From the NCBI RefSeq assembly GCF_028867935.1, contig NZ_JAPQNS010000017.1:62001-126000 (forward strand): a stretch of 64,000 nt of DNA, read 5' to 3'. Positions within the stretch are counted from its first letter, which is position 1. Every line of letters starts with the position of its first letter. The notes beneath the pieces are model-generated. The model saw only the letters and a program-made list of their open reading frames with translations. It did not search any database and had not been told where the DNA came from. The position numbers and the translations under genes are program-made. The stretch comes from Flavobacterium sp. SUN052. GTDB lineage: Bacteria > Bacteroidota > Bacteroidia > Flavobacteriales > Flavobacteriaceae. Positions 1 through 64,000 of this stretch are shown piece by piece.

Positions 1-811
1 TCAATGGATCAACCGTGGTCGATACGAAGTTGATGCGCGTTTTCAGGTCTCTGTTGATGTCCGGGAATCGCACAATTACTTCGTCACCTTTACGAACACT
101 GCCCGCGTAGGTATCTGCCACTTTAGCCATCACTTTCAGTTGCGAGAGGTTCACCACCTGAAACATGGGCACCCCTGGTCCAGCGGTTGAACCAACTTTG
201 GCAAACACTTTTTCAACCACACCCGAAATTGGGGCTGTTACGTTCGACTGGCTCAACTGCGAGTTCACAGTGGCTAACCGGCGTTCCAGCGACTCTTTGT
301 TGTTCTTGGCCTGGAGATATTGAATCTCGGTACCAATTTGCTGTTTCCACAGGTTCGACTGTTTCTCGTAAACCGTGTTGGCAAGCGCTAACTGCGTTTT
401 GATTTCCTCCACCGACGTCCGCAGAATCTGGTCATCGATCCGGGCCAGCAACTGCCCCGCCTTCACCGATGAGCCTTCAACAACATAAACCGCTGTGACA
501 GCACCACCCGATTTAGGCGAAACCTGCACGTTGTTTTTGGCATCGATAGTACCCTGTAATTCCACGTACCGCTTAAATGTAGTAGCTGCCAGGGGCGACA
601 CCACAACGTCTTTCACCCGCGCTTCTTCTTTCTTTTTCGGGTCGAGTTTACCGACCTCACCTTCCAGCGCTTTGATTTTGGTCATTAGTTCGGCTTGCTC
701 GCCTTTCAGTTTGGCCAGCTCTTCCTGCTTGCTGGCAAGATCATTTTTTTTCTCACCCGAGCAGGCAGTCAGTAAGGTTGCGGCTAATCCAAGTATATAA
801 TAGATCTTCAT
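1..811 (-). CDS. RND efflux periplasmic adaptor (MFP/HlyD family), 3' end cut by window edge
   Basis: The frame runs from an ATG at 809-811 to the window edge without a stop, so the C-terminal part is missing. The N-terminus has a clean lipobox (LLTACSG), implying an inner-membrane-anchored periplasmic lipoprotein. A charged heptad-like stretch follows at about residues 22-60. Next comes the first half of a lipoyl/biotinyl-like fold (VQVSPKSGGAVTAVYVVEG), a helical hairpin, and the second lipoyl half (NVTAPISGVVEKVF). This is the standard order in adaptors that join an RND pump to an outer-membrane channel. It lies 30 bp downstream of the TolC-like gene on the same strand, so the pump gene is expected just beyond the window. 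Substrate cannot be told. Confidence 0.9.
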   Translation of the reverse strand, partial: MKIYYILGLAATLLTACSGEKKNDLASKQEELAKLKGEQAELMTKIKALEGEVGKLDPKKKEEARVKDVVVSPLAATTFKRYVELQGTIDAKNNVQVSPKSGGAVTAVYVVEGSSVKAGQLLARIDDQILRTSVEEIKTQLALANTVYEKQSNLWKQQIGTEIQYLQAKNNKESLERRLATVNSQLSQSNVTAPISGVVEKVFAKVGSTAGPGVPMFQVVNLSQLKVMAKVADTYAGSVRKGDEVIVRFPDINRDLKTRINFVSTTVDPL

Positions 812-841
812 AAAAATTTCTGTAGGGAGAATGTGGTTTAT

Positions 842-2248
842 TTAGTTTTGGCTCTGTCCGTAGTAGAGTTTGCCAGATGCTTTGTCGAGGTCAACTTTGG
901 AAAGCATAAAATCGAGCAGCGATGCGAAGTAGTTCGTCTGGGCCTCGCGCGATGACGTTTCGGCATTCAACACCTCAATGTTGGAGCCAACGCCCTCTTT
1001 GTATTTGATTCGGGTAACGCGCAGGATTTCCTGGGCCAGATCGAGGTTGCGTTTCTGAGTACGCAGGGTTTGTAAACTGTTCTGAATTGTAATCTGCGAC
1101 TGCTTTACCTGTAAGTCGATTGAATTGCGTAGCAGATCGCTGCCAAGCCGGGCTTTGTCGAGAGCAATTTTCTTTTGTTGAGCCGCATACCGCTTCTGGA
1201 AGCCGTCAAAAACAGGCACCTGAACCTGAAGGTTTACCGTAGCGGAGTTGAACCACTTGGTTGAGAACAGATCGCCTAAGCTATTGCGACCGTTATTGTG
1301 GCCATACGTTGCGGATGCCAGCAAGCGGGGAAAATACAGCTTACTAATATTCTGAAAATCTAAATCGGCCAGTTGAATCTGACTTTGCAAAACCGAAAAC
1401 TCAACTCGTTGCGTGTAATCAACGGGGGAAACAAAAGCTACGGACCGCTCCAGTTCGTCAATGTTGATTTCCTGGATTTTGTCGGTTAGCACGATTTCGT
1501 CGTTGATACCCAAACCCATCTGAAACTTCAGCAGGTAGTAACTCAGACCAACGAGATTCTGCACATTCTGGCGTTCAGCCTTCAAATTGTTGGCTTGAAC
1601 TTCAAGCCGATCCACGTCAATTTTTTCCACAAATCCCTGCTTGTTAAGCGCCTGAGTCTCTTTGAACAGCGTATCGATTCGGCCAATGTTATAGTCCAGC
1701 AGTTTGATACGTTCTTCGCTTACCAGGACGTTGTAATACGCTTTGGCAACTTGCTCAGCTACGTTGATTTTTGAGGCTGTTGTGTTTTTCTGACTCAACT
1801 CGCGCAGTGTAGAGGCAGCTTTGAGTCCAATTTTGTACGAGGCATCAAATAGCAGCTGATTTACGGTTGCCTGAGCGCTTCCCGTAAAATTCACCCCAAA
1901 CGGAATAGCCGTTACAGCGGCATTTTCCGGCTGATTACCGCTTGTAGCGGTCGATGAAGTTCCTCCTCCGAAACCACCAGCAGGCAGAATAAACTTCTGA
2001 ATAATCGCATTGTACGTCAGCAGGCTTCCTACGCTTACCTGCGGTAGCGTTACCGACTTCACTTCCCGAATCCGGGCTTCGGCACTCACGGCATCCAGGC
2101 GCGAGCTTTGAACGTTGAGATTTTTATCGGTCGCAAACTGAATAGCTTCCGTAAGCGAAAACGATTGTTTTGTTTGGGCGAAGCTTGATCGTCCTGCCAG
2201 AAAAAGCAGCAGAAACAGGCCCCACCTGGCATTATTTAGGTAATTCAT
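842..2248 (-). CDS. TolC-family outer-membrane efflux channel
   Basis: 468 residues, the normal size for a TolC/OEP protein. The open frame extends further upstream, but the ATG at 2248 is chosen because a signal peptide follows directly (MNYLNNARWGLFLLLF ending SSFAQ). The mature part has two long helical repeats typical of the family. These proteins trimerise into the outer-membrane conduit of RND pumps. The start codon overlaps the last 17 bases of the upstream TetR gene, and the adaptor gene follows 30 bp after the stop. This suggests one tetR-tolC-adaptor transcript with translational coupling. A glycine/serine/threonine-rich insert near residues 85-105 is unusual but not alarming. Confidence 0.9.
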   Translation of the reverse strand: MNYLNNARWGLFLLLFLAGRSSFAQTKQSFSLTEAIQFATDKNLNVQSSRLDAVSAEARIREVKSVTLPQVSVGSLLTYNAIIQKFILPAGGFGGGTSSTATSGNQPENAAVTAIPFGVNFTGSAQATVNQLLFDASYKIGLKAASTLRELSQKNTTASKINVAEQVAKAYYNVLVSEERIKLLDYNIGRIDTLFKETQALNKQGFVEKIDVDRLEVQANNLKAERQNVQNLVGLSYYLLKFQMGLGINDEIVLTDKIQEINIDELERSVAFVSPVDYTQRVEFSVLQSQIQLADLDFQNISKLYFPRLLASATYGHNNGRNSLGDLFSTKWFNSATVNLQVQVPVFDGFQKRYAAQQKKIALDKARLGSDLLRNSIDLQVKQSQITIQNSLQTLRTQKRNLDLAQEILRVTRIKYKEGVGSNIEVLNAETSSREAQTNYFASLLDFMLSKVDLDKASGKLYYGQSQN

Positions 2249-2852
2249 GTTGTATGGTAGAATTATTGCACTGGTTGTAAATTGTAAAACCTTTCTCGGT
2301 AAGTAATCCTCGTACAAAGTGATGGGTAAGCTCATGCTGAATCGCCATCATATCCTGGGTGTTGTTAGCAAAGGCTGACATTTCAAACGCCATCTCGACC
2401 TGTTCTACGCGCATGCGAGCCAAAATCTCAGGATTTATATCAGCCCTAAAGTATCCGTCGTTTATCCCCCTCCGAATATTGTCTACCATCTCTCGCATGA
2501 TGTAATCTTCCTTAAATTTCATGTATAGACTCCACGCTTTGGGGTAGTAGCGTTTGATGTCCATCATGAGGGTCGGATTCATCTTATCTACGTTCTTTCG
2601 CATCTCATCCAGCATGGCTAACACTTCATGAATGGGTGTTTCAGCCTCAACGGCAGCACAAGAAATCATTACCTGATCGCGGCTTAGGCGGTAAAGCGTC
2701 ACCTGCATCAGAATATCTTCTTTATCTGTAAAATGCTGATAGATGGTTTTCTTGGAAATAGCCAAACGCCGGGCAATGTCGTCCATTGTGATCGACCGAA
2801 CCCCGTACTTCCAAAACAACCTTTCTGCTTCCTCTAAAATCTTTTCTTTCAT
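2232..2852 (-). CDS. TetR/AcrR family transcriptional regulator
   Basis: 206 residues. The N-terminus carries the TetR helix-turn-helix (ITMDDIARRLAISKKTIYQH, residues about 21-40), followed by a helical ligand-binding region with no recognisable ligand signature. It is the first gene of the efflux operon and overlaps the channel gene by 17 bases. The usual role would be to repress its own operon until a toxic ligand binds. A 28-bp inverted repeat 30 bp upstream of the start is the natural operator candidate and supports autoregulation. The helix-turn-helix assignment is firm; the regulated ligand is unknown. Confidence 0.92.
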   Translation of the reverse strand: MKEKILEEAERLFWKYGVRSITMDDIARRLAISKKTIYQHFTDKEDILMQVTLYRLSRDQVMISCAAVEAETPIHEVLAMLDEMRKNVDKMNPTLMMDIKRYYPKAWSLYMKFKEDYIMREMVDNIRRGINDGYFRADINPEILARMRVEQVEMAFEMSAFANNTQDMMAIQHELTHHFVRGLLTEKGFTIYNQCNNSTIQHELPK

Positions 2853-3403
2853 TAAAAAGGCACTTTAGAGACAGAAACTCAGGAAACTTTTAATAAGTTT
2901 ATAGTTTCCATGAAATAACACTCGCCTACCGAATATTCTTTTTGTCCTACTACTATTTAGGTGTTTTATCCCATTTTAATGCATAAAATCAATTGATTTC
3001 GGGATATTATTCTGTCAACACTAAGGACATTTATTCGTCGCAACAAATATCGGCTCATCAAAACGTAACCTACTTGCGGTCTTCTTATTAAGATGATTTT
3101 TTTTTGGTTGATAAGCCTTTCGGGTGATCATTTCACCCCACCGCTACAAACTTAGTATCCCTAACCTGTACTGACCACGAAATTTGGATGAACCCCTAAA
3201 TCGCCGGTATAAACCCTCTATTTTTACAGATGACTCATTTCAGCTCCAACCCAAATTCACCTCTCAACCAGATGCTGATTCCCGTTTATTTCTGTTCTCT
3301 TTTGGCAGTTCTGTTTCTTGCGACAGCTCTTGCACGTGTCATGCCTTAGAAAATAACCTTTTGGTTAGTTTTGCTGTAGATTGCTCCCTACCCTACCGTG
3401 TTT
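2853..3403. other. 551-bp divergent intergenic region
   Basis: No credible gene is seen. It separates the minus-strand efflux operon from the plus-strand hybrid kinase, so it must hold both promoters. Visible elements are the 2882-2909 inverted repeat, a perfect 14-bp palindrome AAATCAATTGATTT (2986-2999), a small hairpin GGGTGA/TCACCC (3122-3138), and one copy of TTTTATCCCA (2964-2973) that also occurs in two other regulatory gaps of this window. Confidence 0.6.
2882..2909. promoter_or_regulatory. inverted repeat, candidate TetR operator
   Basis: GGAAACT at 2882-2888 and AGTTTCC at 2903-2909 form perfect 7-bp arms around a 14-bp AT-rich spacer, 30 bp upstream of the tetR start. Position and size fit a TetR-dimer site. 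Binding is inferred. Confidence 0.5.
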
Positions 3404-6181
3404 ATGTATAGCCGAACTGTTTTGTATTGCTGTCTATTCCTCAGTCCGTTGCTTGCTTTTTCGCAAGTTGTTCTGGAGGACTCCACGAAGCGTATTCCCG
3501 TGGGAATGCAAACCGAGATTCTGGAAGACAAAACCGCCCAACTTACCATCGAACAAGTTCAGCAACGTACTGACTTTAAGCAAAGTACAGCCAATGACTT
3601 TCATTTCGGGTTCACCGAGAGCGCCGTTTGGTATCGTGTGCAACTCACCAACCGGAGCCAACACCAAAAGTGGCATATCCAGTTATTCGACAGCTTCAAT
3701 ATCGACTACGCTGACCTGTATCTGGAGCATCCCGACGGACACATCGACCATCAGAAAGGGGGCCTTAAACGCGCCTACCCCAACCGGGGTATTGTGGAAA
3801 TGACCCCTCTTTTCCCCATTACCATTCCCACTGGAACCACCGTTACGGCCTATATCCGAATCGAAAGCAGCCTGACTATGTTAGGCGAGGTGGTGATTTG
3901 GGAAGAATATCATAATCTGACCACCGGACGTAGCCTATCCGTGGCCCTTTGGTTGTTTTTGGGCCTGTTTATTCTGCGAACCTTGAACACCTTCGTGCTG
4001 GTCGCTTTCATTCGCGACCGGCACTTTCGGTTCTACACGTTCTGTTCGTTCCTGCTCTATTTAACCAATTTTGCACGGGTGGGTCTCTATCCCATCCTGT
4101 TCTCGGGCCACCCCCGGCTCATGGAATGGCTGCTGTACGGGTCTATTCGGTTATTCCCGGCCTCATTAGCTCTGTGGACTTATTTTTTGCTCGACAATCG
4201 CCCTCTGTTCAAACCGTTGCGTGGGTTGGCGGTGGGGCTGGTGGTAGGAGGAGTTATAGGCGCACTTTTACCGTTTTGGGTGCAAACCGCCACCATTACC
4301 CAATTCTATTCGGCACTGTTTCTACTGGCGTATTCCCTGTTCATCGGCTCGGTGGTGCTGGCCTGGAAAACCCGCTTACGGCCTCCGCTACATTTTCTGT
4401 TGCCCATGGTGGTCTGTGCGGCTATGTTGTTCTTCGCCCAACTCAGGCTTCTCAATATTATATATTATGGCGGATTAGTTGCCCGGATCATTATCGCTGT
4501 ATTAGCCCTTGAGGTTGTATCCATTTCTTTGGTTATGGGCCGCATTATACAAAACTATATTCGCGACCAGATTTCGGCAGCCAACGCCCTGATGCAGAAT
4601 AAAATGGAGGTGGACACCCTGCGCGAAGTAAACGGACTCAAAACCCGCTTCTTCACCAATATCTCCCATGAGTTTCGCACCCCCCTCACCCTACTCATTG
4701 GCCCCCTCACCGACCGTATCATACAGTTTCCCGGCGACGAACTCTATGGCCTGATGTACCGAAACGCCACCCGGCTCCAAACGCTCATCAACCAGATTCT
4801 CGACCTGGCCAAAGCCGAAGCTGGCCAATTACCCCTCCAGCCGCAACCCGGCGATCTGGTGGCCGATATACGGCTTTGGGTGTCCTCGTTCGACTCACTA
4901 GCCCAAAGCCGCCAGATCCACTTGAGCCTGGAGCAGAACCAAACTACCCAATCCGCCAACTACGACCCCGACAAACTTCAGTCGATCCTGACTAATCTGG
5001 TAGCTAACGCCCTCAAATTCACGACCAATGGCGGACAAGTGCGGGTAGATGCGCATTATAAAGAGGAGATGTTTACACTCACCGTGGCCGATTCGGGCGT
5101 GGGTATAGCTCCCGATCAACTGCCCCACATCTTCGACCGTTTTTATCAGGGGTCCGTCCATACGGGGTCGGTCCATATGGAGGTTGCCGATGTCGACAAT
5201 CATACCCAAACCGATCAGGTGGGTACCGGCATTGGATTGGCCCTAGTCCAGGAGTTGGTTAAATTAATCGGTGGCACCATCAGCGTTGACAGTGTAGTTG
5301 GCACCGGAACCACCTTTACGCTGAAGCTGCCGCTGGAGACTGTCTCAACTCCGTGGCCTGTGTCCCCACAGGCTACGGAGACCACCACGCAATCACCGGG
5401 TACAACCATCCTCATCGTTGAAGACAACGACGATATGAGGGCGTATATCCGGCGGATTTTAGGCCCCAGCTATACCCTGTTCGAAGCCGTCGATGGGCAG
5501 CAGGGGCTAGAAATGGCCCTCGAACAAATGCCCGACCTGATTGTGACCGACTGGATGATGCCCCGTCTCGACGGCCTTAACCTCTGCCGCGCCCTCCGCG
5601 CCGACTCCCACACCGACCATATTCCGGTGGTGATGCTGACGGCCAAAGCCGCCCTGGAAGACCGGCTTGATGGGCTGGAAATTGGGGCTGACGATTACCT
5701 GGTGAAACCGTTTCTGGCCACCGAACTTCTCATCCGTTTGCAAAACCTGCTCAAACGGCAACAGGCTATGCAACACTATTTCCAACGCCAGTTGGGAGCC
5801 GTTGCCACGCCCCTCACCGAAACGTCGGACCGGGTCGCGCCAGACCGCGAACTAAACCCGATGCAACAGCAATTTCTGGATCGGGTCTACCATTTCTTAG
5901 CTATTCATCTCGACAATCCGAGTCTCGATATCGACTTACTAGCTTCAGAACTGGCCATGAGCCGCCGAAACCTGAACCGCAAACTAATGGCTCTTACCTC
6001 ACTTTCGGCTGGAAATTTTATTCGCAGCTATCGCCTGAAAAAGGCCGCCGAGTTGCTATGGACGGGGTTATCGCCTACCGAGACCGCCTACCGTGTAGGG
6101 TTCGAAAGTCCGTCGGCCTTTAGTCGCTCCTTCAAGAGCCAATTTGGGCAAACACCCAGCGATTTTGTGGCCCAGCAGTGA
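3404..6181 (+). CDS. 7TM-DISM hybrid sensor kinase with receiver and AraC DNA-binding output
   Basis: A one-protein two-component system of 925 residues. Order: signal peptide; periplasmic DISM-type beta-sandwich (about 25-165); seven membrane helices (about 175-390); HisKA with the phospho-His in ISHEFRTPLTLL (His ~422); HATPase with N box NLVANALKFT and G boxes GVGIAP and GTGIGLAL; receiver with the acceptor Asp in TDWMMPRLDG (~716) and Lys in LVKPF; C-terminal AraC/HTH_18 domain (about 825-925, ETAYRVGFESPSAFSRSFKS). A GTG lies two codons earlier; ATG at 3404 is preferred as it directly precedes the signal peptide. Such proteins usually sense extracellular carbohydrates or envelope cues and regulate neighbouring genes. 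The stimulus is unknown. Its last 39 codons are duplicated at 6955. Confidence 0.93.
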   Translation: MYSRTVLYCCLFLSPLLAFSQVVLEDSTKRIPVGMQTEILEDKTAQLTIEQVQQRTDFKQSTANDFHFGFTESAVWYRVQLTNRSQHQKWHIQLFDSFNIDYADLYLEHPDGHIDHQKGGLKRAYPNRGIVEMTPLFPITIPTGTTVTAYIRIESSLTMLGEVVIWEEYHNLTTGRSLSVALWLFLGLFILRTLNTFVLVAFIRDRHFRFYTFCSFLLYLTNFARVGLYPILFSGHPRLMEWLLYGSIRLFPASLALWTYFLLDNRPLFKPLRGLAVGLVVGGVIGALLPFWVQTATITQFYSALFLLAYSLFIGSVVLAWKTRLRPPLHFLLPMVVCAAMLFFAQLRLLNIIYYGGLVARIIIAVLALEVVSISLVMGRIIQNYIRDQISAANALMQNKMEVDTLREVNGLKTRFFTNISHEFRTPLTLLIGPLTDRIIQFPGDELYGLMYRNATRLQTLINQILDLAKAEAGQLPLQPQPGDLVADIRLWVSSFDSLAQSRQIHLSLEQNQTTQSANYDPDKLQSILTNLVANALKFTTNGGQVRVDAHYKEEMFTLTVADSGVGIAPDQLPHIFDRFYQGSVHTGSVHMEVADVDNHTQTDQVGTGIGLALVQELVKLIGGTISVDSVVGTGTTFTLKLPLETVSTPWPVSPQATETTTQSPGTTILIVEDNDDMRAYIRRILGPSYTLFEAVDGQQGLEMALEQMPDLIVTDWMMPRLDGLNLCRALRADSHTDHIPVVMLTAKAALEDRLDGLEIGADDYLVKPFLATELLIRLQNLLKRQQAMQHYFQRQLGAVATPLTETSDRVAPDRELNPMQQQFLDRVYHFLAIHLDNPSLDIDLLASELAMSRRNLNRKLMALTSLSAGNFIRSYRLKKAAELLWTGLSPTETAYRVGFESPSAFSRSFKSQFGQTPSDFVAQQ

Positions 6182-6230
6182 AAATGGCCCGTTTTGCATA
6201 AGATTTGGCTCACGCTGCACAGTCTGTTTA
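6065..6230 (+). repeat. Direct repeat, copy 1 (3' end of the hybrid kinase gene)
   Basis: This stretch is repeated 890 bp downstream at 6955-7120 with about 90% identity. It covers the last 39 codons of the kinase gene, its stop codon, and about 50 bp of trailer. Copy 1 is the functional gene end and continues into the terminator; copy 2 skips about 43 bp and resumes at CCCATGCC. Confidence 0.9.
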
Positions 6231-6238
6231 TGTTCCTG

Positions 6239-6271
6239 AAAAGACCTTTGCCCAATAGCAAGGGTCTTTTT
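6239..6271 (+). terminator. Rho-independent terminator of the hybrid kinase gene
   Basis: Arms AAGACCTTTGC (6241-6251) and GCAAGGGTCTT (6258-6268) form an 11-bp stem with one G-U pair, a CCAATA loop and a T tract. It starts 58 bp after the stop codon. The downstream duplicate of this region (6955-7120) lacks exactly this hairpin. Confidence 0.85.
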
Positions 6272-6332
6272 GTTGCCCCATGCCAAGCTAATAAGGTAAT
6301 CTCTTTCCCTTAAAAATAACTAACAAAACCCC

Positions 6333-6719
6333 GTGGAACCCTTAACCAACAACCCTGTTACCTTTTATCAATTCCCCTTACAATCGCCGACTATCCGTGT
6401 AAACGACCCACTGACCGGATGGCATCCCCGACCCATTCATGACCTTATTATGATTCGGGGCGACAACGGCTATAGCTGGCTTTACTGGAGAGACGGAAGT
6501 CGGCACATAACGGCTTACCCAGTTAAGCATTACGAATCGAAATTACCCCTGAATGAGTACATCCGAGTGCATCAGAATAGCATCGTAAATAGGGAATTTA
6601 TCCAGAAAGTTCACCTCACCCACAAGGGGCCTCAACTCTGCCTATCAACAGGCGAACGGTTGACGGTATCCCGTCGGCGATGGCTCTTTGTAAAACGTAC
6701 CCTGTGGCATCTTTTCTGA
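6333..6719 (+). CDS. LytTR-domain DNA-binding protein, stand-alone
   Basis: 128 residues, mostly one LytTR domain. Hallmarks are DLIMIRGDNGYSWLYWRDG, then PLNEYIRVHQNSIVNREFI, and the closing LSTGERLTVSRRR. LytTR domains bind direct repeats and normally sit behind a receiver; here there is no receiver, so an external partner must control it. The start is a GTG at 6333 with no ATG nearby, so the N-terminus is uncertain by up to about 35 codons. The gene sits between the hybrid kinase and a giant secreted protein and is bracketed by two copies of the kinase gene's 3' end, so it may have arrived with a duplication or insertion. Confidence 0.85.
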   Translation: MEPLTNNPVTFYQFPLQSPTIRVNDPLTGWHPRPIHDLIMIRGDNGYSWLYWRDGSRHITAYPVKHYESKLPLNEYIRVHQNSIVNREFIQKVHLTHKGPQLCLSTGERLTVSRRRWLFVKRTLWHLF

Positions 6720-6954
6720 GTGCCAATCAGCCTCCCATCTTAACTGATGCTGTTAGTGACTGGCTTTTACTGCTACTACCGCAGCCCTAGTGGGCAAAAA
6801 TTTATTTTATCCCATAAATCTGTGCCCGAAACGATCGTTTACGTATCCAAACTAGCATCGCCAATTTCTGAGTAACGTATTCGCGGCTCTCCTAAATACG
6901 CAATTGATTCCCTACAACATTCTTTGGCGTACTCCCGCAGAATAGGTACGGTCC
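6720..6954. other. Non-coding gap between lytTR and the duplicated kinase tail
   Basis: No gene seen; with the remnant that follows, the gene-free stretch is about 450 bp. It holds a TTTTATCCCA word (6805-6814) and a perfect 12-bp palindrome AAACGATCGTTT (6829-6840), either of which could be a regulator site for the gene starting at 7170. Confidence 0.5.
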
Positions 6955-7071
6955 GGGTTATCGCCTACCGAGACCGCCTACCAGGTAGGGGTCGAAAGTC
7001 CGTCGGCCTTCAGTCGCTCCTTCAAGAGCCAATTTGGGCAAACACCCAGCGATTTTGTGGCCCAGCAGTGA
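6955..7071 (+). pseudogene. Truncated second copy of the AraC-type kinase 3' end
   Basis: Reads in frame as the last 39 residues of an AraC domain (LSPTETAYQVGVESPSAF ... TPSDFVAQQ stop), nearly identical to the C-terminus of the 3404-6181 protein but with nothing upstream. The homology continues past the stop to about 7120, then lacks about 43 bp that hold the terminator in copy 1. It is a gene remnant with no start; it may now serve as the leader region of the 7170 gene. Confidence 0.85.
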
Positions 7072-7169
7072 AAATGGCCCGTTTTTCATAGGATCTGGCT
7101 CAAACTGCACAGTCTTTTTATGTCCCATGCCCTCCAATTCCAATCCCCTGTTAACTCATTCAACACTTT

Positions 7170-10100
7170 ATGAATCCAACCCTACTTTCTTTACTGCTTA
7201 ACCGCCTTCGGCGGAATGACTCGGTGCTGACCGGTCTGATAGCTCTGCTGCTCTTTCTGAGCAGTGTTTCGGTGCAGGCCCAAACCACCAACACCTGGAC
7301 GGGCGATGTAGATTCCGACTGGAACACAACGGGCAACTGGTCCTTGACGCTGGTGCCTACCACTACGCACAACGTGATGATTCCGGCCTCGCTCACCAAT
7401 TACCCCATCCTGAGCAATGCGGCCTCGGCCAGCACAGTGGAGGTGCAAAGCGGGGCCTCACTGACCATCAGCAGCGCGGGTAGCCTGAGCGTAAACGGCG
7501 CAAAATCGGGGCCGAATGGCACTGCACGCTTCCGCAATCAGGGGACGGTGGTCAATGAAGGGCAGGTGTTTCTGGGCAACTCGCCCACAGCCACCGCAGC
7601 GCAGGTTGGCCTTCGGAACGCGGGTACATTCACCCATACGGGTGGGCTAATTACCATCGACCGGGCCTATCCCTATGGCTTGCTCAATACAACGACGGGC
7701 ACCAGCTTTGTCAACTCAGGTACGCTCGTCATGGGGGCCGTGAGCAGTCCCGGTCTGTATGGGTTGGCGAATGTTGACGGAGCAACGTTCAGCAACACCG
7801 CCGGGGGGTACATCACCCTAGACCGGACCACAGGTAGGGCCTTGTGGAATAGCAGTGCGAGCAGCAGCTTTGTCAACTCGTCCACCATTGTGATTGGCGG
7901 CATAGCCGAGGTAGATGGTCAAGGGTTGTGGAACTTCGGGTCATTCAGGAATCTGGCGGATGGCTTCATCGCCATCGACCGGACCACCGATGTTGGTTTA
8001 AACAATTCGAGCACAGGAACCGGCTTTATTAATTCGGGAGCCATCACCATCGGATCGTCGGCAACGATAGGTTCTAATGGACTGTTGAACTCCGGGTCGT
8101 TTACCAACACGGCGGGCGGCTCCATCACCATCGACCGCACCCGTTTTGCAGGTTTGTATAATGGAGTCGTGTCTACGGGCGTATCGGCCAGCTTTGTCAA
8201 CTCGGCTACTATCACCTTCGGCACCAGTCTGACGAGTTCCATTGAGAACGACGGTATGTTCGACAATCAGGGCGGGGGGTGTATCAATCCGGCTCCTGGC
8301 CTCATCAATAGCCTCGGCAATGGGGTCATTATCGCGGGAGTTGCAAGCAGCCCCAAATCGTTCTCCAACACCGGCACCATCATCGAGAACTCAACCGGCA
8401 ACAGCGGCATCAGTTTCAACGGCGGGGTAATCCAGAACCTCAACGGCGGGTCGTTTACCGTGGCTTCGGGTAGTCTTACCCCAACGGCGACCCTCACCGT
8501 CACCAGCACCGCCGACAGCGGCCCCAACACCCTGCGGCAAGCCATGCTCGATGTGATGGCCACCACCTGCCCGGGGCCGTTTACCATTACCGTTACGGCA
8601 AGCGGCACCATCAATCTGGCGGGTGTACTGCCCGCAATCACCAAATCCATTGTGTTCCTGGGACCGGGAGCCGCCAACCTCACCATCCGCCGAAACACGG
8701 GGGGAGACTACCGGCTTTTCACGATTGATGCCAACCAATTGATCAGCTTCGACGGCTTCACCTTAGCCGACGGCCACGCGACGGGCGCAACAGCACCCGA
8801 CACACGGGGTGGGGCCGTTTATAATGCCGGTAGTCTGACCCTAACCAATTGTGTGTTCCACTCGAATCGAACGTCGGGTGGTAGTTCCGACGGTGGGGCT
8901 ATCTTCAGTGCGGGTAGTGCCCAACTCGTGTTGAGCGACTGCGCGTTTATTGGCAATACCACACCAGGCTATGGCGGTGCGCTGGAGAGCTACTCACCTA
9001 ATCCGGTTATTACCAACTGCTTCTTTACCAGTAATGAAAGTTCGGTGGGTGGAGCCGTTAATTTTCACAACAGCAGCCCCAACATTACCAACTGCGCATT
9101 TGTGGGAAATAGTGCTGGGGGCGGAAATGGCGGAGCCATCGCTACGTCAGGCGGGACGGCCACAGTGACGAACAGCTCATTCAGAAACAACACAGGCGGA
9201 GCAGGCAAAGCCCAGGCAATCATAAACAACAGTAATAGCTTCATCCTGAACAACTCGATTCTGTTTGGCAATGGCGTTGGCCAACCCATCAGGAATGTGG
9301 GCAGCAGTACGGTGGTGGCTCGGTACAGTTTGTTTGACCCCTCGGTAACGGACTACACCGATGGGGGCAATAACTTCACTACCAGCCTCTCACCCTTTGC
9401 CAGTACTACCGGCGTGGGCTTGAATGCCTGCTCACCGGCCATCGACGCGGGCGATCCGGCCAGCACCACCGTAGCCAACCCGCCTTATGCAAACACCAGC
9501 CTGCCCGCACTCGACGTGACCGGCAACGTCCGGATTGTTGGGGCGAGCGTGGACATGGGGGCCGAGGAATATGCCGGGCCGGGCTCGTTTACGGCCACCC
9601 TCACGGGGGGGCCATCGAGCACCCTCACCTGCCTCCAAACTTCGCTGACCTTGACAGCTACAGGCGGGGCTTCCTATACCTTTACGGGGCCGGGCCTGAG
9701 CCAAAGCGGTAGTATGGCCACCGCTGTGGTGAGTCAGTCGGGAACATATTCGGTCACAGCGACCGATGCCACGGGCTGCACGAGCACGGCTAGCACGACA
9801 ATCAGCAGCAATACCGTTACGCCCATGGCGGGGCTGGTGGCCAGCGGGACTATCACCTGTTCGGTGCCTGCGGTCACGCTGACGGCATCGGGGGGGGCTG
9901 GCATTCTAGGTGGAACTTACACTTTCGCCGGTCCGAGCATCGTCAGCACGACGGGTAATGTGGCTACGGTCAATCTGGGTGGGGCTTACTCCGTTACGGT
10001 ACTCAACCCGGCCAGCGGCTGTTTCTCCACCACCACGGTCAGCGTGAGCAGCGATCTCGGCGGAGCATCTGCCGCTCCAACGCTCTCCGCCAGTTCATCG

Positions 10101-10586
10101 GTGGTGTGCGCGGAGACCAATGTGCAGGTGGTGGCAAGCGGTGATAGTTCGCCGATGCAGTGGTACAAGGATGGGCAACCCGTAGGGGGGCAAACGTCAG
10201 CCATGCTCACGTTGGGCGGGGTACAAGTGGCTCAGGCAGGACGTTATGTGCTGGTAGTATCGGGGGCTTGCAGCGTGACCTCGGCTCCGTTCAGCCTGAC
10301 AGTCAACCCCTTGCCTACGGTAACTATTCTGGTTCCCAATGGGGCCAGCGTGCAGGGAGCCATGATCACACTGCCCGCTCCACTGACCGGCGTTACTTTC
10401 CAGGTGCTGGGTGGCGTGTCCTTCGAGCGATTAATTATTATAGACCGGATAAACGGCTTCGAGATTCGGCAGGTCGATAGCAATGCCAATGGAGTCTTCT
10501 CCGTGACCCGAACGGGGCCGTTCCGCCTGACGGTGACGGGGGGCAATGGTTGTCGACGTACTGTAGAGGGGATAATTCAGCAGTAG
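7170..10586 (+). CDS. Large secreted repeat/beta-helix surface protein with shared C-terminal domain
   Basis: 1138 residues. N-terminal signal peptide (LTGLIALLLFLSSVSVQAQ). Residues about 100-390 hold at least four degenerate ~60-residue repeats with the pattern F-N-G-x-I-x-IDRT...GL-N...F-NS-x-I-x-G. Residues about 440-800 look like a right-handed parallel beta-helix (STADSGPNTLRQA, then GGAVYNAGSLTLTNCVF and further GGAI blocks). Ig-like or PKD-like modules follow to about 1050 (VTATDATGCTST). The last ~88 residues closely match the C-terminus of the protein encoded at 14822-16309. No classic T9SS type A tail was recognised, so the shared tail might replace it. Probably an adhesin or surface-layer protein; very GC- and G-rich coding. 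Confidence 0.85.
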   Translation: MNPTLLSLLLNRLRRNDSVLTGLIALLLFLSSVSVQAQTTNTWTGDVDSDWNTTGNWSLTLVPTTTHNVMIPASLTNYPILSNAASASTVEVQSGASLTISSAGSLSVNGAKSGPNGTARFRNQGTVVNEGQVFLGNSPTATAAQVGLRNAGTFTHTGGLITIDRAYPYGLLNTTTGTSFVNSGTLVMGAVSSPGLYGLANVDGATFSNTAGGYITLDRTTGRALWNSSASSSFVNSSTIVIGGIAEVDGQGLWNFGSFRNLADGFIAIDRTTDVGLNNSSTGTGFINSGAITIGSSATIGSNGLLNSGSFTNTAGGSITIDRTRFAGLYNGVVSTGVSASFVNSATITFGTSLTSSIENDGMFDNQGGGCINPAPGLINSLGNGVIIAGVASSPKSFSNTGTIIENSTGNSGISFNGGVIQNLNGGSFTVASGSLTPTATLTVTSTADSGPNTLRQAMLDVMATTCPGPFTITVTASGTINLAGVLPAITKSIVFLGPGAANLTIRRNTGGDYRLFTIDANQLISFDGFTLADGHATGATAPDTRGGAVYNAGSLTLTNCVFHSNRTSGGSSDGGAIFSAGSAQLVLSDCAFIGNTTPGYGGALESYSPNPVITNCFFTSNESSVGGAVNFHNSSPNITNCAFVGNSAGGGNGGAIATSGGTATVTNSSFRNNTGGAGKAQAIINNSNSFILNNSILFGNGVGQPIRNVGSSTVVARYSLFDPSVTDYTDGGNNFTTSLSPFASTTGVGLNACSPAIDAGDPASTTVANPPYANTSLPALDVTGNVRIVGASVDMGAEEYAGPGSFTATLTGGPSSTLTCLQTSLTLTATGGASYTFTGPGLSQSGSMATAVVSQSGTYSVTATDATGCTSTASTTISSNTVTPMAGLVASGTITCSVPAVTLTASGGAGILGGTYTFAGPSIVSTTGNVATVNLGGAYSVTVLNPASGCFSTTTVSVSSDLGGASAAPTLSASSSVVCAETNVQVVASGDSSPMQWYKDGQPVGGQTSAMLTLGGVQVAQAGRYVLVVSGACSVTSAPFSLTVNPLPTVTILVPNGASVQGAMITLPAPLTGVTFQVLGGVSFERLIIIDRINGFEIRQVDSNANGVFSVTRTGPFRLTVTGGNGCRRTVEGIIQQ

Positions 10587-10607
10587 TAAGGATACTAATT
10601 AGTGCAG

Positions 10608-10665
10608 ATGGGGTAACTAAGTTGACCAGGCTGATACTTCATGCCTGTTCGCTTTGTTACCCCAT
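10608..10665 (+). terminator. Long hairpin downstream of the surface-protein gene
   Basis: ATGGGGTAACTAAG (10608-10621) and CTTTGTTACCCCAT (10652-10665) pair over 14 bp with one mismatch. The 30-bp spacer itself contains a CAGGC/GCCTG stem. There is no strong T tract, so it may stabilise the mRNA end rather than terminate. Confidence 0.55.
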
Positions 10666-10787
10666 TTACCGTATAGCCCACTTAACCATCCAACAAACCG
10701 TTCTTACAAAAGTCACCGATTGGTTAATTAGCAGCCCACCAACTCCTTTTATCTTTACCCCAAAACCAATCTAAACACAGTGAATTC

Positions 10788-11540
10788 ATGAAAATGACTC
10801 GACTTTTCCTGGTGGCCACAATGGCTTGTTTTTCTTTCGTAGCGGCTCAGGCTCAAACCGTTGACGAGATTATTGACAAGTATCTGGCACAAACGGGCGG
10901 CAAAGACAAATGGATGGCTCTGACTAGTGTAAAAACAACTGGCAAAGCCAAAGCCCAGGGTATGGATTTACCCATAGTGATGTACCAGAAAGCGCCAAAC
11001 AAGATGAAGCTGGCGATCAACATTCAGGGCAAAGAGATTATTCAACCTGCATTTGATGGTACCACGGCTTGGACAACAAACTTCATGACCATGAAACCGG
11101 AGAAAATGACTACGGAGCAAAGCGAGAATATGAAAGACGAAGCTCAGCTGCAGGACCCGTTTATCAACTACAAAGGCAAAGGCTACAAAGCTGAGCTCGA
11201 GGGCAAAGAGACCATAGAAGGAACGGAGTGTAATAAAATCAAGTTGACCCGCAAACCGGTCAAAGTGGAAGGTAAAGAGGAAGAAAACGTGACGTATTAC
11301 TTCTTCAGCGTGGCCGATAACGTTCCCATTCTGACTCGTTCAACCATCAAGCAAGGTCAGGCCAAAGGCATGGTTCAGGAAACATCAATGAGCGACTATC
11401 AGGAGGTTAACGGGTTGTTTATGCCGTTCACAATCACCCAGAAAATGAACGGACAGGCCGTATTTTCGATGACTGCGGAGAAAATTGAGACCAACGTTGC
11501 CATCGACGACAAAACGTTCGCGTATCCAGAGGGAAATTAA
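10788..11540 (+). CDS. LolA-like periplasmic protein (outer membrane lipoprotein-sorting type)
   Basis: 250 residues with a signal peptide (MKMTRLFLVATMACFSF ending AQAQ). The body has the LolA-like half-barrel signature of Bacteroidota proteins: EIIDKYLAQTGGKDKWMAL near the start, an incomplete barrel rich in K and T, and a closing IETNVAIDDKTFAYPEGN. The family includes lipoprotein carriers and related binding proteins; this one is longer than true LolA and distinct from the LolA at 63011. It precedes a secreted sortilin-like propeller gene by about 120 bp, separated by a strong inverted repeat. Role in lipid or lipoprotein handling is inferred from fold only. Confidence 0.75.
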   Translation: MKMTRLFLVATMACFSFVAAQAQTVDEIIDKYLAQTGGKDKWMALTSVKTTGKAKAQGMDLPIVMYQKAPNKMKLAINIQGKEIIQPAFDGTTAWTTNFMTMKPEKMTTEQSENMKDEAQLQDPFINYKGKGYKAELEGKETIEGTECNKIKLTRKPVKVEGKEEENVTYYFFSVADNVPILTRSTIKQGQAKGMVQETSMSDYQEVNGLFMPFTITQKMNGQAVFSMTAEKIETNVAIDDKTFAYPEGN

Positions 11541-11554
11541 CGGAAAGGCTATAA

Positions 11555-11642
11555 CACGGAGTTATGCAGAGACGCACGGAACTACACAAAGAAAATTAGA
11601 ATAAACTCTGTGTAACTCCGTGCGTCTCTGAGCAACTCCGTG
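11555..11642. repeat. Intergenic inverted repeat (ACGGAG type)
   Basis: Arms 11555-11592 and 11607-11642 are reverse complements at about 30 of 36 positions, around a 14-bp spacer. Each arm is itself made of related words (CACGGAGTTA, GACGCACGGA). The right arm ends 19 bp before the next start codon, so the hairpin would fall in that gene's leader. One of a set of seven such elements in this window. Confidence 0.85.
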
Positions 11643-11660
11643 GCTAAAAACTTTTATGCT

Positions 11661-14600
11661 ATGAAACCTATTCTACTACCTCTACTTCTACTCTCCCTCA
11701 CTGGCTTCGCGCAAACGCCCCCCATCCCCCTCAAGGGTGATGAACTGTTTGGGTCGTTACGGGCGCGGCACATAGGCCCGGCGCTTATGTCGGGGCGCAT
11801 CACCGATCTTGAAGGCCACCCTACCGATAACCGAATCATTTACGTTGGAACAGCAGGTGGGGGTGTTTGGAAAACCGGTGACGGTGGTGTTACCTATAAA
11901 CCCCTGTTTGATAAACACGCCCAGAGCATCGGAGCTGTAACCGTTGACCCTAAGCAACCTGACCAAGTAATTTGGGTAGGTACAGGCGAAACTTGGACCC
12001 GCAACTCGGTTTCGGTGGGCGATGGTATTTACCGGACTACCGACGGCGGACAAAACTGGACGAACCTCGGCCTTGAAAAATCGGAGCGAATCAGTTCCAT
12101 CAAAATTGATCCTACCAATACCAATACCGTGTATGTAGGTGTTATGGGCGCGTTGTGGTCGGCCAGTGCCGAGCGGGGGGTGTATAAAACAACCGATGGT
12201 GGCAAGACCTGGAACAAGATTTTCTTTGTAGACGATAACACGGGCTGCTCCGAATTGGTTATGGACCCCACCGACCCAAACACGCTCTATGCCTCATTTT
12301 GGGAATTCCGGCGCACAGCCTGGTCATTCAATTCGGGTGGGGCAAAGTCGGCCCTGTACAAAAGCACCGATGCGGGCAAAACCTGGAACAAAATCCACAA
12401 TGGATTTCCGAGTGGCCAGTTAGGGCGGATCGCGGTGGCAGTTGCTCCCTCGAATCCAAAACGGTTGTACGCCGTTATTGAGTCCGATAAAGCCGAAACT
12501 AAAGGTTTGTACCGGTCTGAAGATGCAGGGGCGAACTGGTCGCGTACCAACGGTGATTTTGAGCTGGCCGTGCGTCCCTTTTATTTCTCACGGATTGTAG
12601 TCGACCCTAAGAATCCGGGTATTCTCTGCAAAGCGGGCCTGAGTGGCTCTATCAGTCGCGATGGAGGTAAAACCTTCCAAACGCTGGGCTTCATGCACTC
12701 TGATATTCACGATTTTCATTTCGACCGGACGAATTCGAACATCATTTTTGCCGGAACCGATGGGGGCGTTTATCGCTCGTACGATGGCGGCAGTGTAATG
12801 GAACACGTAAAGGGGTTACCCGTTTCGCAGTTTTACCAAGTGGCGGTTGACAATGCCAAACCGTACAAAATTTATGGGGGTTTGCAGGATAATGGATCGT
12901 GGTATGGCCCTTCGGAAAGCCCCGGCGGCATTGAAAACCGCGACTGGTTTAGCGTCGGGCAAGGTGATGGCTTCCGGGTATATCCACACCCAACCAAAGG
13001 GAATATTGTGTATTCTGAAATGCAGGGAGCCGAATTCATCTGGCGGTACGACACCCAACGTCGGCAGGCCAAGATTATTAAACCCTTTGCTACAGCTACT
13101 GACCCCAAGCTCCGCTTCAACTGGAACGCAGCGCTGAACACTAGCCCCCACAAACCGGACCGGCTTTACGTGGGCAGTCAGTTTTTGCACCGTTCCGACG
13201 ATATGGGCGAAAGTTGGACCAAAATCTCCCCCGATCTCACGACCAACGATCCTGCCAAACAGCAACAGGAAAACTCTGGTGGCCTTAGCACCGACAACTC
13301 CGGTGCCGAAAATCACTGTACGATCTTTGCCGTAGCCGAGTCACCCCTGGACGAAAACATAATCTGGGTTGGCACTGACGATGGCAACGTACAGCTCACT
13401 ACCGATGGTGGTAAAACCTGGACAAACCTAGCAGCCAACGTTCCAAACCTGCCCAAAAACACCTGGGCTTATTTTCTGGAGCCAAGCCATTTCGACAAAA
13501 ATACCTGTTATGCGGTATTTGAGGGTCATTCGTCGGGTGATATGAGTACGTATGTATACAAAACCACCGACGCTGGTAAAACCTGGAAATCTATCGCTAC
13601 GCCTGATATAAAAGGATTTGCCCGACACATTCGTGAAGACCTGGTAAACCCGAATCTCCTGTTTTTGGGCACTGAATTTGGTCTGTTCGTGACAGTAGAT
13701 GGGGGGCAGAACTGGTCGCAGTTTAAAACCAACATGCCCTCAGTAGCCGTGCATTACATGGTCATTCAACCCGAAGAAAACGATCTGGTGATTGCTACCC
13801 ACGGACGCGGCATCATTATCATCGATGATATTAGCCCATTACGGCAGGTCAACAACGAAGTAGCAGCCAAAGATCTACACTTTTTCAAGGTGGAGCCAAC
13901 GGCCATGCGCGACGATGCCGGATTTTCGGAAGGAGGTGATGCGGGTGAATTTGTAGGTGACAACCCCAGCCGAACCGCCAAGATCAGCTATTACCTCAAA
14001 AACCGCCATACGTTTGGCAAAATGGCCCTCGAAATCTTCGATGAATCCGGTAAGAAAGTGGGCGACCTGGCACCTGGTAAATCAAAGGGAATAAATATTG
14101 TTGACTGGAACTATCGGCTGAAACCGCCCAAAGTAGCCGTTGGAAAAACACTGATGTTTGGTGGCCTTACCCAGCCTCGTTTGCCCGAAGGCAGCTATAC
14201 AGTGAAACTCACCAAAGGCAGTAATACCTACGAATCGGTAGTGACGCTCAAGGCAGATCCAAACAGTATTCATACAGTTGCTGACCGTAAGGAGCAATAC
14301 GACGTAACGATGAAACTGTACGATCTGTCGGAGCAGTTGGGATATTTGGTCGATCAAATGGAAGCCATGAGCAAAGCGGCTGATGAGCAACTCAAGAAAG
14401 ATGCTAAATACAAAAAGATCATTGATCCGCTCATCAAAGACCTCAACACACTAAAAGAGACCCTGGTTGTAACGAAAGGCGATAATTATGTTGGGTCAGC
14501 TGAACCGCAATTACGCGAGAAAATCGGATCACTCTACAGCGAAGTAGCCGGGTATTATGGCAAGCCATCGACCGCTCAACTGGAAAATTTGAGCGTGTTA

Positions 14601-14744
14601 TCAAAACGATTCGGAGAGGCACAGGCAAAATTTGAGACCATTAAAAACACTCGTTACAAAGTATTAGCAGAACGATTGGCCAAAGACAAACTGCCCGAAA
14701 TCACGCTCCGATCTTTTGAGGATTACAAGAAATCGGAGGGGTAG
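11661..14744 (+). CDS. Secreted sortilin/VPS10-type beta-propeller (BNR-repeat glycosyl-hydrolase-like) protein
   Basis: 1027 residues. A GTG lies 7 codons earlier, but the ATG at 11661 begins a signal peptide (MKPILLPLLLLSLTGFAQ). The body holds repeated Asp-box/BNR motifs, e.g. GGGVWKTGDGGVTYKPL, GIYRTTDGGQNWTNL, GVYKTTDGGKTWNKI, ALYKSTDAGKTW and VQLTTDGGKTWTNLA, the mark of a VPS10/sortilin-like ten-bladed propeller. The C-terminal 250 residues are helical and charged, with a small beta domain before them. Proteins of this type in Bacteroidota are annotated as glycosyl hydrolases, though no sialidase catalytic set is evident here. Likely exported; function unknown. Ends at a bidirectional terminator. 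Confidence 0.87.
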   Translation: MKPILLPLLLLSLTGFAQTPPIPLKGDELFGSLRARHIGPALMSGRITDLEGHPTDNRIIYVGTAGGGVWKTGDGGVTYKPLFDKHAQSIGAVTVDPKQPDQVIWVGTGETWTRNSVSVGDGIYRTTDGGQNWTNLGLEKSERISSIKIDPTNTNTVYVGVMGALWSASAERGVYKTTDGGKTWNKIFFVDDNTGCSELVMDPTDPNTLYASFWEFRRTAWSFNSGGAKSALYKSTDAGKTWNKIHNGFPSGQLGRIAVAVAPSNPKRLYAVIESDKAETKGLYRSEDAGANWSRTNGDFELAVRPFYFSRIVVDPKNPGILCKAGLSGSISRDGGKTFQTLGFMHSDIHDFHFDRTNSNIIFAGTDGGVYRSYDGGSVMEHVKGLPVSQFYQVAVDNAKPYKIYGGLQDNGSWYGPSESPGGIENRDWFSVGQGDGFRVYPHPTKGNIVYSEMQGAEFIWRYDTQRRQAKIIKPFATATDPKLRFNWNAALNTSPHKPDRLYVGSQFLHRSDDMGESWTKISPDLTTNDPAKQQQENSGGLSTDNSGAENHCTIFAVAESPLDENIIWVGTDDGNVQLTTDGGKTWTNLAANVPNLPKNTWAYFLEPSHFDKNTCYAVFEGHSSGDMSTYVYKTTDAGKTWKSIATPDIKGFARHIREDLVNPNLLFLGTEFGLFVTVDGGQNWSQFKTNMPSVAVHYMVIQPEENDLVIATHGRGIIIIDDISPLRQVNNEVAAKDLHFFKVEPTAMRDDAGFSEGGDAGEFVGDNPSRTAKISYYLKNRHTFGKMALEIFDESGKKVGDLAPGKSKGINIVDWNYRLKPPKVAVGKTLMFGGLTQPRLPEGSYTVKLTKGSNTYESVVTLKADPNSIHTVADRKEQYDVTMKLYDLSEQLGYLVDQMEAMSKAADEQLKKDAKYKKIIDPLIKDLNTLKETLVVTKGDNYVGSAEPQLREKIGSLYSEVAGYYGKPSTAQLENLSVLSKRFGEAQAKFETIKNTRYKVLAERLAKDKLPEITLRSFEDYKKSEG

Positions 14745-14773
14745 GCTTGATTTATACTGGGTTGAGTCGCATT

Positions 14774-14817
14774 AGAATGGTGGGGATATGTCAGTTCAGA
14801 CAAGCCCCCACCATTCT
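14774..14817. terminator. Bidirectional terminator between convergent genes
   Basis: AGAATGGTGGGG (14774-14785) pairs perfectly with CCCCACCATTCT (14806-14817) across a 20-bp loop. It lies between the stop codons of the convergent genes ending at 14744 and 14822. Confidence 0.75.
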
Positions 14818-14821
14818 GTTG

Positions 14822-16309
14822 TTATTGAGTCGCCAGAATACCCTGCACGGTCCGGCTGCAGCCGTTGGCATCGGTCACGGTGATGCTAAACGGCCCCAAC
14901 TGCTTGACGGTAAAGATCCCCGAGTTGTTCTGGTCTTTCTGGCGAATCTCGTAGCCGTTGATTCGGTCCAGCACTGTCAGAAACTCAAAGCTGCTGCCGC
15001 CCAACACCTGAAACTGTTGCCCCGGCGTGGCCGGAACGGTGATGGTAGCCGTATTCACACCAGCTACCACTGTGCCATTGTTGAACACCAGCGTGACGGT
15101 GGGCAAAATTGTACAAGGTGATGGAGTAGGAGTAGAAATAGGAGTAAGCGTGGCATCGATTGTGACAGTCGTGGCAACCTGATTTCCCGACGGGTCGTCA
15201 GCCGTAAACGAGATAAGGGTTGACCCCACCGAGGTGGGTGTCCAGGTGAACACCGTTGAGGCTGTTGGTGTGCCGCTTGCCGGTAACACAGGGGTGAACG
15301 TAGCCCCCGACGGTACCCCATAGGCCTGAAGACTGACCTGATCGGTTGCATTGGGGTCGGTGGCCCGCACCGTAAACGTGACCGCAGTGTTGGGAAGAAC
15401 CGAAATAACTGCACCGTTATTGGGTGTAACACCGCCATACACAAACGCCGGTGGGTTGCCCGAGCCGCCAATCTGAATAATAAAGTCAAGCAAAATATAG
15501 GTCTTGCCATCCGAGACTTTCACAATGGCACTGTATAACTGCCCATCGGTTCGGCCAACAGTGTTGAATGTGATGAGGCCGCTCGACGACACAGCGAACC
15601 CAGTGGGCTGTGAAAACGAAGACGCGATACTACCCAGTTCAGTGGACGTGGGCAGGCTAAAGGTCAGCGGGTCGCTATCGGCATCGAAGGCATTGATCTG
15701 CAAACTGGCAGTAGCCTGCGCGGCTGGCAAATTGACGACAGGCGGTAAGGTGGCAACAGGCGAGCGATTACCCGATCCGGGTTTCGCAATCGTACTCACA
15801 TAGTAACTGCCATCTGCGTTGTTTTGCAACGTACTGATCCGATCCCCGCTGGTGAAGAAAGCCGTGAAATCGCCGGTGGTGGCATAGGTCTTTGTCAGGG
15901 TTGTTTCGGCAAAGAAATAATCCCCCGGCCCATTAACGGACGTAACCGTGTAGGAAACAGCAGAGGAGGTTGTGGTTCCGTCACCATAATTAAACCTCCA
16001 GCCATCGCTCACAACGGCCCCCGTTACAATCGGCACTGAACTAAAACCACTGGCTCGGTAGCTGACGGCAATCCGAAACTGGATGGTGCGGTTGGTAGGG
16101 TCGGAGGTTACGGTGGTCCAGGTGATGCTCCCGGCGCGGTAGTGAGAGGCTTGCGCTTTGAAAGCCCCGCCCATGAACATGAACATGAACAGAACAGACC
16201 AGATAAGCGGTTTGGTCTTGATGGACAGGCCGCCTACACGAGATGGGCGCAGTGAACAGAGAACAGAACGAGTGGCCTGAAGCCGAGGAAAAAATGAAGA
16301 GGTTTGCAT
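14822..16309 (-). CDS. Secreted cadherin/Ig-like protein with shared C-terminal domain
   Basis: 495 residues. An unusually long basic N-region precedes a hydrophobic signal core (LIWSVLFMFMFMGG ... FKAQASH, about residues 33-55). The mature part starts with HYRAGSITWTTV and a YGDGTT motif. Next is a cadherin-like putative Ig module (NAFDADSDPLTFSLPT, GLITFNTVGRTDGQLYSAIV), then a second one (TAVTFTVRATDPNATD). The last ~90 residues (FQVLGGSSFEFL...DRINGYEIRQ...NGCSRTVQGI) match the tail of the 7170-10586 protein at about half of positions. It probably sits on the cell surface. A DISM kinase/regulator pair lies upstream on the same strand but behind a terminator. Confidence 0.8.
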   Translation of the reverse strand: MQTSSFFPRLQATRSVLCSLRPSRVGGLSIKTKPLIWSVLFMFMFMGGAFKAQASHYRAGSITWTTVTSDPTNRTIQFRIAVSYRASGFSSVPIVTGAVVSDGWRFNYGDGTTTSSAVSYTVTSVNGPGDYFFAETTLTKTYATTGDFTAFFTSGDRISTLQNNADGSYYVSTIAKPGSGNRSPVATLPPVVNLPAAQATASLQINAFDADSDPLTFSLPTSTELGSIASSFSQPTGFAVSSSGLITFNTVGRTDGQLYSAIVKVSDGKTYILLDFIIQIGGSGNPPAFVYGGVTPNNGAVISVLPNTAVTFTVRATDPNATDQVSLQAYGVPSGATFTPVLPASGTPTASTVFTWTPTSVGSTLISFTADDPSGNQVATTVTIDATLTPISTPTPSPCTILPTVTLVFNNGTVVAGVNTATITVPATPGQQFQVLGGSSFEFLTVLDRINGYEIRQKDQNNSGIFTVKQLGPFSITVTDANGCSRTVQGILATQ

Positions 16310-16467
16310 GAATGCAGTTTGGTTTTACAAACCCCAAAGAACTTACCCTTTTTTTCGATATAAAATAGCCGATACCGGGTAGTTTTGATTAAAAATTTCC
16401 GCACTTCTTTAATCTGAATGAGGGAGTTTTTTAATGTTGGGTGGGGTAAAATGCCGCGTCTCTACCC
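16310..16467. other. Upstream region of the 14822-16309 gene
   Basis: Part of a ~310-bp gene-free stretch that continues to 16618. No Bacteroidota promoter consensus is clear. The region is AT-rich near 16350-16410, which is compatible with a promoter for the minus-strand gene. Confidence 0.4.
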
Positions 16468-16511
16468 AAAAAAGGCCCGGCCCAATTTCCAATGAGAAAC
16501 CGGGCCGGGCC
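16468..16511 (-). terminator. Rho-independent terminator of the LuxR-type regulator gene
   Basis: On the plus strand AAAAAA (16468-16473) precedes GGCCCGGCCC (16474-16483) and GGGCCGGGCC (16502-16511). Read on the minus strand this is a perfect 10-bp GC stem followed by a T run, about 108 bp after the regulator's stop. Confidence 0.85.
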
Positions 16512-16618
16512 AGCGAGTAATGATTTGTGCAATGGTCTTTTGTGGAAACAAGCTCGTTTTTGCCGTAGGTTAGGCCATTCACAAAGGTTCGGTATTGGGT
16601 AAAAGTGCTTGATTGCTA

Positions 16619-17263
16619 TCACCGACCTGTCGGACCGCCCTCCAGTGAACCCAAAAAATCATAAAACTCCTTGTCAGTTTTGAAGGGGAGTTTGCGGTTG
16701 ATGTTCCGGCGGTGAGCCTGCACGGTGTGGTAGCTTAGGCCAAGCTCGGCAGCCATTTGCTCCGACGATTTCCCTGCTTTTATCAGCTTTAGAATTTCGA
16801 CTTCACGCCGGGTGAGCTGGTAGTTGAGCCAGAAATGGTCGGGCGGGGCCGCCGATTCCCAGGGGATTGTATCGGTCTCAATCACGCGCTCGCCCTGCAT
16901 AACCCATTCCAGCAACTGTAGCAGCCGCTCGGCCGCAACGGTCTTGGCTAGGTAGCCGTCCACATTGAGTGCCTTGAATCGGGCAATTTCGGGTTGCTCG
17001 GCATACATACTGACCACCACAATCCGGCAACAGAAGGGCAGTTGCTTAATTTGCCGGACAATGGCCAAGCCGTCCAGATGGGGCATATTGAAATCAACCA
17101 ACACCAGATCGGGTTGGTGTCGCTTACAGGCCTCACAGGCTAATTGACTGTTATAAATCTGCTCCACCACTACAAAGTCAGGTGAGTTGTTCAGAATCAG
17201 TTTCAGGCCGTCGTTAAAAAGCTGATGGTCGTCGATCAGGATGGTTCGGTAAGGCTTCTTCAT
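16619..17263 (-). CDS. NarL/LuxR-type response regulator
   Basis: 214 residues from the ATG at 17263 (an ATG one codon earlier is equally possible; the open frame runs further upstream but outside the domain). Receiver domain with acidic pocket TILIDDHQLFNDG, acceptor Asp57 in LVDFNMPHLDG and Lys in GYLAKT. The C-terminal LuxR helix-turn-helix is LTRREVEILKLIKAGKSSEQ followed by MAAELGLSYHTVQAHRRNI. The gene begins inside the last ~50 bp of the upstream kinase gene, so the two form a co-translated pair. The kinase is a HisKA_3 type, the usual partner of NarL-like regulators. Targets unknown; direct repeats at 19250-19290 are candidate sites. Confidence 0.92.
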   Translation of the reverse strand: MKKPYRTILIDDHQLFNDGLKLILNNSPDFVVVEQIYNSQLACEACKRHQPDLVLVDFNMPHLDGLAIVRQIKQLPFCCRIVVVSMYAEQPEIARFKALNVDGYLAKTVAAERLLQLLEWVMQGERVIETDTIPWESAAPPDHFWLNYQLTRREVEILKLIKAGKSSEQMAAELGLSYHTVQAHRRNINRKLPFKTDKEFYDFLGSLEGGPTGR

Positions 17264-19193
17264 CATAAATAGTGAGGAGGATGCTTGTGCCGGTGGGTGC
17301 CGGGTCAAACAGAAGGGTAATCTGAGCCAGTTCGGCCCGTTTAAACATATTCTGGATGCCAACGCCATTGGCGCGGGCGGTAGCAAAGTCGAAACCCGTG
17401 CCGTTATCTTCAACCGACACTTCCACCATGTGATCGTCGCCAAAAAACTGCACATAAACCCGGCTCGCCCCCGAATGCCGGACTATGTTGGTAAACAGTT
17501 CCTGCACAATATGGTAGATACTCTGTTGCTGAATGGGCCTGAGTTGGTTTGCTTTGTTCTGGGAATGATCTTTAAAGGCAAACCGGATGACCGAAAAATC
17601 ATTGAACCGGCCCACCAGCGTTTCCACCTTCTCGGTCAGGGAACGTTCGTTGTCTTTGATGAGGTTATGGCTTAGCAAACGCATTTCGGAGATGGCAGTC
17701 CGAATAAGCTGTCGGCTTTTGTCAGTGTCGGCGTTGGCTTCTGGGCGGCTAAGATAGCCCAGGGCGGCAGCAAGGGTGTTGCCCACCTGATCGTGCAGGT
17801 CGCGGCCAATGCGTTCGACCTCCTGCCGACGCAGTGCGTTGACAGCCTCCTGTGCCTGCCGAACCTCCTGCTGCATCTGACGTTTGCTGACCAGCTCGCG
17901 CCGGAACTGCATCACAATCAGGTAGGTGAGCAGGCCAATGAGCAACAGTGGGTTTTGGGTAGGAGACGAGTATTTAAGCAGCGAGGGGTTTGGGGTTAGC
18001 AGGAAATCAACTAAGTGTCGCACGAAGAGATCGCCCGCAAACACCAGCATAAACAATCCCATATAGGCAGTACCCGTACGCCGGTAGGCCCGCCAACTAA
18101 AATAACTCATCCAACCCAGACCGACATACGTCATGATCATCAGGGTTCGGTTGATGGGGGCGTTCAGATACACATACACCTGGGGCGGCAGCAGATGTAG
18201 CAGCACGCCGAGCAGATTGATCCCCATAATGGTCCACATGGCGGGTTTGTACCAGCGCAAGTCCTGAACAGCCGGCTTAAAAACCTCATATAGAAATGGA
18301 TGGGCTATCACATTCAGCGTAAACCAGCAGCAGGTGGTAATGTTGCTGCTGCTGAAGGACATGAAGTCGGGATAAGGAAGCCCGCTCAGGTAGCCGTAGA
18401 ACGCACAGGTCTGTAACATAACTACCAGCATTACGTAGCCGAAGCTCCGCATGAGCAAGCTGGGCGTGGAAAGACCCACAATGAGGGAGATCAGCCCAAT
18501 CACTAAGCAACTGAAAATGACTAGTATTTCTTCGATGTTATGGGACAGCAACTGCCCGGCAAACGCCGACCGACTACTCATGGTCAGATCCAGCTCATGG
18601 TAGCCCACGTAGCTGTTGGTACGGAGCAACACCCCAATGGTCTGGCCGGGTGGCACCGTGAAAGGAAAGGCGTAGCGATAGGTAGAAAAAAAACGCTGGG
18701 CAAGGGTGGTGTTCTGGGAGAAAGTCGCCACCGAGTCGAGCCGGGCCACGCTTGGCCGGGTGGTCGTCGGCAACTCCACTGTTGGTGCCCCAAACCGGGC
18801 CAGAAACAGGGTGGCCTTCCCACAGCGATGCGGCAGGAAGGACAGGACCACCTCGCTGGGCGCGGAGGTGGGGTTAGTCAACTCGGTATAGACCCAACCC
18901 TGGGGCACCTCTGACGAATGACCATGGATAACAAAATAAGGATGACGATTAGGTTTATACGTTTGCTGAATTCGCCGTCTCAGGCTCACCAGAGACTCCC
19001 CCGGCACCAACCGGAAGTCCGGGGTCATCAGCACGCGATTGTTGAGCAACGTTTGCCCAAAGGATTCTGTCAGGCGGAAACCGAAACCGTCGGGAGGAAC
19101 GGGCGTATTAGGAAAAAAAAGATGCAGAAGCGTATAAATGGCTAATCCTATACCGTACAGAATTAAGCCTAGCTTCAGAGTTAACTTAGGCAT
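17214..19193 (-). CDS. 7TM-DISM sensor histidine kinase (HisKA_3/NarX-like)
   Basis: 659 residues. One N-terminal membrane anchor (about 6-27), a periplasmic region (about 28-205), then a seven-helix DISM block (about 210-440) and a short coiled coil. The HisKA_3 domain has phospho-acceptor His467 in ERIGRDLHDQVGNTL. The HATPase domain has QELFTNIVRHSGAS and a G box VEDNGTGFD followed by GVGIQNM. It is paired with the overlapping LuxR-type regulator. It is the second DISM sensor in this window; the first is the hybrid protein at 3404. The two share architecture of the input part but differ in kinase class. The signal is unknown. Confidence 0.92.
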   Translation of the reverse strand: MPKLTLKLGLILYGIGLAIYTLLHLFFPNTPVPPDGFGFRLTESFGQTLLNNRVLMTPDFRLVPGESLVSLRRRIQQTYKPNRHPYFVIHGHSSEVPQGWVYTELTNPTSAPSEVVLSFLPHRCGKATLFLARFGAPTVELPTTTRPSVARLDSVATFSQNTTLAQRFFSTYRYAFPFTVPPGQTIGVLLRTNSYVGYHELDLTMSSRSAFAGQLLSHNIEEILVIFSCLVIGLISLIVGLSTPSLLMRSFGYVMLVVMLQTCAFYGYLSGLPYPDFMSFSSSNITTCCWFTLNVIAHPFLYEVFKPAVQDLRWYKPAMWTIMGINLLGVLLHLLPPQVYVYLNAPINRTLMIMTYVGLGWMSYFSWRAYRRTGTAYMGLFMLVFAGDLFVRHLVDFLLTPNPSLLKYSSPTQNPLLLIGLLTYLIVMQFRRELVSKRQMQQEVRQAQEAVNALRRQEVERIGRDLHDQVGNTLAAALGYLSRPEANADTDKSRQLIRTAISEMRLLSHNLIKDNERSLTEKVETLVGRFNDFSVIRFAFKDHSQNKANQLRPIQQQSIYHIVQELFTNIVRHSGASRVYVQFFGDDHMVEVSVEDNGTGFDFATARANGVGIQNMFKRAELAQITLLFDPAPTGTSILLTIYDEEALPNHPDRRPSAF

Positions 19194-19249
19194 TCGGGAG
19201 ATTGAATGAGCAAGTGTAAAGGTAAGTAATGTACTTAATACTTATGCTT

Positions 19250-19290
19250 AAGTAGACCTATATAATCAAAGTAGACCTATCAAGGTCCAC
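19250..19290. promoter_or_regulatory. Tandem AAGTAGACCTAT boxes between divergent genes
   Basis: AAGTAGACCTAT occurs at 19250-19261 and again at 19269-19280, a 19-bp period that is close to two helical turns. The second box plus AGGTCCAC (19283-19290) forms a near-palindrome with GTAGACCT. It lies 57 bp upstream of the kinase start and about 145 bp upstream of the DUF4394 gene. Likely an operator; the binding protein is inferred to be the LuxR-type regulator or an AraC/LytTR relative. Confidence 0.5.
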
Positions 19291-19392
19291 CATCTTTTTG
19301 GCTGTTAATCTGTCTAATAACCACGTTTATTTTATCCCACTACATCAAAAAATCAATAAATTAAATCCGAATTAAAGCCTGTCACGTAATTG

Positions 19393-19418
19393 AGGTGTTA
19401 GTAGTCTGTTTAACACCT
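19393..19418. promoter_or_regulatory. Perfect 8-bp inverted repeat upstream of the DUF4394 gene
   Basis: AGGTGTTA (19393-19400) and TAACACCT (19411-19418) flank a 10-bp spacer, ending 16 bp before the ATG. It could be an operator or a 5'-UTR hairpin close to the ribosome site. Confidence 0.45.
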
Positions 19419-19434
19419 AAAAACCATCTACGTC

Positions 19435-20976
19435 ATGTTCACTTTTCCTCGTAGCCAGCGCGTTTGGGCCTTGCCCTTAGTAGCCGTTGGTATGTTGACA
19501 ATGTTTTCGTGTGAGTCTCCCCAGGAGGCAAAAGCACCCGCTCCTTCTGGTGAAGCCCGGTTAGCTGGACCAATCACATTTTATGCGCTTACAGATGGGA
19601 ATCAGCTATTGCAGCTATCTACATCTGCGCCTTCTTCACCGATGGCAACTGTCACCGTAACAGGCTTAACCTCGGGCGACCGCCTGATGGCAATTGACTT
19701 CCGGCCAGCTACTGGCCAATTGTATGGGGTTACGAATACGAGTCGTGTATACATGATTAACCCTGTAAATGGGGCTGCTCGTGCGGTGGGTAGTGCGCCA
19801 TTTTCACCAGCAGCTTCGGGGGATGCCTTTGGGTTTGATTTTAATCCAACGGTAGACCGCATACGTCTAGTGAGCAATAATGGCCAGGATCTTCGTCTGA
19901 ATCCCGAGACGGGCGGAGTTGCCGCTGTCGACGGAAACATTAATGGTGCACCTAATGCGTCTATTTCGGGAGTTGCCTATACCAATAACTTCTCAGGAGC
20001 TACTACAACAACGCTCTATACAATTGATCCAGTAAATGATAAATTGTACATTCAAAACCCGCCAAATAACGGAACGCAGGTGGAAGTCGGATCGCTGGGT
20101 GTAGATATTATTGGCTCTAGTGGATTTGATATTGGGCCAACGGGTGAGGCCATTGCTGCTCTTGGTCGTACCGGTAGCGGCTCTGAACTGTATGAAATCA
20201 ATCTTAGCAACGGTCAGGCAACCAAATTAGGCGACTTTCCTGGTCAAAGTATCATTGGTTTAGCTATTCCAACGTCACCAGTTGCTTACGCCGTTGATGG
20301 CCTGAACCGACTGATGGTTTTCAACCCAATGAGCCCTGGTACGCCAATCATGAAAACCTTGACAGGCATGCAATCGGGCGAGATGTTGGTTGGTATCGAC
20401 TTCCGTCCGGCTAACGGGCAGTTGTACGGCTTGAGCAACATGAGCCAGATTTACACGATCAACACGTCTAATGGTGCCGTTGCGGCAGTTGGTACACCTT
20501 TCAGCCCGATGATTACCAGTTCGGATGTTGGTTTCGATTTCAACCCAACTGTTGATCGAATCCGGGTGGTGACCAGCACAGGCCAAAATCTTCGTTTGAA
20601 TCCAGATACAGGTGGCGTAGCTGCTATTGATGGTAACCTGAATCCTGGCACGCCAACAGTAACGGGTGCAGCCTATACGAACAACTTCGCAGGAGCAACC
20701 ACAACAGTTTTGTACACAATTGATGCCAGAACAGACAAACTGCTGCGTCAGGACCCGCCCAATAACGGTACACTGGTAGAAATTGGATCGCTGGGCTGGA
20801 ACATCGAAGGAGCTAATGGCTTTGACATCGGCGGAACCAGCAATAATGCATACGCGCTGCTTCGTCAGGGAGTGATGTCGGGCGTTTACCGGGTCGACTT
20901 AACGACTGGGGCGGCTACCTCAGTGGCAACATTCCCATCGCCTGTGCAGGCAATGGCTGTTGGCTTGGGCTTTTAA
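19435..20976 (+). CDS. DUF4394 lipoprotein with internal duplication
   Basis: 513 residues. The N-terminus has a hydrophobic segment ending in Cys (MLTMFSCES), so it is likely a lipoprotein. Two DUF4394 units follow, at about 45-275 and 285-513. Each contains the same series: GIDFRP or AIDFRPATGQLYG, an YTIN/YMIN strand, FDFNPTVDRIR, GQNLRLNPDTGGVAAIDGN, AYTNNF-GATTT-LYTID, and FDIG. The repeats suggest a beta-propeller. The family has no known biochemical role. The gene is divergent from the DISM kinase and shares its upstream region, so it may be one of that system's targets. Confidence 0.88.
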   Translation: MFTFPRSQRVWALPLVAVGMLTMFSCESPQEAKAPAPSGEARLAGPITFYALTDGNQLLQLSTSAPSSPMATVTVTGLTSGDRLMAIDFRPATGQLYGVTNTSRVYMINPVNGAARAVGSAPFSPAASGDAFGFDFNPTVDRIRLVSNNGQDLRLNPETGGVAAVDGNINGAPNASISGVAYTNNFSGATTTTLYTIDPVNDKLYIQNPPNNGTQVEVGSLGVDIIGSSGFDIGPTGEAIAALGRTGSGSELYEINLSNGQATKLGDFPGQSIIGLAIPTSPVAYAVDGLNRLMVFNPMSPGTPIMKTLTGMQSGEMLVGIDFRPANGQLYGLSNMSQIYTINTSNGAVAAVGTPFSPMITSSDVGFDFNPTVDRIRVVTSTGQNLRLNPDTGGVAAIDGNLNPGTPTVTGAAYTNNFAGATTTVLYTIDARTDKLLRQDPPNNGTLVEIGSLGWNIEGANGFDIGGTSNNAYALLRQGVMSGVYRVDLTTGAATSVATFPSPVQAMAVGLGF

Positions 20977-21003
20977 GTAGGAAAGGCTGGTAATTTATAC
21001 AGA

Positions 21004-21043
21004 GTGGCTGGTTGACTGACTTTATTGTTTGTTGATCAGCCAC
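21004..21043. terminator. Hairpin between convergent genes
   Basis: GTGGCTG (21004-21010) and CAGCCAC (21037-21043) pair, extended imperfectly inward (GTTGAC/GTTGAT). It lies between the stop codons at 20976 and 21050. Confidence 0.55.
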
Positions 21044-21049
21044 TTACTT

Positions 21050-21451
21050 TTACTTTCCAATCCACTTCATTTCCAGCTTTTGCGCTAGTTTCAGCAGATC
21101 AGTATAATCACCTGGTTTGGTAATAAAATCAGATGCACCAGATGCCATAGCTTTGGCGCGTTCCTGGGGATTTGACGAGGTAGTATAAATAACAACCGGC
21201 ATTTCGGTAAACCGATGGTTGCGTCGAAGCTCAGCCAGTGTCTGCATCCCGTTTAAGCGAGCCATGTTCAGATCTAACAGGACTAATTCGGGCAAGACAG
21301 CCTGTTTATTGAGGTACGGCAATACTTCATCACCGTCAGAAAGTGTTACCACTTCGATGGCGGGATTAGTTTGTTCAAAAACGTTTCGAATCAGGAACTG
21401 ATCGTCGGCGTCGTCGTCAACAACGACGATTGTGTTAGAAAATTCAAGCAT
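21050..21451 (-). CDS. Single-domain response regulator (receiver only)
   Basis: 133 residues, a complete receiver domain and nothing else. Acidic pocket VVVDDDADDQFLIRN, acceptor Asp60 in LVLLDLNMARLNG, Thr in IYTTSS, and Lys112 in FITKP. Such Rcp1/CheY-like proteins relay phosphate or act by protein contact, often with phytochrome-like or hybrid kinases. The extra acidic residues after the pocket are typical of that subgroup. No kinase is adjacent on its strand; the DISM kinases a few kb away are HisKA and HisKA_3 types, so partnership is open. Confidence 0.9.
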   Translation of the reverse strand: MLEFSNTIVVVDDDADDQFLIRNVFEQTNPAIEVVTLSDGDEVLPYLNKQAVLPELVLLDLNMARLNGMQTLAELRRNHRFTEMPVVIYTTSSNPQERAKAMASGASDFITKPGDYTDLLKLAQKLEMKWIGK

Positions 21452-21591
21452 TTGCTACGGCGAAAATCGTACTTACGGCTTGCCAAATATACGTTATTTT
21501 AACTATTTCCTATGTTAGTTTAGCGAACAACCGACAAGGACACACTAACTTACGTATTGATTATCAGACAATTATCTTATATTAATAAATA

Positions 21592-22506
21592 TTAATACGT
21601 TTTTGTCATATCAGCCGGGATGGCCAAAATAACAGTACCGGTGTTATAGTTTTCTGATACCAGCTTATTGACAGCCTCTTGCTCTACCGATGAAATAGTT
21701 AAAATCCGCAGCGACGGTTGTTTTTGATGGAGATACCAGCTTATTCCTTCAAAGTTCTTAGAGTGGTAATCGCCATTGTAGTGCAGCAAAATTTTACCTT
21801 CCTGCCAGTTCTGTAAAATGCTGTTTGCCATAGTCGCATCTTTTATGGCTTGAGCACGAGCAAAATTCGCAGCCCTATCTGAAGGTTCACTCTTTGGACC
21901 CGTGCTTCCGGTACTTGCCGACCCGCCATGCGATGGATCTGCCATCATCTCCATCATTCCTTTATAGCCCGGCAATGTTAAATCGACCGTCAACGGCAAT
22001 GGAGCCAGCCATTGTTTGTTTGCCACTGTGTCGAGCGCAGCCAGGCCTTGCCGAGATACCAAAGTCGCGTATCGACGCGGCACGTTTGCGGCTACAAAAG
22101 GAATTTTGTTGTTCCGTGCAAAATCCACCAAGGGACGATAATCGGTATCGTAATTGGGCCACAACCGGGCCTGTTTCGCAAATTCTTTATCGGTAATGCT
22201 GCCCTGCACATAGCTGCTCAAAGCCGCCTGATTGTCGGTCTCGAACATTTCGGCCGCCAATACCAACTGGCTTTTTTTCTGAGCATACAAATCTTTTGTA
22301 AGCTGTAATTCAAGCCAGTGACAAATGGGATTATTGTGCAGCTCTCCAAACAGCACCACATCGGCCTCGGCAGCCTGTTTCAGCAGTTTGGCGTAACTAA
22401 TGGCTTTCCCTTTCTGAGAATACAGTTGGTAGGCAGGCTGATCAGGCGTTAGATTAATGAATAATGCACAATGAATAATGAGTACTACCAAACGGACTAA
22501 TTTCAT
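21592..22506 (-). CDS. ChaN-like (haem-binding/TIKI-fold) secreted protein
   Basis: 304 residues. The core has the ChaN signature: VVLFGELHNNPICHWLE, then LAAEMFETDNQ, a central ARLWPNYDTDYRPLVDFA stretch, and the closing HYNGDYHSKNFEGISWYL. ChaN proteins are iron-regulated and some bind haem dimers. A gly/ser insert (PSHGGSASTGSTG) lies near residue 195. The N-terminus works as a signal peptide, but its hydrophobic core (LIIHCALFIN) is coded by one arm of an intergenic inverted repeat (22465-22544), which suggests an N-terminus remodelled by the repeat. The DUF1080 gene lies immediately upstream on the same strand. Confidence 0.85.
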   Translation of the reverse strand: MKLVRLVVLIIHCALFINLTPDQPAYQLYSQKGKAISYAKLLKQAAEADVVLFGELHNNPICHWLELQLTKDLYAQKKSQLVLAAEMFETDNQAALSSYVQGSITDKEFAKQARLWPNYDTDYRPLVDFARNNKIPFVAANVPRRYATLVSRQGLAALDTVANKQWLAPLPLTVDLTLPGYKGMMEMMADPSHGGSASTGSTGPKSEPSDRAANFARAQAIKDATMANSILQNWQEGKILLHYNGDYHSKNFEGISWYLHQKQPSLRILTISSVEQEAVNKLVSENYNTGTVILAIPADMTKTY

Positions 22507-22544
22507 AGGTTTTGTCGGGTGTTTTGCCCATTATTCATTGTGCA
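22465..22544. repeat. Inverted repeat (AATGAATAATG type) overlapping the ChaN-like start
   Basis: A 16-bp perfect arm pair, TGCACAATGAATAATG (22465-22480) and its complement (22529-22544), surrounds a 48-bp spacer that contains the ChaN-like start codon at 22504-22506. Related words (AATGAATAATG, AATGAACAAT) extend both arms. The left arm is inside coding sequence. Confidence 0.88.
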
Positions 22545-22566
22545 CTAGCGCCTTACTAATTGTTCA

Positions 22567-23346
22567 TTACAATTCCCGCACCCAAATATTACGGAAACCA
22601 ACCGGGTTGCCGTGATCCTGCAAAATGATTGGCCCTTTGGCCGCTACCTGCATTTTGGGGTAACCAATATACTCGGTGGTTCCTTTCACGGCCACGTGGT
22701 TCTGAACCAACACGCCGTTCAACAATACTGTTACGTAAGCAGGATCGATCATGATACCAGCTTTGCTGAAACGGGGAGCCGTGAAAACAATGTCGTAGGT
22801 CTGCCACTCACCAGGTTTGCGGCTAGGGTTCGCCAATGGAATAGCCTGTTTGTAGATCGAGCCAACCATGCCATTTACGTAAGTTGGGTTGTTGTAATTG
22901 TCGAGTACCTGCACCTCGTACCGGCCGTGCAAAAACACACCGCTATTACCCCGTCCCTGCCCGTTTCCTTCAACTTTTTCGGGCGTTTGAAACTCAATGT
23001 GTAGCTGCATATCACCAAAGTCTTGCTTGGTTTTGGCCGACGATGTTTTGCCTGAATACAACACGCCATCACGCACGATCCATTGAAGGGGGTCTGTGCT
23101 GTTTGTTGGGTTGTAGCCCTTGTTAGCTACCCAGGCGTCAGCATTTTTACCATCAAACAGCACAATTGCATCTGATGGAGGGGTCGTACCAGCTGTGTTG
23201 GCCGAGAACACGCCGGGCGTTACAACGGGAGGAACGGGCTCCCAAACTTCCGATGACTCAGGCGTTTGTTTTGAGGGTTGAACTTGAGCAAAAGCAAATC
23301 CTACGGCAGCCAGGCTTAGGAAAAGGGTTGATGTTGTCTTTTTCAT
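22567..23346 (-). CDS. DUF1080 family secreted protein (3-keto-glycoside hydrolase type)
   Basis: 259 residues from the ATG at 23346, chosen because a signal peptide follows (MKKTTSTLFLSLAAVGFAFAQ). The frame continues six codons further upstream. The single DUF1080 concanavalin-like domain shows IVLFDGKNADAWV, WIVRDGVLYSG, GDMQLHIEFQTP, NSGVFLHGRYEVQVLDNY, the KPGEWQTYDIVFTAPRF strand and the closing IILQDHGNPVGFRNIWVREL. Members act on 3-keto-sugars or bind glycans in the periplasm or outside. A second DUF1080 protein is encoded divergently at 23775 and is followed by a sugar-dehydrogenase-like cytochrome, so the three may form a keto-sugar pathway. Confidence 0.9.
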   Translation of the reverse strand: MKKTTSTLFLSLAAVGFAFAQVQPSKQTPESSEVWEPVPPVVTPGVFSANTAGTTPPSDAIVLFDGKNADAWVANKGYNPTNSTDPLQWIVRDGVLYSGKTSSAKTKQDFGDMQLHIEFQTPEKVEGNGQGRGNSGVFLHGRYEVQVLDNYNNPTYVNGMVGSIYKQAIPLANPSRKPGEWQTYDIVFTAPRFSKAGIMIDPAYVTVLLNGVLVQNHVAVKGTTEYIGYPKMQVAAKGPIILQDHGNPVGFRNIWVREL

Positions 23347-23466
23347 GAATTGGAAATAGGTCATTTAATTGTCAAAATTAACGCACAACAGCGGTTTTCC
23401 TTACAAAGACAACGAATCGTCCGGTCTATCTGTCGCGATTGTCACACAATGAAGGTATGAAGAAAA

Positions 23467-23679
23467 TTATCCTGACGATTCAGCACTATTTAGATCAATG
23501 TTGTCTTCCCACTGCACGCTAACACACAGTGCCATCAATTGCTGCCTTTGCTGAGTCCTGACAAAATTTTGTAGGGCTATTTCGACCACCTCTTTTTTTG
23601 TTTTAGCATGACTCAGTCTTAGTGCCTGTTCCATAAGTTGATCATCAAGATCAGTGTTGATTCGCGTAAGGGTAATTTT
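23467..23679 (-). pseudogene. Orphan VapB-type antitoxin gene lacking a standard start
   Basis: In the gap between the two DUF1080 genes the minus strand encodes a VapB-like antitoxin. It reads KITLTRINTDLDDQLMEQAL, then RLSHAKTKKEVVEIALQNF and VRTQQRQQLMALC..., ending at the stop 23467-23469. Length and motifs match VapB (ribbon-helix-helix start, K-T-KEVVE helix). The codon expected to be ATG before AAA reads GTA. The frame has no ATG, GTG or TTG before codon 16, and upstream it is closed by TAG at 23692-23694. No PIN toxin follows. It is either a decayed solitary antitoxin or starts at ATT. The rest of this ~430-bp gap shows no other gene. Confidence 0.7.
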
Positions 23680-23741
23680 TACAACACAAACCTACCCATC
23701 TTTTAGTATTCCCAAAGGAAACTTTTAACGTAAAAACGAGC

Positions 23742-23749
23742 TAATTTTG
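23742..23749 (+). promoter_or_regulatory. Possible -7 element (TAATTTTG) for the 23775 gene
   Basis: Matches the Bacteroidota -7 consensus TAnnTTTG exactly, 25 bp before the ATG. No clear TTTG -33 box is present at the right distance, so confidence is moderate. Confidence 0.4.
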
Positions 23750-23774
23750 AGATCGTTTTTACCTATCAAACCAC

Positions 23775-25652
23775 ATGATCTACGCTTTCTCTTTGCCCCG
23801 GATATTAGTCAGTGCCGGGTTGCTGATTTGGGGCGGGGCAGTATTGGCTCAGGCGCCTGCAAGTCGCTTGGCCACCCTGCCTCTCACCGATCTCAGTGCT
23901 TTTCAAAAACCTTCGGCCAACTGGCGCATTGCAGGCGAGGCTTCGGCTAGCCTAAGTCAATCGAATGTCATTACCAGTCAACCCGGCACCGGCGTACTGG
24001 TAAATATCCCAGATAAAACCACATATGGGCAAGCATACAACCTGCTCACCACTCTGGAGCATGGCGACGTAGACCTCGAACTCGATTATATGATGGCAAA
24101 AAACTCCAACTCTGGGGTTTATTTGCAAGGCCGTTACGAAGTCCAGTTGTTTGACAGCTGGGGTGTTCGCAGTCCCAAAGTGGTTGACAATGGGTCTATT
24201 TACGAGCGTTGGGACGAAACTCGCCCTGACGGGGCAAAGGGATATGAAGGCCATGCCGCTCGCCAGAATGCCAGCCGGGCACCGGGTCTGTGGCAGCACT
24301 TAAAGGTATCGTTTCAGGCTCCCCGATTTGATGCGTCGGGGAAGAAAATTGAAAATGCCAAAATGGTGCGTGTTGAACTGAATGGCGTTTTACTACACGA
24401 AAACCTTGAAATCAGTGGCCCCACTCGCTCGTCGGCTTTCAACGACGAAAAAGCCACCGGACCGCTTATGCTACAGGGTGATCATGGCGCTGTAGCTTTC
24501 CGGAATATAAGTCTGGTAGCTTATGGCAAACCCCGCCCTGAGTTGATGGATCTGACTTACGAGGTATATAAAGGCAAATACGAACAGGAACCAGCCTACG
24601 CCAAGCTTCCTCCTGAAGCCAAAGGCCCCGTTACCACCCTGTCGGCTGCTCCAAACACGCTGAATAACGAGTTTCTGATACGCTATACGGGTAAGTTGAA
24701 AGTAACAGAACCCGGCGCTTATCGCTTCAACCTCGGTGTAACAGGTGGTGGGGGCGTGTTACGTATCAACAACAAACCCGTAATTGCGAAGGCCGAATGG
24801 AGCGGTAACGGCACTGTAGAGCTTCCCGCCGGCGACATACCTTTTGAGCTTATCTATAGTAAGTTTGTAGACTGGGCAAAACCTAATCTTGGCCTGGCCG
24901 TATCAGGACCCGGCATTCGGGAGTATACGCTGACCCGATCAATGGCCGACGAAGATGCGACCGACCCTATTCTGGTTGAAGCAACTACCAATACCCTGCT
25001 TCGTTCGTTTATGGACCTTCCGGGTGCGTCGGCAGCGGGTGTTATGGGGCAAACCAACCGCTCTGCCTATCGTGTAACACATGCCGTGTCGGTAGGGTCG
25101 CCCGAGCAAATTCACTACACATACGACCTCGATAATGGTTCAGTGGTGCAGGTTTGGCGGGGTACTTTCCTGGACACTACGCCTATGTGGAACGACCGGG
25201 GCGATGGCTCATCTCGCCCAACGGGTATGGTACAACGTTTCGGCAAACCTGCCCTGATGCTGGCTCCCCTCAATGCTGACCAGGCCTGGCCAACCGACAC
25301 TACCGGTAGCCATTATCGGCCCAAAGGCTATATGCTCGATGATCAGGATCGGCCAACGTTTCGCTACATGACGTATGGCGCTACGGTACAGGATCAAGTT
25401 CGGGTGTTGGACAATGGGCAGGGTTTACGCCGGGAACTGACGGTGCAGAATGCGACAACACCCCTTTTTGCCCGCCTGATGAGCGGCACTACCATTAAGC
25501 CCCTCGAAAATGGCCTGTATGTAGTTGACGGCCAGACTTATCTCCGTTTTGAAAGCGCCGACGGAACAGCACCAACCGTGCGGACAGTTAGTGGCAAACA
25601 AGAGCTGGTTGTGCCGGTAAAATCAAAACTGATCTACTCAATTCTTTTCTAA
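23775..25652 (+). CDS. Secreted DUF1080 plus PA14-like multidomain protein
   Basis: 625 residues with a signal peptide (VSAGLLIWGGAVLAQ). Residues about 30-255 are a DUF1080 domain (DVDLELDYMMAKNSNSGVYL, GRYEVQLFDSWG, GLWQHLKVSFQAPRFD, LMLQGDHGAVAFRNISLVAY). Residues about 265-390 look like a PA14/GLEYA-type carbohydrate-binding fold (NEFLIRYTGKLKVTEPGAYR, FELIYSKFVDWAKPNLGL). The C-terminal ~220 residues form an uncharacterised region common to such proteins. It lies 6 bp upstream of the cytochrome gene, in one operon. Likely acts on or binds extracellular keto-sugars; the exact substrate is not visible. Confidence 0.87.
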   Translation: MIYAFSLPRILVSAGLLIWGGAVLAQAPASRLATLPLTDLSAFQKPSANWRIAGEASASLSQSNVITSQPGTGVLVNIPDKTTYGQAYNLLTTLEHGDVDLELDYMMAKNSNSGVYLQGRYEVQLFDSWGVRSPKVVDNGSIYERWDETRPDGAKGYEGHAARQNASRAPGLWQHLKVSFQAPRFDASGKKIENAKMVRVELNGVLLHENLEISGPTRSSAFNDEKATGPLMLQGDHGAVAFRNISLVAYGKPRPELMDLTYEVYKGKYEQEPAYAKLPPEAKGPVTTLSAAPNTLNNEFLIRYTGKLKVTEPGAYRFNLGVTGGGGVLRINNKPVIAKAEWSGNGTVELPAGDIPFELIYSKFVDWAKPNLGLAVSGPGIREYTLTRSMADEDATDPILVEATTNTLLRSFMDLPGASAAGVMGQTNRSAYRVTHAVSVGSPEQIHYTYDLDNGSVVQVWRGTFLDTTPMWNDRGDGSSRPTGMVQRFGKPALMLAPLNADQAWPTDTTGSHYRPKGYMLDDQDRPTFRYMTYGATVQDQVRVLDNGQGLRRELTVQNATTPLFARLMSGTTIKPLENGLYVVDGQTYLRFESADGTAPTVRTVSGKQELVVPVKSKLIYSILF

Positions 25653-25658
25653 GCGATC

Positions 25659-27647
25659 ATGAAACGCATTCAACCATATTTGCTTGGGCTTGGCCTTTCC
25701 CTGTCGTTCATGGGGCCAGTTCAGGCACAAGAGTCTCCTAAAGAAGAAGACTTCTTCAAGATTCTGAAAGTCTCAGCACCCGAAGGAACCCTGCTCGAAG
25801 TAGGTGGCCTAACGATGCTCCCTAATGGCGACCTGGGCGTGGCCACGCGCCGTGGCGATGTCTGGATTGTAGAAAATCCCACTAGTCGCAAACCCTATTT
25901 CCGTCGTTTTGCTTCCGGTCTGCATGAGATTTTGGGATTGGCGTATAAAGATGGCGCGCTCTATTGTGCACAACGGGGCGAACTGACCAAGATGGTCGAT
26001 ACCAACAAAGATGGCAAAGCGGACTTGTTCGAAACGGTATACGCCTGGCCATTGTCGGGCCATTACCACGAGTATAGCTTTGGGCCAAAAATCGCGCCCG
26101 ATGGTAGCTTTTTCGTAACAGGCAACGTGGCGTTCGGCGACGAAGAGTGGTGGCGGGGCGAAAGTCGCGTGCCGTTCCGCGGCTGGACAATGAAAATCCA
26201 TGAAGACGGCCGCATGGAGCCCTGGGCTACCGGAATGCGGTCTCCTGCCGGGCTTGGCATGATCAATGGTGAGCTTTTCTACGCAGACAATCAGGGCGAC
26301 TGGCAGGGATCAGGTGGCGTTACTCACGTAACAAAAGGTTCGTTTACGGGCCACCCAGCAGGTTTGAAGTGGACTAATATGCCCGGCTCTCCGCTGAAAC
26401 TGACTACCGAACAACTCTATGCCCGTGTGGGTCCTCGGCAGGACAAAAATGCAGCTGGTCGATATATTAAGCCCGAAAACGTGGTAAATGAGACGCCCGT
26501 TTTGTTGTTTGAGGCTAAAAAGCAAATTCCTGAAATCAAGCTACCTTCAGTTTGGTTGCCGCACGGAATTCTGGGCATTTCGAACTCCGAAATTACAGAA
26601 ATCCCTAAAGGTGCTTTTGGTCCGTTCGAAGGCCAGCTGCTCGTGGGTGATCAGGGCATGAGCAAAATGTCGCGGGTGTTCATGGAAAAAGTAAACGGTG
26701 AGTTCCAGGGAGCTTCATTTGATTTTCGTAACGGGTTCCAGTCAGGGGTTTTGCGGATGGCCTGGGCCCCCGATGGATCGCTGTTTGCGGGTGAAACCAA
26801 CCGGGGTTGGGGATCTGCCGGGACGGCCAACGCCGGTTTGCAGCGATTAGTCTGGAACGGTCAGATACCGTTTGAGATGCGGGCTGTCAGAGCCATGCCC
26901 GATGGGTTCGAAGTAGAGTTTACCAAACCCGTTGATCGGGCTTCGGCAGAAGATCTGGCCGCTTATAAAGTGGAGAGCTTTATCTACAAATACCATCCAG
27001 TGTACGGTAGTCCCCCTATTAACAAGGAAACCCACGCGATCAAAGGTATTCAACTTTCGGCCGATGGTCGCAAGGCGCGGTTAGTGGTCAATAATCTTCG
27101 TCAGAATTATATCCATCAACTAACGCTCGATGGGGTTCGGGCCACAGAGGGATCACATTCGCTGGTTCATCCAATTGCTTACTATACCTTAAATAACATT
27201 CCAGAAGGCCAAAAGCTAGCGCTTTCAGAAACCAGTACCCGTTCATCGGCTACGGCAGCACCCGTTAAGAAAGGGACTTCCCCTATCAAAGCTGGTGCGA
27301 AAACCGGCGCAGCCGGCAACGCTTTATCAAAAGGCAAACTCGTTGCCAGTGCCGCAGCTCCAACCTACGACGAGGTAAAAGGATTGTTAGCCCGGCACAC
27401 CTGCCTAGCCTGCCACAATACAGAAAATCGGCAGGTTGGCCCCGCTTATCGGGCAGTAGCCAAACGCAATTATACGAACGATGAGATTGTTGACTTGATT
27501 TATAATCCCAAGCCACAACACTGGCCCGATTATGCTACCGAAATGCCTCCCATGCCGCAGGTTCCAAAAGCCGATGCGTTGAAGATTGCCGCCTGGATCA
27601 ACTCATTAAGCCCGGCAGCCGGTGCAAAAGCGGCTGATAAACCATAA
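25659..27647 (+). CDS. Secreted sugar-dehydrogenase-like propeller fused to cytochrome c
   Basis: 662 residues. Signal peptide (LLGLGLSLSFMGPVQAQ). Residues about 30-400 form a PQQ/GDH-like six-bladed propeller (TMLPNGDLGVATRRGDVWIV, LGLAYKDGALYCAQRGELTK, GMRSPAGLGMINGELFYADN, GQLLVGDQGMSKMSRV). Then comes a linker with a beta domain (about 405-510), and a class I cytochrome c. The haem motif is CLACH at 582-586; the axial Met is likely in EMPPMPQVP. Such fusions oxidise sugars or glycosides in the periplasm and pass electrons to c-type cytochromes. With the two DUF1080 neighbours this fits 3-keto-glycoside metabolism (inference). Confidence 0.87.
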   Translation: MKRIQPYLLGLGLSLSFMGPVQAQESPKEEDFFKILKVSAPEGTLLEVGGLTMLPNGDLGVATRRGDVWIVENPTSRKPYFRRFASGLHEILGLAYKDGALYCAQRGELTKMVDTNKDGKADLFETVYAWPLSGHYHEYSFGPKIAPDGSFFVTGNVAFGDEEWWRGESRVPFRGWTMKIHEDGRMEPWATGMRSPAGLGMINGELFYADNQGDWQGSGGVTHVTKGSFTGHPAGLKWTNMPGSPLKLTTEQLYARVGPRQDKNAAGRYIKPENVVNETPVLLFEAKKQIPEIKLPSVWLPHGILGISNSEITEIPKGAFGPFEGQLLVGDQGMSKMSRVFMEKVNGEFQGASFDFRNGFQSGVLRMAWAPDGSLFAGETNRGWGSAGTANAGLQRLVWNGQIPFEMRAVRAMPDGFEVEFTKPVDRASAEDLAAYKVESFIYKYHPVYGSPPINKETHAIKGIQLSADGRKARLVVNNLRQNYIHQLTLDGVRATEGSHSLVHPIAYYTLNNIPEGQKLALSETSTRSSATAAPVKKGTSPIKAGAKTGAAGNALSKGKLVASAAAPTYDEVKGLLARHTCLACHNTENRQVGPAYRAVAKRNYTNDEIVDLIYNPKPQHWPDYATEMPPMPQVPKADALKIAAWINSLSPAAGAKAADKP

Positions 27648-27664
27648 ATCCTATATCTTTTAAC

Positions 27665-27695
27665 TTGACAAAAAGCCAACAATCACCTATCTTTG
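27665..27695 (+). promoter_or_regulatory. Bacteroidota sigma-A promoter of the tRNA-His gene
   Basis: TTGAC at 27665-27669 and TATCTTTG at 27688-27695 (consensus TAnnTTTG), with 20 bp between TTG and TA. The tRNA begins 12 bp after the -7 box. Confidence 0.85.
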
Positions 27696-27707
27696 CACTC
27701 TCAAAAT

Positions 27708-27782
27708 GGTGATTGTAGCTCAGCCGGTTAGAGCGTCGGATTGTGGTTCCGAAGGTCGCGGGTTCGAACCCCGTCTTTCACC
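27708..27782 (+). tRNA. tRNA-His (anticodon GTG)
   Basis: The cloverleaf can be read directly: an extra G at -1 (27708), T8-A9, D arm GCTC/GAGC, anticodon stem TCGGA/TCCGA with loop TTGTGGT (anticodon GTG), a five-base variable loop, and T arm GCGGG-TTCGAAC-CCCGT. The extra 5' G facing C73 is the histidine identity mark. CCA is not encoded. In the acceptor stem positions 5:68 and 6:67 are T opposite T in my alignment; the other five pairs are standard. Confidence 0.95.
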
Positions 27783-27787
27783 CTACC

Positions 27788-27819
27788 AAAAAGCCCCCTC
27801 GAAAGTTGGGGCTTTTTTT
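27788..27819 (+). terminator. Rho-independent terminator after tRNA-His
   Basis: AAAGCCCC (27790-27797) and GGGGCTTT (27808-27815) with a 10-nt loop and seven Ts, starting 6 bp after the tRNA. Confidence 0.9.
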
Positions 27820-27865
27820 GTGGTTTCTCATTCAACCTTGGCATTCATCAGATAGTTGTCAGCGT

Positions 27866-28528
27866 ATGTTCCCTGCTATATCCGTTACCGAGCAAACCCA
27901 TCATCGCATCGTCACAGTTATGGCATTGGCTTATACAGCCGGTGTTATTGGCCTTCAACTGCCGATGTTAGCGCCATTTTTTGAGCCTTTGTCTCCTCTC
28001 AATCTGGCTATATCGCTGGCCTTACTACTTTTTTATCATAAAGATTGGCAACCATCATTCCGGGTCTTCGCTCTGCTGGCTATCGTTATTGGTTATGGAG
28101 TTGAAGTGGTGGGTGTTCATACTGGACTCATCTTTGGAAAGTATGCCTATGGAAACGGCCTCGGTCCGCAACTCTTAAATGTCCCACCGGTGATCGGGTT
28201 AAACTGGCTGATGCTTGCTTATTGTTGCGGTTCGGTGAGCGACAAATTTCGAGTGCCTACCATCGTCAAGGTACTTATAGCATCTACTATGATGGTCACG
28301 CTGGACTATTGTATTGAGCCCGTTGCTATAAAGCTAGATTTCTGGACTTGGTTCGATCAGCCAATTCCTACTCAGAACTATATCGCCTGGTGGGTGGTGT
28401 CGCTGGTACTGTTTAGCGGTTGGTTTGCTATGCCTTTCCAGAAAGATAATCGCTTAGCTCCTTGGCTGCTTGGGTTTCAAACATTGTTCTTCTTAAGCCA
28501 CTGTTTACTTTTTTGGCTTAAACTTTAA
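27866..28528 (+). CDS. CruF-like carotenoid biosynthesis membrane protein
   Basis: 220 residues. The open frame reaches back into the tRNA gene, so the first ATG after the terminator (27866) is used. About seven hydrophobic segments. The family core is EVVGVHTGLIFGKYAYGNGL, then GPQLLNVPPVIGLNWLMLAY, and a LDYCIEPVAIKLDFWTW block. These motifs belong to the DUF422/CruF family, which hydrates or otherwise modifies the ends of carotenoids such as bacterioruberin, myxol or deinoxanthin precursors. The next gene, on the same strand, encodes a CarH/LitR-like B12 regulator, the kind that switches carotenoid genes by light. The enzyme's precise reaction here is not shown. Confidence 0.85.
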   Translation: MFPAISVTEQTHHRIVTVMALAYTAGVIGLQLPMLAPFFEPLSPLNLAISLALLLFYHKDWQPSFRVFALLAIVIGYGVEVVGVHTGLIFGKYAYGNGLGPQLLNVPPVIGLNWLMLAYCCGSVSDKFRVPTIVKVLIASTMMVTLDYCIEPVAIKLDFWTWFDQPIPTQNYIAWWVVSLVLFSGWFAMPFQKDNRLAPWLLGFQTLFFLSHCLLFWLKL

Positions 28529-28640
28529 ACAAAATCTCATTCATACCGTTTTTATTTATAAAAGCAACAGACAACAGATTTTCTTAGCCTAGGAAATTGA
28601 GTTACCAGAAAGTTGAACTATATTGTGGAGCTTTTTTGGA

Positions 28641-28678
28641 TTTAAACGGGAAGGTATATACGTTTAAAGACTACGTTT
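28641..28678. promoter_or_regulatory. Palindrome plus direct repeat upstream of the CarH-like gene
   Basis: TTTAAACG (28641-28648) and CGTTTAAA (28661-28668) are a perfect inverted pair with a 12-bp spacer. TACGTTT occurs at 28659-28665 and again at 28672-28678. All lie 43-80 bp upstream of the regulator's ATG, a likely autoregulatory operator. Confidence 0.5.
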
Positions 28679-28720
28679 TTAATATAAATGTTAACAAGCG
28701 AACTGTAATTTGATACTCCC

Positions 28721-29599
28721 ATGAGCAATTATTCAATAAAGGATTTAGAACAGCTATCGGGCATCAAAGCGCATACGCTACGCATTTGGGAGCAACGATA
28801 CAACATAATTTCGCCTAAGAGGACGGATACTAATATTCGTACTTACGATGATCAGGACCTTAAACTCGTTCTGAATATATCGTTGCTCAAAGATCACGGT
28901 TACAAAATTTCGGATATTTCGCGTCTTTCTGTCGAAGAAATGTACCGGGAGGTAATCAAGATTTCGGACCGTCAACTTAACTACCCCGATCAGATTCATG
29001 CGCTCACGATCTCAATGATCGATTTGGATGAGGAGCGATTTGAGAAGATTATTAGTACTAACATATTGCAGTTTGGATTCGAGAACACGATGATTCACAT
29101 CATCTATCCGTTCCTTAGCCGAATTGGAACTCTCTGGGTTACAGGCTCAATTGGCCCGGCGCAGGAGCATTTCATCACAAACCTAATTCGCCAGAAAATC
29201 ATTGTCGCCATCGACGGACAGGTTAGTAAGCAACGCCCCGACAGCAAAAAGTACATGCTATTTTTGCCGGAGGGCGAGTTGCACGAGATTAGTCTTTTGT
29301 TTGCCAACTACATTATTCGGGCTCGTTACAACAAAGTAATTTATCTAGGGCAGAGCCTGCCATTTAATGAGTTGGTATTTGCTTACAATGTGCACAAGCC
29401 CGACTACGTTTTCTCGGCTATCACGTCGGTGCCATCGAACAGTGATGTGCAGCCTTTTGTAAACAAACTCATGAAGACGTTCCCCGATAGCCATATTCTT
29501 TTGACCGGTTATCAGGTGGTTGGTCAGGATATTCAAACTGACGATAATGCTACTATTATCAATAATATTGAAGACCTTATACGGCTCGCAGGTACCTGA
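28721..29599 (+). CDS. MerR-family regulator with cobalamin-binding domain (CarH/LitR-like)
   Basis: 292 residues. MerR winged helix at the N-terminus (YSIKDLEQLSGIKAHTLRIW, residues 4-23; wing YDDQDLKLVLNI). A four-helix bundle follows with the CarH light-sensing motif W-x9-EH (Trp139, Glu149, His150; WVTGSIGPAQEH). The B12-binding Rossmann domain carries EGELHEIS with the lower-axial His188. In known members this motif ends in Gly (ExHxxG); here it is Ser. CarH binds adenosylcobalamin in the dark, represses carotenoid genes as a tetramer, and releases DNA on illumination. Location after a CruF-like gene supports a photoprotective role. Confidence 0.9.
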   Translation: MSNYSIKDLEQLSGIKAHTLRIWEQRYNIISPKRTDTNIRTYDDQDLKLVLNISLLKDHGYKISDISRLSVEEMYREVIKISDRQLNYPDQIHALTISMIDLDEERFEKIISTNILQFGFENTMIHIIYPFLSRIGTLWVTGSIGPAQEHFITNLIRQKIIVAIDGQVSKQRPDSKKYMLFLPEGELHEISLLFANYIIRARYNKVIYLGQSLPFNELVFAYNVHKPDYVFSAITSVPSNSDVQPFVNKLMKTFPDSHILLTGYQVVGQDIQTDDNATIINNIEDLIRLAGT

Positions 29600-29620
29600 T
29601 AAGCTGTTCACTGTAACTTC

Positions 29621-29653
29621 AACAAAAACCGCCCCCGAAGCGGTTTTTTTGTT
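29621..29653. terminator. Bidirectional terminator
   Basis: AACAAAAACCGC (29621-29632) and GCGGTTTTTTTGTT (29640-29653) form a GC-topped stem with A and T tracts on either side, between the convergent genes ending at 29599 and 29678. Confidence 0.85.
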
Positions 29654-29677
29654 GGTAAGTATCCCCATAAAATAAGT

Positions 29678-30646
29678 TTAAATCAGTTTCTCATTGGCAA
29701 ACGCCAGTGCCCTGCGTTCGGAGTATGTGAATGGGTCACGTGGGACAACAAAACCAACATGGCCTCCTAAACGGGGTGTTTCAACATAGATGTTGGCTTG
29801 TTTTTCGGCCAGCCAGATTGGGGCACATTCAGGAGAAAGAATGGGATCGTTCTGGGCATTGAGTAACAGAACCGGAATGTGAATGTCGGGCATGAAGTTG
29901 ACGGCCGATGCTTGTTGATAAAAATCCTGTGCATCTCGATAACCATTTACTGGGGCCGAAAAAAAGTTGTCAAAATCTTCCCAAACTTTCACCTGTTTTA
30001 GCTGACTCATATCCAGCTTACCCGGAAACTGAACTGCCTTTTGGCTCATTTTGAGAGTCAATTTTTTCATGAACCGGTTGCGGTAGAACCGATTCGACGG
30101 TAAATCGAGGAGCTTGGCCGAAGCCAGTAAATCTGTCGGAGCAGAAATGGCGATGGCTCGCCGAATGACATCAGAGACGTTTTTGCCGTGAACTCCCAGA
30201 TATTTAAGGGTAATATTACCGCCCATGCTATAGCCAATCAGAACCACCTCTCGGTAAGGCTTGGTTCGTAAAGCATGGTCAATGACGGCCCCAAAATCGC
30301 CAATTTCACCATGATTGTACAACCGGAATGCGCGGTTCATTTCACCACTACATGATCGACAGTTCCAGGCTAGTGCGTCATAACCATGCTGTGCAAACAG
30401 GCGGGCTGTCCCTCGAATATAGTGCCTTTGACTGTCGCCTTCGAGTCCGTGCGTTAATACAACTAACCGATCATTGCCCCCGTCGACCCAGTCCAGATCA
30501 ACAAAATCGCCGTCATTCAATGTAAGACGCTCACGTTCGTAAACAACGCCCGGCACCGTACGCAACACGCTTGGAATTACCGTTTGTAGGTGACCATTGT
30601 AGAGATAACGCGGTGGCCCGGAATAAGACGAAGGAATGTGTGGCAC
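29678..30646 (-). CDS. YheT-family alpha/beta hydrolase
   Basis: 322 residues, the usual YheT length. N-terminal HLQTVIPSVLR block, oxyanion region VVLTHGLEGDSQRHYIRG, nucleophile Ser140 in IGYSMGGN, acid Asp in NAQNDPILS (about 262) and His in LGGHVGF (about 290). Family members are carboxylesterases of the ABHD1/3 group, probably acting on short esters or lipids. Their physiological substrate in bacteria is not established. The gene is divergent from a small membrane protein gene 48 bp away. Confidence 0.9.
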   Translation of the reverse strand: MPHIPSSYSGPPRYLYNGHLQTVIPSVLRTVPGVVYERERLTLNDGDFVDLDWVDGGNDRLVVLTHGLEGDSQRHYIRGTARLFAQHGYDALAWNCRSCSGEMNRAFRLYNHGEIGDFGAVIDHALRTKPYREVVLIGYSMGGNITLKYLGVHGKNVSDVIRRAIAISAPTDLLASAKLLDLPSNRFYRNRFMKKLTLKMSQKAVQFPGKLDMSQLKQVKVWEDFDNFFSAPVNGYRDAQDFYQQASAVNFMPDIHIPVLLLNAQNDPILSPECAPIWLAEKQANIYVETPRLGGHVGFVVPRDPFTYSERRALAFANEKLI

Positions 30647-30694
30647 GGAATAGATGTTAGATTTGCAGCCCGTAAACCCTTACAATTAATAACA

Positions 30695-31129
30695 ATGCAA
30701 TTTGCCAAATACATATCCGTCATCCTGGCCAGTACAATAAAATTCATTGGGGGGCCACTGGCAGGTCTGGCGTTCCGTCTAAGTTGGGTCGAAACGGCTG
30801 CCTGTACGGTAATCGGCATGATGCTGAGTGTACTTCTCGTAACGTTTGCAGGCGATATGCTTCTTCGACTGAGTCAGCGGTTACGAAAAAAAACTTCCCC
30901 CCGTTTCACCCGTCGGACGCGCATGGCAGTTCGAATCTGGAAACGTTCGGGAATGATAGGTATTGCCTTTCTGACACCTTTGCTGTTGACGCCCATTGGT
31001 GGCACGGCTATCGCTATGACATTCAACGTAAAGCGGTTCAAACTGATTAGTTTGATGCTCCTAAGTGCCGTTTTTTGGGCTGTTATCCAGACCTTCCTAG
31101 TATATCAATTACCGGGGCTGTTCAAATAA
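30695..31129 (+). CDS. Small membrane protein, family not recognised
   Basis: 144 residues from the ATG at 30695; earlier in-frame codons overlap the divergent yheT-like gene and lack the membrane pattern. Four hydrophobic segments: about 5-27, 35-55, 85-110 and 115-137, with a basic loop RLRKKTSPRFTRRTRMAVRIW between the second and third. The loop-helix GMIGIAFLTPLLLTPIGGTA recalls DedA/COG2426-like small exporters, but I cannot assign it. No partner gene on its strand; function unknown. Confidence 0.72.
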   Translation: MQFAKYISVILASTIKFIGGPLAGLAFRLSWVETAACTVIGMMLSVLLVTFAGDMLLRLSQRLRKKTSPRFTRRTRMAVRIWKRSGMIGIAFLTPLLLTPIGGTAIAMTFNVKRFKLISLMLLSAVFWAVIQTFLVYQLPGLFK

Positions 31130-31227
31130 TGCGCTGTTCCAAGTGTCAATAGTTTCGCCGTTTCAGGTATTAGTGAAACTACCAGTAAAACAGAGCAACC
31201 AGTGAAACCTCGATCAATCTGTATAGT

Positions 31228-31998
31228 TTACCGGCTCACCGTTGCTGCTGGTTTCACGCTTGGTGCTTTCTTGTTGAAATCACCGCGAGCGAAGAATTTC
31301 TCGATGAAGCAATACATCAAAATAAAGAAGTACCGGCTACCCATCTCCTTAATCTTCAACTTTGATTCACCATACTTCCGGTTTGTCCAACTGTTAGGCA
31401 CCACTTCGTAGCTGTAGCCCCGAACCATGGCTTTCAGCGGCAACTCGATGGTAAGGTTGAAATGCGGAGAAAGAAATGGTTTTACGCCTTCAATAGTCTC
31501 CCGTTTATAGAGCTTGAACGCGTTGGTCGTATCGTTGTACTTGATGCCCATCACCATCTTCACAATGAAGTTGGCCACCCGGTTGATATACTTTTTCAAT
31601 TCGGGATAGTCGATCACTTTGCCACCTTTGCCCCACCGCGAGCCAAATACCGCATCGGTATCGGTCTCGAGCATTTTGTGGTAAAACTTAACCAGATCCT
31701 CAGGGTCGTCGGACATATCGGCCATAAAAACAGCTACGCAGTCGCCCGTGAAGCGTTCCAAACCATACCGAACAGCATAACCAAAGCCGTTTGGCCCCGG
31801 ATTCGTATAATAAACAAGCGTCGGAATCTCCGTTTTCAACGCTTCCAAAACGCCAGCGGTGTTGTCTTTCGAATTATCGTTTGTAACGCAGATTTCATGC
31901 GGAACCCCGTGTTTAGCCAGCGTTTGGTATAACGTTCTGAGCGTATGGGGAATCGATTCCTCTTCGTTGTAGGCCGGAATAACGACGCTGAGTTTCAT
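31228..31998 (-). CDS. Family 2 glycosyltransferase (dolichol-phosphate mannosyltransferase-like)
   Basis: 256 residues. GT-A fold with VVIPAYNEEESIPHTLRTLY, the donor-binding TNDNSKDNTAGVLEAL and the metal site VAVFMADMSDDPEDL. The YPELKKYINRVANFIVKMV and YGESKLKIKEMGSRYF stretches match the DPM1/polyprenyl-phosphate sugar transferase group. No membrane anchor is evident beyond one amphipathic region. Last gene of a minus-strand glycan cluster; overlaps the preceding GT2 gene by 4 bp (ATGA). It may charge a polyprenyl phosphate that feeds the GT-C enzyme encoded upstream. Confidence 0.9.
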   Translation of the reverse strand: MKLSVVIPAYNEEESIPHTLRTLYQTLAKHGVPHEICVTNDNSKDNTAGVLEALKTEIPTLVYYTNPGPNGFGYAVRYGLERFTGDCVAVFMADMSDDPEDLVKFYHKMLETDTDAVFGSRWGKGGKVIDYPELKKYINRVANFIVKMVMGIKYNDTTNAFKLYKRETIEGVKPFLSPHFNLTIELPLKAMVRGYSYEVVPNSWTNRKYGESKLKIKEMGSRYFFILMYCFIEKFFARGDFNKKAPSVKPAATVSR

Positions 31999-32951
31999 AG
32001 TTTGTAGGGCAATAACCTGATTGAACTGTACACCTTCCGAATTGGCGAGGGAACAACATAATCGCGAAATATATCTTTAACTATTCGCCCACTGGGTTGT
32101 GCCATATATACGTATTTGAGCGCGTAAAAAGCCCGGCGAAAATAGCTTTGCTCGTACTGTTTTGCGTCGAGCATCAATCGGTAATAACGAGCAATATTTT
32201 TACGAAGTACGCGGTCGTACTTGAAATCGAGTTCGCGGTTTATATCGCTGTACATCTGTATCCGGTTCCGCAAAAATCGCTCGTCCCACTCATAATCGTG
32301 GAAACTAGCGCCAGCGCGATTCTTCCGATACACCGACATAATATCAGGAATGTAGCCAATTGGCCCCATTTTAGCTTTCAGAATCAAGCGGGGAATATCA
32401 CCACTGCTCGATTCCCGGAACCACGCGGGATACTCTTTAATACTATTGCGGTATATGGTACTCGACGTGGCCATGAACCATATTTCCTGCTCACCCACAA
32501 GGTCGTCGAGGGTGTAGTACGTCTTCATGTCAGGCCCGTTGAGTATGTACGACGGCGAACCATCTTCGTAAATAACTTCAGCATTATGGAACACTGCCTG
32601 GCATTGTGGATTAGCATCCAGAAAATCGACCTGCTTTTGCAGCTTGGTTGGATTAGTCCAGTAATCGTCGCCATCCATCAATGCATAATATTCTCCTTTG
32701 GCGAGTTTGAGCGTTTCGAGGAAGTTGATTCCCCCGTTTTTGCCCATGTTACGCGGGTGCAGCACGCCAATTACTTTACCCGGATGCAATTGTTCATATT
32801 CCTGAATAATCTCCCGTGTACCATCCGACGAAAAATCATCCCCTACCAATATTTCAAATGGAAAGTTTGTCTCCTGAGCCAATGCACTATCGATGGCTTT
32901 ACGGATGAAGTTTTTCTGGTTGTACGTTATTATCGTGACGCTAACTTTCAT
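31995..32951 (-). CDS. Family 2 glycosyltransferase
   Basis: 318 residues. Typical GT2 N-terminus VTIITYNQKNFIRKAIDSAL, EILVGDDFSSDGTREIIQEY, and the DxD-type ALMDGDDYW. An acceptor-binding C-terminal half contains PAWFRESSSGDIPRLILKAK and a DYEWDERFLRNR helix. This is the form common in O-antigen and capsule loci of Bacteroidota. It is coupled by an ATGA overlap to the second GT2 gene downstream. Acceptor and donor sugars cannot be told from sequence. Confidence 0.92.
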   Translation of the reverse strand: MKVSVTIITYNQKNFIRKAIDSALAQETNFPFEILVGDDFSSDGTREIIQEYEQLHPGKVIGVLHPRNMGKNGGINFLETLKLAKGEYYALMDGDDYWTNPTKLQKQVDFLDANPQCQAVFHNAEVIYEDGSPSYILNGPDMKTYYTLDDLVGEQEIWFMATSSTIYRNSIKEYPAWFRESSSGDIPRLILKAKMGPIGYIPDIMSVYRKNRAGASFHDYEWDERFLRNRIQMYSDINRELDFKYDRVLRKNIARYYRLMLDAKQYEQSYFRRAFYALKYVYMAQPSGRIVKDIFRDYVVPSPIRKVYSSIRLLPYKL

Positions 32952-32956
32952 AGGTA

Positions 32957-33047
32957 GGAGGAAGGGGAGAAAGATAAGAAAAGAGGAGAGTCACTACCAG
33001 CAGTTGGTTAATTCGTTCGCTCCTTTCTTACCTTTCTCCTTTCTCTC
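32957..33047. repeat. Inverted repeat (purine/pyrimidine, GGAGAAAG type)
   Basis: Arm 32957-32990 is almost pure purine (GGAGGAAGGGGAGAAAGATA...) and arm 33020-33047 is its near complement (pyrimidine). The spacer is about 29 bp. The element fills the gap between the possible dioxygenase gene and the GT2 gene and touches the stop codon at 33049. Confidence 0.75.
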
Positions 33048-33048
33048 T

Positions 33049-33852
33049 TTACAAAACTGCTTGTTTGATTTGTTCTTTCCAGCCTTGTGGCTCTTTGTCC
33101 TCAGCCGGTGTTCCCCAAGGGTCGTAAAAGGGTAAAATAGCGACCCAGCGACCACGTGGATTGTCCCAGCTAAACCGGTCGGCAAAGCTTGATGGCGATA
33201 CCCAGTGAGGCAGGTCGTAACGGAACAAAATCATGTCTCCAACGTCCTGAAAGCCCTCTGTTTCAACAATATGATCGTTGATTACGTAGCCTGTTCCTCC
33301 TGAATGGTATTCTTTCCCATATTGATTAAGGGCTAGAATAGTACCAACTTTTTGCGGGTTGAGCGGGTGCCAATGCCGTCCGAAGAAGCTGCCACCTAGG
33401 GGGTAATGGGTTACTTGCGGGTGGAAGTATGGCTGTCCTTTACGAATTCCAAACTCTTCGTCATTGCCTGTTAATCCATTCCAGAACTTCCGGACCGGGT
33501 TGAACACGGATAATAGAGCCTCACGAGTTGGCTCGTCGAGGTCCAGAATGGCATCGAATGTATGGTCGTGAAAGAGTTGCGGAGCTTTCTGAATCTTGGC
33601 AATGTGCAACCGTTGCTTATGCTGGTTATTGTCGAATGAATCGGGGGCTTCAGCAAGGGGCGTCTTCTCTGCCCAGGCTCGCGTAGCGTCGATCATGTTT
33701 TGCAACATATCGGCGGGAATACCCGTTTTCACGATCACGATGTTCGGCTCGTTCACCAACCGCATCACTTCTTCTACCGGAATTTCTGGGACAATTTGCC
33801 CGTTTTTGAACTCCGCGTTTACTTTGATCAAGTATTTTGCTACTTCCTGCAT
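33049..33852 (-). CDS. Possible Fe(II)/2-oxoglutarate-type oxygenase, family not firmly recognised
   Basis: 267 residues, no signal peptide. Central features are YPLGGSFFGRHWHPLNPQK, a GGTGYVINDHI strand, GDMILFRYDLPHWVSP and RGRWVAILPFYDPWG. The closely spaced His, the later His in DLPHW, and the final Arg on a beta strand look like the jelly-roll metal/2OG site of phytanoyl-like hydroxylases. The canonical HxD pair is not exact, so the call is tentative. Sits inside a glycan cluster and could modify a sugar or lipid; alternatively it is a cupin-like unknown. The upstream gap to the propeller gene is 128 bp with nothing notable. Confidence 0.6.
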   Translation of the reverse strand: MQEVAKYLIKVNAEFKNGQIVPEIPVEEVMRLVNEPNIVIVKTGIPADMLQNMIDATRAWAEKTPLAEAPDSFDNNQHKQRLHIAKIQKAPQLFHDHTFDAILDLDEPTREALLSVFNPVRKFWNGLTGNDEEFGIRKGQPYFHPQVTHYPLGGSFFGRHWHPLNPQKVGTILALNQYGKEYHSGGTGYVINDHIVETEGFQDVGDMILFRYDLPHWVSPSSFADRFSWDNPRGRWVAILPFYDPWGTPAEDKEPQGWKEQIKQAVL

Positions 33853-33980
33853 ACTGTTCTGTGTCGATTTATGACAAAATAGGTTCCAGATAATTGAAAA
33901 ACCAAATAAGTTGCCATTGCCTTAGCTAATGGAAACAGCCAAAAGTAGGACTGCTTCCACTTACAAATCATTGATCTTTA

Positions 33981-34946
33981 TCAACCGTTTAACTGACGAA
34001 CGGCATATCCAAAACCAGATGCACCGAAGCCATTTCCATTATAGAACATGACCCACTGATCTTTGTTTTGTACAATATGGCAATAATCCATCATCATCGA
34101 GTCCCACCCGTCAATAGAACGCTCAATTCCTGCATCCGCATCCCGGCGTTCCCACGTGATACCGTCTTTCGATTCGGCATAACCAATCCGGTAACTCTGG
34201 CTTACGTCGGTACGGTAATTTACGGAGTTGCGGTACGAGAAATACATTTTATACAAGCCATTTTCTTTGTAGACGGTTGGCCGACCAATTGCATCCGTAA
34301 ATTCATCGTACCCAACGCACACCTGCCCCGTCCGGTTCCAATGAATACCATCAGCCGATTCGGCATATTTTACATCGTAAAACGGCTCGGGGTGATTGTT
34401 GATAATCTCAATTTTGGTGCACGACAAATACCACATCCGCCACAGAATACTCCCGTCGGCTTGTTCTTCGCGCATTACACACGGCTGTGCTACCCACACC
34501 TGATCGAACATATACCGGTCGAGCAGTGGCCCATCGAACGCACGCTGGAAGGTGAGGCCGCCATCGCGGCTAATAGCCAGGCCAATACCGAGCCGATAGA
34601 ACGTAGTTTCACTTTTGTTCCAGCCCGTATAATAAAGCCAGATGTCGGTGCCACCCTGCTCATTCGGAACGGGTAGAAACCACGAGGGCATCGTTCCGGT
34701 TTCGTCGAACATGCCAACCGCGCCTTTACTTAGGCTAGGTTTATCATGTACGTATAAAACGTTTGTTAGATCATTGGCATCGAGTTCAACAAATGAAGTC
34801 GACGAGGCACTATTTTCGTCGCGGGTAGCGAAATAAACCCGTAGCCGATCATTGTCGAGCGGGTAACCGAAAGGCACCTGAGCATGGGTGCGGCTGAACG
34901 GTTGAGAACCGTCGGGCTTAAAAATTACTCCTTTTTTAGTCCACAT
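33981..34946 (-). CDS. GH43/GH130-like five-bladed propeller protein
   Basis: 321 residues, no signal peptide. Blade motifs include HAQVPFGYPLDNDRLRVYFA, WLYYTGWNKSETTFYRLGIG, AISRDGGLTF, RMWYLSCTK, KYAESADGIHWNRTGQV, YKMYFSYRNS, YAESKDGITWERRD and GWDSMMMDYCHIV. These resemble GH43, GH32 and GH130 folds. Catalytic acids cannot be fixed by eye. Cytoplasmic location and the company of glycosyltransferases suggest sugar processing or sensing during polysaccharide synthesis. Its start overlaps the end of the upstream GT-C gene by 11 bp. Confidence 0.8.
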   Translation of the reverse strand: MWTKKGVIFKPDGSQPFSRTHAQVPFGYPLDNDRLRVYFATRDENSASSTSFVELDANDLTNVLYVHDKPSLSKGAVGMFDETGTMPSWFLPVPNEQGGTDIWLYYTGWNKSETTFYRLGIGLAISRDGGLTFQRAFDGPLLDRYMFDQVWVAQPCVMREEQADGSILWRMWYLSCTKIEIINNHPEPFYDVKYAESADGIHWNRTGQVCVGYDEFTDAIGRPTVYKENGLYKMYFSYRNSVNYRTDVSQSYRIGYAESKDGITWERRDADAGIERSIDGWDSMMMDYCHIVQNKDQWVMFYNGNGFGASGFGYAVRQLNG

Positions 34947-36597
34947 AATTTAGTCTGTCTTTCCGCACATACAGGCGGGCATCATTGTACAACCCCATGT
35001 ATTTGTAGTGAGCTTGTACAAAAGCCGCCAGCGGTTTAATAATTTCATGCCCCTGCGTTTTTCGGTCCATGATCCAGTGACTCTGACTACCCACCGCATC
35101 AACAAAAACGGGGGGAACGGAGCGCAAAAAATCCTTTAAGTACCGTTGCTGATAAACGGGCGTCATCGGGCTTTCGAACACACAACGTTCTGAGTGGTTC
35201 TCAGCTGTACCCTGAGTCATTTTTGCGCTTACGTAGTAATCGCACCGCCATCCCCAAACCACCAGGGGCTCTCCCGTTTTTGCGTACTTTCTGATTTGCT
35301 GAACAATGGGCGGTTGAGGGGTAGAAAAGCCCGCCATATTGTTCGGATAGAAATTGAGTGGGATATTCCGAGCGTAATTCAACGCGCCCTTCCCTACAAT
35401 TAAACTTAAAAAGAGAAGCGTTACCACTATGGGAACCCACTGACTAATGGCCGTCCCTGAAGACATCATACCTATTCTCCATCCTAAAGCCAGCAGTAAG
35501 AACACAGGGCCGACCATAAAAAAGAAGTAGTGCACGAATTCGGTACCGGTTCGGGTGACGGCATAAAAAGCAGCCAGCAACGAGAAACCAATAAAACTTA
35601 AACGTACCGCCCACTGGCCCGACACTACCGAACGGCGGGGCACCGCAAGGTATCGAACTACAGCCGCGATCGTTAGTACGGCACTAAATGTTAATAACCA
35701 GCCGAATTCTTCTCCCTTTGCCATATGGCGGGGGAAGTTCAGGATATTCTGCCAGTGATTGGTATTACCGCCATAGCGAAGGTTGCCTTCAATATAAAAT
35801 AACCAGAAGTCATTGTATAACCCATTAAGCCACGCTATTGCGATGAATGCTGCCGGTATAATCAGCGCGCCTATGCCCAGAATAACCAGTCGACTTAGTT
35901 TAGGGGGTAATGCTACAGGTTGTTTTATTATGCTGATAGCCGTAAAGAGCCCTAACACAGCAGCTACTGGAGCTCCTTGAATTTTACCCAATGGCACCAT
36001 ACCAAGTAGCAGACCCAACAAAAAAAGTGTCGTATAAGCAGGGTGAGTGTTGGTATCAATCTTTGAAAAAAGCCAGGTTCCCAGTGAGAGCAAGAAGAGG
36101 GGCACCAACTCACTGCAATAACTGAGCAGATCTCCGCTTTGAGTCAATCCTAATGTAAACAATATGGGCAGTAAAGCCAGGCGTGCTGGCAGTTGACCAA
36201 ACCATCGTTGTGCAGCTTTGTATAAAAAAAGTAAGCTTAGCGCAATGAGACCGAAAGCAAGAAGCCGGGCTGAAATATAATTGTAGGATAAGCCAAGCCA
36301 GGAAGGCAAAATGAGTGCGTAGCTATCTAATGGGCCAATGGTTGTGCCATCAACGGAGCGGAAATAAACAGGGTCAACGGCGAGGGTATGCCCCTGAGTG
36401 ATCATCTGACTTTCGTCGGGATTGATTTCGCGGTTGTAAACAAGGGTAGGTAAGCGTAGTATGAATAGTGTGCCGAGTGATAAAGCCAACAGTACACTAT
36501 CGCTGATGCGCGTGCGTAATGTCACCCAGATTAGCCCAAAACAGAGCAGGCAACAAAGAAGCCAGTAAAAAACAGGAAACGTATCGAAACGAAGCAT
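34936..36597 (-). CDS. Polytopic GT-C glycosyltransferase (ArnT/PMT-like)
   Basis: 553 residues with about 11-12 membrane segments. The first large loop carries the acidic GT-C motif in YNREINPDESQMITQG (Asp/Glu near residue 60), and the C-terminal ~120 residues form a soluble domain (PLVVWGWRCDYYVSAKMTQG). GT-C enzymes use polyprenyl-phosphate sugars as donors, so the DPM1-like GT2 at 31228 is a logical donor supplier. First gene of the five-gene minus-strand cluster 36597 to 31228. The gap upstream (36598-36806) is AT-rich and likely carries the promoter. Confidence 0.85.
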   Translation of the reverse strand: MLRFDTFPVFYWLLCCLLCFGLIWVTLRTRISDSVLLALSLGTLFILRLPTLVYNREINPDESQMITQGHTLAVDPVYFRSVDGTTIGPLDSYALILPSWLGLSYNYISARLLAFGLIALSLLFLYKAAQRWFGQLPARLALLPILFTLGLTQSGDLLSYCSELVPLFLLSLGTWLFSKIDTNTHPAYTTLFLLGLLLGMVPLGKIQGAPVAAVLGLFTAISIIKQPVALPPKLSRLVILGIGALIIPAAFIAIAWLNGLYNDFWLFYIEGNLRYGGNTNHWQNILNFPRHMAKGEEFGWLLTFSAVLTIAAVVRYLAVPRRSVVSGQWAVRLSFIGFSLLAAFYAVTRTGTEFVHYFFFMVGPVFLLLALGWRIGMMSSGTAISQWVPIVVTLLFLSLIVGKGALNYARNIPLNFYPNNMAGFSTPQPPIVQQIRKYAKTGEPLVVWGWRCDYYVSAKMTQGTAENHSERCVFESPMTPVYQQRYLKDFLRSVPPVFVDAVGSQSHWIMDRKTQGHEIIKPLAAFVQAHYKYMGLYNDARLYVRKDRLNYVD

Positions 36598-36806
36598 TTA
36601 AAAATTTGGAATGGCCGGGATCTGGCAACTCCGCCAGCAATTTGCTGACGTACTTAAGCAACATACGTAACGGGCACTTTTGCAATTTTTAATTTTCGTT
36701 CAACTATCTGTTTCATCAAACCGCACGTGATACCATAAGTAATCCATCGCCATTCTACTATTTGCTTCTATGTATCATTGCGGTTGATGTAAGTGGATAA
36801 GGGAAA

Positions 36807-36838
36807 CGAAAAAGGCGGGTCGTAAACCCGCCTTTTCG
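36807..36838 (-). terminator. Rho-independent terminator of the epimerase gene
   Basis: GGCGGGT (36814-36820) and ACCCGCC (36826-36832), extended by A and T tracts on both sides, lie 3 bp past the minus-strand stop at 36841. Confidence 0.88.
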
Positions 36839-36840
36839 TG

Positions 36841-37914
36841 TTATTTAGTAACGGCTAAGCGGGCAACCATACTATCGTGAATCTCAACCATTGTTTCTTT
36901 GAGATCGTAGCTCCAGTTCCAGCCGGGATAGTGCTCCTTAAACTTATTCAGGTTCGACACATACCAGATGTGATCACCAATGCGGTTTGTTTCGGAGTAT
37001 TGGTAATTCATTGTGTTACCCGAAATTTCTTCACACAGTGCAATGGCCTCAATCATTGAGCAATTGGCATGACGACCACCACCCGCATTATACACCTCGC
37101 CCATCCGTGGGTTTTGGTAATAGTGCCAAAACATGTTCACTAGGTCGTGGCTGTGAATATTGTCGCGAACCTGCTTGCCTTTATACCCAAAAATGGTGTA
37201 TTGCGTACCAGTGATAGCACACTTCATGAGATAACTCAGGAAGCCGTGCAATTGAGCGCCTGAGTGATTAGGACCGGTCAAGCAACCACCCCTGAACACG
37301 CCTGTTTTCATCCCGAAATACCGGCCATATTCCTGCACCAGAATGTCAGCTGCCACTTTTGAGGCACCAAACAGGGAATGCTTTGTGTGGTCGATACTCA
37401 TGTGCTCGTCGATACCATCCTTGAAATAAGGGTGGTTCTCATCGATTTCCCAACGTGTTTCCGTTTCGATCAGCGGCAAGTAGTTCGGGTTATCACCATA
37501 CACTTTGTTTGTGGAGGTGAAAATGAATACCGCATCGGGGCAATGCTGACGGGTCATTTCGAGCAGGTTCAGCGTACCGTTGGCGTTTACCGTAAAGTCG
37601 GTGAAGGGTTCGCGGGCAGCCCAATCGTGCGATGGTTGTGCCGCTGCATGAACGATCATTTTAATATCCGTACCGAATTCCCGAAAAATCGGGTCCAATT
37701 CTGATACCTCGCGAATGTCAGCAGAGCGGTGTGTGTAGTTGGAATAAGCATCGGCAAGACGATTCCGGTTCCACTCGGTCGACCCATCGGTGCCGAAGAA
37801 ATACTGCCGCATATTGTTGTCGATTCCAACAACTAAATCGAATTTATCTGAGAAAAACGCAACTGACTCGCTTCCGATCAGGCCAGCCGAACCTGTAACT
37901 AATGCAACATTCAT
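36841..37914 (-). CDS. NAD-dependent epimerase/dehydratase (CDP-paratose-epimerase-like)
   Basis: 357 residues, extended SDR fold. Nucleotide-binding [16 protein letters not shown], Asp32 after the second strand, [15 protein letters not shown], Ser/Thr catalytic region [13 protein letters not shown], and the active-site helix [14 protein letters not shown]. The catalytic Tyr of the YxxxK motif is Phe182 here (F-G-A-S-K186). The substrate lid [13 protein letters not shown] and the NAD/sugar sites otherwise look intact and resemble CDP-tyvelose/paratose 2-epimerases. It lies upstream of the glycan cluster on the same strand and probably makes or binds a nucleotide sugar for it. Confidence 0.87.
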
Positions 37915-38159
37915 ATCAACTGAGGAATACTCTCGATTAGTTTATGCCGAAAAAATCCAATTTGGCTCTTGTTTCGACACCTCAAAATTAACGGAAAAAA
38001 GTTATCTCTGCTTAACCCTTATCCAACGGTTTGAAGTAAAGCTGAAATAAGTTGAAAGTAGAATCCTCCGTTTCTAAAAAATAGTCAATTTTTACACGTC
38101 TCGGTTATACATTTACCCACTAGCCTTTTACAATAAAAAATACCACTCATTATTTTATC

Positions 38160-39023
38160 ATGTCACTAATAAAGCCAATTCAGCAGGCCGATGCGTTGCT
38201 GGCCGATATTGAATCAGTACGTCATTCGTCGGAATCTTCGGACAAGTCTCCTCTACATATCTGGTGGCTCGGCCAAAGTGGTTTTCTTATTCAGTATCAG
38301 GGCAAACACTTACTTTTTGACCCCTATTTGTCCGATTCTCTGACGACTAAATATGCACAAACCGATAAACCACACACCCGAATCTCGGAGCTTGTTGTTG
38401 ATCCGGCGCTACTGCCCGAAATCAATATTGTCACGTCGAGTCATAATCATACCGACCATTTAGACGCTGAAACGCTAATCCCTATTCTAGCCAAGAACCC
38501 TGGTGTTCAGTTAATTTTTCCAGAAGCGAATCGAGCGTTTGTGGCCAACCGGCTGGGTCTCCCCCTCGATTCGACAACCCTTATTGGCATGATTGATGGA
38601 CAAACGCTGGATGTGGACGATTTTCGGTTCCACGGGGTATCGGCAGCGCACAATGAGGTGGAACGCGACAACCTCGGCCAACCAAAGTTTATGGGTTTTG
38701 TAGTGAACGTAGGCCCCTACACGCTTTATCACTCCGGCGATACGCTTTGGTACCACAGCATGGTCAAGATACTGAAAGGATTCAATATCGATGTCGCGTT
38801 TCTGCCAATTAACGGCAACAAACCCGAACGGCGCGTGGCAGGCAACCTCAACCCCAACGAAGCCGCCCACCTAGGTGTAGCTATTGATGCCAAACTCGTA
38901 ATACCGCATCACTACGATTTATTCGCTTTCAATACGGCAGATCCAGCTGATTTTGTGAGGGCTTGCGAACAGTACCAAACACCTTACCGAGTAATGCAGT
39001 TGGGAGAGCGATTTAGCCTTTGA
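38160..39023 (+). CDS. Metallo-beta-lactamase-fold hydrolase (UlaG/YtnP-like)
   Basis: 287 residues. Metal motifs: IVTSSHNHTDHLDAET (HxHxDH), then a second His in GVSAAHNE, the bridging Asp in YHSGDTLWY and a last His in VIPHHYDLF. The WWLGQSGFLIQYQGKHLLFD start is that of UlaG/NAPE-PLD-like MBL proteins, which cleave lactones or phosphodiester lipids. No signal peptide, so cytoplasmic. Isolated plus-strand gene, 137 bp beyond the end of an AT-rich region with no clear promoter; its stop nearly touches the convergent TPR gene. Substrate unknown. Confidence 0.87.
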   Translation: MSLIKPIQQADALLADIESVRHSSESSDKSPLHIWWLGQSGFLIQYQGKHLLFDPYLSDSLTTKYAQTDKPHTRISELVVDPALLPEINIVTSSHNHTDHLDAETLIPILAKNPGVQLIFPEANRAFVANRLGLPLDSTTLIGMIDGQTLDVDDFRFHGVSAAHNEVERDNLGQPKFMGFVVNVGPYTLYHSGDTLWYHSMVKILKGFNIDVAFLPINGNKPERRVAGNLNPNEAAHLGVAIDAKLVIPHHYDLFAFNTADPADFVRACEQYQTPYRVMQLGERFSL

Positions 39024-39025
39024 GA

Positions 39026-39898
39026 TTACTGTTTCAAAGCTTCCTCAATATCCTGTTCGGTTACCGGATTCGTATAATCTTCGGGTTGGGTAATACCTTT
39101 CACCCGGTTGGCTTGCCAAAAAAACAGGGCATCCTGAAATGTCCGTTTGGCATCGGTGGTGCGCCCCTGTTGTAGATAAGCTTTTCCCGTGTAATAAAGG
39201 GCAAGGGGACTTTCTGATGTACTGTTTTTCTGAGCCGCTTCCAAATCGACTAAAGCTTTATCGGGCTGATTCAACGCCAAATAGCTAATAGCCCGAGTAA
39301 CATAGTGCTTGTAGTTCACCCATTCAGAGCCATGCTTTTTGGCCAGCGAATCAATTCCCTTACTGAATTGCTTGACCGCTTCGGCATGATTTCCCATCCC
39401 CCGATAGCAAATTCCTTTGTGGTAACTGATGGGCGAAATGCCGTCTGAATCATCAAAATCAGGCGTTAGGGCATCAAAAGCTTCCAGATGGCGGAGTGCT
39501 CGCGGATAATCGCGAAACGTCATCATGTATGTCCAGGCAGCGTCGCGGTGCTGCTTCGGATCAAGCTCAGTACTTTTTTCAAGAAGCTGCACACCCTTCT
39601 CGTAGTCCTGTTGGCGCATGTAATGAAACGACATCTCTCTGCTCATCCGGGCTTCCATCTGAAGGGAGTCCTGACGGTTTTGTACGCTGCCAGTAAGCGT
39701 ACGTTGGCGGAACGGGACTAGCCATCGCTGGTTTGGCCGGGAAAGAAGCCGTCCGTTGATAACCCCCATAAAATTATTGTTTTTAAGCCGGTTAATTGAC
39801 AACACTGAAGCAATATCAATCAGTTTATCCCCACCAAATTGAGCCCTACCTGTTAAGGACAACACGGTGCAAACAAGTATAAGCAGGAGCGTTTTCAT
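39026..39898 (-). CDS. Secreted TPR-repeat protein
   Basis: 290 residues with a signal peptide (MKTLLLILVCTVLSLTGRAQ). At least four tetratricopeptide units: about 90-125 (REMSFHYMRQQDYEKGVQLL), 126-160 (RDAAWTYMMTFRDYPRALRH), 165-200 (CYRGMGNHAEAVKQFSKGID), and 205-270 (AISYLALNQPDKALVDLEAA; ALYYTGKAYLQQGRTTDAKR). Likely a periplasmic scaffold. Its ATG overlaps the stop of the upstream gene by one base (TAATG), so it is translationally coupled to that TonB-like protein. No enzymatic role is visible. Confidence 0.85.
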   Translation of the reverse strand: MKTLLLILVCTVLSLTGRAQFGGDKLIDIASVLSINRLKNNNFMGVINGRLLSRPNQRWLVPFRQRTLTGSVQNRQDSLQMEARMSREMSFHYMRQQDYEKGVQLLEKSTELDPKQHRDAAWTYMMTFRDYPRALRHLEAFDALTPDFDDSDGISPISYHKGICYRGMGNHAEAVKQFSKGIDSLAKKHGSEWVNYKHYVTRAISYLALNQPDKALVDLEAAQKNSTSESPLALYYTGKAYLQQGRTTDAKRTFQDALFFWQANRVKGITQPEDYTNPVTEQDIEEALKQ

Positions 39899-40983
39899 TA
39901 GAATATATCCGTTATCCGTCCATCAGTGAGCCGAATTGTGAAGGAAACAAGCCGGTCATAGTCTTCTTGTTTACCAAGCAAACTAACGGGTAATTGCTCA
40001 CGGCTAATGCGTTTTATCTGATCCGTTATTCGTTGGTCAAACGAGCGATTGCAGTAGTTCTCGTCAACTTGCTTCATATCGACAGGGCCTTTTTCGCCCA
40101 CACAATTTAGCAAAAACGAGACAAATATTAAGCCCGACTCGGCAGGTACATCTGTCGCTTTATACTGCTGTTGGAACATGCCTAATAGCTTTGCCTGTTT
40201 ATCGCCAAGCGACCAGAAAACATAGTTTTGATTGCGTTCAAAACAATTAGTACATACCTGAAAATCGGTTGGCTGAAGCATTTCATTAGCCCCAAACATG
40301 CGTACCCACCGTAGTGTTTCTACTCCTACGTTTGGCTGAAGTGCCGCTCCCCCAAAACCACCTAACAGTTTGAATACGCCGACTTCGCTACTCATTACCT
40401 GCCAAAACGTTCGGATATTTCCCTCGCGGCTATGCGCACTTCCCCGGATCACCAAAAACGCCGATTCTTCCATTTTCAGTACGTCGATGTAATGCACGGT
40501 CTGTTTACCTGTTCGGCGGTTGCGAACAGCCACACGTCCATCGGCAGCAATGAGATACTGCACACTGTCGGACTGCCAAACGGCACCAGCCGACCGTTGC
40601 CCCACCAACCGTTCCCAGACCGTTTCACGCGAAATTGGCACGGCTTTATAGCGTCGGAACACCATCGGTTGTACTCGGCCGATGCGTAGAACATCTCTGT
40701 TTAATGAGACCAGTTCAGGTGCGTAATGCGTTGTATCTAACCGTAACACAGAGCCCTCCATAGCCCACCTGCCTGTGCGTGGCGCTTCCGATTCATCGAC
40801 CAAACCTAATTGCCACGTGCTATCCGGGTTGAAATCCATGTAAGCAGGCAGCGGGCAATACGAATTACTATCCCACTCCGTGTGTACACCAATCCAACGA
40901 CCAGTGAGTGACTGGTTTTGGCCACGAAGCGCGAATGAATAAAAAAGCGAAAGTGCGAGTGTTAAGGTGGAGATAAAGCGCAT
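39898..40983 (-). CDS. Secreted protein with lipocalin-like N-terminus and TonB-C-like tail
   Basis: 361 residues, signal peptide ending FALRGQ. Residues about 25-110 look like a lipocalin/META-like beta-barrel (SLTGRWIGVHTEWDSN, YMDFNPDSTWQLGLVDE, GRWAMEGSVLRLDT). The middle region is unassigned. The last ~100 residues (SGLIFVSFLLNCVGEKGPVD, then RITDQIKRISREQLP) resemble the C-terminal domain of Bacteroidota energy transducers. There is no N-terminal membrane anchor or proline-rich spacer, so it is not a working TonB. Translated with the TPR protein through a TAATG junction. Confidence 0.65.
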   Translation of the reverse strand: MRFISTLTLALSLFYSFALRGQNQSLTGRWIGVHTEWDSNSYCPLPAYMDFNPDSTWQLGLVDESEAPRTGRWAMEGSVLRLDTTHYAPELVSLNRDVLRIGRVQPMVFRRYKAVPISRETVWERLVGQRSAGAVWQSDSVQYLIAADGRVAVRNRRTGKQTVHYIDVLKMEESAFLVIRGSAHSREGNIRTFWQVMSSEVGVFKLLGGFGGAALQPNVGVETLRWVRMFGANEMLQPTDFQVCTNCFERNQNYVFWSLGDKQAKLLGMFQQQYKATDVPAESGLIFVSFLLNCVGEKGPVDMKQVDENYCNRSFDQRITDQIKRISREQLPVSLLGKQEDYDRLVSFTIRLTDGRITDIF

Positions 40984-41059
40984 AATCAGACGTTGTTCGA
41001 CCTATGCTTTTCAGCGCAGTTGAGCACCGATACTAGTCAACGTAAACAACTCTCCAAAG

Positions 41060-41163
41060 TTATGCTAAGCTTTTCCAAATCGTATCATAGACATCAACCG
41101 CCGACACACTTCCTGAACCCAATACCCACCCCTTACCCATCAATACCGGGTGGTATTCGGGAA
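41060..41163 (-). pseudogene. Detached 3' end of an eboF-like gene
   Basis: The minus strand reads PEYHPVLMGKG...SVSAVDVYDTIWKSLA followed by a stop (41060-41062). It matches the C-terminus of the EboF phosphodiesterase encoded at 41923-43296 (PEYHPVLIGNG...SVSAVDVYGTIWKTL). DNA identity is about 80% with a 6-bp length difference. Nothing of the gene remains beyond ~41165. The MNT/HEPN pair lies exactly between this fragment and the real eboF end. Confidence 0.8.
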
Positions 41164-41208
41164 ATGAAACTGCCCTTTTTTTGTACCTTAGCATTTAAAC
41201 AAAAGAAA

Positions 41209-41544
41209 ATGAATCCAGGAAGCACGAGCCATTTCAGGCAAATAGCCAGCGAATTCAAACAGGAATTACGATCAATCTATGGCGACGGCCTGGCTGATCT
41301 CATACTGTTTGGCTCGTACGCACGGGGTGATTTTCATACCGAATCGGATATAGATTTTGCCATTGTGTTAAAAGACCCCAACACTCGTGCTGCTGCTGAA
41401 ATTTTCCGACTGGCTCCACTCAGCGCTGAACTTAGCCTTAAATATGGGATGATCGTATCTATTCTACCAGTTTCTGAGAGAAAATTGAAAACGTCTGGCC
41501 AAGGGGTTTATGAAGCTATCCGAAACGAGGGAATTAGGTTATGA
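41209..41544 (+). CDS. MNT-type minimal nucleotidyltransferase (antitoxin of an MNT/HEPN pair)
   Basis: 111 residues from the ATG at 41209; the open frame runs upstream through the eboF remnant but without the domain. The nucleotidyltransferase signature is complete: LFGSYARGD with Gly35-Ser36 and the catalytic Asp47/Asp49 (ESDIDFAIV). The rest is a short alpha-beta core (LKYGMIVSILPVSERKLKTS). In characterised MNT/HEPN systems this protein AMPylates the HEPN toxin and silences it. It overlaps the HEPN gene by 4 bp (ATGA). A TACCTTAG box at 41184-41191 resembles a -7 element. Confidence 0.88.
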   Translation: MNPGSTSHFRQIASEFKQELRSIYGDGLADLILFGSYARGDFHTESDIDFAIVLKDPNTRAAAEIFRLAPLSAELSLKYGMIVSILPVSERKLKTSGQGVYEAIRNEGIRL

Positions 41545-41939
41545 GTAAACTTTATGAAGCGCAACAGGCTATTGAAAGAGCTGAAGATACGCTACAGGAA
41601 GCAGTTTATAATTTAGAGGGAGGTTTTCCAATAGCAGCTGCCAATCGGTCTTATTATGCTATCTATTACTGTCTGACAGCCCTCCTTTACACTGAAGAAG
41701 TACAAACTAAGACTCATTCGGGCGCCCAAAACAAATTTCATGAGTTATTTATTCGTACAAATAGATTTCCACGCGAAACGGTTCATTGGGTACAAACAGC
41801 CTTCCAACTCCGTCAATCAGGAGATTATGATTTGGAATCTGACATTACAGAAGAGGAAGGCCGACGATCTTTAAATTATTCTCGCCAGTTTTATGCCTTA
41901 ACGAAAGCCTATCTGGACGAGCTCATAAAGCCCCAGTAG
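41541..41939 (+). CDS. HEPN-domain protein (partner of MNT)
   Basis: 132 residues, all-helical. HEPN helix 2 appears as AAANRSYYAIYYCLTALLYT, followed by THSGAQNKFHELFI and the closing YSRQFYALTKAYLDELIKP. The ribonuclease motif Rx4-6H of HepT toxins is not seen, as in the PF05168-type HEPN partners of small nucleotidyltransferases (HI0074-like). It may therefore be a non-catalytic or differently acting partner. Its 3' end overlaps the convergent eboF stop by 17 bp, and together with the MNT gene it is bracketed by two eboF 3' ends. Confidence 0.87.
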   Translation: MSKLYEAQQAIERAEDTLQEAVYNLEGGFPIAAANRSYYAIYYCLTALLYTEEVQTKTHSGAQNKFHELFIRTNRFPRETVHWVQTAFQLRQSGDYDLESDITEEEGRRSLNYSRQFYALTKAYLDELIKPQ

Positions 41940-43296
41940 TCAGTGTTTTCCAAATTGTTCCATACACATCAACAGCCGACACGCTTCCTAAACCAACACC
42001 GTTTCCGATCAATACCGGGTGGTATTCGGGGGAAGTGCCAACGCGTCCGTGTGAACCCCGAATCAGGGTGGCATCGAGAGGGATAACATCCATCAGATAG
42101 CGGAAGCCGAGCTTTTTGCGCAACAGTTTGTATCCGGCCCGAAGTTTAATCAGCGGATTGGCCGGGTCCATAAACATCTCGACGGGATCATAGCCGGGCT
42201 TACGGTGAATATCGACCAGGCGGGCAAAGTCAGGGGCTACGCGGTCGTCGGTCCAGTAGTAGTACGTGAACCAACTGTCGGCATCGGCCATAACAACAAA
42301 GTCGCCAGCGCGTTCGTGATCGATGTGGTAGGCTTTCTGTTGCTCACGGTCCAGTACCAACTCAACACCGGGCGTTTTTTCGAGCAAAGTCCGCACCGTC
42401 GACATTACTGTTTTATCGTTCAAATAAACGTGGGCAATCTGATGATCGGCAACGGCGAAAGCCCGCGACACACCGGGGTCAAGCAGTTCGAGGCTGCGCT
42501 CTACCCGCACTGAAATTAAGTTTGCTTCGCGCAGGATGCGGTTGAGGTGAACCGGTTTGCTCACATTCGTGATGCCATATTCCGACAACACAATAACATT
42601 AGCTCCCTGCTTCTCGTAGTATTCAATCAGATCACGACATACATCGTCAACCTGCCGCAGATCATTGGCGATCTTCGCAAAGTCGACGCCAAATTTTTGC
42701 AGACAATAATCCAGGTGTGGCAGATAAATGAGCGTCAGCGTTGGATTGTGCCATTTATCTACCAGCATCGACGCATCGGCAATCCAGCGCGTCGAGACAA
42801 TATTGGCACCGGGACCCCAAAACTGAAACAGCGGAAAAGTCCCAAGTTCTTTTTGCAGACGGTCGCGCAGGTCGGCGGGCTGGCTATAACAATCGGGCAT
42901 TTTGCGGCCATCGGCCAGGTATTGCGGGCGGGGCGTTACCGAATAATCGGCCGAACTGTACATGTTGTACCACCAGAACATCTTGGAAACCGTAAAATTT
43001 GGGTCGATCGTCCTGGCTTTTTCCCAGATTTTCTCACCCTGCACTAAATGATTCGACTGTTTCCAGAATTTGATTTCAGCATCAGTATGGTCGTACCAGC
43101 CGTTACCTACAATACCGTTCTCAGCGGGCCACTTACCGGTAACGTACGTCGATTGTACGGCGGTTGTCACGGCGGGCAGCATGGGATCAATGGTTGCCCG
43201 GTCTTTGCCTGCCATCCAGTTTTTCAGGAAGGGTGTGTGTTCGCCAATCAGCGAATACGACAAACCCACAACGTCGATTACTACGGTCTTTTTCAT
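41923..43296 (-). CDS. eboF: EboF-type alkaline phosphatase superfamily phosphodiesterase
   Basis: 457 residues from the ATG at 43296 (MKKTVVIDVVGLSYSLIGEH). The upstream in-frame extension is only inverted-repeat DNA. Nucleotide pyrophosphatase/phosphodiesterase fold: metal Asp in VIDVVG, nucleophile Thr in LPAVTTAVQSTYVTGKWP, GIVGNGWYD, LPHLDYCLQKFG, LSEYGI, VADHQIAHVYL and SHGRVGTSPEYHP. Ebo proteins move or process small metabolites across the inner membrane, shown for the scytonemin precursor in cyanobacteria. Last gene of the eboB-C-D-E-F operon. The 3' end is convergent with HEPN and has a diverged duplicate at 41060. Confidence 0.85.
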   Translation of the reverse strand: MKKTVVIDVVGLSYSLIGEHTPFLKNWMAGKDRATIDPMLPAVTTAVQSTYVTGKWPAENGIVGNGWYDHTDAEIKFWKQSNHLVQGEKIWEKARTIDPNFTVSKMFWWYNMYSSADYSVTPRPQYLADGRKMPDCYSQPADLRDRLQKELGTFPLFQFWGPGANIVSTRWIADASMLVDKWHNPTLTLIYLPHLDYCLQKFGVDFAKIANDLRQVDDVCRDLIEYYEKQGANVIVLSEYGITNVSKPVHLNRILREANLISVRVERSLELLDPGVSRAFAVADHQIAHVYLNDKTVMSTVRTLLEKTPGVELVLDREQQKAYHIDHERAGDFVVMADADSWFTYYYWTDDRVAPDFARLVDIHRKPGYDPVEMFMDPANPLIKLRAGYKLLRKKLGFRYLMDVIPLDATLIRGSHGRVGTSPEYHPVLIGNGVGLGSVSAVDVYGTIWKTLTTGAL

Positions 43297-43319
43297 AGAA
43301 GAATTGGCACGCGGATGAC

Positions 43320-43394
43320 ACGGATTAAGCGGATTTACACGGATTTTTTGTTTACATCGATTTTTAAAAATCCGTGTAAATCCGCTTAATCCGT
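43320..43394. repeat. Perfect 29-bp inverted repeat between eboE and eboF
   Basis: Arms 43320-43348 and 43366-43394 are exact reverse complements around a 17-bp loop. Weaker pairing continues out to about 43304 and 43410. Each arm holds tandem variants of the word CGGATTTACACGGATT. The right arm enters the eboE stop codon (43394-43396). As RNA it would be a very strong hairpin within the ebo operon. Confidence 0.93.
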
Positions 43395-44617
43395 CAAATC
43401 TGTGTTCCAATCATTATTACCCAGTTCATTTCACGCTCAATCGAATCAACAATACCTAATTTCAGGCCTTCTGGCAGCACTTCCCAGGTATATGTTTCCA
43501 CTTCCATCTGATCAGTAAAGGGTTGTTCAGCCTGTAGGCGCAACACCTCCCGGATTTCATCCTGAGTGGACTGTAACAGGCCGTAATCCTCTACGAAAAT
43601 AGGTACGTGAAAATGCGACCGCCACTCTACATGGTCGTCAGTTAATACCGCTAATGCATTGGGAAGATCATTAAACCGGAGAAGTTCGCCAGTTTGCGTA
43701 CGGGCTACCACCTGATGCAAATAAGTAGGTTCGTTAAACCGCTCAAACGCCTTTTTTACTTCGTCGCGCTGGACGGCATCGGCAGGGAATTCAGCTTTCA
43801 GGGCTGCGCTAATCTGAATTTTCCCAACGCGCAGATCATGCGCCTGGAGCTTCGAAATGACATCAGTTGGTCGTTCATAGCCCACCGCAAAATGACACAC
43901 ATCGTAACAAAGCTGCACGTGCTGTCGGAGAGCTTCTCCCGCTTCTTCGGCGTTTAGACCGGCCACTGCTGCCAGATGCTGTTTACCCATGGGCAACAGG
44001 TAATCCGTAAACCAGGCCACAAACTCATCGGCCGTTTCGAGCAGGCCGTCGGGTTCAGGTTCAAGGTCGAGGTGCATGGTCAAGCCGGTTTCCTGTCTAA
44101 GCGCTACCAACTCGGCCACAACGGCTAAAACATTCCAGGTAGTATCTGCAAATACAGTATTGCGAACATCAGGATCATTCCAGTCAAACCAGTAGCGATA
44201 CGACAAAGGTGAGGTCGAAATGCCCGGTTCTGTTGTCAACGGTCCTGTTTGCAGATCAGCTAGCAATCGGAACAGCCGGTTGGTATAATCAACGCGATTG
44301 GTGGTGGTCCAGTCGGGTTTGTGAACGTCGTCTTTCACCCGTACGTGGTGGAAACCGCCATACGGAAACCCGTTCATAGTAAACACGTAGCAATCGGTAT
44401 CGATAAGCCACTGGCTCAGTTCGGTCACGTTCTCACCAACGCTTAACTCTTCACTGGCGATGTTAGACAGACGCAACCCCAACCCAAACGGTTCGTTGGG
44501 CGACAGGCGGCTTTTCAGATCGGGAACAGCCTGTTTCAGGGCTGCAAAATGATCGGCCCAATGCTCACCAGCGTGAATGTTGGTACAATAGCCAAGGTGG
44601 CCAAGGGAAGTTTTCAT
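43394..44617 (-). CDS. eboE: EboE metabolite traffic protein (TIM-barrel, xylose-isomerase-like)
   Basis: 407 residues from the ATG at 44617, which starts the family block MKTSLGHLGYCTNIHAGEHW. TIM-barrel landmarks: LGLRLSNIASEEL, YVFTMNGFPYGGFHH, GISTSPLSYRYWF, TMHLDLEPEPDGLLETADEF, VQLCYDVCHFAVGYE, KIQISAAL and FHVPIFVEDYGLLQ. This pattern of acidic and His residues recalls a divalent-metal isomerase site, but no reaction is known for EboE. Fourth gene of the ebo set. The last codons run into an inverted repeat. Confidence 0.88.
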   Translation of the reverse strand: MKTSLGHLGYCTNIHAGEHWADHFAALKQAVPDLKSRLSPNEPFGLGLRLSNIASEELSVGENVTELSQWLIDTDCYVFTMNGFPYGGFHHVRVKDDVHKPDWTTTNRVDYTNRLFRLLADLQTGPLTTEPGISTSPLSYRYWFDWNDPDVRNTVFADTTWNVLAVVAELVALRQETGLTMHLDLEPEPDGLLETADEFVAWFTDYLLPMGKQHLAAVAGLNAEEAGEALRQHVQLCYDVCHFAVGYERPTDVISKLQAHDLRVGKIQISAALKAEFPADAVQRDEVKKAFERFNEPTYLHQVVARTQTGELLRFNDLPNALAVLTDDHVEWRSHFHVPIFVEDYGLLQSTQDEIREVLRLQAEQPFTDQMEVETYTWEVLPEGLKLGIVDSIEREMNWVIMIGTQI

Positions 44618-44618
44618 A

Positions 44619-44731
44619 CAGTGAACAGCTAACAATTAACAGCCAACAGTGATCGGCGATCAGTGAACAATCAATACGTATCAATCGTCGCAACTATTAG
44701 CTAATCACTGTTGGCTGCTGGCTGTCCACTG
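44619..44731. repeat. Inverted repeat (AACAG/CAACAGTGA type) between eboD and eboE
   Basis: Left arm 44619-44652 (CAGTGAACAGCTAAC...CAACAGTGAT) and right arm 44704-44731 are near complements; a 7-bp indel separates them. Words such as AACAGC, TTAACAGCCAACAG and CAGTGAACA recur. The right arm is coding: it gives the last residues of EboD (SVDSQQPTVIS). Confidence 0.82.
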
Positions 44732-45863
44732 ATAACTGTAAAATTGCCTGCCGAATCAAACTCTCATCCATATCGTGAACCTCAACGCCTTCACCAATGC
44801 CTTTGAGCAACAAAATGGTGAGCTGACCACCGAGGTGTTCGCGGAACTCGGTTAAGCCACGCAACACGCCTACGCTATCATCGCGGTCGAGCGCAGAGTC
44901 GTAAAGCAAGAAACCAAGCGTTTGAAGCAGGTTCAAAATGCGGTTAAGGTCGGTTTCTGACAGAAGGCCGAGCAAGTGAGCATACTGGCAATCGAGCGCC
45001 ATGCCGATGGCCACAGCTTCGCCATGGCGCAGCGAAAAATCGGTAAGCTGTTCAAGTTTATGAGCGCTCCAATGACCGAAATCGAGCGGACGCGATGAAC
45101 CCTGCTCAAATGGATCACCACTGGCAATATGTTGCAGATGGAGGTCGGCACAGCGATAAATAAGGTATTGCATAGCGGCCCCATCGCGGTTGGCAAGCGC
45201 TTCGGCATTAGCTTCGAGCCAGTCGAAAAAGGCAGGATCTTTAATGAGTGCTACTTTCACGGCTTCGGACATACCCGCCCGCCAGTCACGAATGTCCAGC
45301 GTGCGCAGAAACCGGAAATCGTTGAAAACAGCCGCCGGAGGGGCAAATGTGCCGAGGAAATTTTTCTTACCCCGGTAGTTCACCCCATTCTTTACCCCAA
45401 TCCCCGAATCGTTCTGTGACAAAACCGTTGTCGGAATGCGAATATGGCGTATACCCCGGTGCGAAATAGCAGCGGCATAACCGACTAAATCCAACACTGA
45501 TCCTCCTCCAATACCCACCACATAAGCGTGCCGGTCAACACCATGTTTATCAACGGCATCAACAATGCGTTCAACTAAGGCTGGGTCGTTCTTGGCGGGT
45601 TCTCCACCGGTAACAATCAGCAGATCAGAGATCAATTCGACATTCGCTTTCTGGGCAAAGTAATCCTGAATCTGACCAGGGAGTTCGGGAAAACAGCCGA
45701 CGACACCCTCATCGATCACGAAGAGCAGCTTTTTAGGGTTCTCTTGCGTGCTTTGTCCAGCCAGGAAATCGGCCAGCAAGGTATTATGCGCATCAAACAG
45801 ACCGTCGGTGAAGCTGATGTTGTAAGAAAACCTAACGCTGAATGATTGATTAAGTTGATTCAT
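44697..45863 (-). CDS. eboD: EboD, 3-dehydroquinate synthase-like
   Basis: 388 residues from the ATG at 45863 (a TTG six codons upstream is less likely). NAD-binding and active-site blocks of the dehydroquinate synthase fold: VGIGGGSVLDLVGYAAAISH, RIPTTVLSQNDSGIGVKNGV, FGHWSAHKLEQL and FSLRHGEAVAIGMALD, with the two zinc-ligand His present. EboD enzymes belong to the sugar-phosphate cyclase superfamily and are probably distinct from AroB. The C-terminal ~11 residues derive from an inverted repeat. A 160-bp gap separates it from eboC and holds weak hairpins (GCAGCAA/TTGCTGC; GCAC/GTGC). Confidence 0.87.
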   Translation of the reverse strand: MNQLNQSFSVRFSYNISFTDGLFDAHNTLLADFLAGQSTQENPKKLLFVIDEGVVGCFPELPGQIQDYFAQKANVELISDLLIVTGGEPAKNDPALVERIVDAVDKHGVDRHAYVVGIGGGSVLDLVGYAAAISHRGIRHIRIPTTVLSQNDSGIGVKNGVNYRGKKNFLGTFAPPAAVFNDFRFLRTLDIRDWRAGMSEAVKVALIKDPAFFDWLEANAEALANRDGAAMQYLIYRCADLHLQHIASGDPFEQGSSRPLDFGHWSAHKLEQLTDFSLRHGEAVAIGMALDCQYAHLLGLLSETDLNRILNLLQTLGFLLYDSALDRDDSVGVLRGLTEFREHLGGQLTILLLKGIGEGVEVHDMDESLIRQAILQLSVDSQQPTVIS

Positions 45864-46023
45864 GTTTAATTTTTCGTGCAAAGGCGCAGCAATTCATTCG
45901 AAAATCAAACGATAGCTGCATAACGTTGCTGCTTTGTTGGGTATTATTAAAAAAGCACGCAGTGCGTTTATTCTCTCTACATGCTGATGAAGTAATTATT
46001 ACTCAAAGATACAAAGTGCAAGG

Positions 46024-46899
46024 TTACGTTACGGCAAAAGCCCGTGCTAACAGGCGCGAGAGGGGCATTAAACAAACTACCAACAACGCAAACGGAAACG
46101 AGGCAAATGCCGCCACCCATGCCCCATTCATGACGATCAAGGATAAAACGCCTGCTTTTACGGCCATGCCGATGTTACGCCCCACTGGCTCTCGCACGGC
46201 CCGCCAAAGCGGACCGAAAATCAAATAGCCGAAGATCAGAAGAAATGGGAAAGCAGTTCCTAATTGTTGCCGAGATTGCGCGATAGCGGCAATTACACCA
46301 ATGACACCCGCATAAAGCAAACCCGCGAGCCGCAACGTACGACCATCTCCCCCATGAACTTCTCCCCTGCTAATAGCGGTAATAGCCGCGATATAAGCGA
46401 CTGGAACTAACCCAACCCAAACCCACGGTTGCACTTGTTCAGGCAAAATACTGATACCCAACAACAGGTTCAAACCCCGGCAAAGGCCCATATTGATTGG
46501 TCCAAGCCAGTTGTGATGCTTTCCAAACCGATCATAAACCAACGACGCTACGGCAATAGAAATAGCCAGCAAGCCCGCCATTTGGTTGACCATAAACGCT
46601 GACACAATGCCAATCAGTAACAATGCCAGACCCAGCATTGTTGCAGACGATCGACTCACCTGCCCGCTCGGAATAGGGCGTTCGGGACGCTCAATGGCAT
46701 CTAAATCGGCATCAAATACATCATTGAACACCACCCCTCCGCCGTATAAACCAACGGTCGACAAACATAACCAGCCAACTGGGACCGGGGCGGCATCGGC
46801 TAGGTTCAAATAACCAGCAATTGCCATACCTGCCAGCACATCAGAAACAGCTGTAACAAGATTCGCCGGGCGGGTTAGGCGCAGAAGGGGAAGAATCAT
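46024..46899 (-). CDS. eboC: EboC, UbiA-type prenyltransferase-like membrane protein
   Basis: 291 residues with about eight membrane segments. The first aspartate-rich prenyl-binding motif is present: NDVFDADLDAIERPERPIPS (NDxxDxxxD), and a second acidic region is SLVYDRFGKHHNWLGPINMG. UbiA enzymes attach prenyl chains to aromatic or lipid acceptors; the EboC subgroup lies in metabolite-export clusters. Start overlaps the end of eboB (ATGA), so the two are coupled. Confidence 0.9.
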   Translation of the reverse strand: MILPLLRLTRPANLVTAVSDVLAGMAIAGYLNLADAAPVPVGWLCLSTVGLYGGGVVFNDVFDADLDAIERPERPIPSGQVSRSSATMLGLALLLIGIVSAFMVNQMAGLLAISIAVASLVYDRFGKHHNWLGPINMGLCRGLNLLLGISILPEQVQPWVWVGLVPVAYIAAITAISRGEVHGGDGRTLRLAGLLYAGVIGVIAAIAQSRQQLGTAFPFLLIFGYLIFGPLWRAVREPVGRNIGMAVKAGVLSLIVMNGAWVAAFASFPFALLVVCLMPLSRLLARAFAVT

Positions 46900-47831
46900 T
46901 TAATAATTGTTGAGTCTTTATCAATTCGTGGTGCCTGACCACCCCGCAGAATAGACGACCCATTGAAGCGTTGGCTTTGGTCGATCTCAAGCGGCTGGTC
47001 GAAGTCGGAGAGGCTAATTTGACCACTGGGCGCAAAGGCTGCCACCGCATTTTCGAGAGTCACGAGACGCACGGTTTCTTTCGAAATTCCCCGTTCAATC
47101 ATCAAAGCGGCTGTTTTCGGTACGGCCAGCGGATCACTAATGCCCCAGTCGGCGGCCGAGTTAACCATAATCCGTTCGGGACCGTACTGCCGTACAACTT
47201 CCACCATGCGCTCATTGCCCATTTTGGTAAATGGGTAAATAGTGAAACCCGCCCAAAAGCCCCGATCTAGCACCTCGCGCACGGTTTCCTCGTTGTTATG
47301 ATCCACAATCACCATACTGGGGTCAATACCGTGTTCAAGGGCAATGTCCATGCTACGCGTAGTACCTCGCTTCTTATCGCGGTGGGGCGTGTGAATCTGA
47401 ACGGGCAGGTTAGCTTCTTTAGCCAGTTCAAGTTGGGCACGGTAATATTTTTCTTCGGCAGGAGTTTGATCGTCAAAACCAATTTCGCCGATGCCTACCA
47501 CTCCTTCCTTGTAAATAAACAGCGGCAAAATCTCCATAACCTGCTCGGCCAATGCTTCCTGATTCGCTTCTTTTGAGTTGAGGCCCATCGTGCAATAGTG
47601 CCGGATACCAAACTGCGACGCTCGGAACCGCTCCCACCCTACCAAACTAGCGTAGTAATCGCGGAAGGTATCAACACCCGTACGCGGCTGACCAAGCCAG
47701 AAAGCCGGTTCCAGAACCGCCACAATTCCGGCGTCGGCCATAGCCTGATAATCGTCGGTGGTGCGCGAAATCATGTGAACGTGCATGTCGAAGAATGTCA
47801 TGCCACGAATAGAATCTACGAATGAAGCCAT
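46896..47831 (-). CDS. eboB: EboB, TatD-family metal-dependent hydrolase
   Basis: 311 residues. Amidohydrolase fold with His17/His19 in FFDMHVHMIS, Glu in GIGEIGFDDQTP, His in VQIHTPHRDKKRG, His in IVDHNNEETV and Asp in MVNSAADWGISDP. This is the standard TatD-like metal set. First gene of the local ebo operon. EboA, usually encoded next to it, is not found: the upstream 105 bp are only an inverted repeat and then a TVP38 gene. Confidence 0.88.
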   Translation of the reverse strand: MASFVDSIRGMTFFDMHVHMISRTTDDYQAMADAGIVAVLEPAFWLGQPRTGVDTFRDYYASLVGWERFRASQFGIRHYCTMGLNSKEANQEALAEQVMEILPLFIYKEGVVGIGEIGFDDQTPAEEKYYRAQLELAKEANLPVQIHTPHRDKKRGTTRSMDIALEHGIDPSMVIVDHNNEETVREVLDRGFWAGFTIYPFTKMGNERMVEVVRQYGPERIMVNSAADWGISDPLAVPKTAALMIERGISKETVRLVTLENAVAAFAPSGQISLSDFDQPLEIDQSQRFNGSSILRGGQAPRIDKDSTIIK

Positions 47832-47840
47832 AGGTTAAAA

Positions 47841-47959
47841 GTCATTTATCGTTATTCAGAGTCATTCATGGTCATCAGGCAATCATCAGATAGTCATTGC
47901 TATTTATTGTTAAAAGCAATTTGTGACTACTAGTGATTATGAATGACTACTTAATGACC
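47841..47959. repeat. Inverted repeat (GTCATT type) upstream of eboB
   Basis: The left part (47841-47899) consists of repeated GTCATT-like words (GTCATTTATC, GTCATTCATG, TAGTCATTGC). The right part (47914-47959) is their reverse complement (AAGCAAT, GTGACTACTAG, GAATGACTAC, TTAATGACC). Paired segments include GTCATTCAT with ATGAATGAC. The right arm encodes the last residues of the TVP38 protein (RSLSSHS). Confidence 0.75.
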
Positions 47960-48611
47960 TTTTCAAAATTTGCCACAACCCTACCACCGATACAATTACG
48001 AGTGCAGCAATAGCCCACTGAGTCCAACTAGTTGAGTTAGGTTGATTAAGCAGTGTGCGGAGCTCATGAGCCTGACTACCTGCCCAAATTGCCAGCGTTG
48101 TGCGTGGCACCATACCCAGAAAACCACCTAACAACACATTTCGCAGTCGCGCACCCGATAAGGCAAACACCAGATTCGTAACGGCAAAAGGTAACACTGG
48201 CGAGAGTTTTGCAAAGAAAATGAACTTGAGTTCCTGCTCCCGAATACGTGCGAGTACTTGCCGGACTTTGGGGTTCTGTTCGAAATAACGACGTAGTCGA
48301 TCTTTGTCGAGCCAGTGAACCCCCAGATTAACCAACAGAATAGCCGCCATATTTAAAGCGAACAGGGGTAATAAGGCATTCCAACCCAAAAAATAACCAA
48401 ACACCAAAGCCAAAAACGTTGGTGGAGTAAGGGATAAGGCCGATGTAACCACGCAAACAAGAGTAACTCCAGTCCACTGCCAGACAGTGAACTGCGCTAG
48501 AGTAGCCTCATTTACAATTGCTTGGTATGTAACAAATGAACTGGTGAGCAGGGGAGCCAACGTCATTAGAACGCTGGCAATAGCAGAAAGCGTTAACTTG
48601 TTTTTAGTCAT
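47937..48611 (-). CDS. TVP38/TMEM64-family membrane protein (VTT domain)
   Basis: 224 residues from the ATG at 48611. An alternative start at 48647 overlaps the previous stop as TAATG and would add 12 residues. Six or so hydrophobic segments with the VTT/SNARE-associated motif: PPTFLALVFGYFLGWNALLP, LSPVLPFAVTNLVFALSGAR and GGFLGMVPRTTLAIWAG. The family is related to DedA and may flip lipids. Sits between a TlpA-like gene and the ebo cluster on the same strand. The C-terminal residues lie in a repeat arm. Confidence 0.85.
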   Translation of the reverse strand: MTKNKLTLSAIASVLMTLAPLLTSSFVTYQAIVNEATLAQFTVWQWTGVTLVCVVTSALSLTPPTFLALVFGYFLGWNALLPLFALNMAAILLVNLGVHWLDKDRLRRYFEQNPKVRQVLARIREQELKFIFFAKLSPVLPFAVTNLVFALSGARLRNVLLGGFLGMVPRTTLAIWAGSQAHELRTLLNQPNSTSWTQWAIAALVIVSVVGLWQILKRSLSSHS

Positions 48612-48646
48612 AATTGTGCGGCCAGTGGACCTGGCCTGACCACCCA

Positions 48647-49894
48647 TTACTCGGCGAGCAATTTCTCAATCAGCCGGTTAAACTCGTCTACAAACTGATC
48701 GTAATAAACGCCTGTACCAGGACCACTGAAACCGGTATGGATATGGCGTACCTGCCCTTTTTTATCGACAAGTATGGTTGTAGGGAAAGCCACCACGCGG
48801 TTTAAAGCGGGCAACGATTTAGCCGCTTCAACTTTATCGTTCGTTCCGGCCAGCACCACAGGATAGTCGATTTTGAAACGATCCTTCATCCGTTCGATTC
48901 GAGGACCAGACTCTGCCATGTTCGCCGATTTCTCGAACGCCAGACCAATCACCTCGACACCCCGACTGCGGTTCTTTTTGTACCACGGGCTCAAGAAGTT
49001 AGTTTCATCCATGCAGTTAGGACACCACGATCCTAAAATCTGTACCACCGTCACTTTACCTTTAAATCGTTCGTCGGTCAGCGACACCATTTTGCCCGCT
49101 TCACCATCGCCACTTGGTTCAGGAAAACTAAAGGCCAGTTTTTGACCGGGTTTGATAAATGTTAGGCTCGCCGGATCGGGTAAAGCCGCTTTAGGATCAA
49201 ACCGGGCGGTCCAGTTTTCTGAGTATGTTGGACCCGAATTGAACGTTCCTGTCAGCGTGCGGTTCGGCCCTGCTTTCGCTTTGAACAGAAACAGGTGCGA
49301 CCCATCAAAGCAGGACAGAAATAAGCTGTCGCCCACTACATTGCCTGCCAGATAACGATAGTCTCCCGTGGGGGTCAGAAACGTGCCGGTGATTGTACTC
49401 CCCTTCTGATCGAAAACGCCCACTGCGGCTGTCGTGTCTTTGCTGCCGGGCGTACCAAAAATGGTGGTCCATTTACCCGTCAAATTTACCGAAGCCTGCC
49501 GACCGTCGGGTGTGAACCGGTATTTTAAGCCCTGTTGCGCTTCGAAGGGAATACTTTGGTACTGGTTACCCGTTCTGCGTCGTCGCCAGATGCCCGTCAT
49601 GGTGTTCCCATTAACCCTGGCAATAATCTCCGACTCAAACAACGACATCGGAATGCGGAGCGTATCGTTGCGAAAGGTAGCTGCATCCATTGGCAGCCGC
49701 TCATTCCCGTTGATAGCATGCACGGTAAACGATTGTTTGTCGGCCGTCGGCTGAATATCTAATCCAAAAGGGAGTTCACCCCCAGCCGTGCGAACGGTAG
49801 CTCGCCAAGTTCCGGTTGTAAGTGGTTTTTGCGATTGACCCGTACAGGCAACCGGGATAATGGCAAGTGCCAGCAGAAAAAGAAGTTTGTTCAT
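48647..49894 (-). CDS. TlpA/ResA-like thioredoxin-fold protein, membrane-anchored
   Basis: 415 residues from the ATG at 49894; the open frame extends upstream only through inverted-repeat DNA. N-terminal hydrophobic signal ends in Ala-Cys (IIPVACTG), so a lipoprotein is likely. Residues about 20-240 are a beta-rich region with lipocalin-like strands (TGIWRRRRTGNQYQSIPFEA, LTGTFNSGPTYSENWTARF). The C-terminal thioredoxin domain has the redox pair C291/C294 in GSWCPNCMDETN and cis-Pro in VAFPTTILVDKKG. Such proteins reduce disulfides in the periplasm. Its stop overlaps the alternative TVP38 start. Confidence 0.87.
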   Translation of the reverse strand: MNKLLFLLALAIIPVACTGQSQKPLTTGTWRATVRTAGGELPFGLDIQPTADKQSFTVHAINGNERLPMDAATFRNDTLRIPMSLFESEIIARVNGNTMTGIWRRRRTGNQYQSIPFEAQQGLKYRFTPDGRQASVNLTGKWTTIFGTPGSKDTTAAVGVFDQKGSTITGTFLTPTGDYRYLAGNVVGDSLFLSCFDGSHLFLFKAKAGPNRTLTGTFNSGPTYSENWTARFDPKAALPDPASLTFIKPGQKLAFSFPEPSGDGEAGKMVSLTDERFKGKVTVVQILGSWCPNCMDETNFLSPWYKKNRSRGVEVIGLAFEKSANMAESGPRIERMKDRFKIDYPVVLAGTNDKVEAAKSLPALNRVVAFPTTILVDKKGQVRHIHTGFSGPGTGVYYDQFVDEFNRLIEKLLAE

Positions 49895-49906
49895 AGTCAA
49901 AACTTT

Positions 49907-49997
49907 AACGGCGAAGGCGCAAGGGTTTCGCAACGTACGCCAGGAAATACAGGTAAGCCCTTTGTGCACATTACGAAATCTTTGCGCCTTCGCGGTT
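49907..49997. repeat. Inverted repeat (GGCGAAGGCGC type) upstream of the TlpA-like gene
   Basis: Arms 49907-49940 and 49964-49997 are complements at about 26 of 34 positions around a 23-bp spacer. The conserved core is GCGAAGGCGCAA with TTGCGCCTTCGC. It sits in the divergent gap before rsmH and would fold into a hairpin ahead of both genes. Confidence 0.82.
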
Positions 49998-50014
49998 CAA
50001 TAACACCGGGCCGT

Positions 50015-50046
50015 TTTGTTAAGTTTGTAACGGCTGACTATTTCGT
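50015..50046 (+). promoter_or_regulatory. Candidate promoter of the rsmH-mraY operon
   Basis: TTTG at 50015-50018, a 20-bp spacer, and TATTTCGT at 50039-50046 (near TAnnTTTG). The rsmH ATG is 22 bp downstream. No mraZ gene or MraZ-type box array is seen. Confidence 0.5.
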
Positions 50047-50067
50047 TTTGGTTCCGCCCTATTTTGG

Positions 50068-50985
50068 ATGACAACAAGCTACCACGATCCTGTTTTATTG
50101 ACTGAATGCCTCGACGCGCTAAACATCAAACCCGGTGGCACGTATGTAGACGTAACTTTTGGCGGGGGAGGCCACAGCCGGGCCATTCTGGAACGACTTG
50201 GCCCGGGGTCAACCGGAAAGCTACTGGCCTTTGATCAGGATGCTGATGCCCGCGCCAATGCCGAAGCGATCAACGATCCACGCCTGACATTTATCCCAGC
50301 AAATTTTCGTAATTTGAAACGCTTCCTGCGGCTTTATGGCGTGAAGCAAGTCGACGGAATACTAGCTGATCTTGGCATTTCATCCCATCAGATCGACACA
50401 CCCGAACGTGGCTTTGCAACCCGGTTTGATGCCGATTTAGACATGCGGATGGATCAGCAAGCCGCTACTTCGGCTAAAGAAGTAGTGAATAACGCAACAG
50501 AGCAGGATTTGCACCGAATTTTGGGCATGTATGGGGAAATTACGAACGCCCGCACCGTAGCAACGGCTATCGTTTCGGCCCGGGCGAACCGACCGATCCG
50601 CACCATTAACGACTTAAAAACGGCTCTGCAACGGTTTGCGCCACGGGGAAAGGAAAACAAATTTTTCGCGCAGGTTTTTCAGGCCATAAGAATTGAGGTA
50701 AACGAGGAGTTGAAAGTGTTGGAGGAGTTTCTGGAGCAAACACCAGAAGTACTCACCTCCGGTGGTCGATTAGTGGTTATGAGTTATCACTCGCTCGAAG
50801 ATCGATTGGTAAAGAATTACATAAACAAAGGGAAGTTTCACGGCGAAGTCGACAAAGACCTTTACGGTAATGAGTTAAAACCACTTCAGGCAATAACCCG
50901 AAAACCTATTGAGGCATCGGACGAGGAAGTAAGTCGCAACCCCAGAGCACGCAGCGCTAAATTGAGAGTAGCAGAGAAAGTGTAA
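50068..50985 (+). CDS. rsmH: 16S rRNA (cytosine-1402-N4) methyltransferase RsmH
   Basis: 305 residues, full length. SAM-binding motif VDVTFGGGGHSRAILERLG, HDPVLLTECLDAL start, GILADLGISSHQIDTPERGF, RFDADLDMRM, and SYHSLEDRLVKNYI near the C-terminus. Methylates N4 of C1402 in 16S rRNA. As usual it heads the division/cell-wall cluster and is followed after 2 bp by ftsL. Normally mraZ precedes it; here a divergent TlpA-like gene does. Confidence 0.96.
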   Translation: MTTSYHDPVLLTECLDALNIKPGGTYVDVTFGGGGHSRAILERLGPGSTGKLLAFDQDADARANAEAINDPRLTFIPANFRNLKRFLRLYGVKQVDGILADLGISSHQIDTPERGFATRFDADLDMRMDQQAATSAKEVVNNATEQDLHRILGMYGEITNARTVATAIVSARANRPIRTINDLKTALQRFAPRGKENKFFAQVFQAIRIEVNEELKVLEEFLEQTPEVLTSGGRLVVMSYHSLEDRLVKNYINKGKFHGEVDKDLYGNELKPLQAITRKPIEASDEEVSRNPRARSAKLRVAEKV

Positions 50986-50987
50986 TC

Positions 50988-51377
50988 ATGGCAAAAAATA
51001 CGTTTCGAACCCCAAAAACAGTAGCTCGGCAAAAGCGGAAAAACCGCTTGACGGTCTGGGTCAATGACGTGATTGGTCTTGATCGGTTGTTTGGTGAGAA
51101 CAATGCCTGGCCCATTCGTAATATCGACCGGATCTTGTGGATCACGTTTCTGCTCATTATTTACATTGGCCTGACCCATAATGCCGAGCGGCTTGTGCGC
51201 CGAACGCAGCGTACCCGAACCGAAGTTGATGAACTTCGCGCTCAATACACCACGCTGCAAGCCAAGTTTATGAAAAGCGGCAAACAGTCTGAGCTAAGCA
51301 AACGCATGGCCCCACTGGGTCTAACCGATAGCCAAACACCACCCCGAAAACTCGTTGTGAAGCCCGATGACTATTAA
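50988..51377 (+). CDS. ftsL: FtsL-like division protein
   Basis: 129 residues. One membrane helix (ILWITFLLIIYIGLTH, about residues 47-62) after a basic cytoplasmic N-terminus (TVARQKRKNRLTVWV), then a heptad-like periplasmic coiled coil (TRTRTEVDELRAQYTTLQAK). This topology and the position between rsmH and ftsI identify the FtsL family of Bacteroidota, which with FtsB and FtsQ activates FtsWI. The 3' end overlaps ftsI by 11 bp. Confidence 0.85.
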   Translation: MAKNTFRTPKTVARQKRKNRLTVWVNDVIGLDRLFGENNAWPIRNIDRILWITFLLIIYIGLTHNAERLVRRTQRTRTEVDELRAQYTTLQAKFMKSGKQSELSKRMAPLGLTDSQTPPRKLVVKPDDY

Positions 51378-53487
51378 ACAGGATTTTCTCGAACGCGCCA
51401 CGCACTTGTACCTCGGTCTCATTGTAGTAGCCCTGCTCATTGTAGGTCGGCTGGTCTATGTGCAGTTTTTTCAGGTTTACAAAGGCAAGCACTGGATCGA
51501 ACGGCTGGAAGGAGTCAAGATTCGGCGCGACACACTACGAGCTATGCGCGGCAATATTTACGCCGTAGATAATAGCTTGCTTGCAACTTCTATTCCTACT
51601 TACGAAGTTGGTCTGGACCCAACAATCGCCGACTCTGCTTATTTCGCGCAGAAAGTTGATTCCCTGGGGTTGCTTCTGTCCAAGGTTTTTAAAGATCATA
51701 CCGCCGACGAATACGCCGATATGGCTCGTGATGCCCGCACGCACAAACGGCAATTTTTACCACTTTATTCCCGGCGTGTTACCTATGATGAACGGCAGGC
51801 CATGCGCAAATGGCCGTTTTTCCGGCGTTCAGCCAAAGTGTTGCCAAGAGGTGGCGTGTTTCGACCCTATTATGAGCGCTATCACCCATTTGGAGAAATG
51901 GCTAAACGGACGCTCGGGGAGTTGAATGCGGAAACCGGGAAGGGGCAAATGGGCCTGGAGGCTAGTTTTCAGAAAAGACTGGCGGGCAAAAATGCCGTGG
52001 GTCTAATCGAAGTGCTGAGCAACGGCATCAAAAAACCGGTTGACGATGGTCCCGACATGAAACCTGAACCGGGCATGGACCTCTACACAACCATCGACGT
52101 GAATTACCAGGACATGGCGGAGTCGTCGCTCCGGCAATACATGGAAAAGTTTCAGGCCGACAACGGTACGGTGATCGTGATGGAAGTGCAAACGGGCGAA
52201 ATTCGGGCGATGGCTAACCTAACACGCTTTGGCAAGCCAGACGGAAGCGGCCAATATTACGAACGGATAAACCATGCACTGGCGGGCAAAACCGCCCCCG
52301 GATCAACATTCAAGCTAGCCAGTATGATGGCCCTGCTGGAAGAAAAAGCCGTTTGGCCGAGCAAACCCGTGCACGTAGGGGGGCCACAAATGCGCTGGAA
52401 GAGCATGGTGATAACAGACACCAAACGCCTAGGTCACGGCACCATCACTGCTCAACAGGTATTTGAAAAGTCATCGAACATTGGCGTTCATTTGCTGATG
52501 AAAGACTATTTCTACACCCGTCAGGACTTGTATTGCCAATACCTCCGGCGGTTTCACCTCACAGAGCCAACAGGCATTCACATGCTTGGCGAAGGCAAAC
52601 CACTTATCCGCAACCCTGACTGGAAGGAGTGGAGCAAAACATCGATCACTTATATGTCGTATGGGTACGAAATGTTGCTGACACCTTTGCAGATGCTCAC
52701 TTTCTATAATGCCGTTGCAAACGATGGAAAGTGGGTGCGCCCTATGATTGTAAAGCAAATCAGGCTCGCGGGCGAACTGGTCGAGTCGTTTGAACCGTAT
52801 ACAGCCCCTGAGCCGATTGCCTCGAAAGAAACCATTCGAATTGCCAAAAAAATGCTCGAAGGCGTGGTAGAACACGGGACGGCTAAGTCTATTGAATCGC
52901 CCTATTATCGAATTGCAGGCAAAACGGGAACTGCTCAAAAAGTTGTGGCTGGTAAGCACCGGGCGGGCAGCTATTACTCGTCGTTCATCGGGTATTTCCC
53001 GGCCAACAAGCCCAAATACACAATTTTGGCTGCCATTGACAATCCGCGATTCAGCAACAACGACTCGCTTTACGGCGGCAAGGTGGCCGCTCCTGTATTC
53101 CGGGCTGTTGCAGACCGCATTCATGCGTACGACATTAGAATGCACCCTGCCCTAAAACAAGGCAAAGCGCAGGATGCCCCACTGCCTAAAGCGGGGTATG
53201 CTGAAGATATACACCTGATTAGTCAGGAATTGGGCTTAGGGAAAGAGCCATCGGTAGAAGGCTGGGTTCGTACCACCGAAAACGGTAGCTGGAAATCGCT
53301 GCCTACCCGCGAGGGTAAAGTGCCCGACGTACGGGGTCTGCCCCTGCGCGATGCGCTCCCCCTGCTCGAAAATCGGGGTCTTCGGGTAGCGTTACAGGGT
53401 AACGGACGCGGGCGGGTTTCGGCCCAATCGCTCGAACCAGGCATAGACTTGAAAGGTAACCGGGGGGTAGTATTGACGTTGGAGTAA
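51367..53487 (+). CDS. ftsI: Division transpeptidase FtsI (PBP3) with C-terminal PASTA domain
   Basis: 706 residues. N-terminal membrane anchor (LYLGLIVVALLIVGRLVY), dimerisation/pedestal region, transpeptidase with Ser313 in APGSTFKLAS, SxN in KSSNIGV and K519-TGT in AGKTGTAQKV. The last ~65 residues are one PASTA module (PDVRGLPLRDALPLLENRGL). A class B PBP that cross-links septal peptidoglycan with FtsW. Begins inside the end of ftsL; murE follows after 25 bp. Confidence 0.96.
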   Translation: MTIKQDFLERATHLYLGLIVVALLIVGRLVYVQFFQVYKGKHWIERLEGVKIRRDTLRAMRGNIYAVDNSLLATSIPTYEVGLDPTIADSAYFAQKVDSLGLLLSKVFKDHTADEYADMARDARTHKRQFLPLYSRRVTYDERQAMRKWPFFRRSAKVLPRGGVFRPYYERYHPFGEMAKRTLGELNAETGKGQMGLEASFQKRLAGKNAVGLIEVLSNGIKKPVDDGPDMKPEPGMDLYTTIDVNYQDMAESSLRQYMEKFQADNGTVIVMEVQTGEIRAMANLTRFGKPDGSGQYYERINHALAGKTAPGSTFKLASMMALLEEKAVWPSKPVHVGGPQMRWKSMVITDTKRLGHGTITAQQVFEKSSNIGVHLLMKDYFYTRQDLYCQYLRRFHLTEPTGIHMLGEGKPLIRNPDWKEWSKTSITYMSYGYEMLLTPLQMLTFYNAVANDGKWVRPMIVKQIRLAGELVESFEPYTAPEPIASKETIRIAKKMLEGVVEHGTAKSIESPYYRIAGKTGTAQKVVAGKHRAGSYYSSFIGYFPANKPKYTILAAIDNPRFSNNDSLYGGKVAAPVFRAVADRIHAYDIRMHPALKQGKAQDAPLPKAGYAEDIHLISQELGLGKEPSVEGWVRTTENGSWKSLPTREGKVPDVRGLPLRDALPLLENRGLRVALQGNGRGRVSAQSLEPGIDLKGNRGVVLTLE

Positions 53488-53512
53488 GCCAATACGGCTT
53501 TACCTTTGCCCT

Positions 53513-54991
53513 ATGCAACTTTCCAGTCTCCTCTATAAAGTCCCGCTCGAAGCCACAGCGGGCAGCATGGATACCGACATTTCGCATCTCACGATGGACT
53601 CACGCCGGGTTACTCCGGGTAGTCTGTTCATTGCTGTTCGCGGCACCTTGACCGATGGCCACGACTATATTGCCAAAGCGATTGAATCGGGGGCTTCGGC
53701 CATTTTGTGCGAGATCATGCCCGATTCAGTACCCGAGAATGTGGCGTTTGTACAAGTAAAAGAATCAGCGCGTGCAATGGGGTTGGTAGCGGCAAATTTC
53801 TACGGCCACCCCTCCAGGAAACTCCGCCTTGTGGGCGTAACCGGCACCAACGGCAAAACTTCAGTGGCTACTCTGCTGTTTCGACTGTTCCGGTCGCTAG
53901 GCTATCGATGCGGGTTACTTTCAACCGTACAAAACCAGATCGACGACGCCGTGATTCCGGCCACGCATACCACTCCGGATGCGATCACCGCCAACGAATT
54001 ATTGGTTCAGATGGGTCAACATGGCTGTACGCACGTGTTTATGGAAGTGAGCTCGCACGCTGTGGTGCAGGAACGAATTGCCGGACTGCACTTTGCGGGG
54101 GGCATTTTCACCAATATCACCCACGACCACCTCGACTTTCACGGGACGTTTGATAATTACATCAAAGCAAAAAAGGGCTTCTTCGATCAGTTGCCGCGCG
54201 CGGCTTTCGCGCTTACCAATGCCGACGATAAACGGGGCCCTGTAATGCTCCAGAATACCCTTGCCCGTAAGGAAAGCTACTCGTTGCAAACACTGGGCAC
54301 ATTCAAAGGCAAGATTCTGGCTGATGGTCTTTTTGGCCTGGAAATGGACGTTGACGACAGGCATGTCTGGTTTAAGCTCATCGGGCGGTTCAATGCGTAC
54401 AATTTATTGGCGGTTTATGGGGCAGCCGTGTTACTCGGCGAAGATCCTGAAGATGTTTTGACGCAACTCTCAGCGTTGTTACCTCCGCCGGGCCGCTTCG
54501 AACAGATCATTTCTAACGACCGCGTAGTGGGCATTGTTGATTATGCTCACACTCCAGATGCCTTGCAAAACGTGCTCGAAACCATTGCCGAGTTCAGTCA
54601 GGAGGGCGAACTGGGCCAACTTCCCCAAGTCATTACAGTAGTTGGCTGCGGAGGCAACCGCGACGCTGCCAAGCGACCGCTTATGGCTGGTATCGCCTGT
54701 AAGTTTAGTACCCACGTCATCCTTACGTCTGACAACCCCCGCAATGAAGACCCGATGGCCATTCTGGAGCAAATGCAGGCAGGTGTCCCTCCTATCGACT
54801 TCAAAAAAACGTTGACTATTGAGGATCGTCGGGAAGCTATTCAGCGGGCGGTTTCGATGGCTAAACCTCACGATATTATCCTGATTGCAGGCAAAGGCCA
54901 TGAGGCATACCAGGAAATTAAAGGCGTAAAATACGACTTTGATGATCGGGCAGTCCTGCGGGATGCTTTCTCTAACCGGGGAAAAGCGTAA
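53513..54991 (+). CDS. murE: UDP-MurNAc-L-Ala-D-Glu ligase MurE (meso-DAP type)
   Basis: 492 residues, complete Mur ligase. N-terminal domain with TMDSRRVTPGSLFIAVRG, ATP-loop VTGTNGKTSVATL (Lys115), EVSSHAVVQERI, NITHDHLDFHGTF, DYAHTPDAL, and the amino-acid-selecting D407-NPR motif in TSDNPRNEDP, which indicates meso-diaminopimelate. Adds the third residue of the stem peptide in the cytoplasm. Followed by a tandem-word inverted repeat and mraY. Confidence 0.96.
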   Translation: MQLSSLLYKVPLEATAGSMDTDISHLTMDSRRVTPGSLFIAVRGTLTDGHDYIAKAIESGASAILCEIMPDSVPENVAFVQVKESARAMGLVAANFYGHPSRKLRLVGVTGTNGKTSVATLLFRLFRSLGYRCGLLSTVQNQIDDAVIPATHTTPDAITANELLVQMGQHGCTHVFMEVSSHAVVQERIAGLHFAGGIFTNITHDHLDFHGTFDNYIKAKKGFFDQLPRAAFALTNADDKRGPVMLQNTLARKESYSLQTLGTFKGKILADGLFGLEMDVDDRHVWFKLIGRFNAYNLLAVYGAAVLLGEDPEDVLTQLSALLPPPGRFEQIISNDRVVGIVDYAHTPDALQNVLETIAEFSQEGELGQLPQVITVVGCGGNRDAAKRPLMAGIACKFSTHVILTSDNPRNEDPMAILEQMQAGVPPIDFKKTLTIEDRREAIQRAVSMAKPHDIILIAGKGHEAYQEIKGVKYDFDDRAVLRDAFSNRGKA

Positions 54992-54998
54992 CTTTGGG

Positions 54999-55086
54999 GT
55001 GAAAGAGTGAAAGAGTGAAAGAGCGAAAGGGTGAAAACTCGGGCGCGAGTCGCTCTTTCACTCTTTCACTCTTTCGCTCTTTCGCT
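54999..55086. repeat. Inverted repeat made of 8-bp tandem units between murE and mraY
   Basis: Left arm is GTGAAAGA repeated three times plus the variants GCGAAAGG and GTGAAAAC. The right arm is the complement (TCTTTCAC twice, TCTTTCGC twice). The short loop CTCGGGCGCGAG is self-complementary. It fills almost the whole murE-mraY gap, ending 3 bp before the mraY start. Confidence 0.92.
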
Positions 55087-55088
55087 GT

Positions 55089-56300
55089 ATGCTCTATTAC
55101 CTTTTCTCCTATCTCGACCGTCAGTTCGATTTCCCCGGCGCAGGGGTTTTTCAGTATCTATCATTTCGCTCGTTAGGAGCCGTAGTAACGTCCCTGGTGA
55201 TTGGAGCTGTGTTTGGCCGCCGTATCATTGATTATCTCCGCAAATTACAAATTGGGGAATCGATTCGAGATTTGGGATTAGAAGGGCAAATGCAGAAGCG
55301 CGGCACACCTACAATGGGCGGTTTCATTATTCTGGCCTCACTGGTTATACCGGTACTGTTATTCGCCAAACTCTCCAACGTTTATATCGTTCTGTTGCTC
55401 GTTTCAGCAATCTGGACGGGGCTTATCGGCTTTCTGGACGACTACATCAAGGTTTTCAAGAAAAACAAAGAGGGGCTTCACGGACGATTTAAAATTGTGG
55501 GACAAGTAGGTCTCGGTCTCATCGTTGGTTTGACACTGTCGTTTAATAATTACGTTAAAATCAGGGTGTACGATAAACCCGTAGTAAGTTCGACTATCGG
55601 ATCAGTTACGGTTTTTGAGGACATCAAATCAACGCTCACCACGGTTCCATTCCTAAAAAACAACGAGTTTGACTATAGTTCGCTGCTGTTTGGACTAGTA
55701 CCCGATAGTTATTCCTGGGTGGTTTACACGCTGGTTTGCATCTTCATTATCACCGCTGTTTCAAACGGAGCCAACATCACCGATGGTATTGATGGCTTGG
55801 CCGCTGGCTCAACCGTTATTATTGGCCTAACGTTGGGCGTATTGGCGTATCTGTCGGGAAATGCCCGGTTTTCGGAGTATCTGAATATCATGTATATTCC
55901 TAACTCCGGTGAGCTGGTTATTTTCTGCGCAGCTTTTGTGGGGGCTTGCGTCGGGTTCCTGTGGTATAATTCGTACCCAGCCCAAGTGTTCATGGGCGAT
56001 ACTGGCAGTTTGATGATTGGCGGAGTAATTGCTGTTTTGGCTTTGGCTATTCGCAAAGAACTGCTTATTCCGGTTATGTGCGGCATTTTCTTGGTCGAGC
56101 TACTCTCTGTAATGATTCAGGTGAGTTATTTCCGGTACACCAAGCGTAAGTTTGGTGAGGGTCGGCGCATCTTCCTGATGTCGCCCCTGCACCATCATTT
56201 TCAGAAAAAAGGTTATCACGAAGCCAAGATCGTGACGCGTTTCTGGATTGTCGGCATCATTCTGGCCGTATTGACATTGGCTACGCTTAAACTCCGATAG
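55089..56300 (+). CDS. mraY: Phospho-MurNAc-pentapeptide transferase MraY
   Basis: 403 residues with about ten membrane segments. Family motifs: [16 protein letters not shown], the catalytic [45 protein letters not shown] and [19 protein letters not shown]. Transfers phospho-MurNAc-pentapeptide to undecaprenyl phosphate (lipid I). In most Bacteroidota murD, ftsW and murG follow; here the cluster ends and a toxin-antitoxin pair begins 106 bp later. Confidence 0.97.
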
Positions 56301-56371
56301 AAGGGATTTTTCAGGCTGAAAAATCGTTAAATAGGTAGCAATAGTATGCCGGGGTTTTCGCTAACAGTGAA

Positions 56372-56401
56372 TTCGCTAGTGGAATAAGAGTTGTACCTTT
56401 G
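56372..56401 (+). promoter_or_regulatory. Candidate promoter of the ParDE-like module
   Basis: TTCG at 56372-56375, 18 bp, then a perfect -7 element TACCTTTG at 56394-56401. The predicted transcript start lies around 56407, so the ATG at 56419 is more likely used than the one at 56407. Confidence 0.55.
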
Positions 56402-56418
56402 TCTAAATGCTTCGGGCT

Positions 56419-56670
56419 ATGTCACAAGTTGAAACACTCCGTCATGAAATGCACGATCTGATTGAGCAGATTGACAACGAAAAATTTCTGGAACACCTTC
56501 GTGAGGTAATGGCTAGGGCAACAACATCGCATGAAGGTAATATGTGGGATGATTTGACTCAACAGGAACAATCTGAAATTCAACAGTCTCTGAAGGATAT
56601 AAAAGATCCTGCCAGGTGTTTATCAAATGAGGAGGTCATGAAAAAACATGCACCGTGGCGCGTCAAATAA
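56419..56670 (+). CDS. Antitoxin of a RelE/ParE-type module
   Basis: 83 residues from the ATG at 56419; an ATG four codons earlier would be almost leaderless given the promoter. Helical, acidic N-terminal half (HEMHDLIEQIDNEKFLEHLR), then a central WDDLTQQEQSEIQQSLKDIK helix and a basic C-terminus (EVMKKHAPWRVK). This is the common Bacteroidota antitoxin form that neutralises RelE/ParE toxins through its C-terminal tail. Overlaps the toxin gene by 16 bp. No helix-turn-helix is obvious. Confidence 0.8.
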   Translation: MSQVETLRHEMHDLIEQIDNEKFLEHLREVMARATTSHEGNMWDDLTQQEQSEIQQSLKDIKDPARCLSNEEVMKKHAPWRVK

Positions 56671-56906
56671 TCTGGTCTGAGTTAGCAGACAGAACGATGT
56701 TTGAAATGACTAGCTTTCTCGCCGACTCGTGGGATAAAAAAACAGTTGATCGATTCATTGACAATGTTCACGACACCGTGAATTTGCTCGCTGAATTTCC
56801 TTATATGGGCCGAATGGCTAATGAAAAACTAGGAGTTCGGGCTATCGTCATTAAGCCCTATACACGCGTTTATTACACAGTAACTCCCAGTGAGGTTATA
56901 TTCTGA
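56655..56906 (+). CDS. RelE/ParE-type toxin with a C-terminal frameshift
   Basis: 83 residues from a GTG start overlapping the antitoxin. ParE fold motifs: IIWSELADRTMFEMTSFLAD, TVNLLAEFPYMGRMAN and VRAIVIKPYTRVYYTV. The frame stops at 56904-56906 after PSEVIF. One extra T there would restore the usual tail LRVKDTRQNPNL, ending with TAA at 56939-56941, just 2 bp before purQ. So the toxin has lost its last 12 residues by a -1 frameshift and may be inactive; ParE tails often carry catalytic or folding residues. Confidence 0.8.
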   Translation: MARQIIWSELADRTMFEMTSFLADSWDKKTVDRFIDNVHDTVNLLAEFPYMGRMANEKLGVRAIVIKPYTRVYYTVTPSEVIF

Positions 56907-56943
56907 GGGTAAAAGATACCCGACAAAATCCAAATCTGTAATT

Positions 56944-57633
56944 ATGAAATTTGGCGTTGTTGTATTTCCCGGCTCCAACTGCGATCAGGATGCAGTGGAC
57001 ACCCTGACCCTGATGGGCCAGCCTGTTGTAAAACTCTGGCACAAAGATCACGACCTGCAAGGGTGTGACTTTATTCTTCTGCCCGGTGGTTTTGCCCACG
57101 GCGATTACCTCCGCACAGGAGCCATTGCCCGTTTCTCGCCCATTATGAACGAGGTTATCGCTCATGCCAATCGGGGCGGTTACCTCATGGGAATTTGCAA
57201 CGGATTTCAGGTGCTGGCCGAAGCACGGTTAGTGCCGGGCGTGCTGTTGCAGAACATGAGCCAGAAATACGTTTGCAAGAATATTTATTTGAAACCCCAA
57301 TCGTCGAGCGTGCTGCTCACGGCAGGACTCGATCAGGACCGGGCGTTCAAAATCCCGATTGCTCACGGCGACGGTCGGTACTATACCGATGCCGATACGC
57401 TGAAGCAACTGAATGATAATGATCAGGTTATTTTCCGTTATTGCGACGAAAACGGGGCGATTACTGACTCAGCGAACCCCAATGGTAGCCTCGACAATAT
57501 TGCCGGCGTATCAAATGCAGCAAAAAATGTATTTGGTCTAATGCCACACCCTGAGCGGGCCGCCGATCCACTATTAGGTAACACTGATGGGCGCATCATT
57601 CTGGATCAGCTAGTAAGTTCGGTGTTAGTGTAA
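56944..57633 (+). CDS. purQ: Phosphoribosylformylglycinamidine synthase, glutaminase subunit PurQ
   Basis: 229 residues. Class I glutamine amidotransferase: VVFPGSNCDQDAVDTL start, LPGGFAHGDYLRTGAIARF, nucleophile Cys85 in MGICNGFQVLAEA, and the His-Glu pair in LMPHPERAADP. Makes ammonia for FGAM synthesis in purine biosynthesis with PurL and PurS, which are not in this window. It begins 2 bp after the ancestral end of the ParE-type toxin gene and is followed 70 bp later by another toxin-antitoxin module. Confidence 0.95.
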   Translation: MKFGVVVFPGSNCDQDAVDTLTLMGQPVVKLWHKDHDLQGCDFILLPGGFAHGDYLRTGAIARFSPIMNEVIAHANRGGYLMGICNGFQVLAEARLVPGVLLQNMSQKYVCKNIYLKPQSSSVLLTAGLDQDRAFKIPIAHGDGRYYTDADTLKQLNDNDQVIFRYCDENGAITDSANPNGSLDNIAGVSNAAKNVFGLMPHPERAADPLLGNTDGRIILDQLVSSVLV

Positions 57634-57703
57634 CGGTAAAGTGTTCAGTGTACCTCGGTTATTCTTCGTTTAAAGTAAGTTTCAATTAGACAAACTCTTC
57701 TTT

Positions 57704-57910
57704 ATGAATCAGTTAACACTGCCTCTTTCAAACGTACAGACCGAATTACTACGTTTATATTCAACCAATTTATCTGAAGCAGATCTGTTAGATTTGAAAC
57801 AGACATTGGCAAAATTCTATGCTGAGCGTTCCATCAAGCTTGCGAATCAAATTTGGGACGAGCGAGGTTTGACAAACGATGACATGCTCAAATGGCTGGA
57901 GGGAAATTGA
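57704..57910 (+). CDS. Antitoxin of a PIN-domain module
   Basis: 68 residues, helical, with LRLYSTNLSEADLLDLKQTL and the tail WDERGLTNDDMLKWLEGN. This short form is regularly found before COG1569-type PIN toxins in Bacteroidota and Cyanobacteria. It overlaps the PIN gene by 19 bp. No DNA-binding motif can be named with certainty. Confidence 0.8.
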   Translation: MNQLTLPLSNVQTELLRLYSTNLSEADLLDLKQTLAKFYAERSIKLANQIWDERGLTNDDMLKWLEGN

Positions 57911-58314
57911 CACTGGTCATTGACACGAACATCCTGTTAGTATCCATTTCTGATCGTTCCGCTTTCCATTGGCTCTATCGAGGTATTATTGATGCGCGAT
58001 TCAGTGTAGCAGTAACAACGGAAATATTAGATGAGTATGCTGAAATAATTGGCCAAAAATGGCACCCCGATGTAGCCAATGATGTTTGCCGAACATTACT
58101 TGAACTCCCCAATGTTCAGCGGGTTGAGCCTTCTTTTCGAATGAATTTGATTCCTGATGACCCAGACGACAACAAATTCGCCGATTGCGCTTTCGCTGCC
58201 AATGCTCATTATTTAGTTTCTAACGACAGGCATTATGAGGCACTAAAGACCCGCGAATTTCCAGCAATAACCGTCCTTACAATTCAAGAGTTTACTCATT
58301 TAGTGGGTCTCTGA
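57892..58314 (+). CDS. PIN-domain toxin (COG1569 type)
   Basis: 140 residues. PIN nuclease acidic residues: Asp in LVIDTNILLVS, Glu in TTEILDEYAEII, and DDPDDNKFADCAFAANAHYL with paired Asp; a final VSNDRHYEAL. PIN toxins cleave RNA, often tRNA or rRNA. Start ATG at 57892 lies inside the antitoxin; a TTG at 57907 is a weaker alternative. The gene ends at a strong bidirectional terminator. Confidence 0.88.
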   Translation: MAGGKLTLVIDTNILLVSISDRSAFHWLYRGIIDARFSVAVTTEILDEYAEIIGQKWHPDVANDVCRTLLELPNVQRVEPSFRMNLIPDDPDDNKFADCAFAANAHYLVSNDRHYEALKTREFPAITVLTIQEFTHLVGL

Positions 58315-58335
58315 CATTCGAATTCAGTTTCGTTT

Positions 58336-58375
58336 AAACAGCAAAGTCCCGCCAATCGGCGGGACTTTGCTGTTT
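58336..58375. terminator. Bidirectional terminator with perfect 18-bp stem
   Basis: Arms 58336-58353 (AAACAGCAAAGTCCCGCC) and 58358-58375 are exact complements with a 4-nt AATC loop, between the convergent PIN and SusD genes. Confidence 0.92.
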
Positions 58376-58392
58376 AGGTCAACTTAAGCGTC

Positions 58393-59721
58393 CTAAGGAT
58401 TGAATACGTCCCAGTTTACCTCGGCAACGGGGCGCTCTAAGCGCTCCAGTACCTTCATGCCGGCAACGGGCAGAACAATTTCAGCCAGTTTGTTGTACCG
58501 ACGCATATCAACCCACCGGTGGCCTTCGTAGAATAACGAGTACAAGCGCTCTTTCAGAATAGCGTTAACCAGCGCGTCTTTTGTGGTAGCACCGGCATAG
58601 TTTGCCAGGCCAGCCGCCGTACGAACGATGTTTATGTTTTTGGTTGCTTCGGCTGTATTACCCTGTTGAGCAGCAATTTCAGCAGCTATCAACACCAGCT
58701 CCTCATTCCGAATAATCGGGAATGTGCCATTCACGTTCGTGTACAGGTTTGTCAGGTATGGCGTGCTGTACGTTACCCCCGACGTGTATGTCAGCGGAGT
58801 AGCCTGCTTGGCTACCTTGACCAACCGCTTATCGCCGGGCTCAATGGCATCCCAAATCTGCTGTACACCCACAATCCGCACCGTAGAGGTGTTAAGCAAT
58901 GGATGAGCAACATCTGGTGATGTAGCGTTGAAGGTATGGTTTGGAGCCACATTCAGGTCGCCCGTTGGGTTATAAAACGTCTGTGGTAGCAACGTGGCGG
59001 CTTTGGCCCAGTCTGCCTGATAGATGGCAACGCGCAACGCAATAGCCCGGTTAAACTTCTTGAAGTTGGCTGGTGTATTGAAACCCGCAAAGCCCGAAGG
59101 CAATGTCAACGGGAATGTAGCACCTGCCTGATCAAGCTGGGCGGCTCCATCATCCAGGATTTTGGCGATACCCACCAGCGACTCGGCATAACTAGCTGGC
59201 TTGCTCGGCTTAAAGGGATCTTCCACATTCAAACGAACACCATTCGATCCCTGTGCATTTAGCATGTATAAGTACGCCAACCCTTTGAACGTATTGGCAA
59301 TACCCTTATATCCATTCTTCTGAGCATCGGGAACCGAGTTGGTCGCGTTGACCGCTGCCAGCGTAATGTTGGCCTGCCGAACGGGTAATCCAAAAGCCGT
59401 GGTTGCGCCATTGTAAAACGCCGAGTTGTCGATAAGTTTAAGTCCATTCAACTCAGTCATCCACCGTGATTCGGTAGTGTTGAAGTTAAATAACTCTTTA
59501 CCAATCGTTCCCGTAACCTGTAGATATGTAGCAAGACCATCACGGGCAACGGCGAATTGACCAATAGAAAGGGCATCTAACTGTGCCTTGGAAGCATTGT
59601 TGGTAACGGCTCCAACGCTTGGAAAGTTAGGGTCAATAACCTCTTCAGTGCGAAGAGGATTACAGGCCGTAAAGCCACCTACCATCAAACTAGTGAGCAG
59701 CAAATATGTATGTTTTTTCAT
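58393..59721 (-). CDS. SusD/RagB-family outer-membrane lipoprotein
   Basis: 442 residues. Lipoprotein signal (LLLTSLMVGGFTACNP). SusD-like helical scaffold: ALSIGQFAVARDGLATYLQV, GIANTFKGLAYLYML, VEDPFKPSKPASYAESLVGI, RIVGVQQIWDAIEPGDKR, FPIIRNEELVLIAAEIAAQQ and the closing RLYSLFYEGHRWVDMRRYNK. Works with SusC to capture a substrate, possibly a glycan or peptide, at the cell surface. Downstream of SusC on the minus strand. No glycoside hydrolase or regulator is adjacent. Confidence 0.93.
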   Translation of the reverse strand: MKKHTYLLLTSLMVGGFTACNPLRTEEVIDPNFPSVGAVTNNASKAQLDALSIGQFAVARDGLATYLQVTGTIGKELFNFNTTESRWMTELNGLKLIDNSAFYNGATTAFGLPVRQANITLAAVNATNSVPDAQKNGYKGIANTFKGLAYLYMLNAQGSNGVRLNVEDPFKPSKPASYAESLVGIAKILDDGAAQLDQAGATFPLTLPSGFAGFNTPANFKKFNRAIALRVAIYQADWAKAATLLPQTFYNPTGDLNVAPNHTFNATSPDVAHPLLNTSTVRIVGVQQIWDAIEPGDKRLVKVAKQATPLTYTSGVTYSTPYLTNLYTNVNGTFPIIRNEELVLIAAEIAAQQGNTAEATKNINIVRTAAGLANYAGATTKDALVNAILKERLYSLFYEGHRWVDMRRYNKLAEIVLPVAGMKVLERLERPVAEVNWDVFNP

Positions 59722-59775
59722 TTTTTGTGTTTCTTTAAGTAACCTGGAACAACACCTTTGCGTGTTCTGACGATT

Positions 59776-62700
59776 TTAGAAATCAACAGCGATGTGGAAC
59801 ATCATCCGACGAACAGCAGGCGTTGAGCCAATGTCAACACCACCACCTAAAGCCAGCGAGCCAAAGTTTGAGTTCTCAGGATCATAACCAGCTCTGTAGT
59901 CCGTCCAGCGGAGAACGTTGTTACCCGAAACCCCAATCTTCACACCACTAACCACATTGCCAAACGCGCTCTTGAGCGTTGAGGCAGGAACACGGTAATA
60001 CAGGGCTACTTCGCGCAGCTTCAGGAAGCTGGCAACGGATGGGTTATAACCTGGTTTGGGAACACCATTGTCACCCAGGCCATTTACGTTCTGACGATAG
60101 ATACCATTAGGTGTTTTACCATCGTTTCCAGGGTCGTCGGTCGAACTCCAGTCAGATGTGTTTCCGCCTTCATCCCACAATACACGAGATAGAGACACCA
60201 CCGTAAACTTGTACCGGTAGTTAAGGAGAGCAGAGAATTCGAAGTTTTTCAGGAAAGTAATCTTCTGATTCAACGACATCTCGAACTTAGGCTGTTGATC
60301 GCCATAGCTTGTCCACGACGTTGCATAGCCAGGATCAGTTGCAGGCAGCGTGCGGGGCTGACCCACAATTTCAGTTGGCGAGTAGCCATTTTTCACACGC
60401 CACTGACCAAACGTAGCTCCGAAACCACCTGTCAAACGCTCAGGAATGTCGAGCCGTGTGATTTTTGAGCGGTTAAACCAGTAAATAGGTTGTACGAACC
60501 AGGTAAAATTCTTGCTCCGTACCACATCAGCTCCAAGCGAAAATTCCAAACCTTTGTTTGTTAAATCGGCTGCGTTGATCTGGGTTGAGGTAACACCCGT
60601 TGTTGGGGCAGTCACCAACGGCTGAATCAGGTCAAATACTTTCTTATTGTACAGCGTAAACTCCCCGTTGATACGGCCATTGAACAGACCAAAATCAACA
60701 CCATATTCCAGCTCGGTTGCCCGCTCCGGCTTTACGTTGGTATTGCCCAGAATAGTTGATGGTACCAGACCACCCTGACCACCTACACCCACAACACCTA
60801 ACTGAGAAAACGTGGTGCCAAAGTTTGGCAGACCTGCCGTTTGTCCGTAGGCTACACGGAACTTCAATTGGCTTACCGTGTTACCACCCCAGTTACCAAA
60901 TTTGGCCGCATTTACCGCTACCGAAGCGCGAGGGAAAGCGTAGAATTTATCGTACTGAGCGTTCAGCGTTGATTTATCGAAACGGATACCAACAGAGGCA
61001 ATGATTTTGTCTTCGTAGTTAGCTTCCTGCTGTGCAAAAACACCTACGTCAGTATTGTTCTGGTATTCAACAAATCCCTGGACAACTTTACCACGCGACG
61101 GGTTCGATACCCCAGCCGGTAATCCTGTACCCCGGGTATATCCTGACCGCAAGTATTTGTAGAGACGTACTGCCCCAACCGACGACGTAAGGTTTAGCCT
61201 ACCTTGCAAGGCAGCCTGTGTATAAATTGCCGAAACCTGTACGTTCGAGTTGAACACTTCTGTTCTTGAATCCTGCGAAAAGCCCGGATTTGGTTCTTTC
61301 AATTGCGATTGCAGATCGGAGGGTAACCAGATCAGCGCAAAGCCATTCTGATAATCCAGACCGCCATTCACCCGGAATGTCAACGAATTTTTGTCCGTGT
61401 TGAATGCCCGTGCATTCACGGTGAAACCCTGAAGAACGCGGTTATTTTTTTGGTTGTTAGTAGCCCGGTCCCGAATTGCCAGTGGGTTTTCACCTACACC
61501 GGGATCATTGTCTGGATAGCGACCGTTAGCATCGGGGAACAGGTTGATATAAGGCTTTGTGTACGGCAGCGAATAACCATAGTTAATATTCGAGTTGTCG
61601 TTACCTGTCCAGCCCCGGTCGTTATTGCTGACGATGTAATTCGAATTTACACTAAAGTCTAACCAATTGTTGATTTTGTGGTCGATGTTGGCGCGAACAG
61701 AGTACCGTTGGAAACCGGTATTCTTGATGATACCTTGTTCGTTAGAAAGACCAGCATTAATGTAAAACTTGGTCTTCTCATTACCCCCTGCAATACCTAA
61801 ACGTGTATTCTTGATGCTACCTGTTCCACCGTAAATTTCACGCTCCCAATCCGTGTAAGTACCATTAGCCTTGGCAGCGTTTAACAGTGGGATGTCGCCA
61901 GGCGTAAAATAATCGGTTAGCTTCTGCGCCGTCCAGTCGGCACCGCCGTAGAAGCTCAGCGCTTTACTGATACCCAAATCCTGGCCAAACGAAATCGTCG
62001 TTTTGCCACCTTTGCCACGCTTCGTGTTAATGATAACTACCCCGGCATTAGCCCGAGTACCGTAAATAGCAGCCGCCGATGAGCCTTTCAGTACCTCGAT
62101 AGACTCAATATCGTCGGGGTTAAGGTCAGCTAAACGGTTGGCATTGTTGTCTTGCGGGCTTGCTGCCGAACCAGCAGCAGCCTTGTTGGCGGCAGAACGA
62201 CCGTTACCATACTGTCCGTTGTCGATGTACACACCGTCCACAATGAAGAGCGGCTGTGAAGCTGATGCACCTAGCGTTGACACACCACGGAACTGAAGGT
62301 TGAAACCACCGCCCGGCACCGAACCGTTTGATACGATGTTAGCTCCGGCAATTTTACCCTGGAACGCACCGTCTGTTGTTACGGGCGAAGTTGTTCCGGT
62401 TAGCGCTTTGCTGTCGAGCAAGGTAACCGCATTGGCCAGGTTCGACCGCTTTACGTTCGTCGCCAGACCCGATACCACAACTTCCTCCAGGTTCGATACG
62501 TCCTCGGCCAAACTCAGATCGATAGTTGTTTGACCCGAAGATACTACCTGCTCTTTTGAGAGGTAACCGATACTTGATACTTGTACGCGGGCGTTGGCTG
62601 GTACCTCGCTCAGGGTGTAGCGGCCCTGCGCATCGGTAGTTGTTCCCCGAGTAGTTCCCCGGATAACTACGTTGGCTCCCGGGATGGGTTGGCCGCTGGC

Positions 62701-62796
62701 GTCCCGAATTACGCCCGACAGCGTTCGGGTTTGCGCCCAGGCTGTTGTTACAGTTAAACCTGCTAACAACACAAAACCTAATAAATGTTTCCTCAT
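59776..62796 (-). CDS. SusC/RagA-family TonB-dependent transporter
   Basis: 1006 residues from the ATG at 62796, which begins the signal peptide (MRKHLLGFVLLAGLTVTTAW). A carboxypeptidase-regulatory-like domain follows (TLSGVIRDASGQPIPGANVV), then a plug with the SusC motif (VEVLKGSSAAAIYGTRANAG in IESIEVL context), then the beta-barrel ending VRRMMFHIAVDF. Imports large substrates across the outer membrane using TonB energy. Forms a pair with SusD, 54 bp downstream. Confidence 0.95.
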   Translation of the reverse strand: MRKHLLGFVLLAGLTVTTAWAQTRTLSGVIRDASGQPIPGANVVIRGTTRGTTTDAQGRYTLSEVPANARVQVSSIGYLSKEQVVSSGQTTIDLSLAEDVSNLEEVVVSGLATNVKRSNLANAVTLLDSKALTGTTSPVTTDGAFQGKIAGANIVSNGSVPGGGFNLQFRGVSTLGASASQPLFIVDGVYIDNGQYGNGRSAANKAAAGSAASPQDNNANRLADLNPDDIESIEVLKGSSAAAIYGTRANAGVVIINTKRGKGGKTTISFGQDLGISKALSFYGGADWTAQKLTDYFTPGDIPLLNAAKANGTYTDWEREIYGGTGSIKNTRLGIAGGNEKTKFYINAGLSNEQGIIKNTGFQRYSVRANIDHKINNWLDFSVNSNYIVSNNDRGWTGNDNSNINYGYSLPYTKPYINLFPDANGRYPDNDPGVGENPLAIRDRATNNQKNNRVLQGFTVNARAFNTDKNSLTFRVNGGLDYQNGFALIWLPSDLQSQLKEPNPGFSQDSRTEVFNSNVQVSAIYTQAALQGRLNLTSSVGAVRLYKYLRSGYTRGTGLPAGVSNPSRGKVVQGFVEYQNNTDVGVFAQQEANYEDKIIASVGIRFDKSTLNAQYDKFYAFPRASVAVNAAKFGNWGGNTVSQLKFRVAYGQTAGLPNFGTTFSQLGVVGVGGQGGLVPSTILGNTNVKPERATELEYGVDFGLFNGRINGEFTLYNKKVFDLIQPLVTAPTTGVTSTQINAADLTNKGLEFSLGADVVRSKNFTWFVQPIYWFNRSKITRLDIPERLTGGFGATFGQWRVKNGYSPTEIVGQPRTLPATDPGYATSWTSYGDQQPKFEMSLNQKITFLKNFEFSALLNYRYKFTVVSLSRVLWDEGGNTSDWSSTDDPGNDGKTPNGIYRQNVNGLGDNGVPKPGYNPSVASFLKLREVALYYRVPASTLKSAFGNVVSGVKIGVSGNNVLRWTDYRAGYDPENSNFGSLALGGGVDIGSTPAVRRMMFHIAVDF

Positions 62797-62948
62797 ATTG
62801 ATTATTACAGAATGTTGGTGAACACTAATCACAAAACTACAAACATTGTTTGGCTTCTAGGTATTTTAAGGATATATAAATCTTTTAGAGATTACGTAAA
62901 AATATATGGTATTTTCACTATTTATTCTGTAATTCAGGTTATTACGAA

Positions 62949-62982
62949 TAAAAAAAAGCGAAGACGTTATCGGTCTTCGCTT
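62949..62982 (-). terminator. Rho-independent terminator of the lolA gene
   Basis: AAGCGAAGAC (62956-62965) and GTCTTCGCTT (62973-62982) with a 7-nt loop. The A run at 62951-62957 is a T run on the minus strand, 28 bp past the stop of the gene at 63011. Confidence 0.9.
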
Positions 62983-63010
62983 AATAATAGTTGCACTTTT
63001 CCTCTAAGTA

Positions 63011-63643
63011 TTATCGCAGATCTACTACCTCAACTCCTGGATACTTTGTTTTGTCAAAAACAAAGTAGCTGTCAGTGATAGCTACATTAGGCGTAAATTT
63101 ACTGATCGTATACGTCGTTTTCTTACCGGTTTTGTCGGTAATCTGCCAGCTACGCACCGATTTATCAGCCTTGTCCACACTAATCTGTATCTTAGCCACC
63201 TGAGTATTTTTTTTCTCTGGTGTAAGCTCAATTACTTCAACCGGTTTACCCGCCAACTTTTGCTCATTAAGAAACCGATAGTTAAAGCCCTTTTTGTAAA
63301 TTGAATAAATGCGGCTAGGATTGAAATCGCTGTTGGCGCTACCATCATAATCCTGTAAATTCACCTCATTCGATTCCTTAATGTAGGTGGACATTGTTTT
63401 ACCATCATTGAAAACCTCCTGTCCACCTAATTTGAGTCGAAATTTCTGATCTTTAACGGTCAGGTCACCTTTGAAGGGGCTGGCACCATCGGCCGTAAAA
63501 GAAAACGATGCCTGGTATGTTTTATACGTTTTGTATTTCTTACTCATTGCATCCAGAATATCTCCGGCGCGTTTGTCTTTTTGAGCAACAGCTGGCCCTA
63601 CCGCTAGAGCAACGGCCACCAACGCTATCAATGCTTGTCTCAT
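63011..63643 (-). CDS. Outer membrane lipoprotein carrier protein LolA-like
   Basis: 210 residues with a signal peptide (MRQALIALVAVALAVGPAVA). LolA fold: AGDILDAMSKKYKTYKTYQA, SFSFTADGASPFKGDLTVKD, FRLKLGGQEVFNDGKTMSTY, VIELTPEKKNTQVAKIQISV and SWQITDKTGKKTTYTISKF. Ferries lipoproteins across the periplasm to the outer membrane. In Bacteroidota lolA commonly follows ftsK; here the next gene upstream is divergent. Confidence 0.9.
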   Translation of the reverse strand: MRQALIALVAVALAVGPAVAQKDKRAGDILDAMSKKYKTYKTYQASFSFTADGASPFKGDLTVKDQKFRLKLGGQEVFNDGKTMSTYIKESNEVNLQDYDGSANSDFNPSRIYSIYKKGFNYRFLNEQKLAGKPVEVIELTPEKKNTQVAKIQISVDKADKSVRSWQITDKTGKKTTYTISKFTPNVAITDSYFVFDKTKYPGVEVVDLR

Positions 63644-63800
63644 TCGTGCGTGTTCAGGTTATTGAAATTGCCCGCAAAGTTGGCAATCTGTTTTCAGTTA
63701 GACAGATTCGAGCGTCAAAAAGTTTAAACTCGATCGTCAACTCACTCGTTCTGCTTACGTTGTCTATTCTGGTTCCGTTGCGCTACAATTCTCATACAAC

Positions 63801-64000
63801 ATGGCTCAATTACTCCCCAAGCTCTGCGCTCATCTCAGCACCCTAACGTTTGTTAGACCCGCTCAAGAATACCATTGTGATGAATGTGTTAAAACCGGCG
63901 ATTCGTGGTTGCATCTGCGTACCTGTCAAACCTGTGGTACTACGCTCTGTTGCGATAGTTCACCTAATCAACATGCTACCAGGCACTACCATCAATCGGG
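63801..64000 (+). CDS. UBP-type zinc-finger protein, 3' end cut by window edge
   Basis: The first 66 residues after the ATG at 63801 read MAQLLPKLCAHLSTL, then EYHCDECVKTGDSWLHLRTC, QTCGTTLCCDSSPNQHATRH and YHQSG. Cys and His spacing (CxxC, CxxCG, CC, H, HYH) is that of the UBP zinc finger, which in eukaryotes binds ubiquitin C-termini and in bacteria occurs alone or fused to other domains. The rest is outside the window, so the full protein cannot be judged. Confidence 0.85.
   Translation, partial: MAQLLPKLCAHLSTLTFVRPAQEYHCDECVKTGDSWLHLRTCQTCGTTLCCDSSPNQHATRHYHQS

Follow-up and report, generated by a model that had tools for sequence, protein, structure and literature searches.

Does a bacterial genome write its intergenic hairpins in place, site by site, or copy them from one site to another? 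The question is raised by the window analyzed here, a stretch of 64 kb in which long inverted repeats lie in the gaps between genes, with the same build at every site and, within the window, a different sequence at each. A sequence-only reading had listed seven of these foldbacks and a looser eighth. The seven are real, since in no case did any of 1000 dinucleotide shuffles of the foldback's own stretch reach its score (Table 1), whereas the ungapped score of the eighth falls within chance. A chance origin is thus ruled out for seven of the eight sites. The arms measure 19–46 nt and the loops 14–50 nt, against 16–38 and 12–50 bp in that reading, and the CGGATT hairpin extends beyond the limits of 43320–43394 first assigned to it.

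Table 1. Foldbacks in the 64-kb window, with their flanking reading frames and BLAST relatives
Position	Word	Arms (arm length, loop length; nt)	Shuffles reaching score	Flanks	BLAST relatives in own genome
11555–11642	ACGGAG/CACAGAG	11555–11591 and 11606–11642 (37, 14)	0/1000	Co-directional: ORF 10788–11540 (+); ORF 11640–14744 (+), first possible start within arm	One, full-length, 70%, E 0.002 (1.3 Mb)
22462–22547	AATGAATAATG	22462–22480 and 22529–22547 (19, 48)	0/1000	Co-directional: ORF 22567–23364 (−); ORF 21592–22506 (−), longest reading overlaps foldback	None in 1.3 Mb
32957–33047	GGAGAAAG	Best arms 32966–32985 and 33020–33039 (20, 34)	0/1000	Co-directional: ORF 33049–33852 (−); ORF 31995–32951 (−)	None in 1.3 Mb
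43303–43411	CGGATT	43303–43348 and 43366–43411 (46, 17)	0/1000	Co-directional minus-strand ORFs; right arm encodes last codons and stop of ORF 43394–44635	67 matches (both strands of one palindrome counted)
44617–44740	AACAG/CAGTGA	44617–44653 and 44704–44740 (37, 50)	0/1000	Overlaps 3′ end of 3-dehydroquinate-synthase-like ORF 44697–45881 (−)	7, partial (1.3 Mb)
47841–47959 (weak)	GTCATT, on both strands	Best ungapped arm 10	37/1000		None in 1.3 Mb
49904–50000	GGCGAAGGCGC	49904–49936 and 49968–50000 (33, 31)	0/1000	Divergent gap, upstream of rsmH (50068–50985 +)	None in 1.3 Mb
54999–55086	GTGAAAGAG	55001–55026 and 55050–55075 (26, 23)	0/1000	Fills murE–mraY gap (53513–54991 + / 55089–56300 +)	10 matches over at least 80% of length (1.3 Mb, both strands counted)

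It is also evident that such foldbacks are abundant outside the window. A scan of 1.344 Mb of this genome gave 113 inverted repeats that score at least 16 and lie outside ORFs, compared with a mean of 0.0 in 10 shuffles, and the mechanically called ORFs contain 17 more (shuffled mean 0.2); the scanner can wrongly match sequence ends, which matters only at the ends of segments. The shuffle control proposed in the earlier reading gives almost no comparable repeats. Most elements are 57–112 bp long. Of the foldbacks, 117 lie in co-directional, 51 in convergent and 12 in divergent gaps, so that divergent gaps are avoided (odds ratio 0.19). The earlier statement that most arms are degenerate tandem words proved too strong. 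Among 183 arms from this genome and two relatives (loop at least 8, arm at least 18), 58 show a 6–10 nt period of at least 60%, as do 4.2% of shuffled arms; periods of 8 (30 arms) and 7 (19 arms) dominate.

The difference in sequence from locus to locus, from which the sequence-only reading had argued against a copied mobile element, holds among the window's eight features and fails genome-wide, where relatives in sequence or in word exist for five or more of the seven solid hairpins. The observation of foldbacks thus stands in part, and so does the interpretation put on it. The hairpins were not all invented independently; some of the set, at the least, is dispersed, and some relatives match from end to end. 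From the CGGATT matches, 30 were turned into loci, at which 15 different hairpins were recognized, the window's own included; the arms of this family covary among 12 copies in the genome. The hairpin pattern of GTGAAAGAG (GAAAGAG) was matched 17 times in its own genome and, with overlapping matches included in the count, 186 times across 15 genomes; in the opposite polarity no match was found in any of these 15. The GAAAGAG word is confined to the 5′ arm, and other words are mostly found there as well. The two-armed GAAAGAG pattern occurs in three of 296 genomes of the assigned phylum, its own included, in a sample built on a doubtful taxonomic label. Copies of two families, CGGATT in this genome and AATGATTG in Spirosoma, match over the entire hairpin, from one end to the other. 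GAAAGAG, CGGATT and AATGATTG are thus dispersed extragenic palindromes of many copies; for the window's hairpins at 32957 and 49904 no such copies turned up in 1.3 Mb.

Not every foldback has such company. Among the four window features that found no BLAST relative in 1.3 Mb (22462, 32957, 47841 and 49904), 22462 has a word hairpin elsewhere and 47841 shares a word only. The two-armed AATGAATAATG pattern of 22462 lies at two further places in the genome and is present in 9 of the 15 genomes. The GTCATT word of 47841 recurs in other hairpins of the genome, and a two-armed GTCATT pattern with fixed spacing, probably too strict, found nothing in the 15 genomes. Twenty-six of 93 foldbacks have an arm that is copied at 90% or more elsewhere in the 1.344 Mb, and for 52 of the 93 the closest match of an arm there is its partner arm. 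Loops share 9-mers in 31 pairs in this genome (15.9 after shuffling, maximum 20), and no such excess was seen in the two relatives (2 against 1.0 in G067; 2 against 1.2 in G064, maximum 3).

The earlier reading had also proposed that orthologous gaps be aligned, and at some of them the hairpin is indeed kept while its sequence has changed. In the gap of L006 orthologous to that at 43303–43411, a GAATGAGTGA hairpin stands in place of CGGATT, and in L015 a TGTATGATG-type hairpin lies upstream of rsmH. The compact L006 gap orthologous to that at 44617–44740 has no matching AACAG/CAGTGA hairpin, and the GTCATT feature is absent from its L006 gap. We then compared about 0.4 Mb between two Spirosoma genomes (G067 and G064), a single species pair of roughly 86% identity without an outgroup. 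An inverted repeat is kept at 31 of 48 anchored foldback sites. Among 21 tandem-word hairpins, eight are kept at less than 70% identity over the whole element and seven at 75% or more; two sites are empty or shortened, three are weak or lost, and one is of another kind. Only five of the eight have strongly changed arms, for 90% of the arms is retained at 374007 and 74–76% at 235474 and 247883. Over 28 loci the identity is 85.6% in the flanks, 75.5% in the arms and 60.0% in the loops, and arm and loop identity are correlated (rho = 0.48, P = 0.011, n = 27; locus 308415 has no aligned loop and was omitted). Within a divergence of roughly 14%, then, some sites keep the position and shape of a hairpin although its arms and loop are no longer the same. 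One locus was searched for close copies of an exchanged hairpin: relatives that match the AATGATTG hairpin at G064 C57:21852 over its full length, the loop as well as the arms, are 96% identical in G067 and 93, 89 and 89% in G064. The exchanged words AAAGAGTG and AATGATTG are in register and differ at two of eight positions, which leaves room for concerted change in place.

The two arms change together. Pair-preserving double changes number 71 where 11.6 are expected, in loci that were picked because they fold, and 64 of the 71 fall in loci whose loop changed too. This points to the replacement of whole elements. In the 11 loci with a conserved loop, seven such changes were seen against 1.2 expected, which gives modest support to strictly local rewriting of one arm from the other. 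A local process such as snap-back replication or template switching had been proposed by the sequence-only reading, alongside selection for hairpins between genes, and the template-switching idea is partly supported. In a strictly local version, a hairpin would be born and renewed in place, without dispersal, by snap-back synthesis or quasipalindrome correction that copies one arm onto the other, and slippage would create the tandem words and keep them uniform. The kept build, the co-changing arms and the related, in-register words agree with this, as do the orthologous loci L254 and L259, which by eye have a common loop and arms differing by matched changes. In G064 only, at the positions that correspond to G067 257120 and 29479, longer arms that are perfect or nearly so have reduced the loops to 3 and 2 nt. 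On the other hand, the same words recur at many loci and in many genomes, homologs match from end to end with the loop included, and loop and arms change together. The single polarity of GAAAGAG argues against independent local writing, which should yield both polarities. Moreover, the loop-conserved loci show 39 one-sided changes against the seven matched ones, so arm correction would be slow. As an account of these hairpins, local writing without dispersal appears unlikely to us.

We consider it improbable, too, that these are ordinary REP/REPIN elements mobilized by RAYT (Y1) transposases. Y1_Tnp genes flanked on either side by related palindromes do occur in the same genomes (seen by eye in at least L240 of the own genome, L242 of G067, and L243 and L246 of G062), and the foldback list includes REP-like families. 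However, the palindromes near Y1 loci belong to other families, such as GTACGGTGGATTTGTAATCCGCC and GTAACGCGGG. None of 20 Y1_Tnp loci in four genomes has a word hairpin beside the gene, the one word hairpin found at these loci sits about 1.4 kb from the gene match, and no mobilizing enzyme was identified. Within a few nucleotides of the hairpin foot, GTAG occurs in five of 58 tandem-word hairpins and CGTC in none; the definition of REP/REPIN includes one of these tags at one end (PMC3733652). REP/RAYT thus covers a part of the foldback list (for instance the GTACGGTGG and GTAACGCGGG families) and not the word hairpins. As for MITE-like insertion, flush ends with unrelated flanks were seen in one family, in which six of eight loci share both ends by eye. 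These six include one site in two species, and the other loci are shifted. BLAST matches of the AATGATTG family end mostly at the hairpin ends. No target-site duplication is evident by eye at the eight loci, and empty sites are few.

Selection on RNA, by which intercistronic hairpins tune mRNA processing or stability and are maintained by compensatory mutation, is likewise improbable. The covarying arms, the avoidance of divergent gaps, the retention at anchored sites (31/48) and a GAAAGAG-type hairpin in the murE–mraY gap of Arsenicibacter (L017) too would all suit it, but the murE–mraY gaps of Pseudarcicella and Telluribacter have no hairpin, and words and loop change together. Furthermore, arm mismatches on the transcribed strand of co-directional gaps show no preference for G-U over A-C (89 and 83, P = 0.70), unlike terminator-like control hairpins (26 and 7, P = 0.0013), and Rfam at gathering thresholds gives one match in the window, a tRNA, so that the foldbacks match no known RNA family. 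These results make it doubtful that an RNA hairpin is being selected; the arms show no sign of selection at the RNA level. Phage carriage was rejected, since the two-armed GAAAGAG pattern has no stretch in the viral collection and only one of eight stretches with a 20-nt CGGATT pattern has an inverted repeat scoring at least 14 with the word in an arm. A BLAST search of plasmids with three of the window's hairpins yielded 2, 3 and 0 records, every match being partial, and the AACAG/CAGTGA word hairpin is also found on a Brasilonema plasmid.

A build that is kept while its sequence changes, arms that change together and arms that do not look RNA-selected lead us to favor a copying process at the DNA level. 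We think it probable, though well short of established, that the hairpins are dispersed palindromic elements of a non-autonomous kind, each built of an arm, a loop and the complementary arm, of which several families coexist in one genome, many of them marked by a degenerate word of about 7–10 nt, and that DNA-level copying overwrites resident elements and seeds new sites. In one form of such copying, a stalled fork would switch template into another hairpin by way of words common to both; in another, an enzyme might copy a single-stranded hairpin. The elements probably survive behind stop codons because they are tolerated there. A more specific proposal is that hairpin copying actively exchanges sequence in bacterial chromosomes of this family, so that fixed intergenic sites are repeatedly overwritten, arms and loop, by other word families of the genome, probably through template switching at words that the hairpins have in common or at a common loop core (GGCTGACGCA). 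This we regard as possible and rather doubtful.

Small dispersed repeats and STRR sequences of Cyanobacteria are likewise short, some of them hairpin-forming and some heptameric. Closer in build are the paired tandem octamer and heptamer sites of Geobacter metallireducens, described as putative binding sites of a global regulator (PMC2700814). There, as here, degenerate tandem words of 7–8 nt face the same words on the other strand at variable distance. By our own reading, the other strand of the class 2 consensus TCTCCGTS gives an ACGGAGA word similar to that at 11555, and the proBA gap of G. sulfurreducens has a different conserved sequence (PMC2700814). Geobacter belongs to a different phylum, its sites were hypothesized to bind IHF/HU, and the passages on them describe no co-change of arms such as is seen here (PMC2700814). 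In the P6b stem-loop of the Nostoc tRNA-Leu intron, with repeat motifs for which seven-nucleotide units are mentioned, the repeat class has been replaced repeatedly at one site, and its authors inferred replacement of the entire region (PMC4476775). A site kept while its repeat class is replaced resembles the present hairpins, although P6b is a single intron locus in Cyanobacteria and ours are several intergenic sites in Spirosoma. REP/REPIN sequences are, like these hairpins, small dispersed intergenic palindromes of high copy number (PMC3116915, PMC8266576, PMC3733652); in contrast to them, no link was found between the word hairpins and a Y1 gene, roughly one arm in three consists of degenerate tandem words, and the sequence changes at a kept site. 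The TAACTGA heptamers, mostly intergenic and found in Beggiatoaceae, Cyanobacteria and some Bacteroidetes, and thus in distant phyla, resemble by our own comparison the CAGTTA arms seen here (PMC4679880). They are direct repeats, with one inverted case among 170 sets, and in the main genome of that study most of them precede a start codon by no more than a few nucleotides (PMC4679880).

If the overwriting reading is true, a hairpin site would serve as a landing pad across the genome and not as a signal specific to one gene, and words common to Cyanobacteria and Geobacter would mean the same process in several phyla. Covarying intergenic hairpins need not be structured RNA, for those described here covary without a G-U preference. 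The usual picture of dispersed palindromes in bacteria is one of insertion and decay. The present hairpins, if confirmed, would allow hairpin-driven template switching or the copying of hairpins to be studied in a natural bacterial system, and they could unite scattered reports so far unexplained: the paired octamers of Geobacter, the class replacement in Nostoc P6b and the heptamers of distant phyla.

The foldbacks (intergenic inverted repeats of arm-loop-arm build) were recovered by an independent inverted-repeat scan of the window. The sequence-only reading, which took them as real, holds for seven of the eight features, whereas the score of its looser eighth is reached by shuffled sequence (see table). 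Counted over 1.344 Mb of the genome that take in the window, inverted repeats outside mechanically called ORFs number 153, 113, 88, 67 and 44 at scores of at least 14, 16, 18, 20 and 24 (shuffled means 0.4, 0, 0, 0 and 0), and those inside such ORFs 23, 17, 15, 12 and 7 (2.2, 0.2, 0.1, 0 and 0). Among the 130 with a score of at least 16, 95 have a loop of at least 8, and terminators are found among those with shorter loops. For the 187 foldbacks with a loop of at least 8 in three genomes, the median length is 81 bp and the 10-90% range 57-112. A perfect 19-bp inverted repeat with a 4-nt loop at 58335-58376 is terminator-like, unlike the foldbacks.

Foldback features of the window, their relatives in 1.344 Mb of the same genome and the counterpart gaps in a Cytophagales MAG (L006)
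Position	Dinucleotide shuffles (of 1000) reaching the score	BLAST relatives (places)	Exact two-armed word pattern, other places in own genome	Counterpart gap in L006
11555-11642	0	1		
22462-22547	0	none	two	
32957-33047	0	none		
43303-43411	0	about 15		hairpin of another word, AATGAGTGAATGAGTGATTGAG
44617-44740	0	7		aligns, no hairpin
47841-47959	37	none		aligns, no hairpin
49904-50000	0	none		aligns, no hairpin
54999-55086	0	about 19		

The genome comprises 8.1 Mb in 38 contigs, with the window at positions 62001-126000 of one of them. Its RsmH shares 92% identity with that of a Rudanella MAG, 86% with that of L006 and 74-78% with ten Spirosoma and Spirosomataceae records (L007-L016), and Arsenicibacter shows 80% (MurE) and 88% (MraY) identity to window proteins. 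Protein similarity places the genome in the Bacteroidota, among those of the Spirosoma/Rudanella kind. The best MurE matches in the 1.8-5.9 Mb genomes grouped with it under its label are mostly about 51-56% identical; set against the 80% of Arsenicibacter and the 92% of Rudanella RsmH, the genus label looks wrong.

The foldbacks had been described as unrelated in sequence at every locus. This does not stand for 11555, 43303, 44617 and 54999 (features are cited by first coordinate), which have BLAST relatives, or for 22462, whose word pattern also occurs 19 times in Spirosoma sp. 48-14 (G067) and 11 in G073, and is present in 9 of 15 genomes. Features 32957 and 49904 are without a demonstrated own-genome relative, and two Spirosoma genomes hold hairpins with words similar to 49904. 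Shuffled queries, five per feature, had no BLAST relative in the 1.344 Mb. Words recurring among the 130 inverted repeats, which include some conventional palindromes, are GCGGAT/ACGGATT, GTCATT, AACAGTGA, GTGAAAGAG, GGATTTCGGATTT, CGCAAAGG, CACAGAG and AGGATTACAGGATT. Feature 43303 has 67 matches in the whole genome (both strands counted), several of them nearly end to end (query base 2-9 to 107-113 of 113), and 30 loci yielded 15 distinct hairpins, counting the one in the window. From their sequences, the foldbacks appear largely to be families.

A hairpin W-loop-W' reads in the same order on both strands, and W before W' is therefore a property of the element. The order GTGAAAGAG-loop-CTCTTTCAC has 186 matches (overlapping ones counted) in 13 of 15 genomes, and the opposite order none in the same 15. 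Local data of three genomes lean the same way for CAGTGA (8 vs 0), AATGATTG (7 vs 0) and GAATGAG (8 vs 0), and with exceptions for GTCATT (10 vs 2), CGGATT (13 vs 4) and GGATTT (16 vs 3), but not for GCGAAGG (5 vs 3) and GGGGCA (1 vs 3). Contrary-order counts may come partly from other palindromes containing the complement. A strict polarity of this sort is easier to reconcile with copying from an ancestral element than with local writing that is independent at each site.

We then compared orthologous sites in G067 (400 kb used) and Spirosoma panaciterrae (G064, 377 kb), whose segments are largely syntenic at about 86% identity; the exchange analysis thus covers one species pair over about 0.4 Mb, with no outgroup. 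Flanks served to anchor 48 of 52 G067 foldbacks (score at least 16, loop at least 8), and for 31 the orthologous gap contains an inverted repeat (score at least 14); in reverse, 33 of 40 were anchored and 28 have one. By automatic classes, 7 of the 21 tandem-word hairpins of G067 are kept at 75% or more whole-element identity and 8 are kept at less than 70%; among the rest, 2 are empty or shortened, 3 are weak or lost and 1 is of another kind. Arms of the eight are 50-64% identical in five, 74-76% in two and 90% in 374007, where the loop changed. For the 31 other G067 foldbacks the corresponding counts are 4 at 75% or more, 10 below 70% and 1 in between; 6 are empty or shortened, 4 are weak, 2 show large changes and 4 are unanchored. 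In reverse, the 15 tandem-word hairpins of G064 gave 4, 6 and 3 in between (1 empty, 1 unanchored), and the 25 others 6, 6 and 0 (2 empty, 2 weak, 3 large changes, 6 unanchored). Not every non-word case reflects same-site exchange: in some, the gap carries different palindromes (e.g., 292720, 308415 and 272161). A hairpin kept while its sequence changes is seen at some sites; others are conserved, empty or lost.

At G067 115263, AAAGAGTG stands against AATGATTG in G064, and site 331299 shows the reverse; further word exchanges are at 235474, 293946 and 179201. Lengths at these five sites are 87/91, 92/83, 89/90, 91/102 and 93/90, and the boundaries are, by eye, similar in both species. The exchanged octamers are related words, since they align in register with about two positions different.

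Sequence identity across 28 orthologous hairpins falls from 85.6% in the flanks to 75.5% in the arms and 60.0% in the loops. Both-sided changes that remain Watson-Crick affect 71 of 693 pairs (11.6 expected under independence) and make up 71 of 90 double changes vs 107 of 394 when the pairing is slid as a control, figures conditional on hairpins chosen by folding. When loci were split at 65% loop identity, the 17 loop-changed loci held 64 pair-preserving double changes (11.8 expected) and the 11 loop-conserved loci 7 (1.2 expected) with 39 one-sided changes. This points to whole-element exchange as the main process, with correction of one arm by the other as a weaker one; strictly local writing keeps modest support in the form of such correction. 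For one exchanged hairpin (G064 C57:21852), copies were looked for: one in G067 is 96% identical and three in G064 are 93%, 89% and 89% identical. Each match runs from base 3 to 91-92 of 93 and takes in the loop, while the flanks are unrelated. This query has 84-85 matches per genome in the pair (both strands counted).

Within the own genome, the alignment of the 43303 family took in 12 of its 15 hairpins and left aside three that were broken or short. Both-sided changes occur in 15 of 46 pairs, and their cells number 27 vs 9.9 shuffled (0 of 500 shuffles as high); further pair types are less clear (34 vs 30.1, 21 of 500). Pairing is 90.8% and falls to 31-43% in slid structures. Across 93 own-genome foldbacks, mean identity to the partner arm is 92.6% vs 83.4% covered by the best match elsewhere; the partner arm is the closest match in 52, another copy reaches 90% in 26 and 15 are in between.

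Selection for hairpins, the other proposed explanation, looks unlikely in the form of hairpins kept as RNA: arm mismatches on the transcribed strand in co-directional gaps of three genomes, REP-like palindromes counted in, are 89 G-U, 83 A-C and 93 other (G-U vs A-C, P = 0.70), whereas 46 terminator-like hairpins in the same sequences have 26, 7 and 8 (P = 0.0013). Of the foldbacks in three genomes, 12 lie in divergent, 117 in co-directional and 51 in convergent gaps and 7 in ORFs, against 203, 536 and 143 gaps of at least 60 bp; with each foldback treated as one gap, divergent gaps are avoided (odds ratio 0.19, P = 2×10−10).

Besides the L006 counterparts, an inverted repeat with a score of at least 10 lies upstream of rsmH in one of nine relatives (L015, word TGTATGATG). 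The murE-mraY gap holds a GAAAGAG hairpin in Arsenicibacter (score 15.5); in six other Bacteroidota, five have no hairpin there and one scores 8. Two ORFs, 43394-44635 and 44697-45881, take their final residues and their stop codon from hairpin sequence (43394-43411 and 44697-44740); the second encodes a 3-dehydroquinate-synthase-like protein.

Four genomes yielded 20 places with a Y1 transposase gene. Several of these genes lie between related palindromes (judged by eye, at least those of L240, L242, L243 and L246), 6 of the 20 have no nearby inverted repeat with a score of at least 13, and at one a word hairpin lies about 1.4 kb away from the gene match. This suggests that a RAYT system serves conventional palindromes, leaving word hairpins without an enzyme. 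RAYT-like genes at L240 (own genome, C12) and L242 (G067, C1) sit between copies of one palindrome (GTACGGTGGATTTGTAATCCGCC and GTAACGCGGGTGGAAACCCGC), relatives of which are dispersed in both genomes.

Hairpin cores are enriched in a loop core like GCTGACGC: GCTDACGC occurs in 8 of 92, 3 of 52 and 3 of 39, against expectations of 0.56, 0.18 and 0.21, and a control 7-mer in 1, 0 and 0. This core occurs with different arm words, which hints at exchange between word families through it. A core like GGCTGACGCA, sometimes with TGCGTCAGCC, recurs within arms of different word families in G061, G062, G064, G070 and the own genome.

According to the available portions of the papers, paired tandem words in Geobacter (PMC2700814), TAACTGA repeats in distant phyla (PMC4679880) and P6b stem replacement in Nostoc (PMC4476775) are already published; the available portions of the literature searched yielded no report of in-place exchange of intergenic tandem-word hairpins at many sites with G-U-neutral arm co-change. 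Long CAGTGA/CAGTTA hairpins, of the word family of 44617, lie on Brasilonema and Nostoc plasmids (L250 and L251), with opposite arm order and a 109-nt loop in one of the two Nostoc hairpins. These plasmid hairpins extend the reach of the words into Cyanobacteria.
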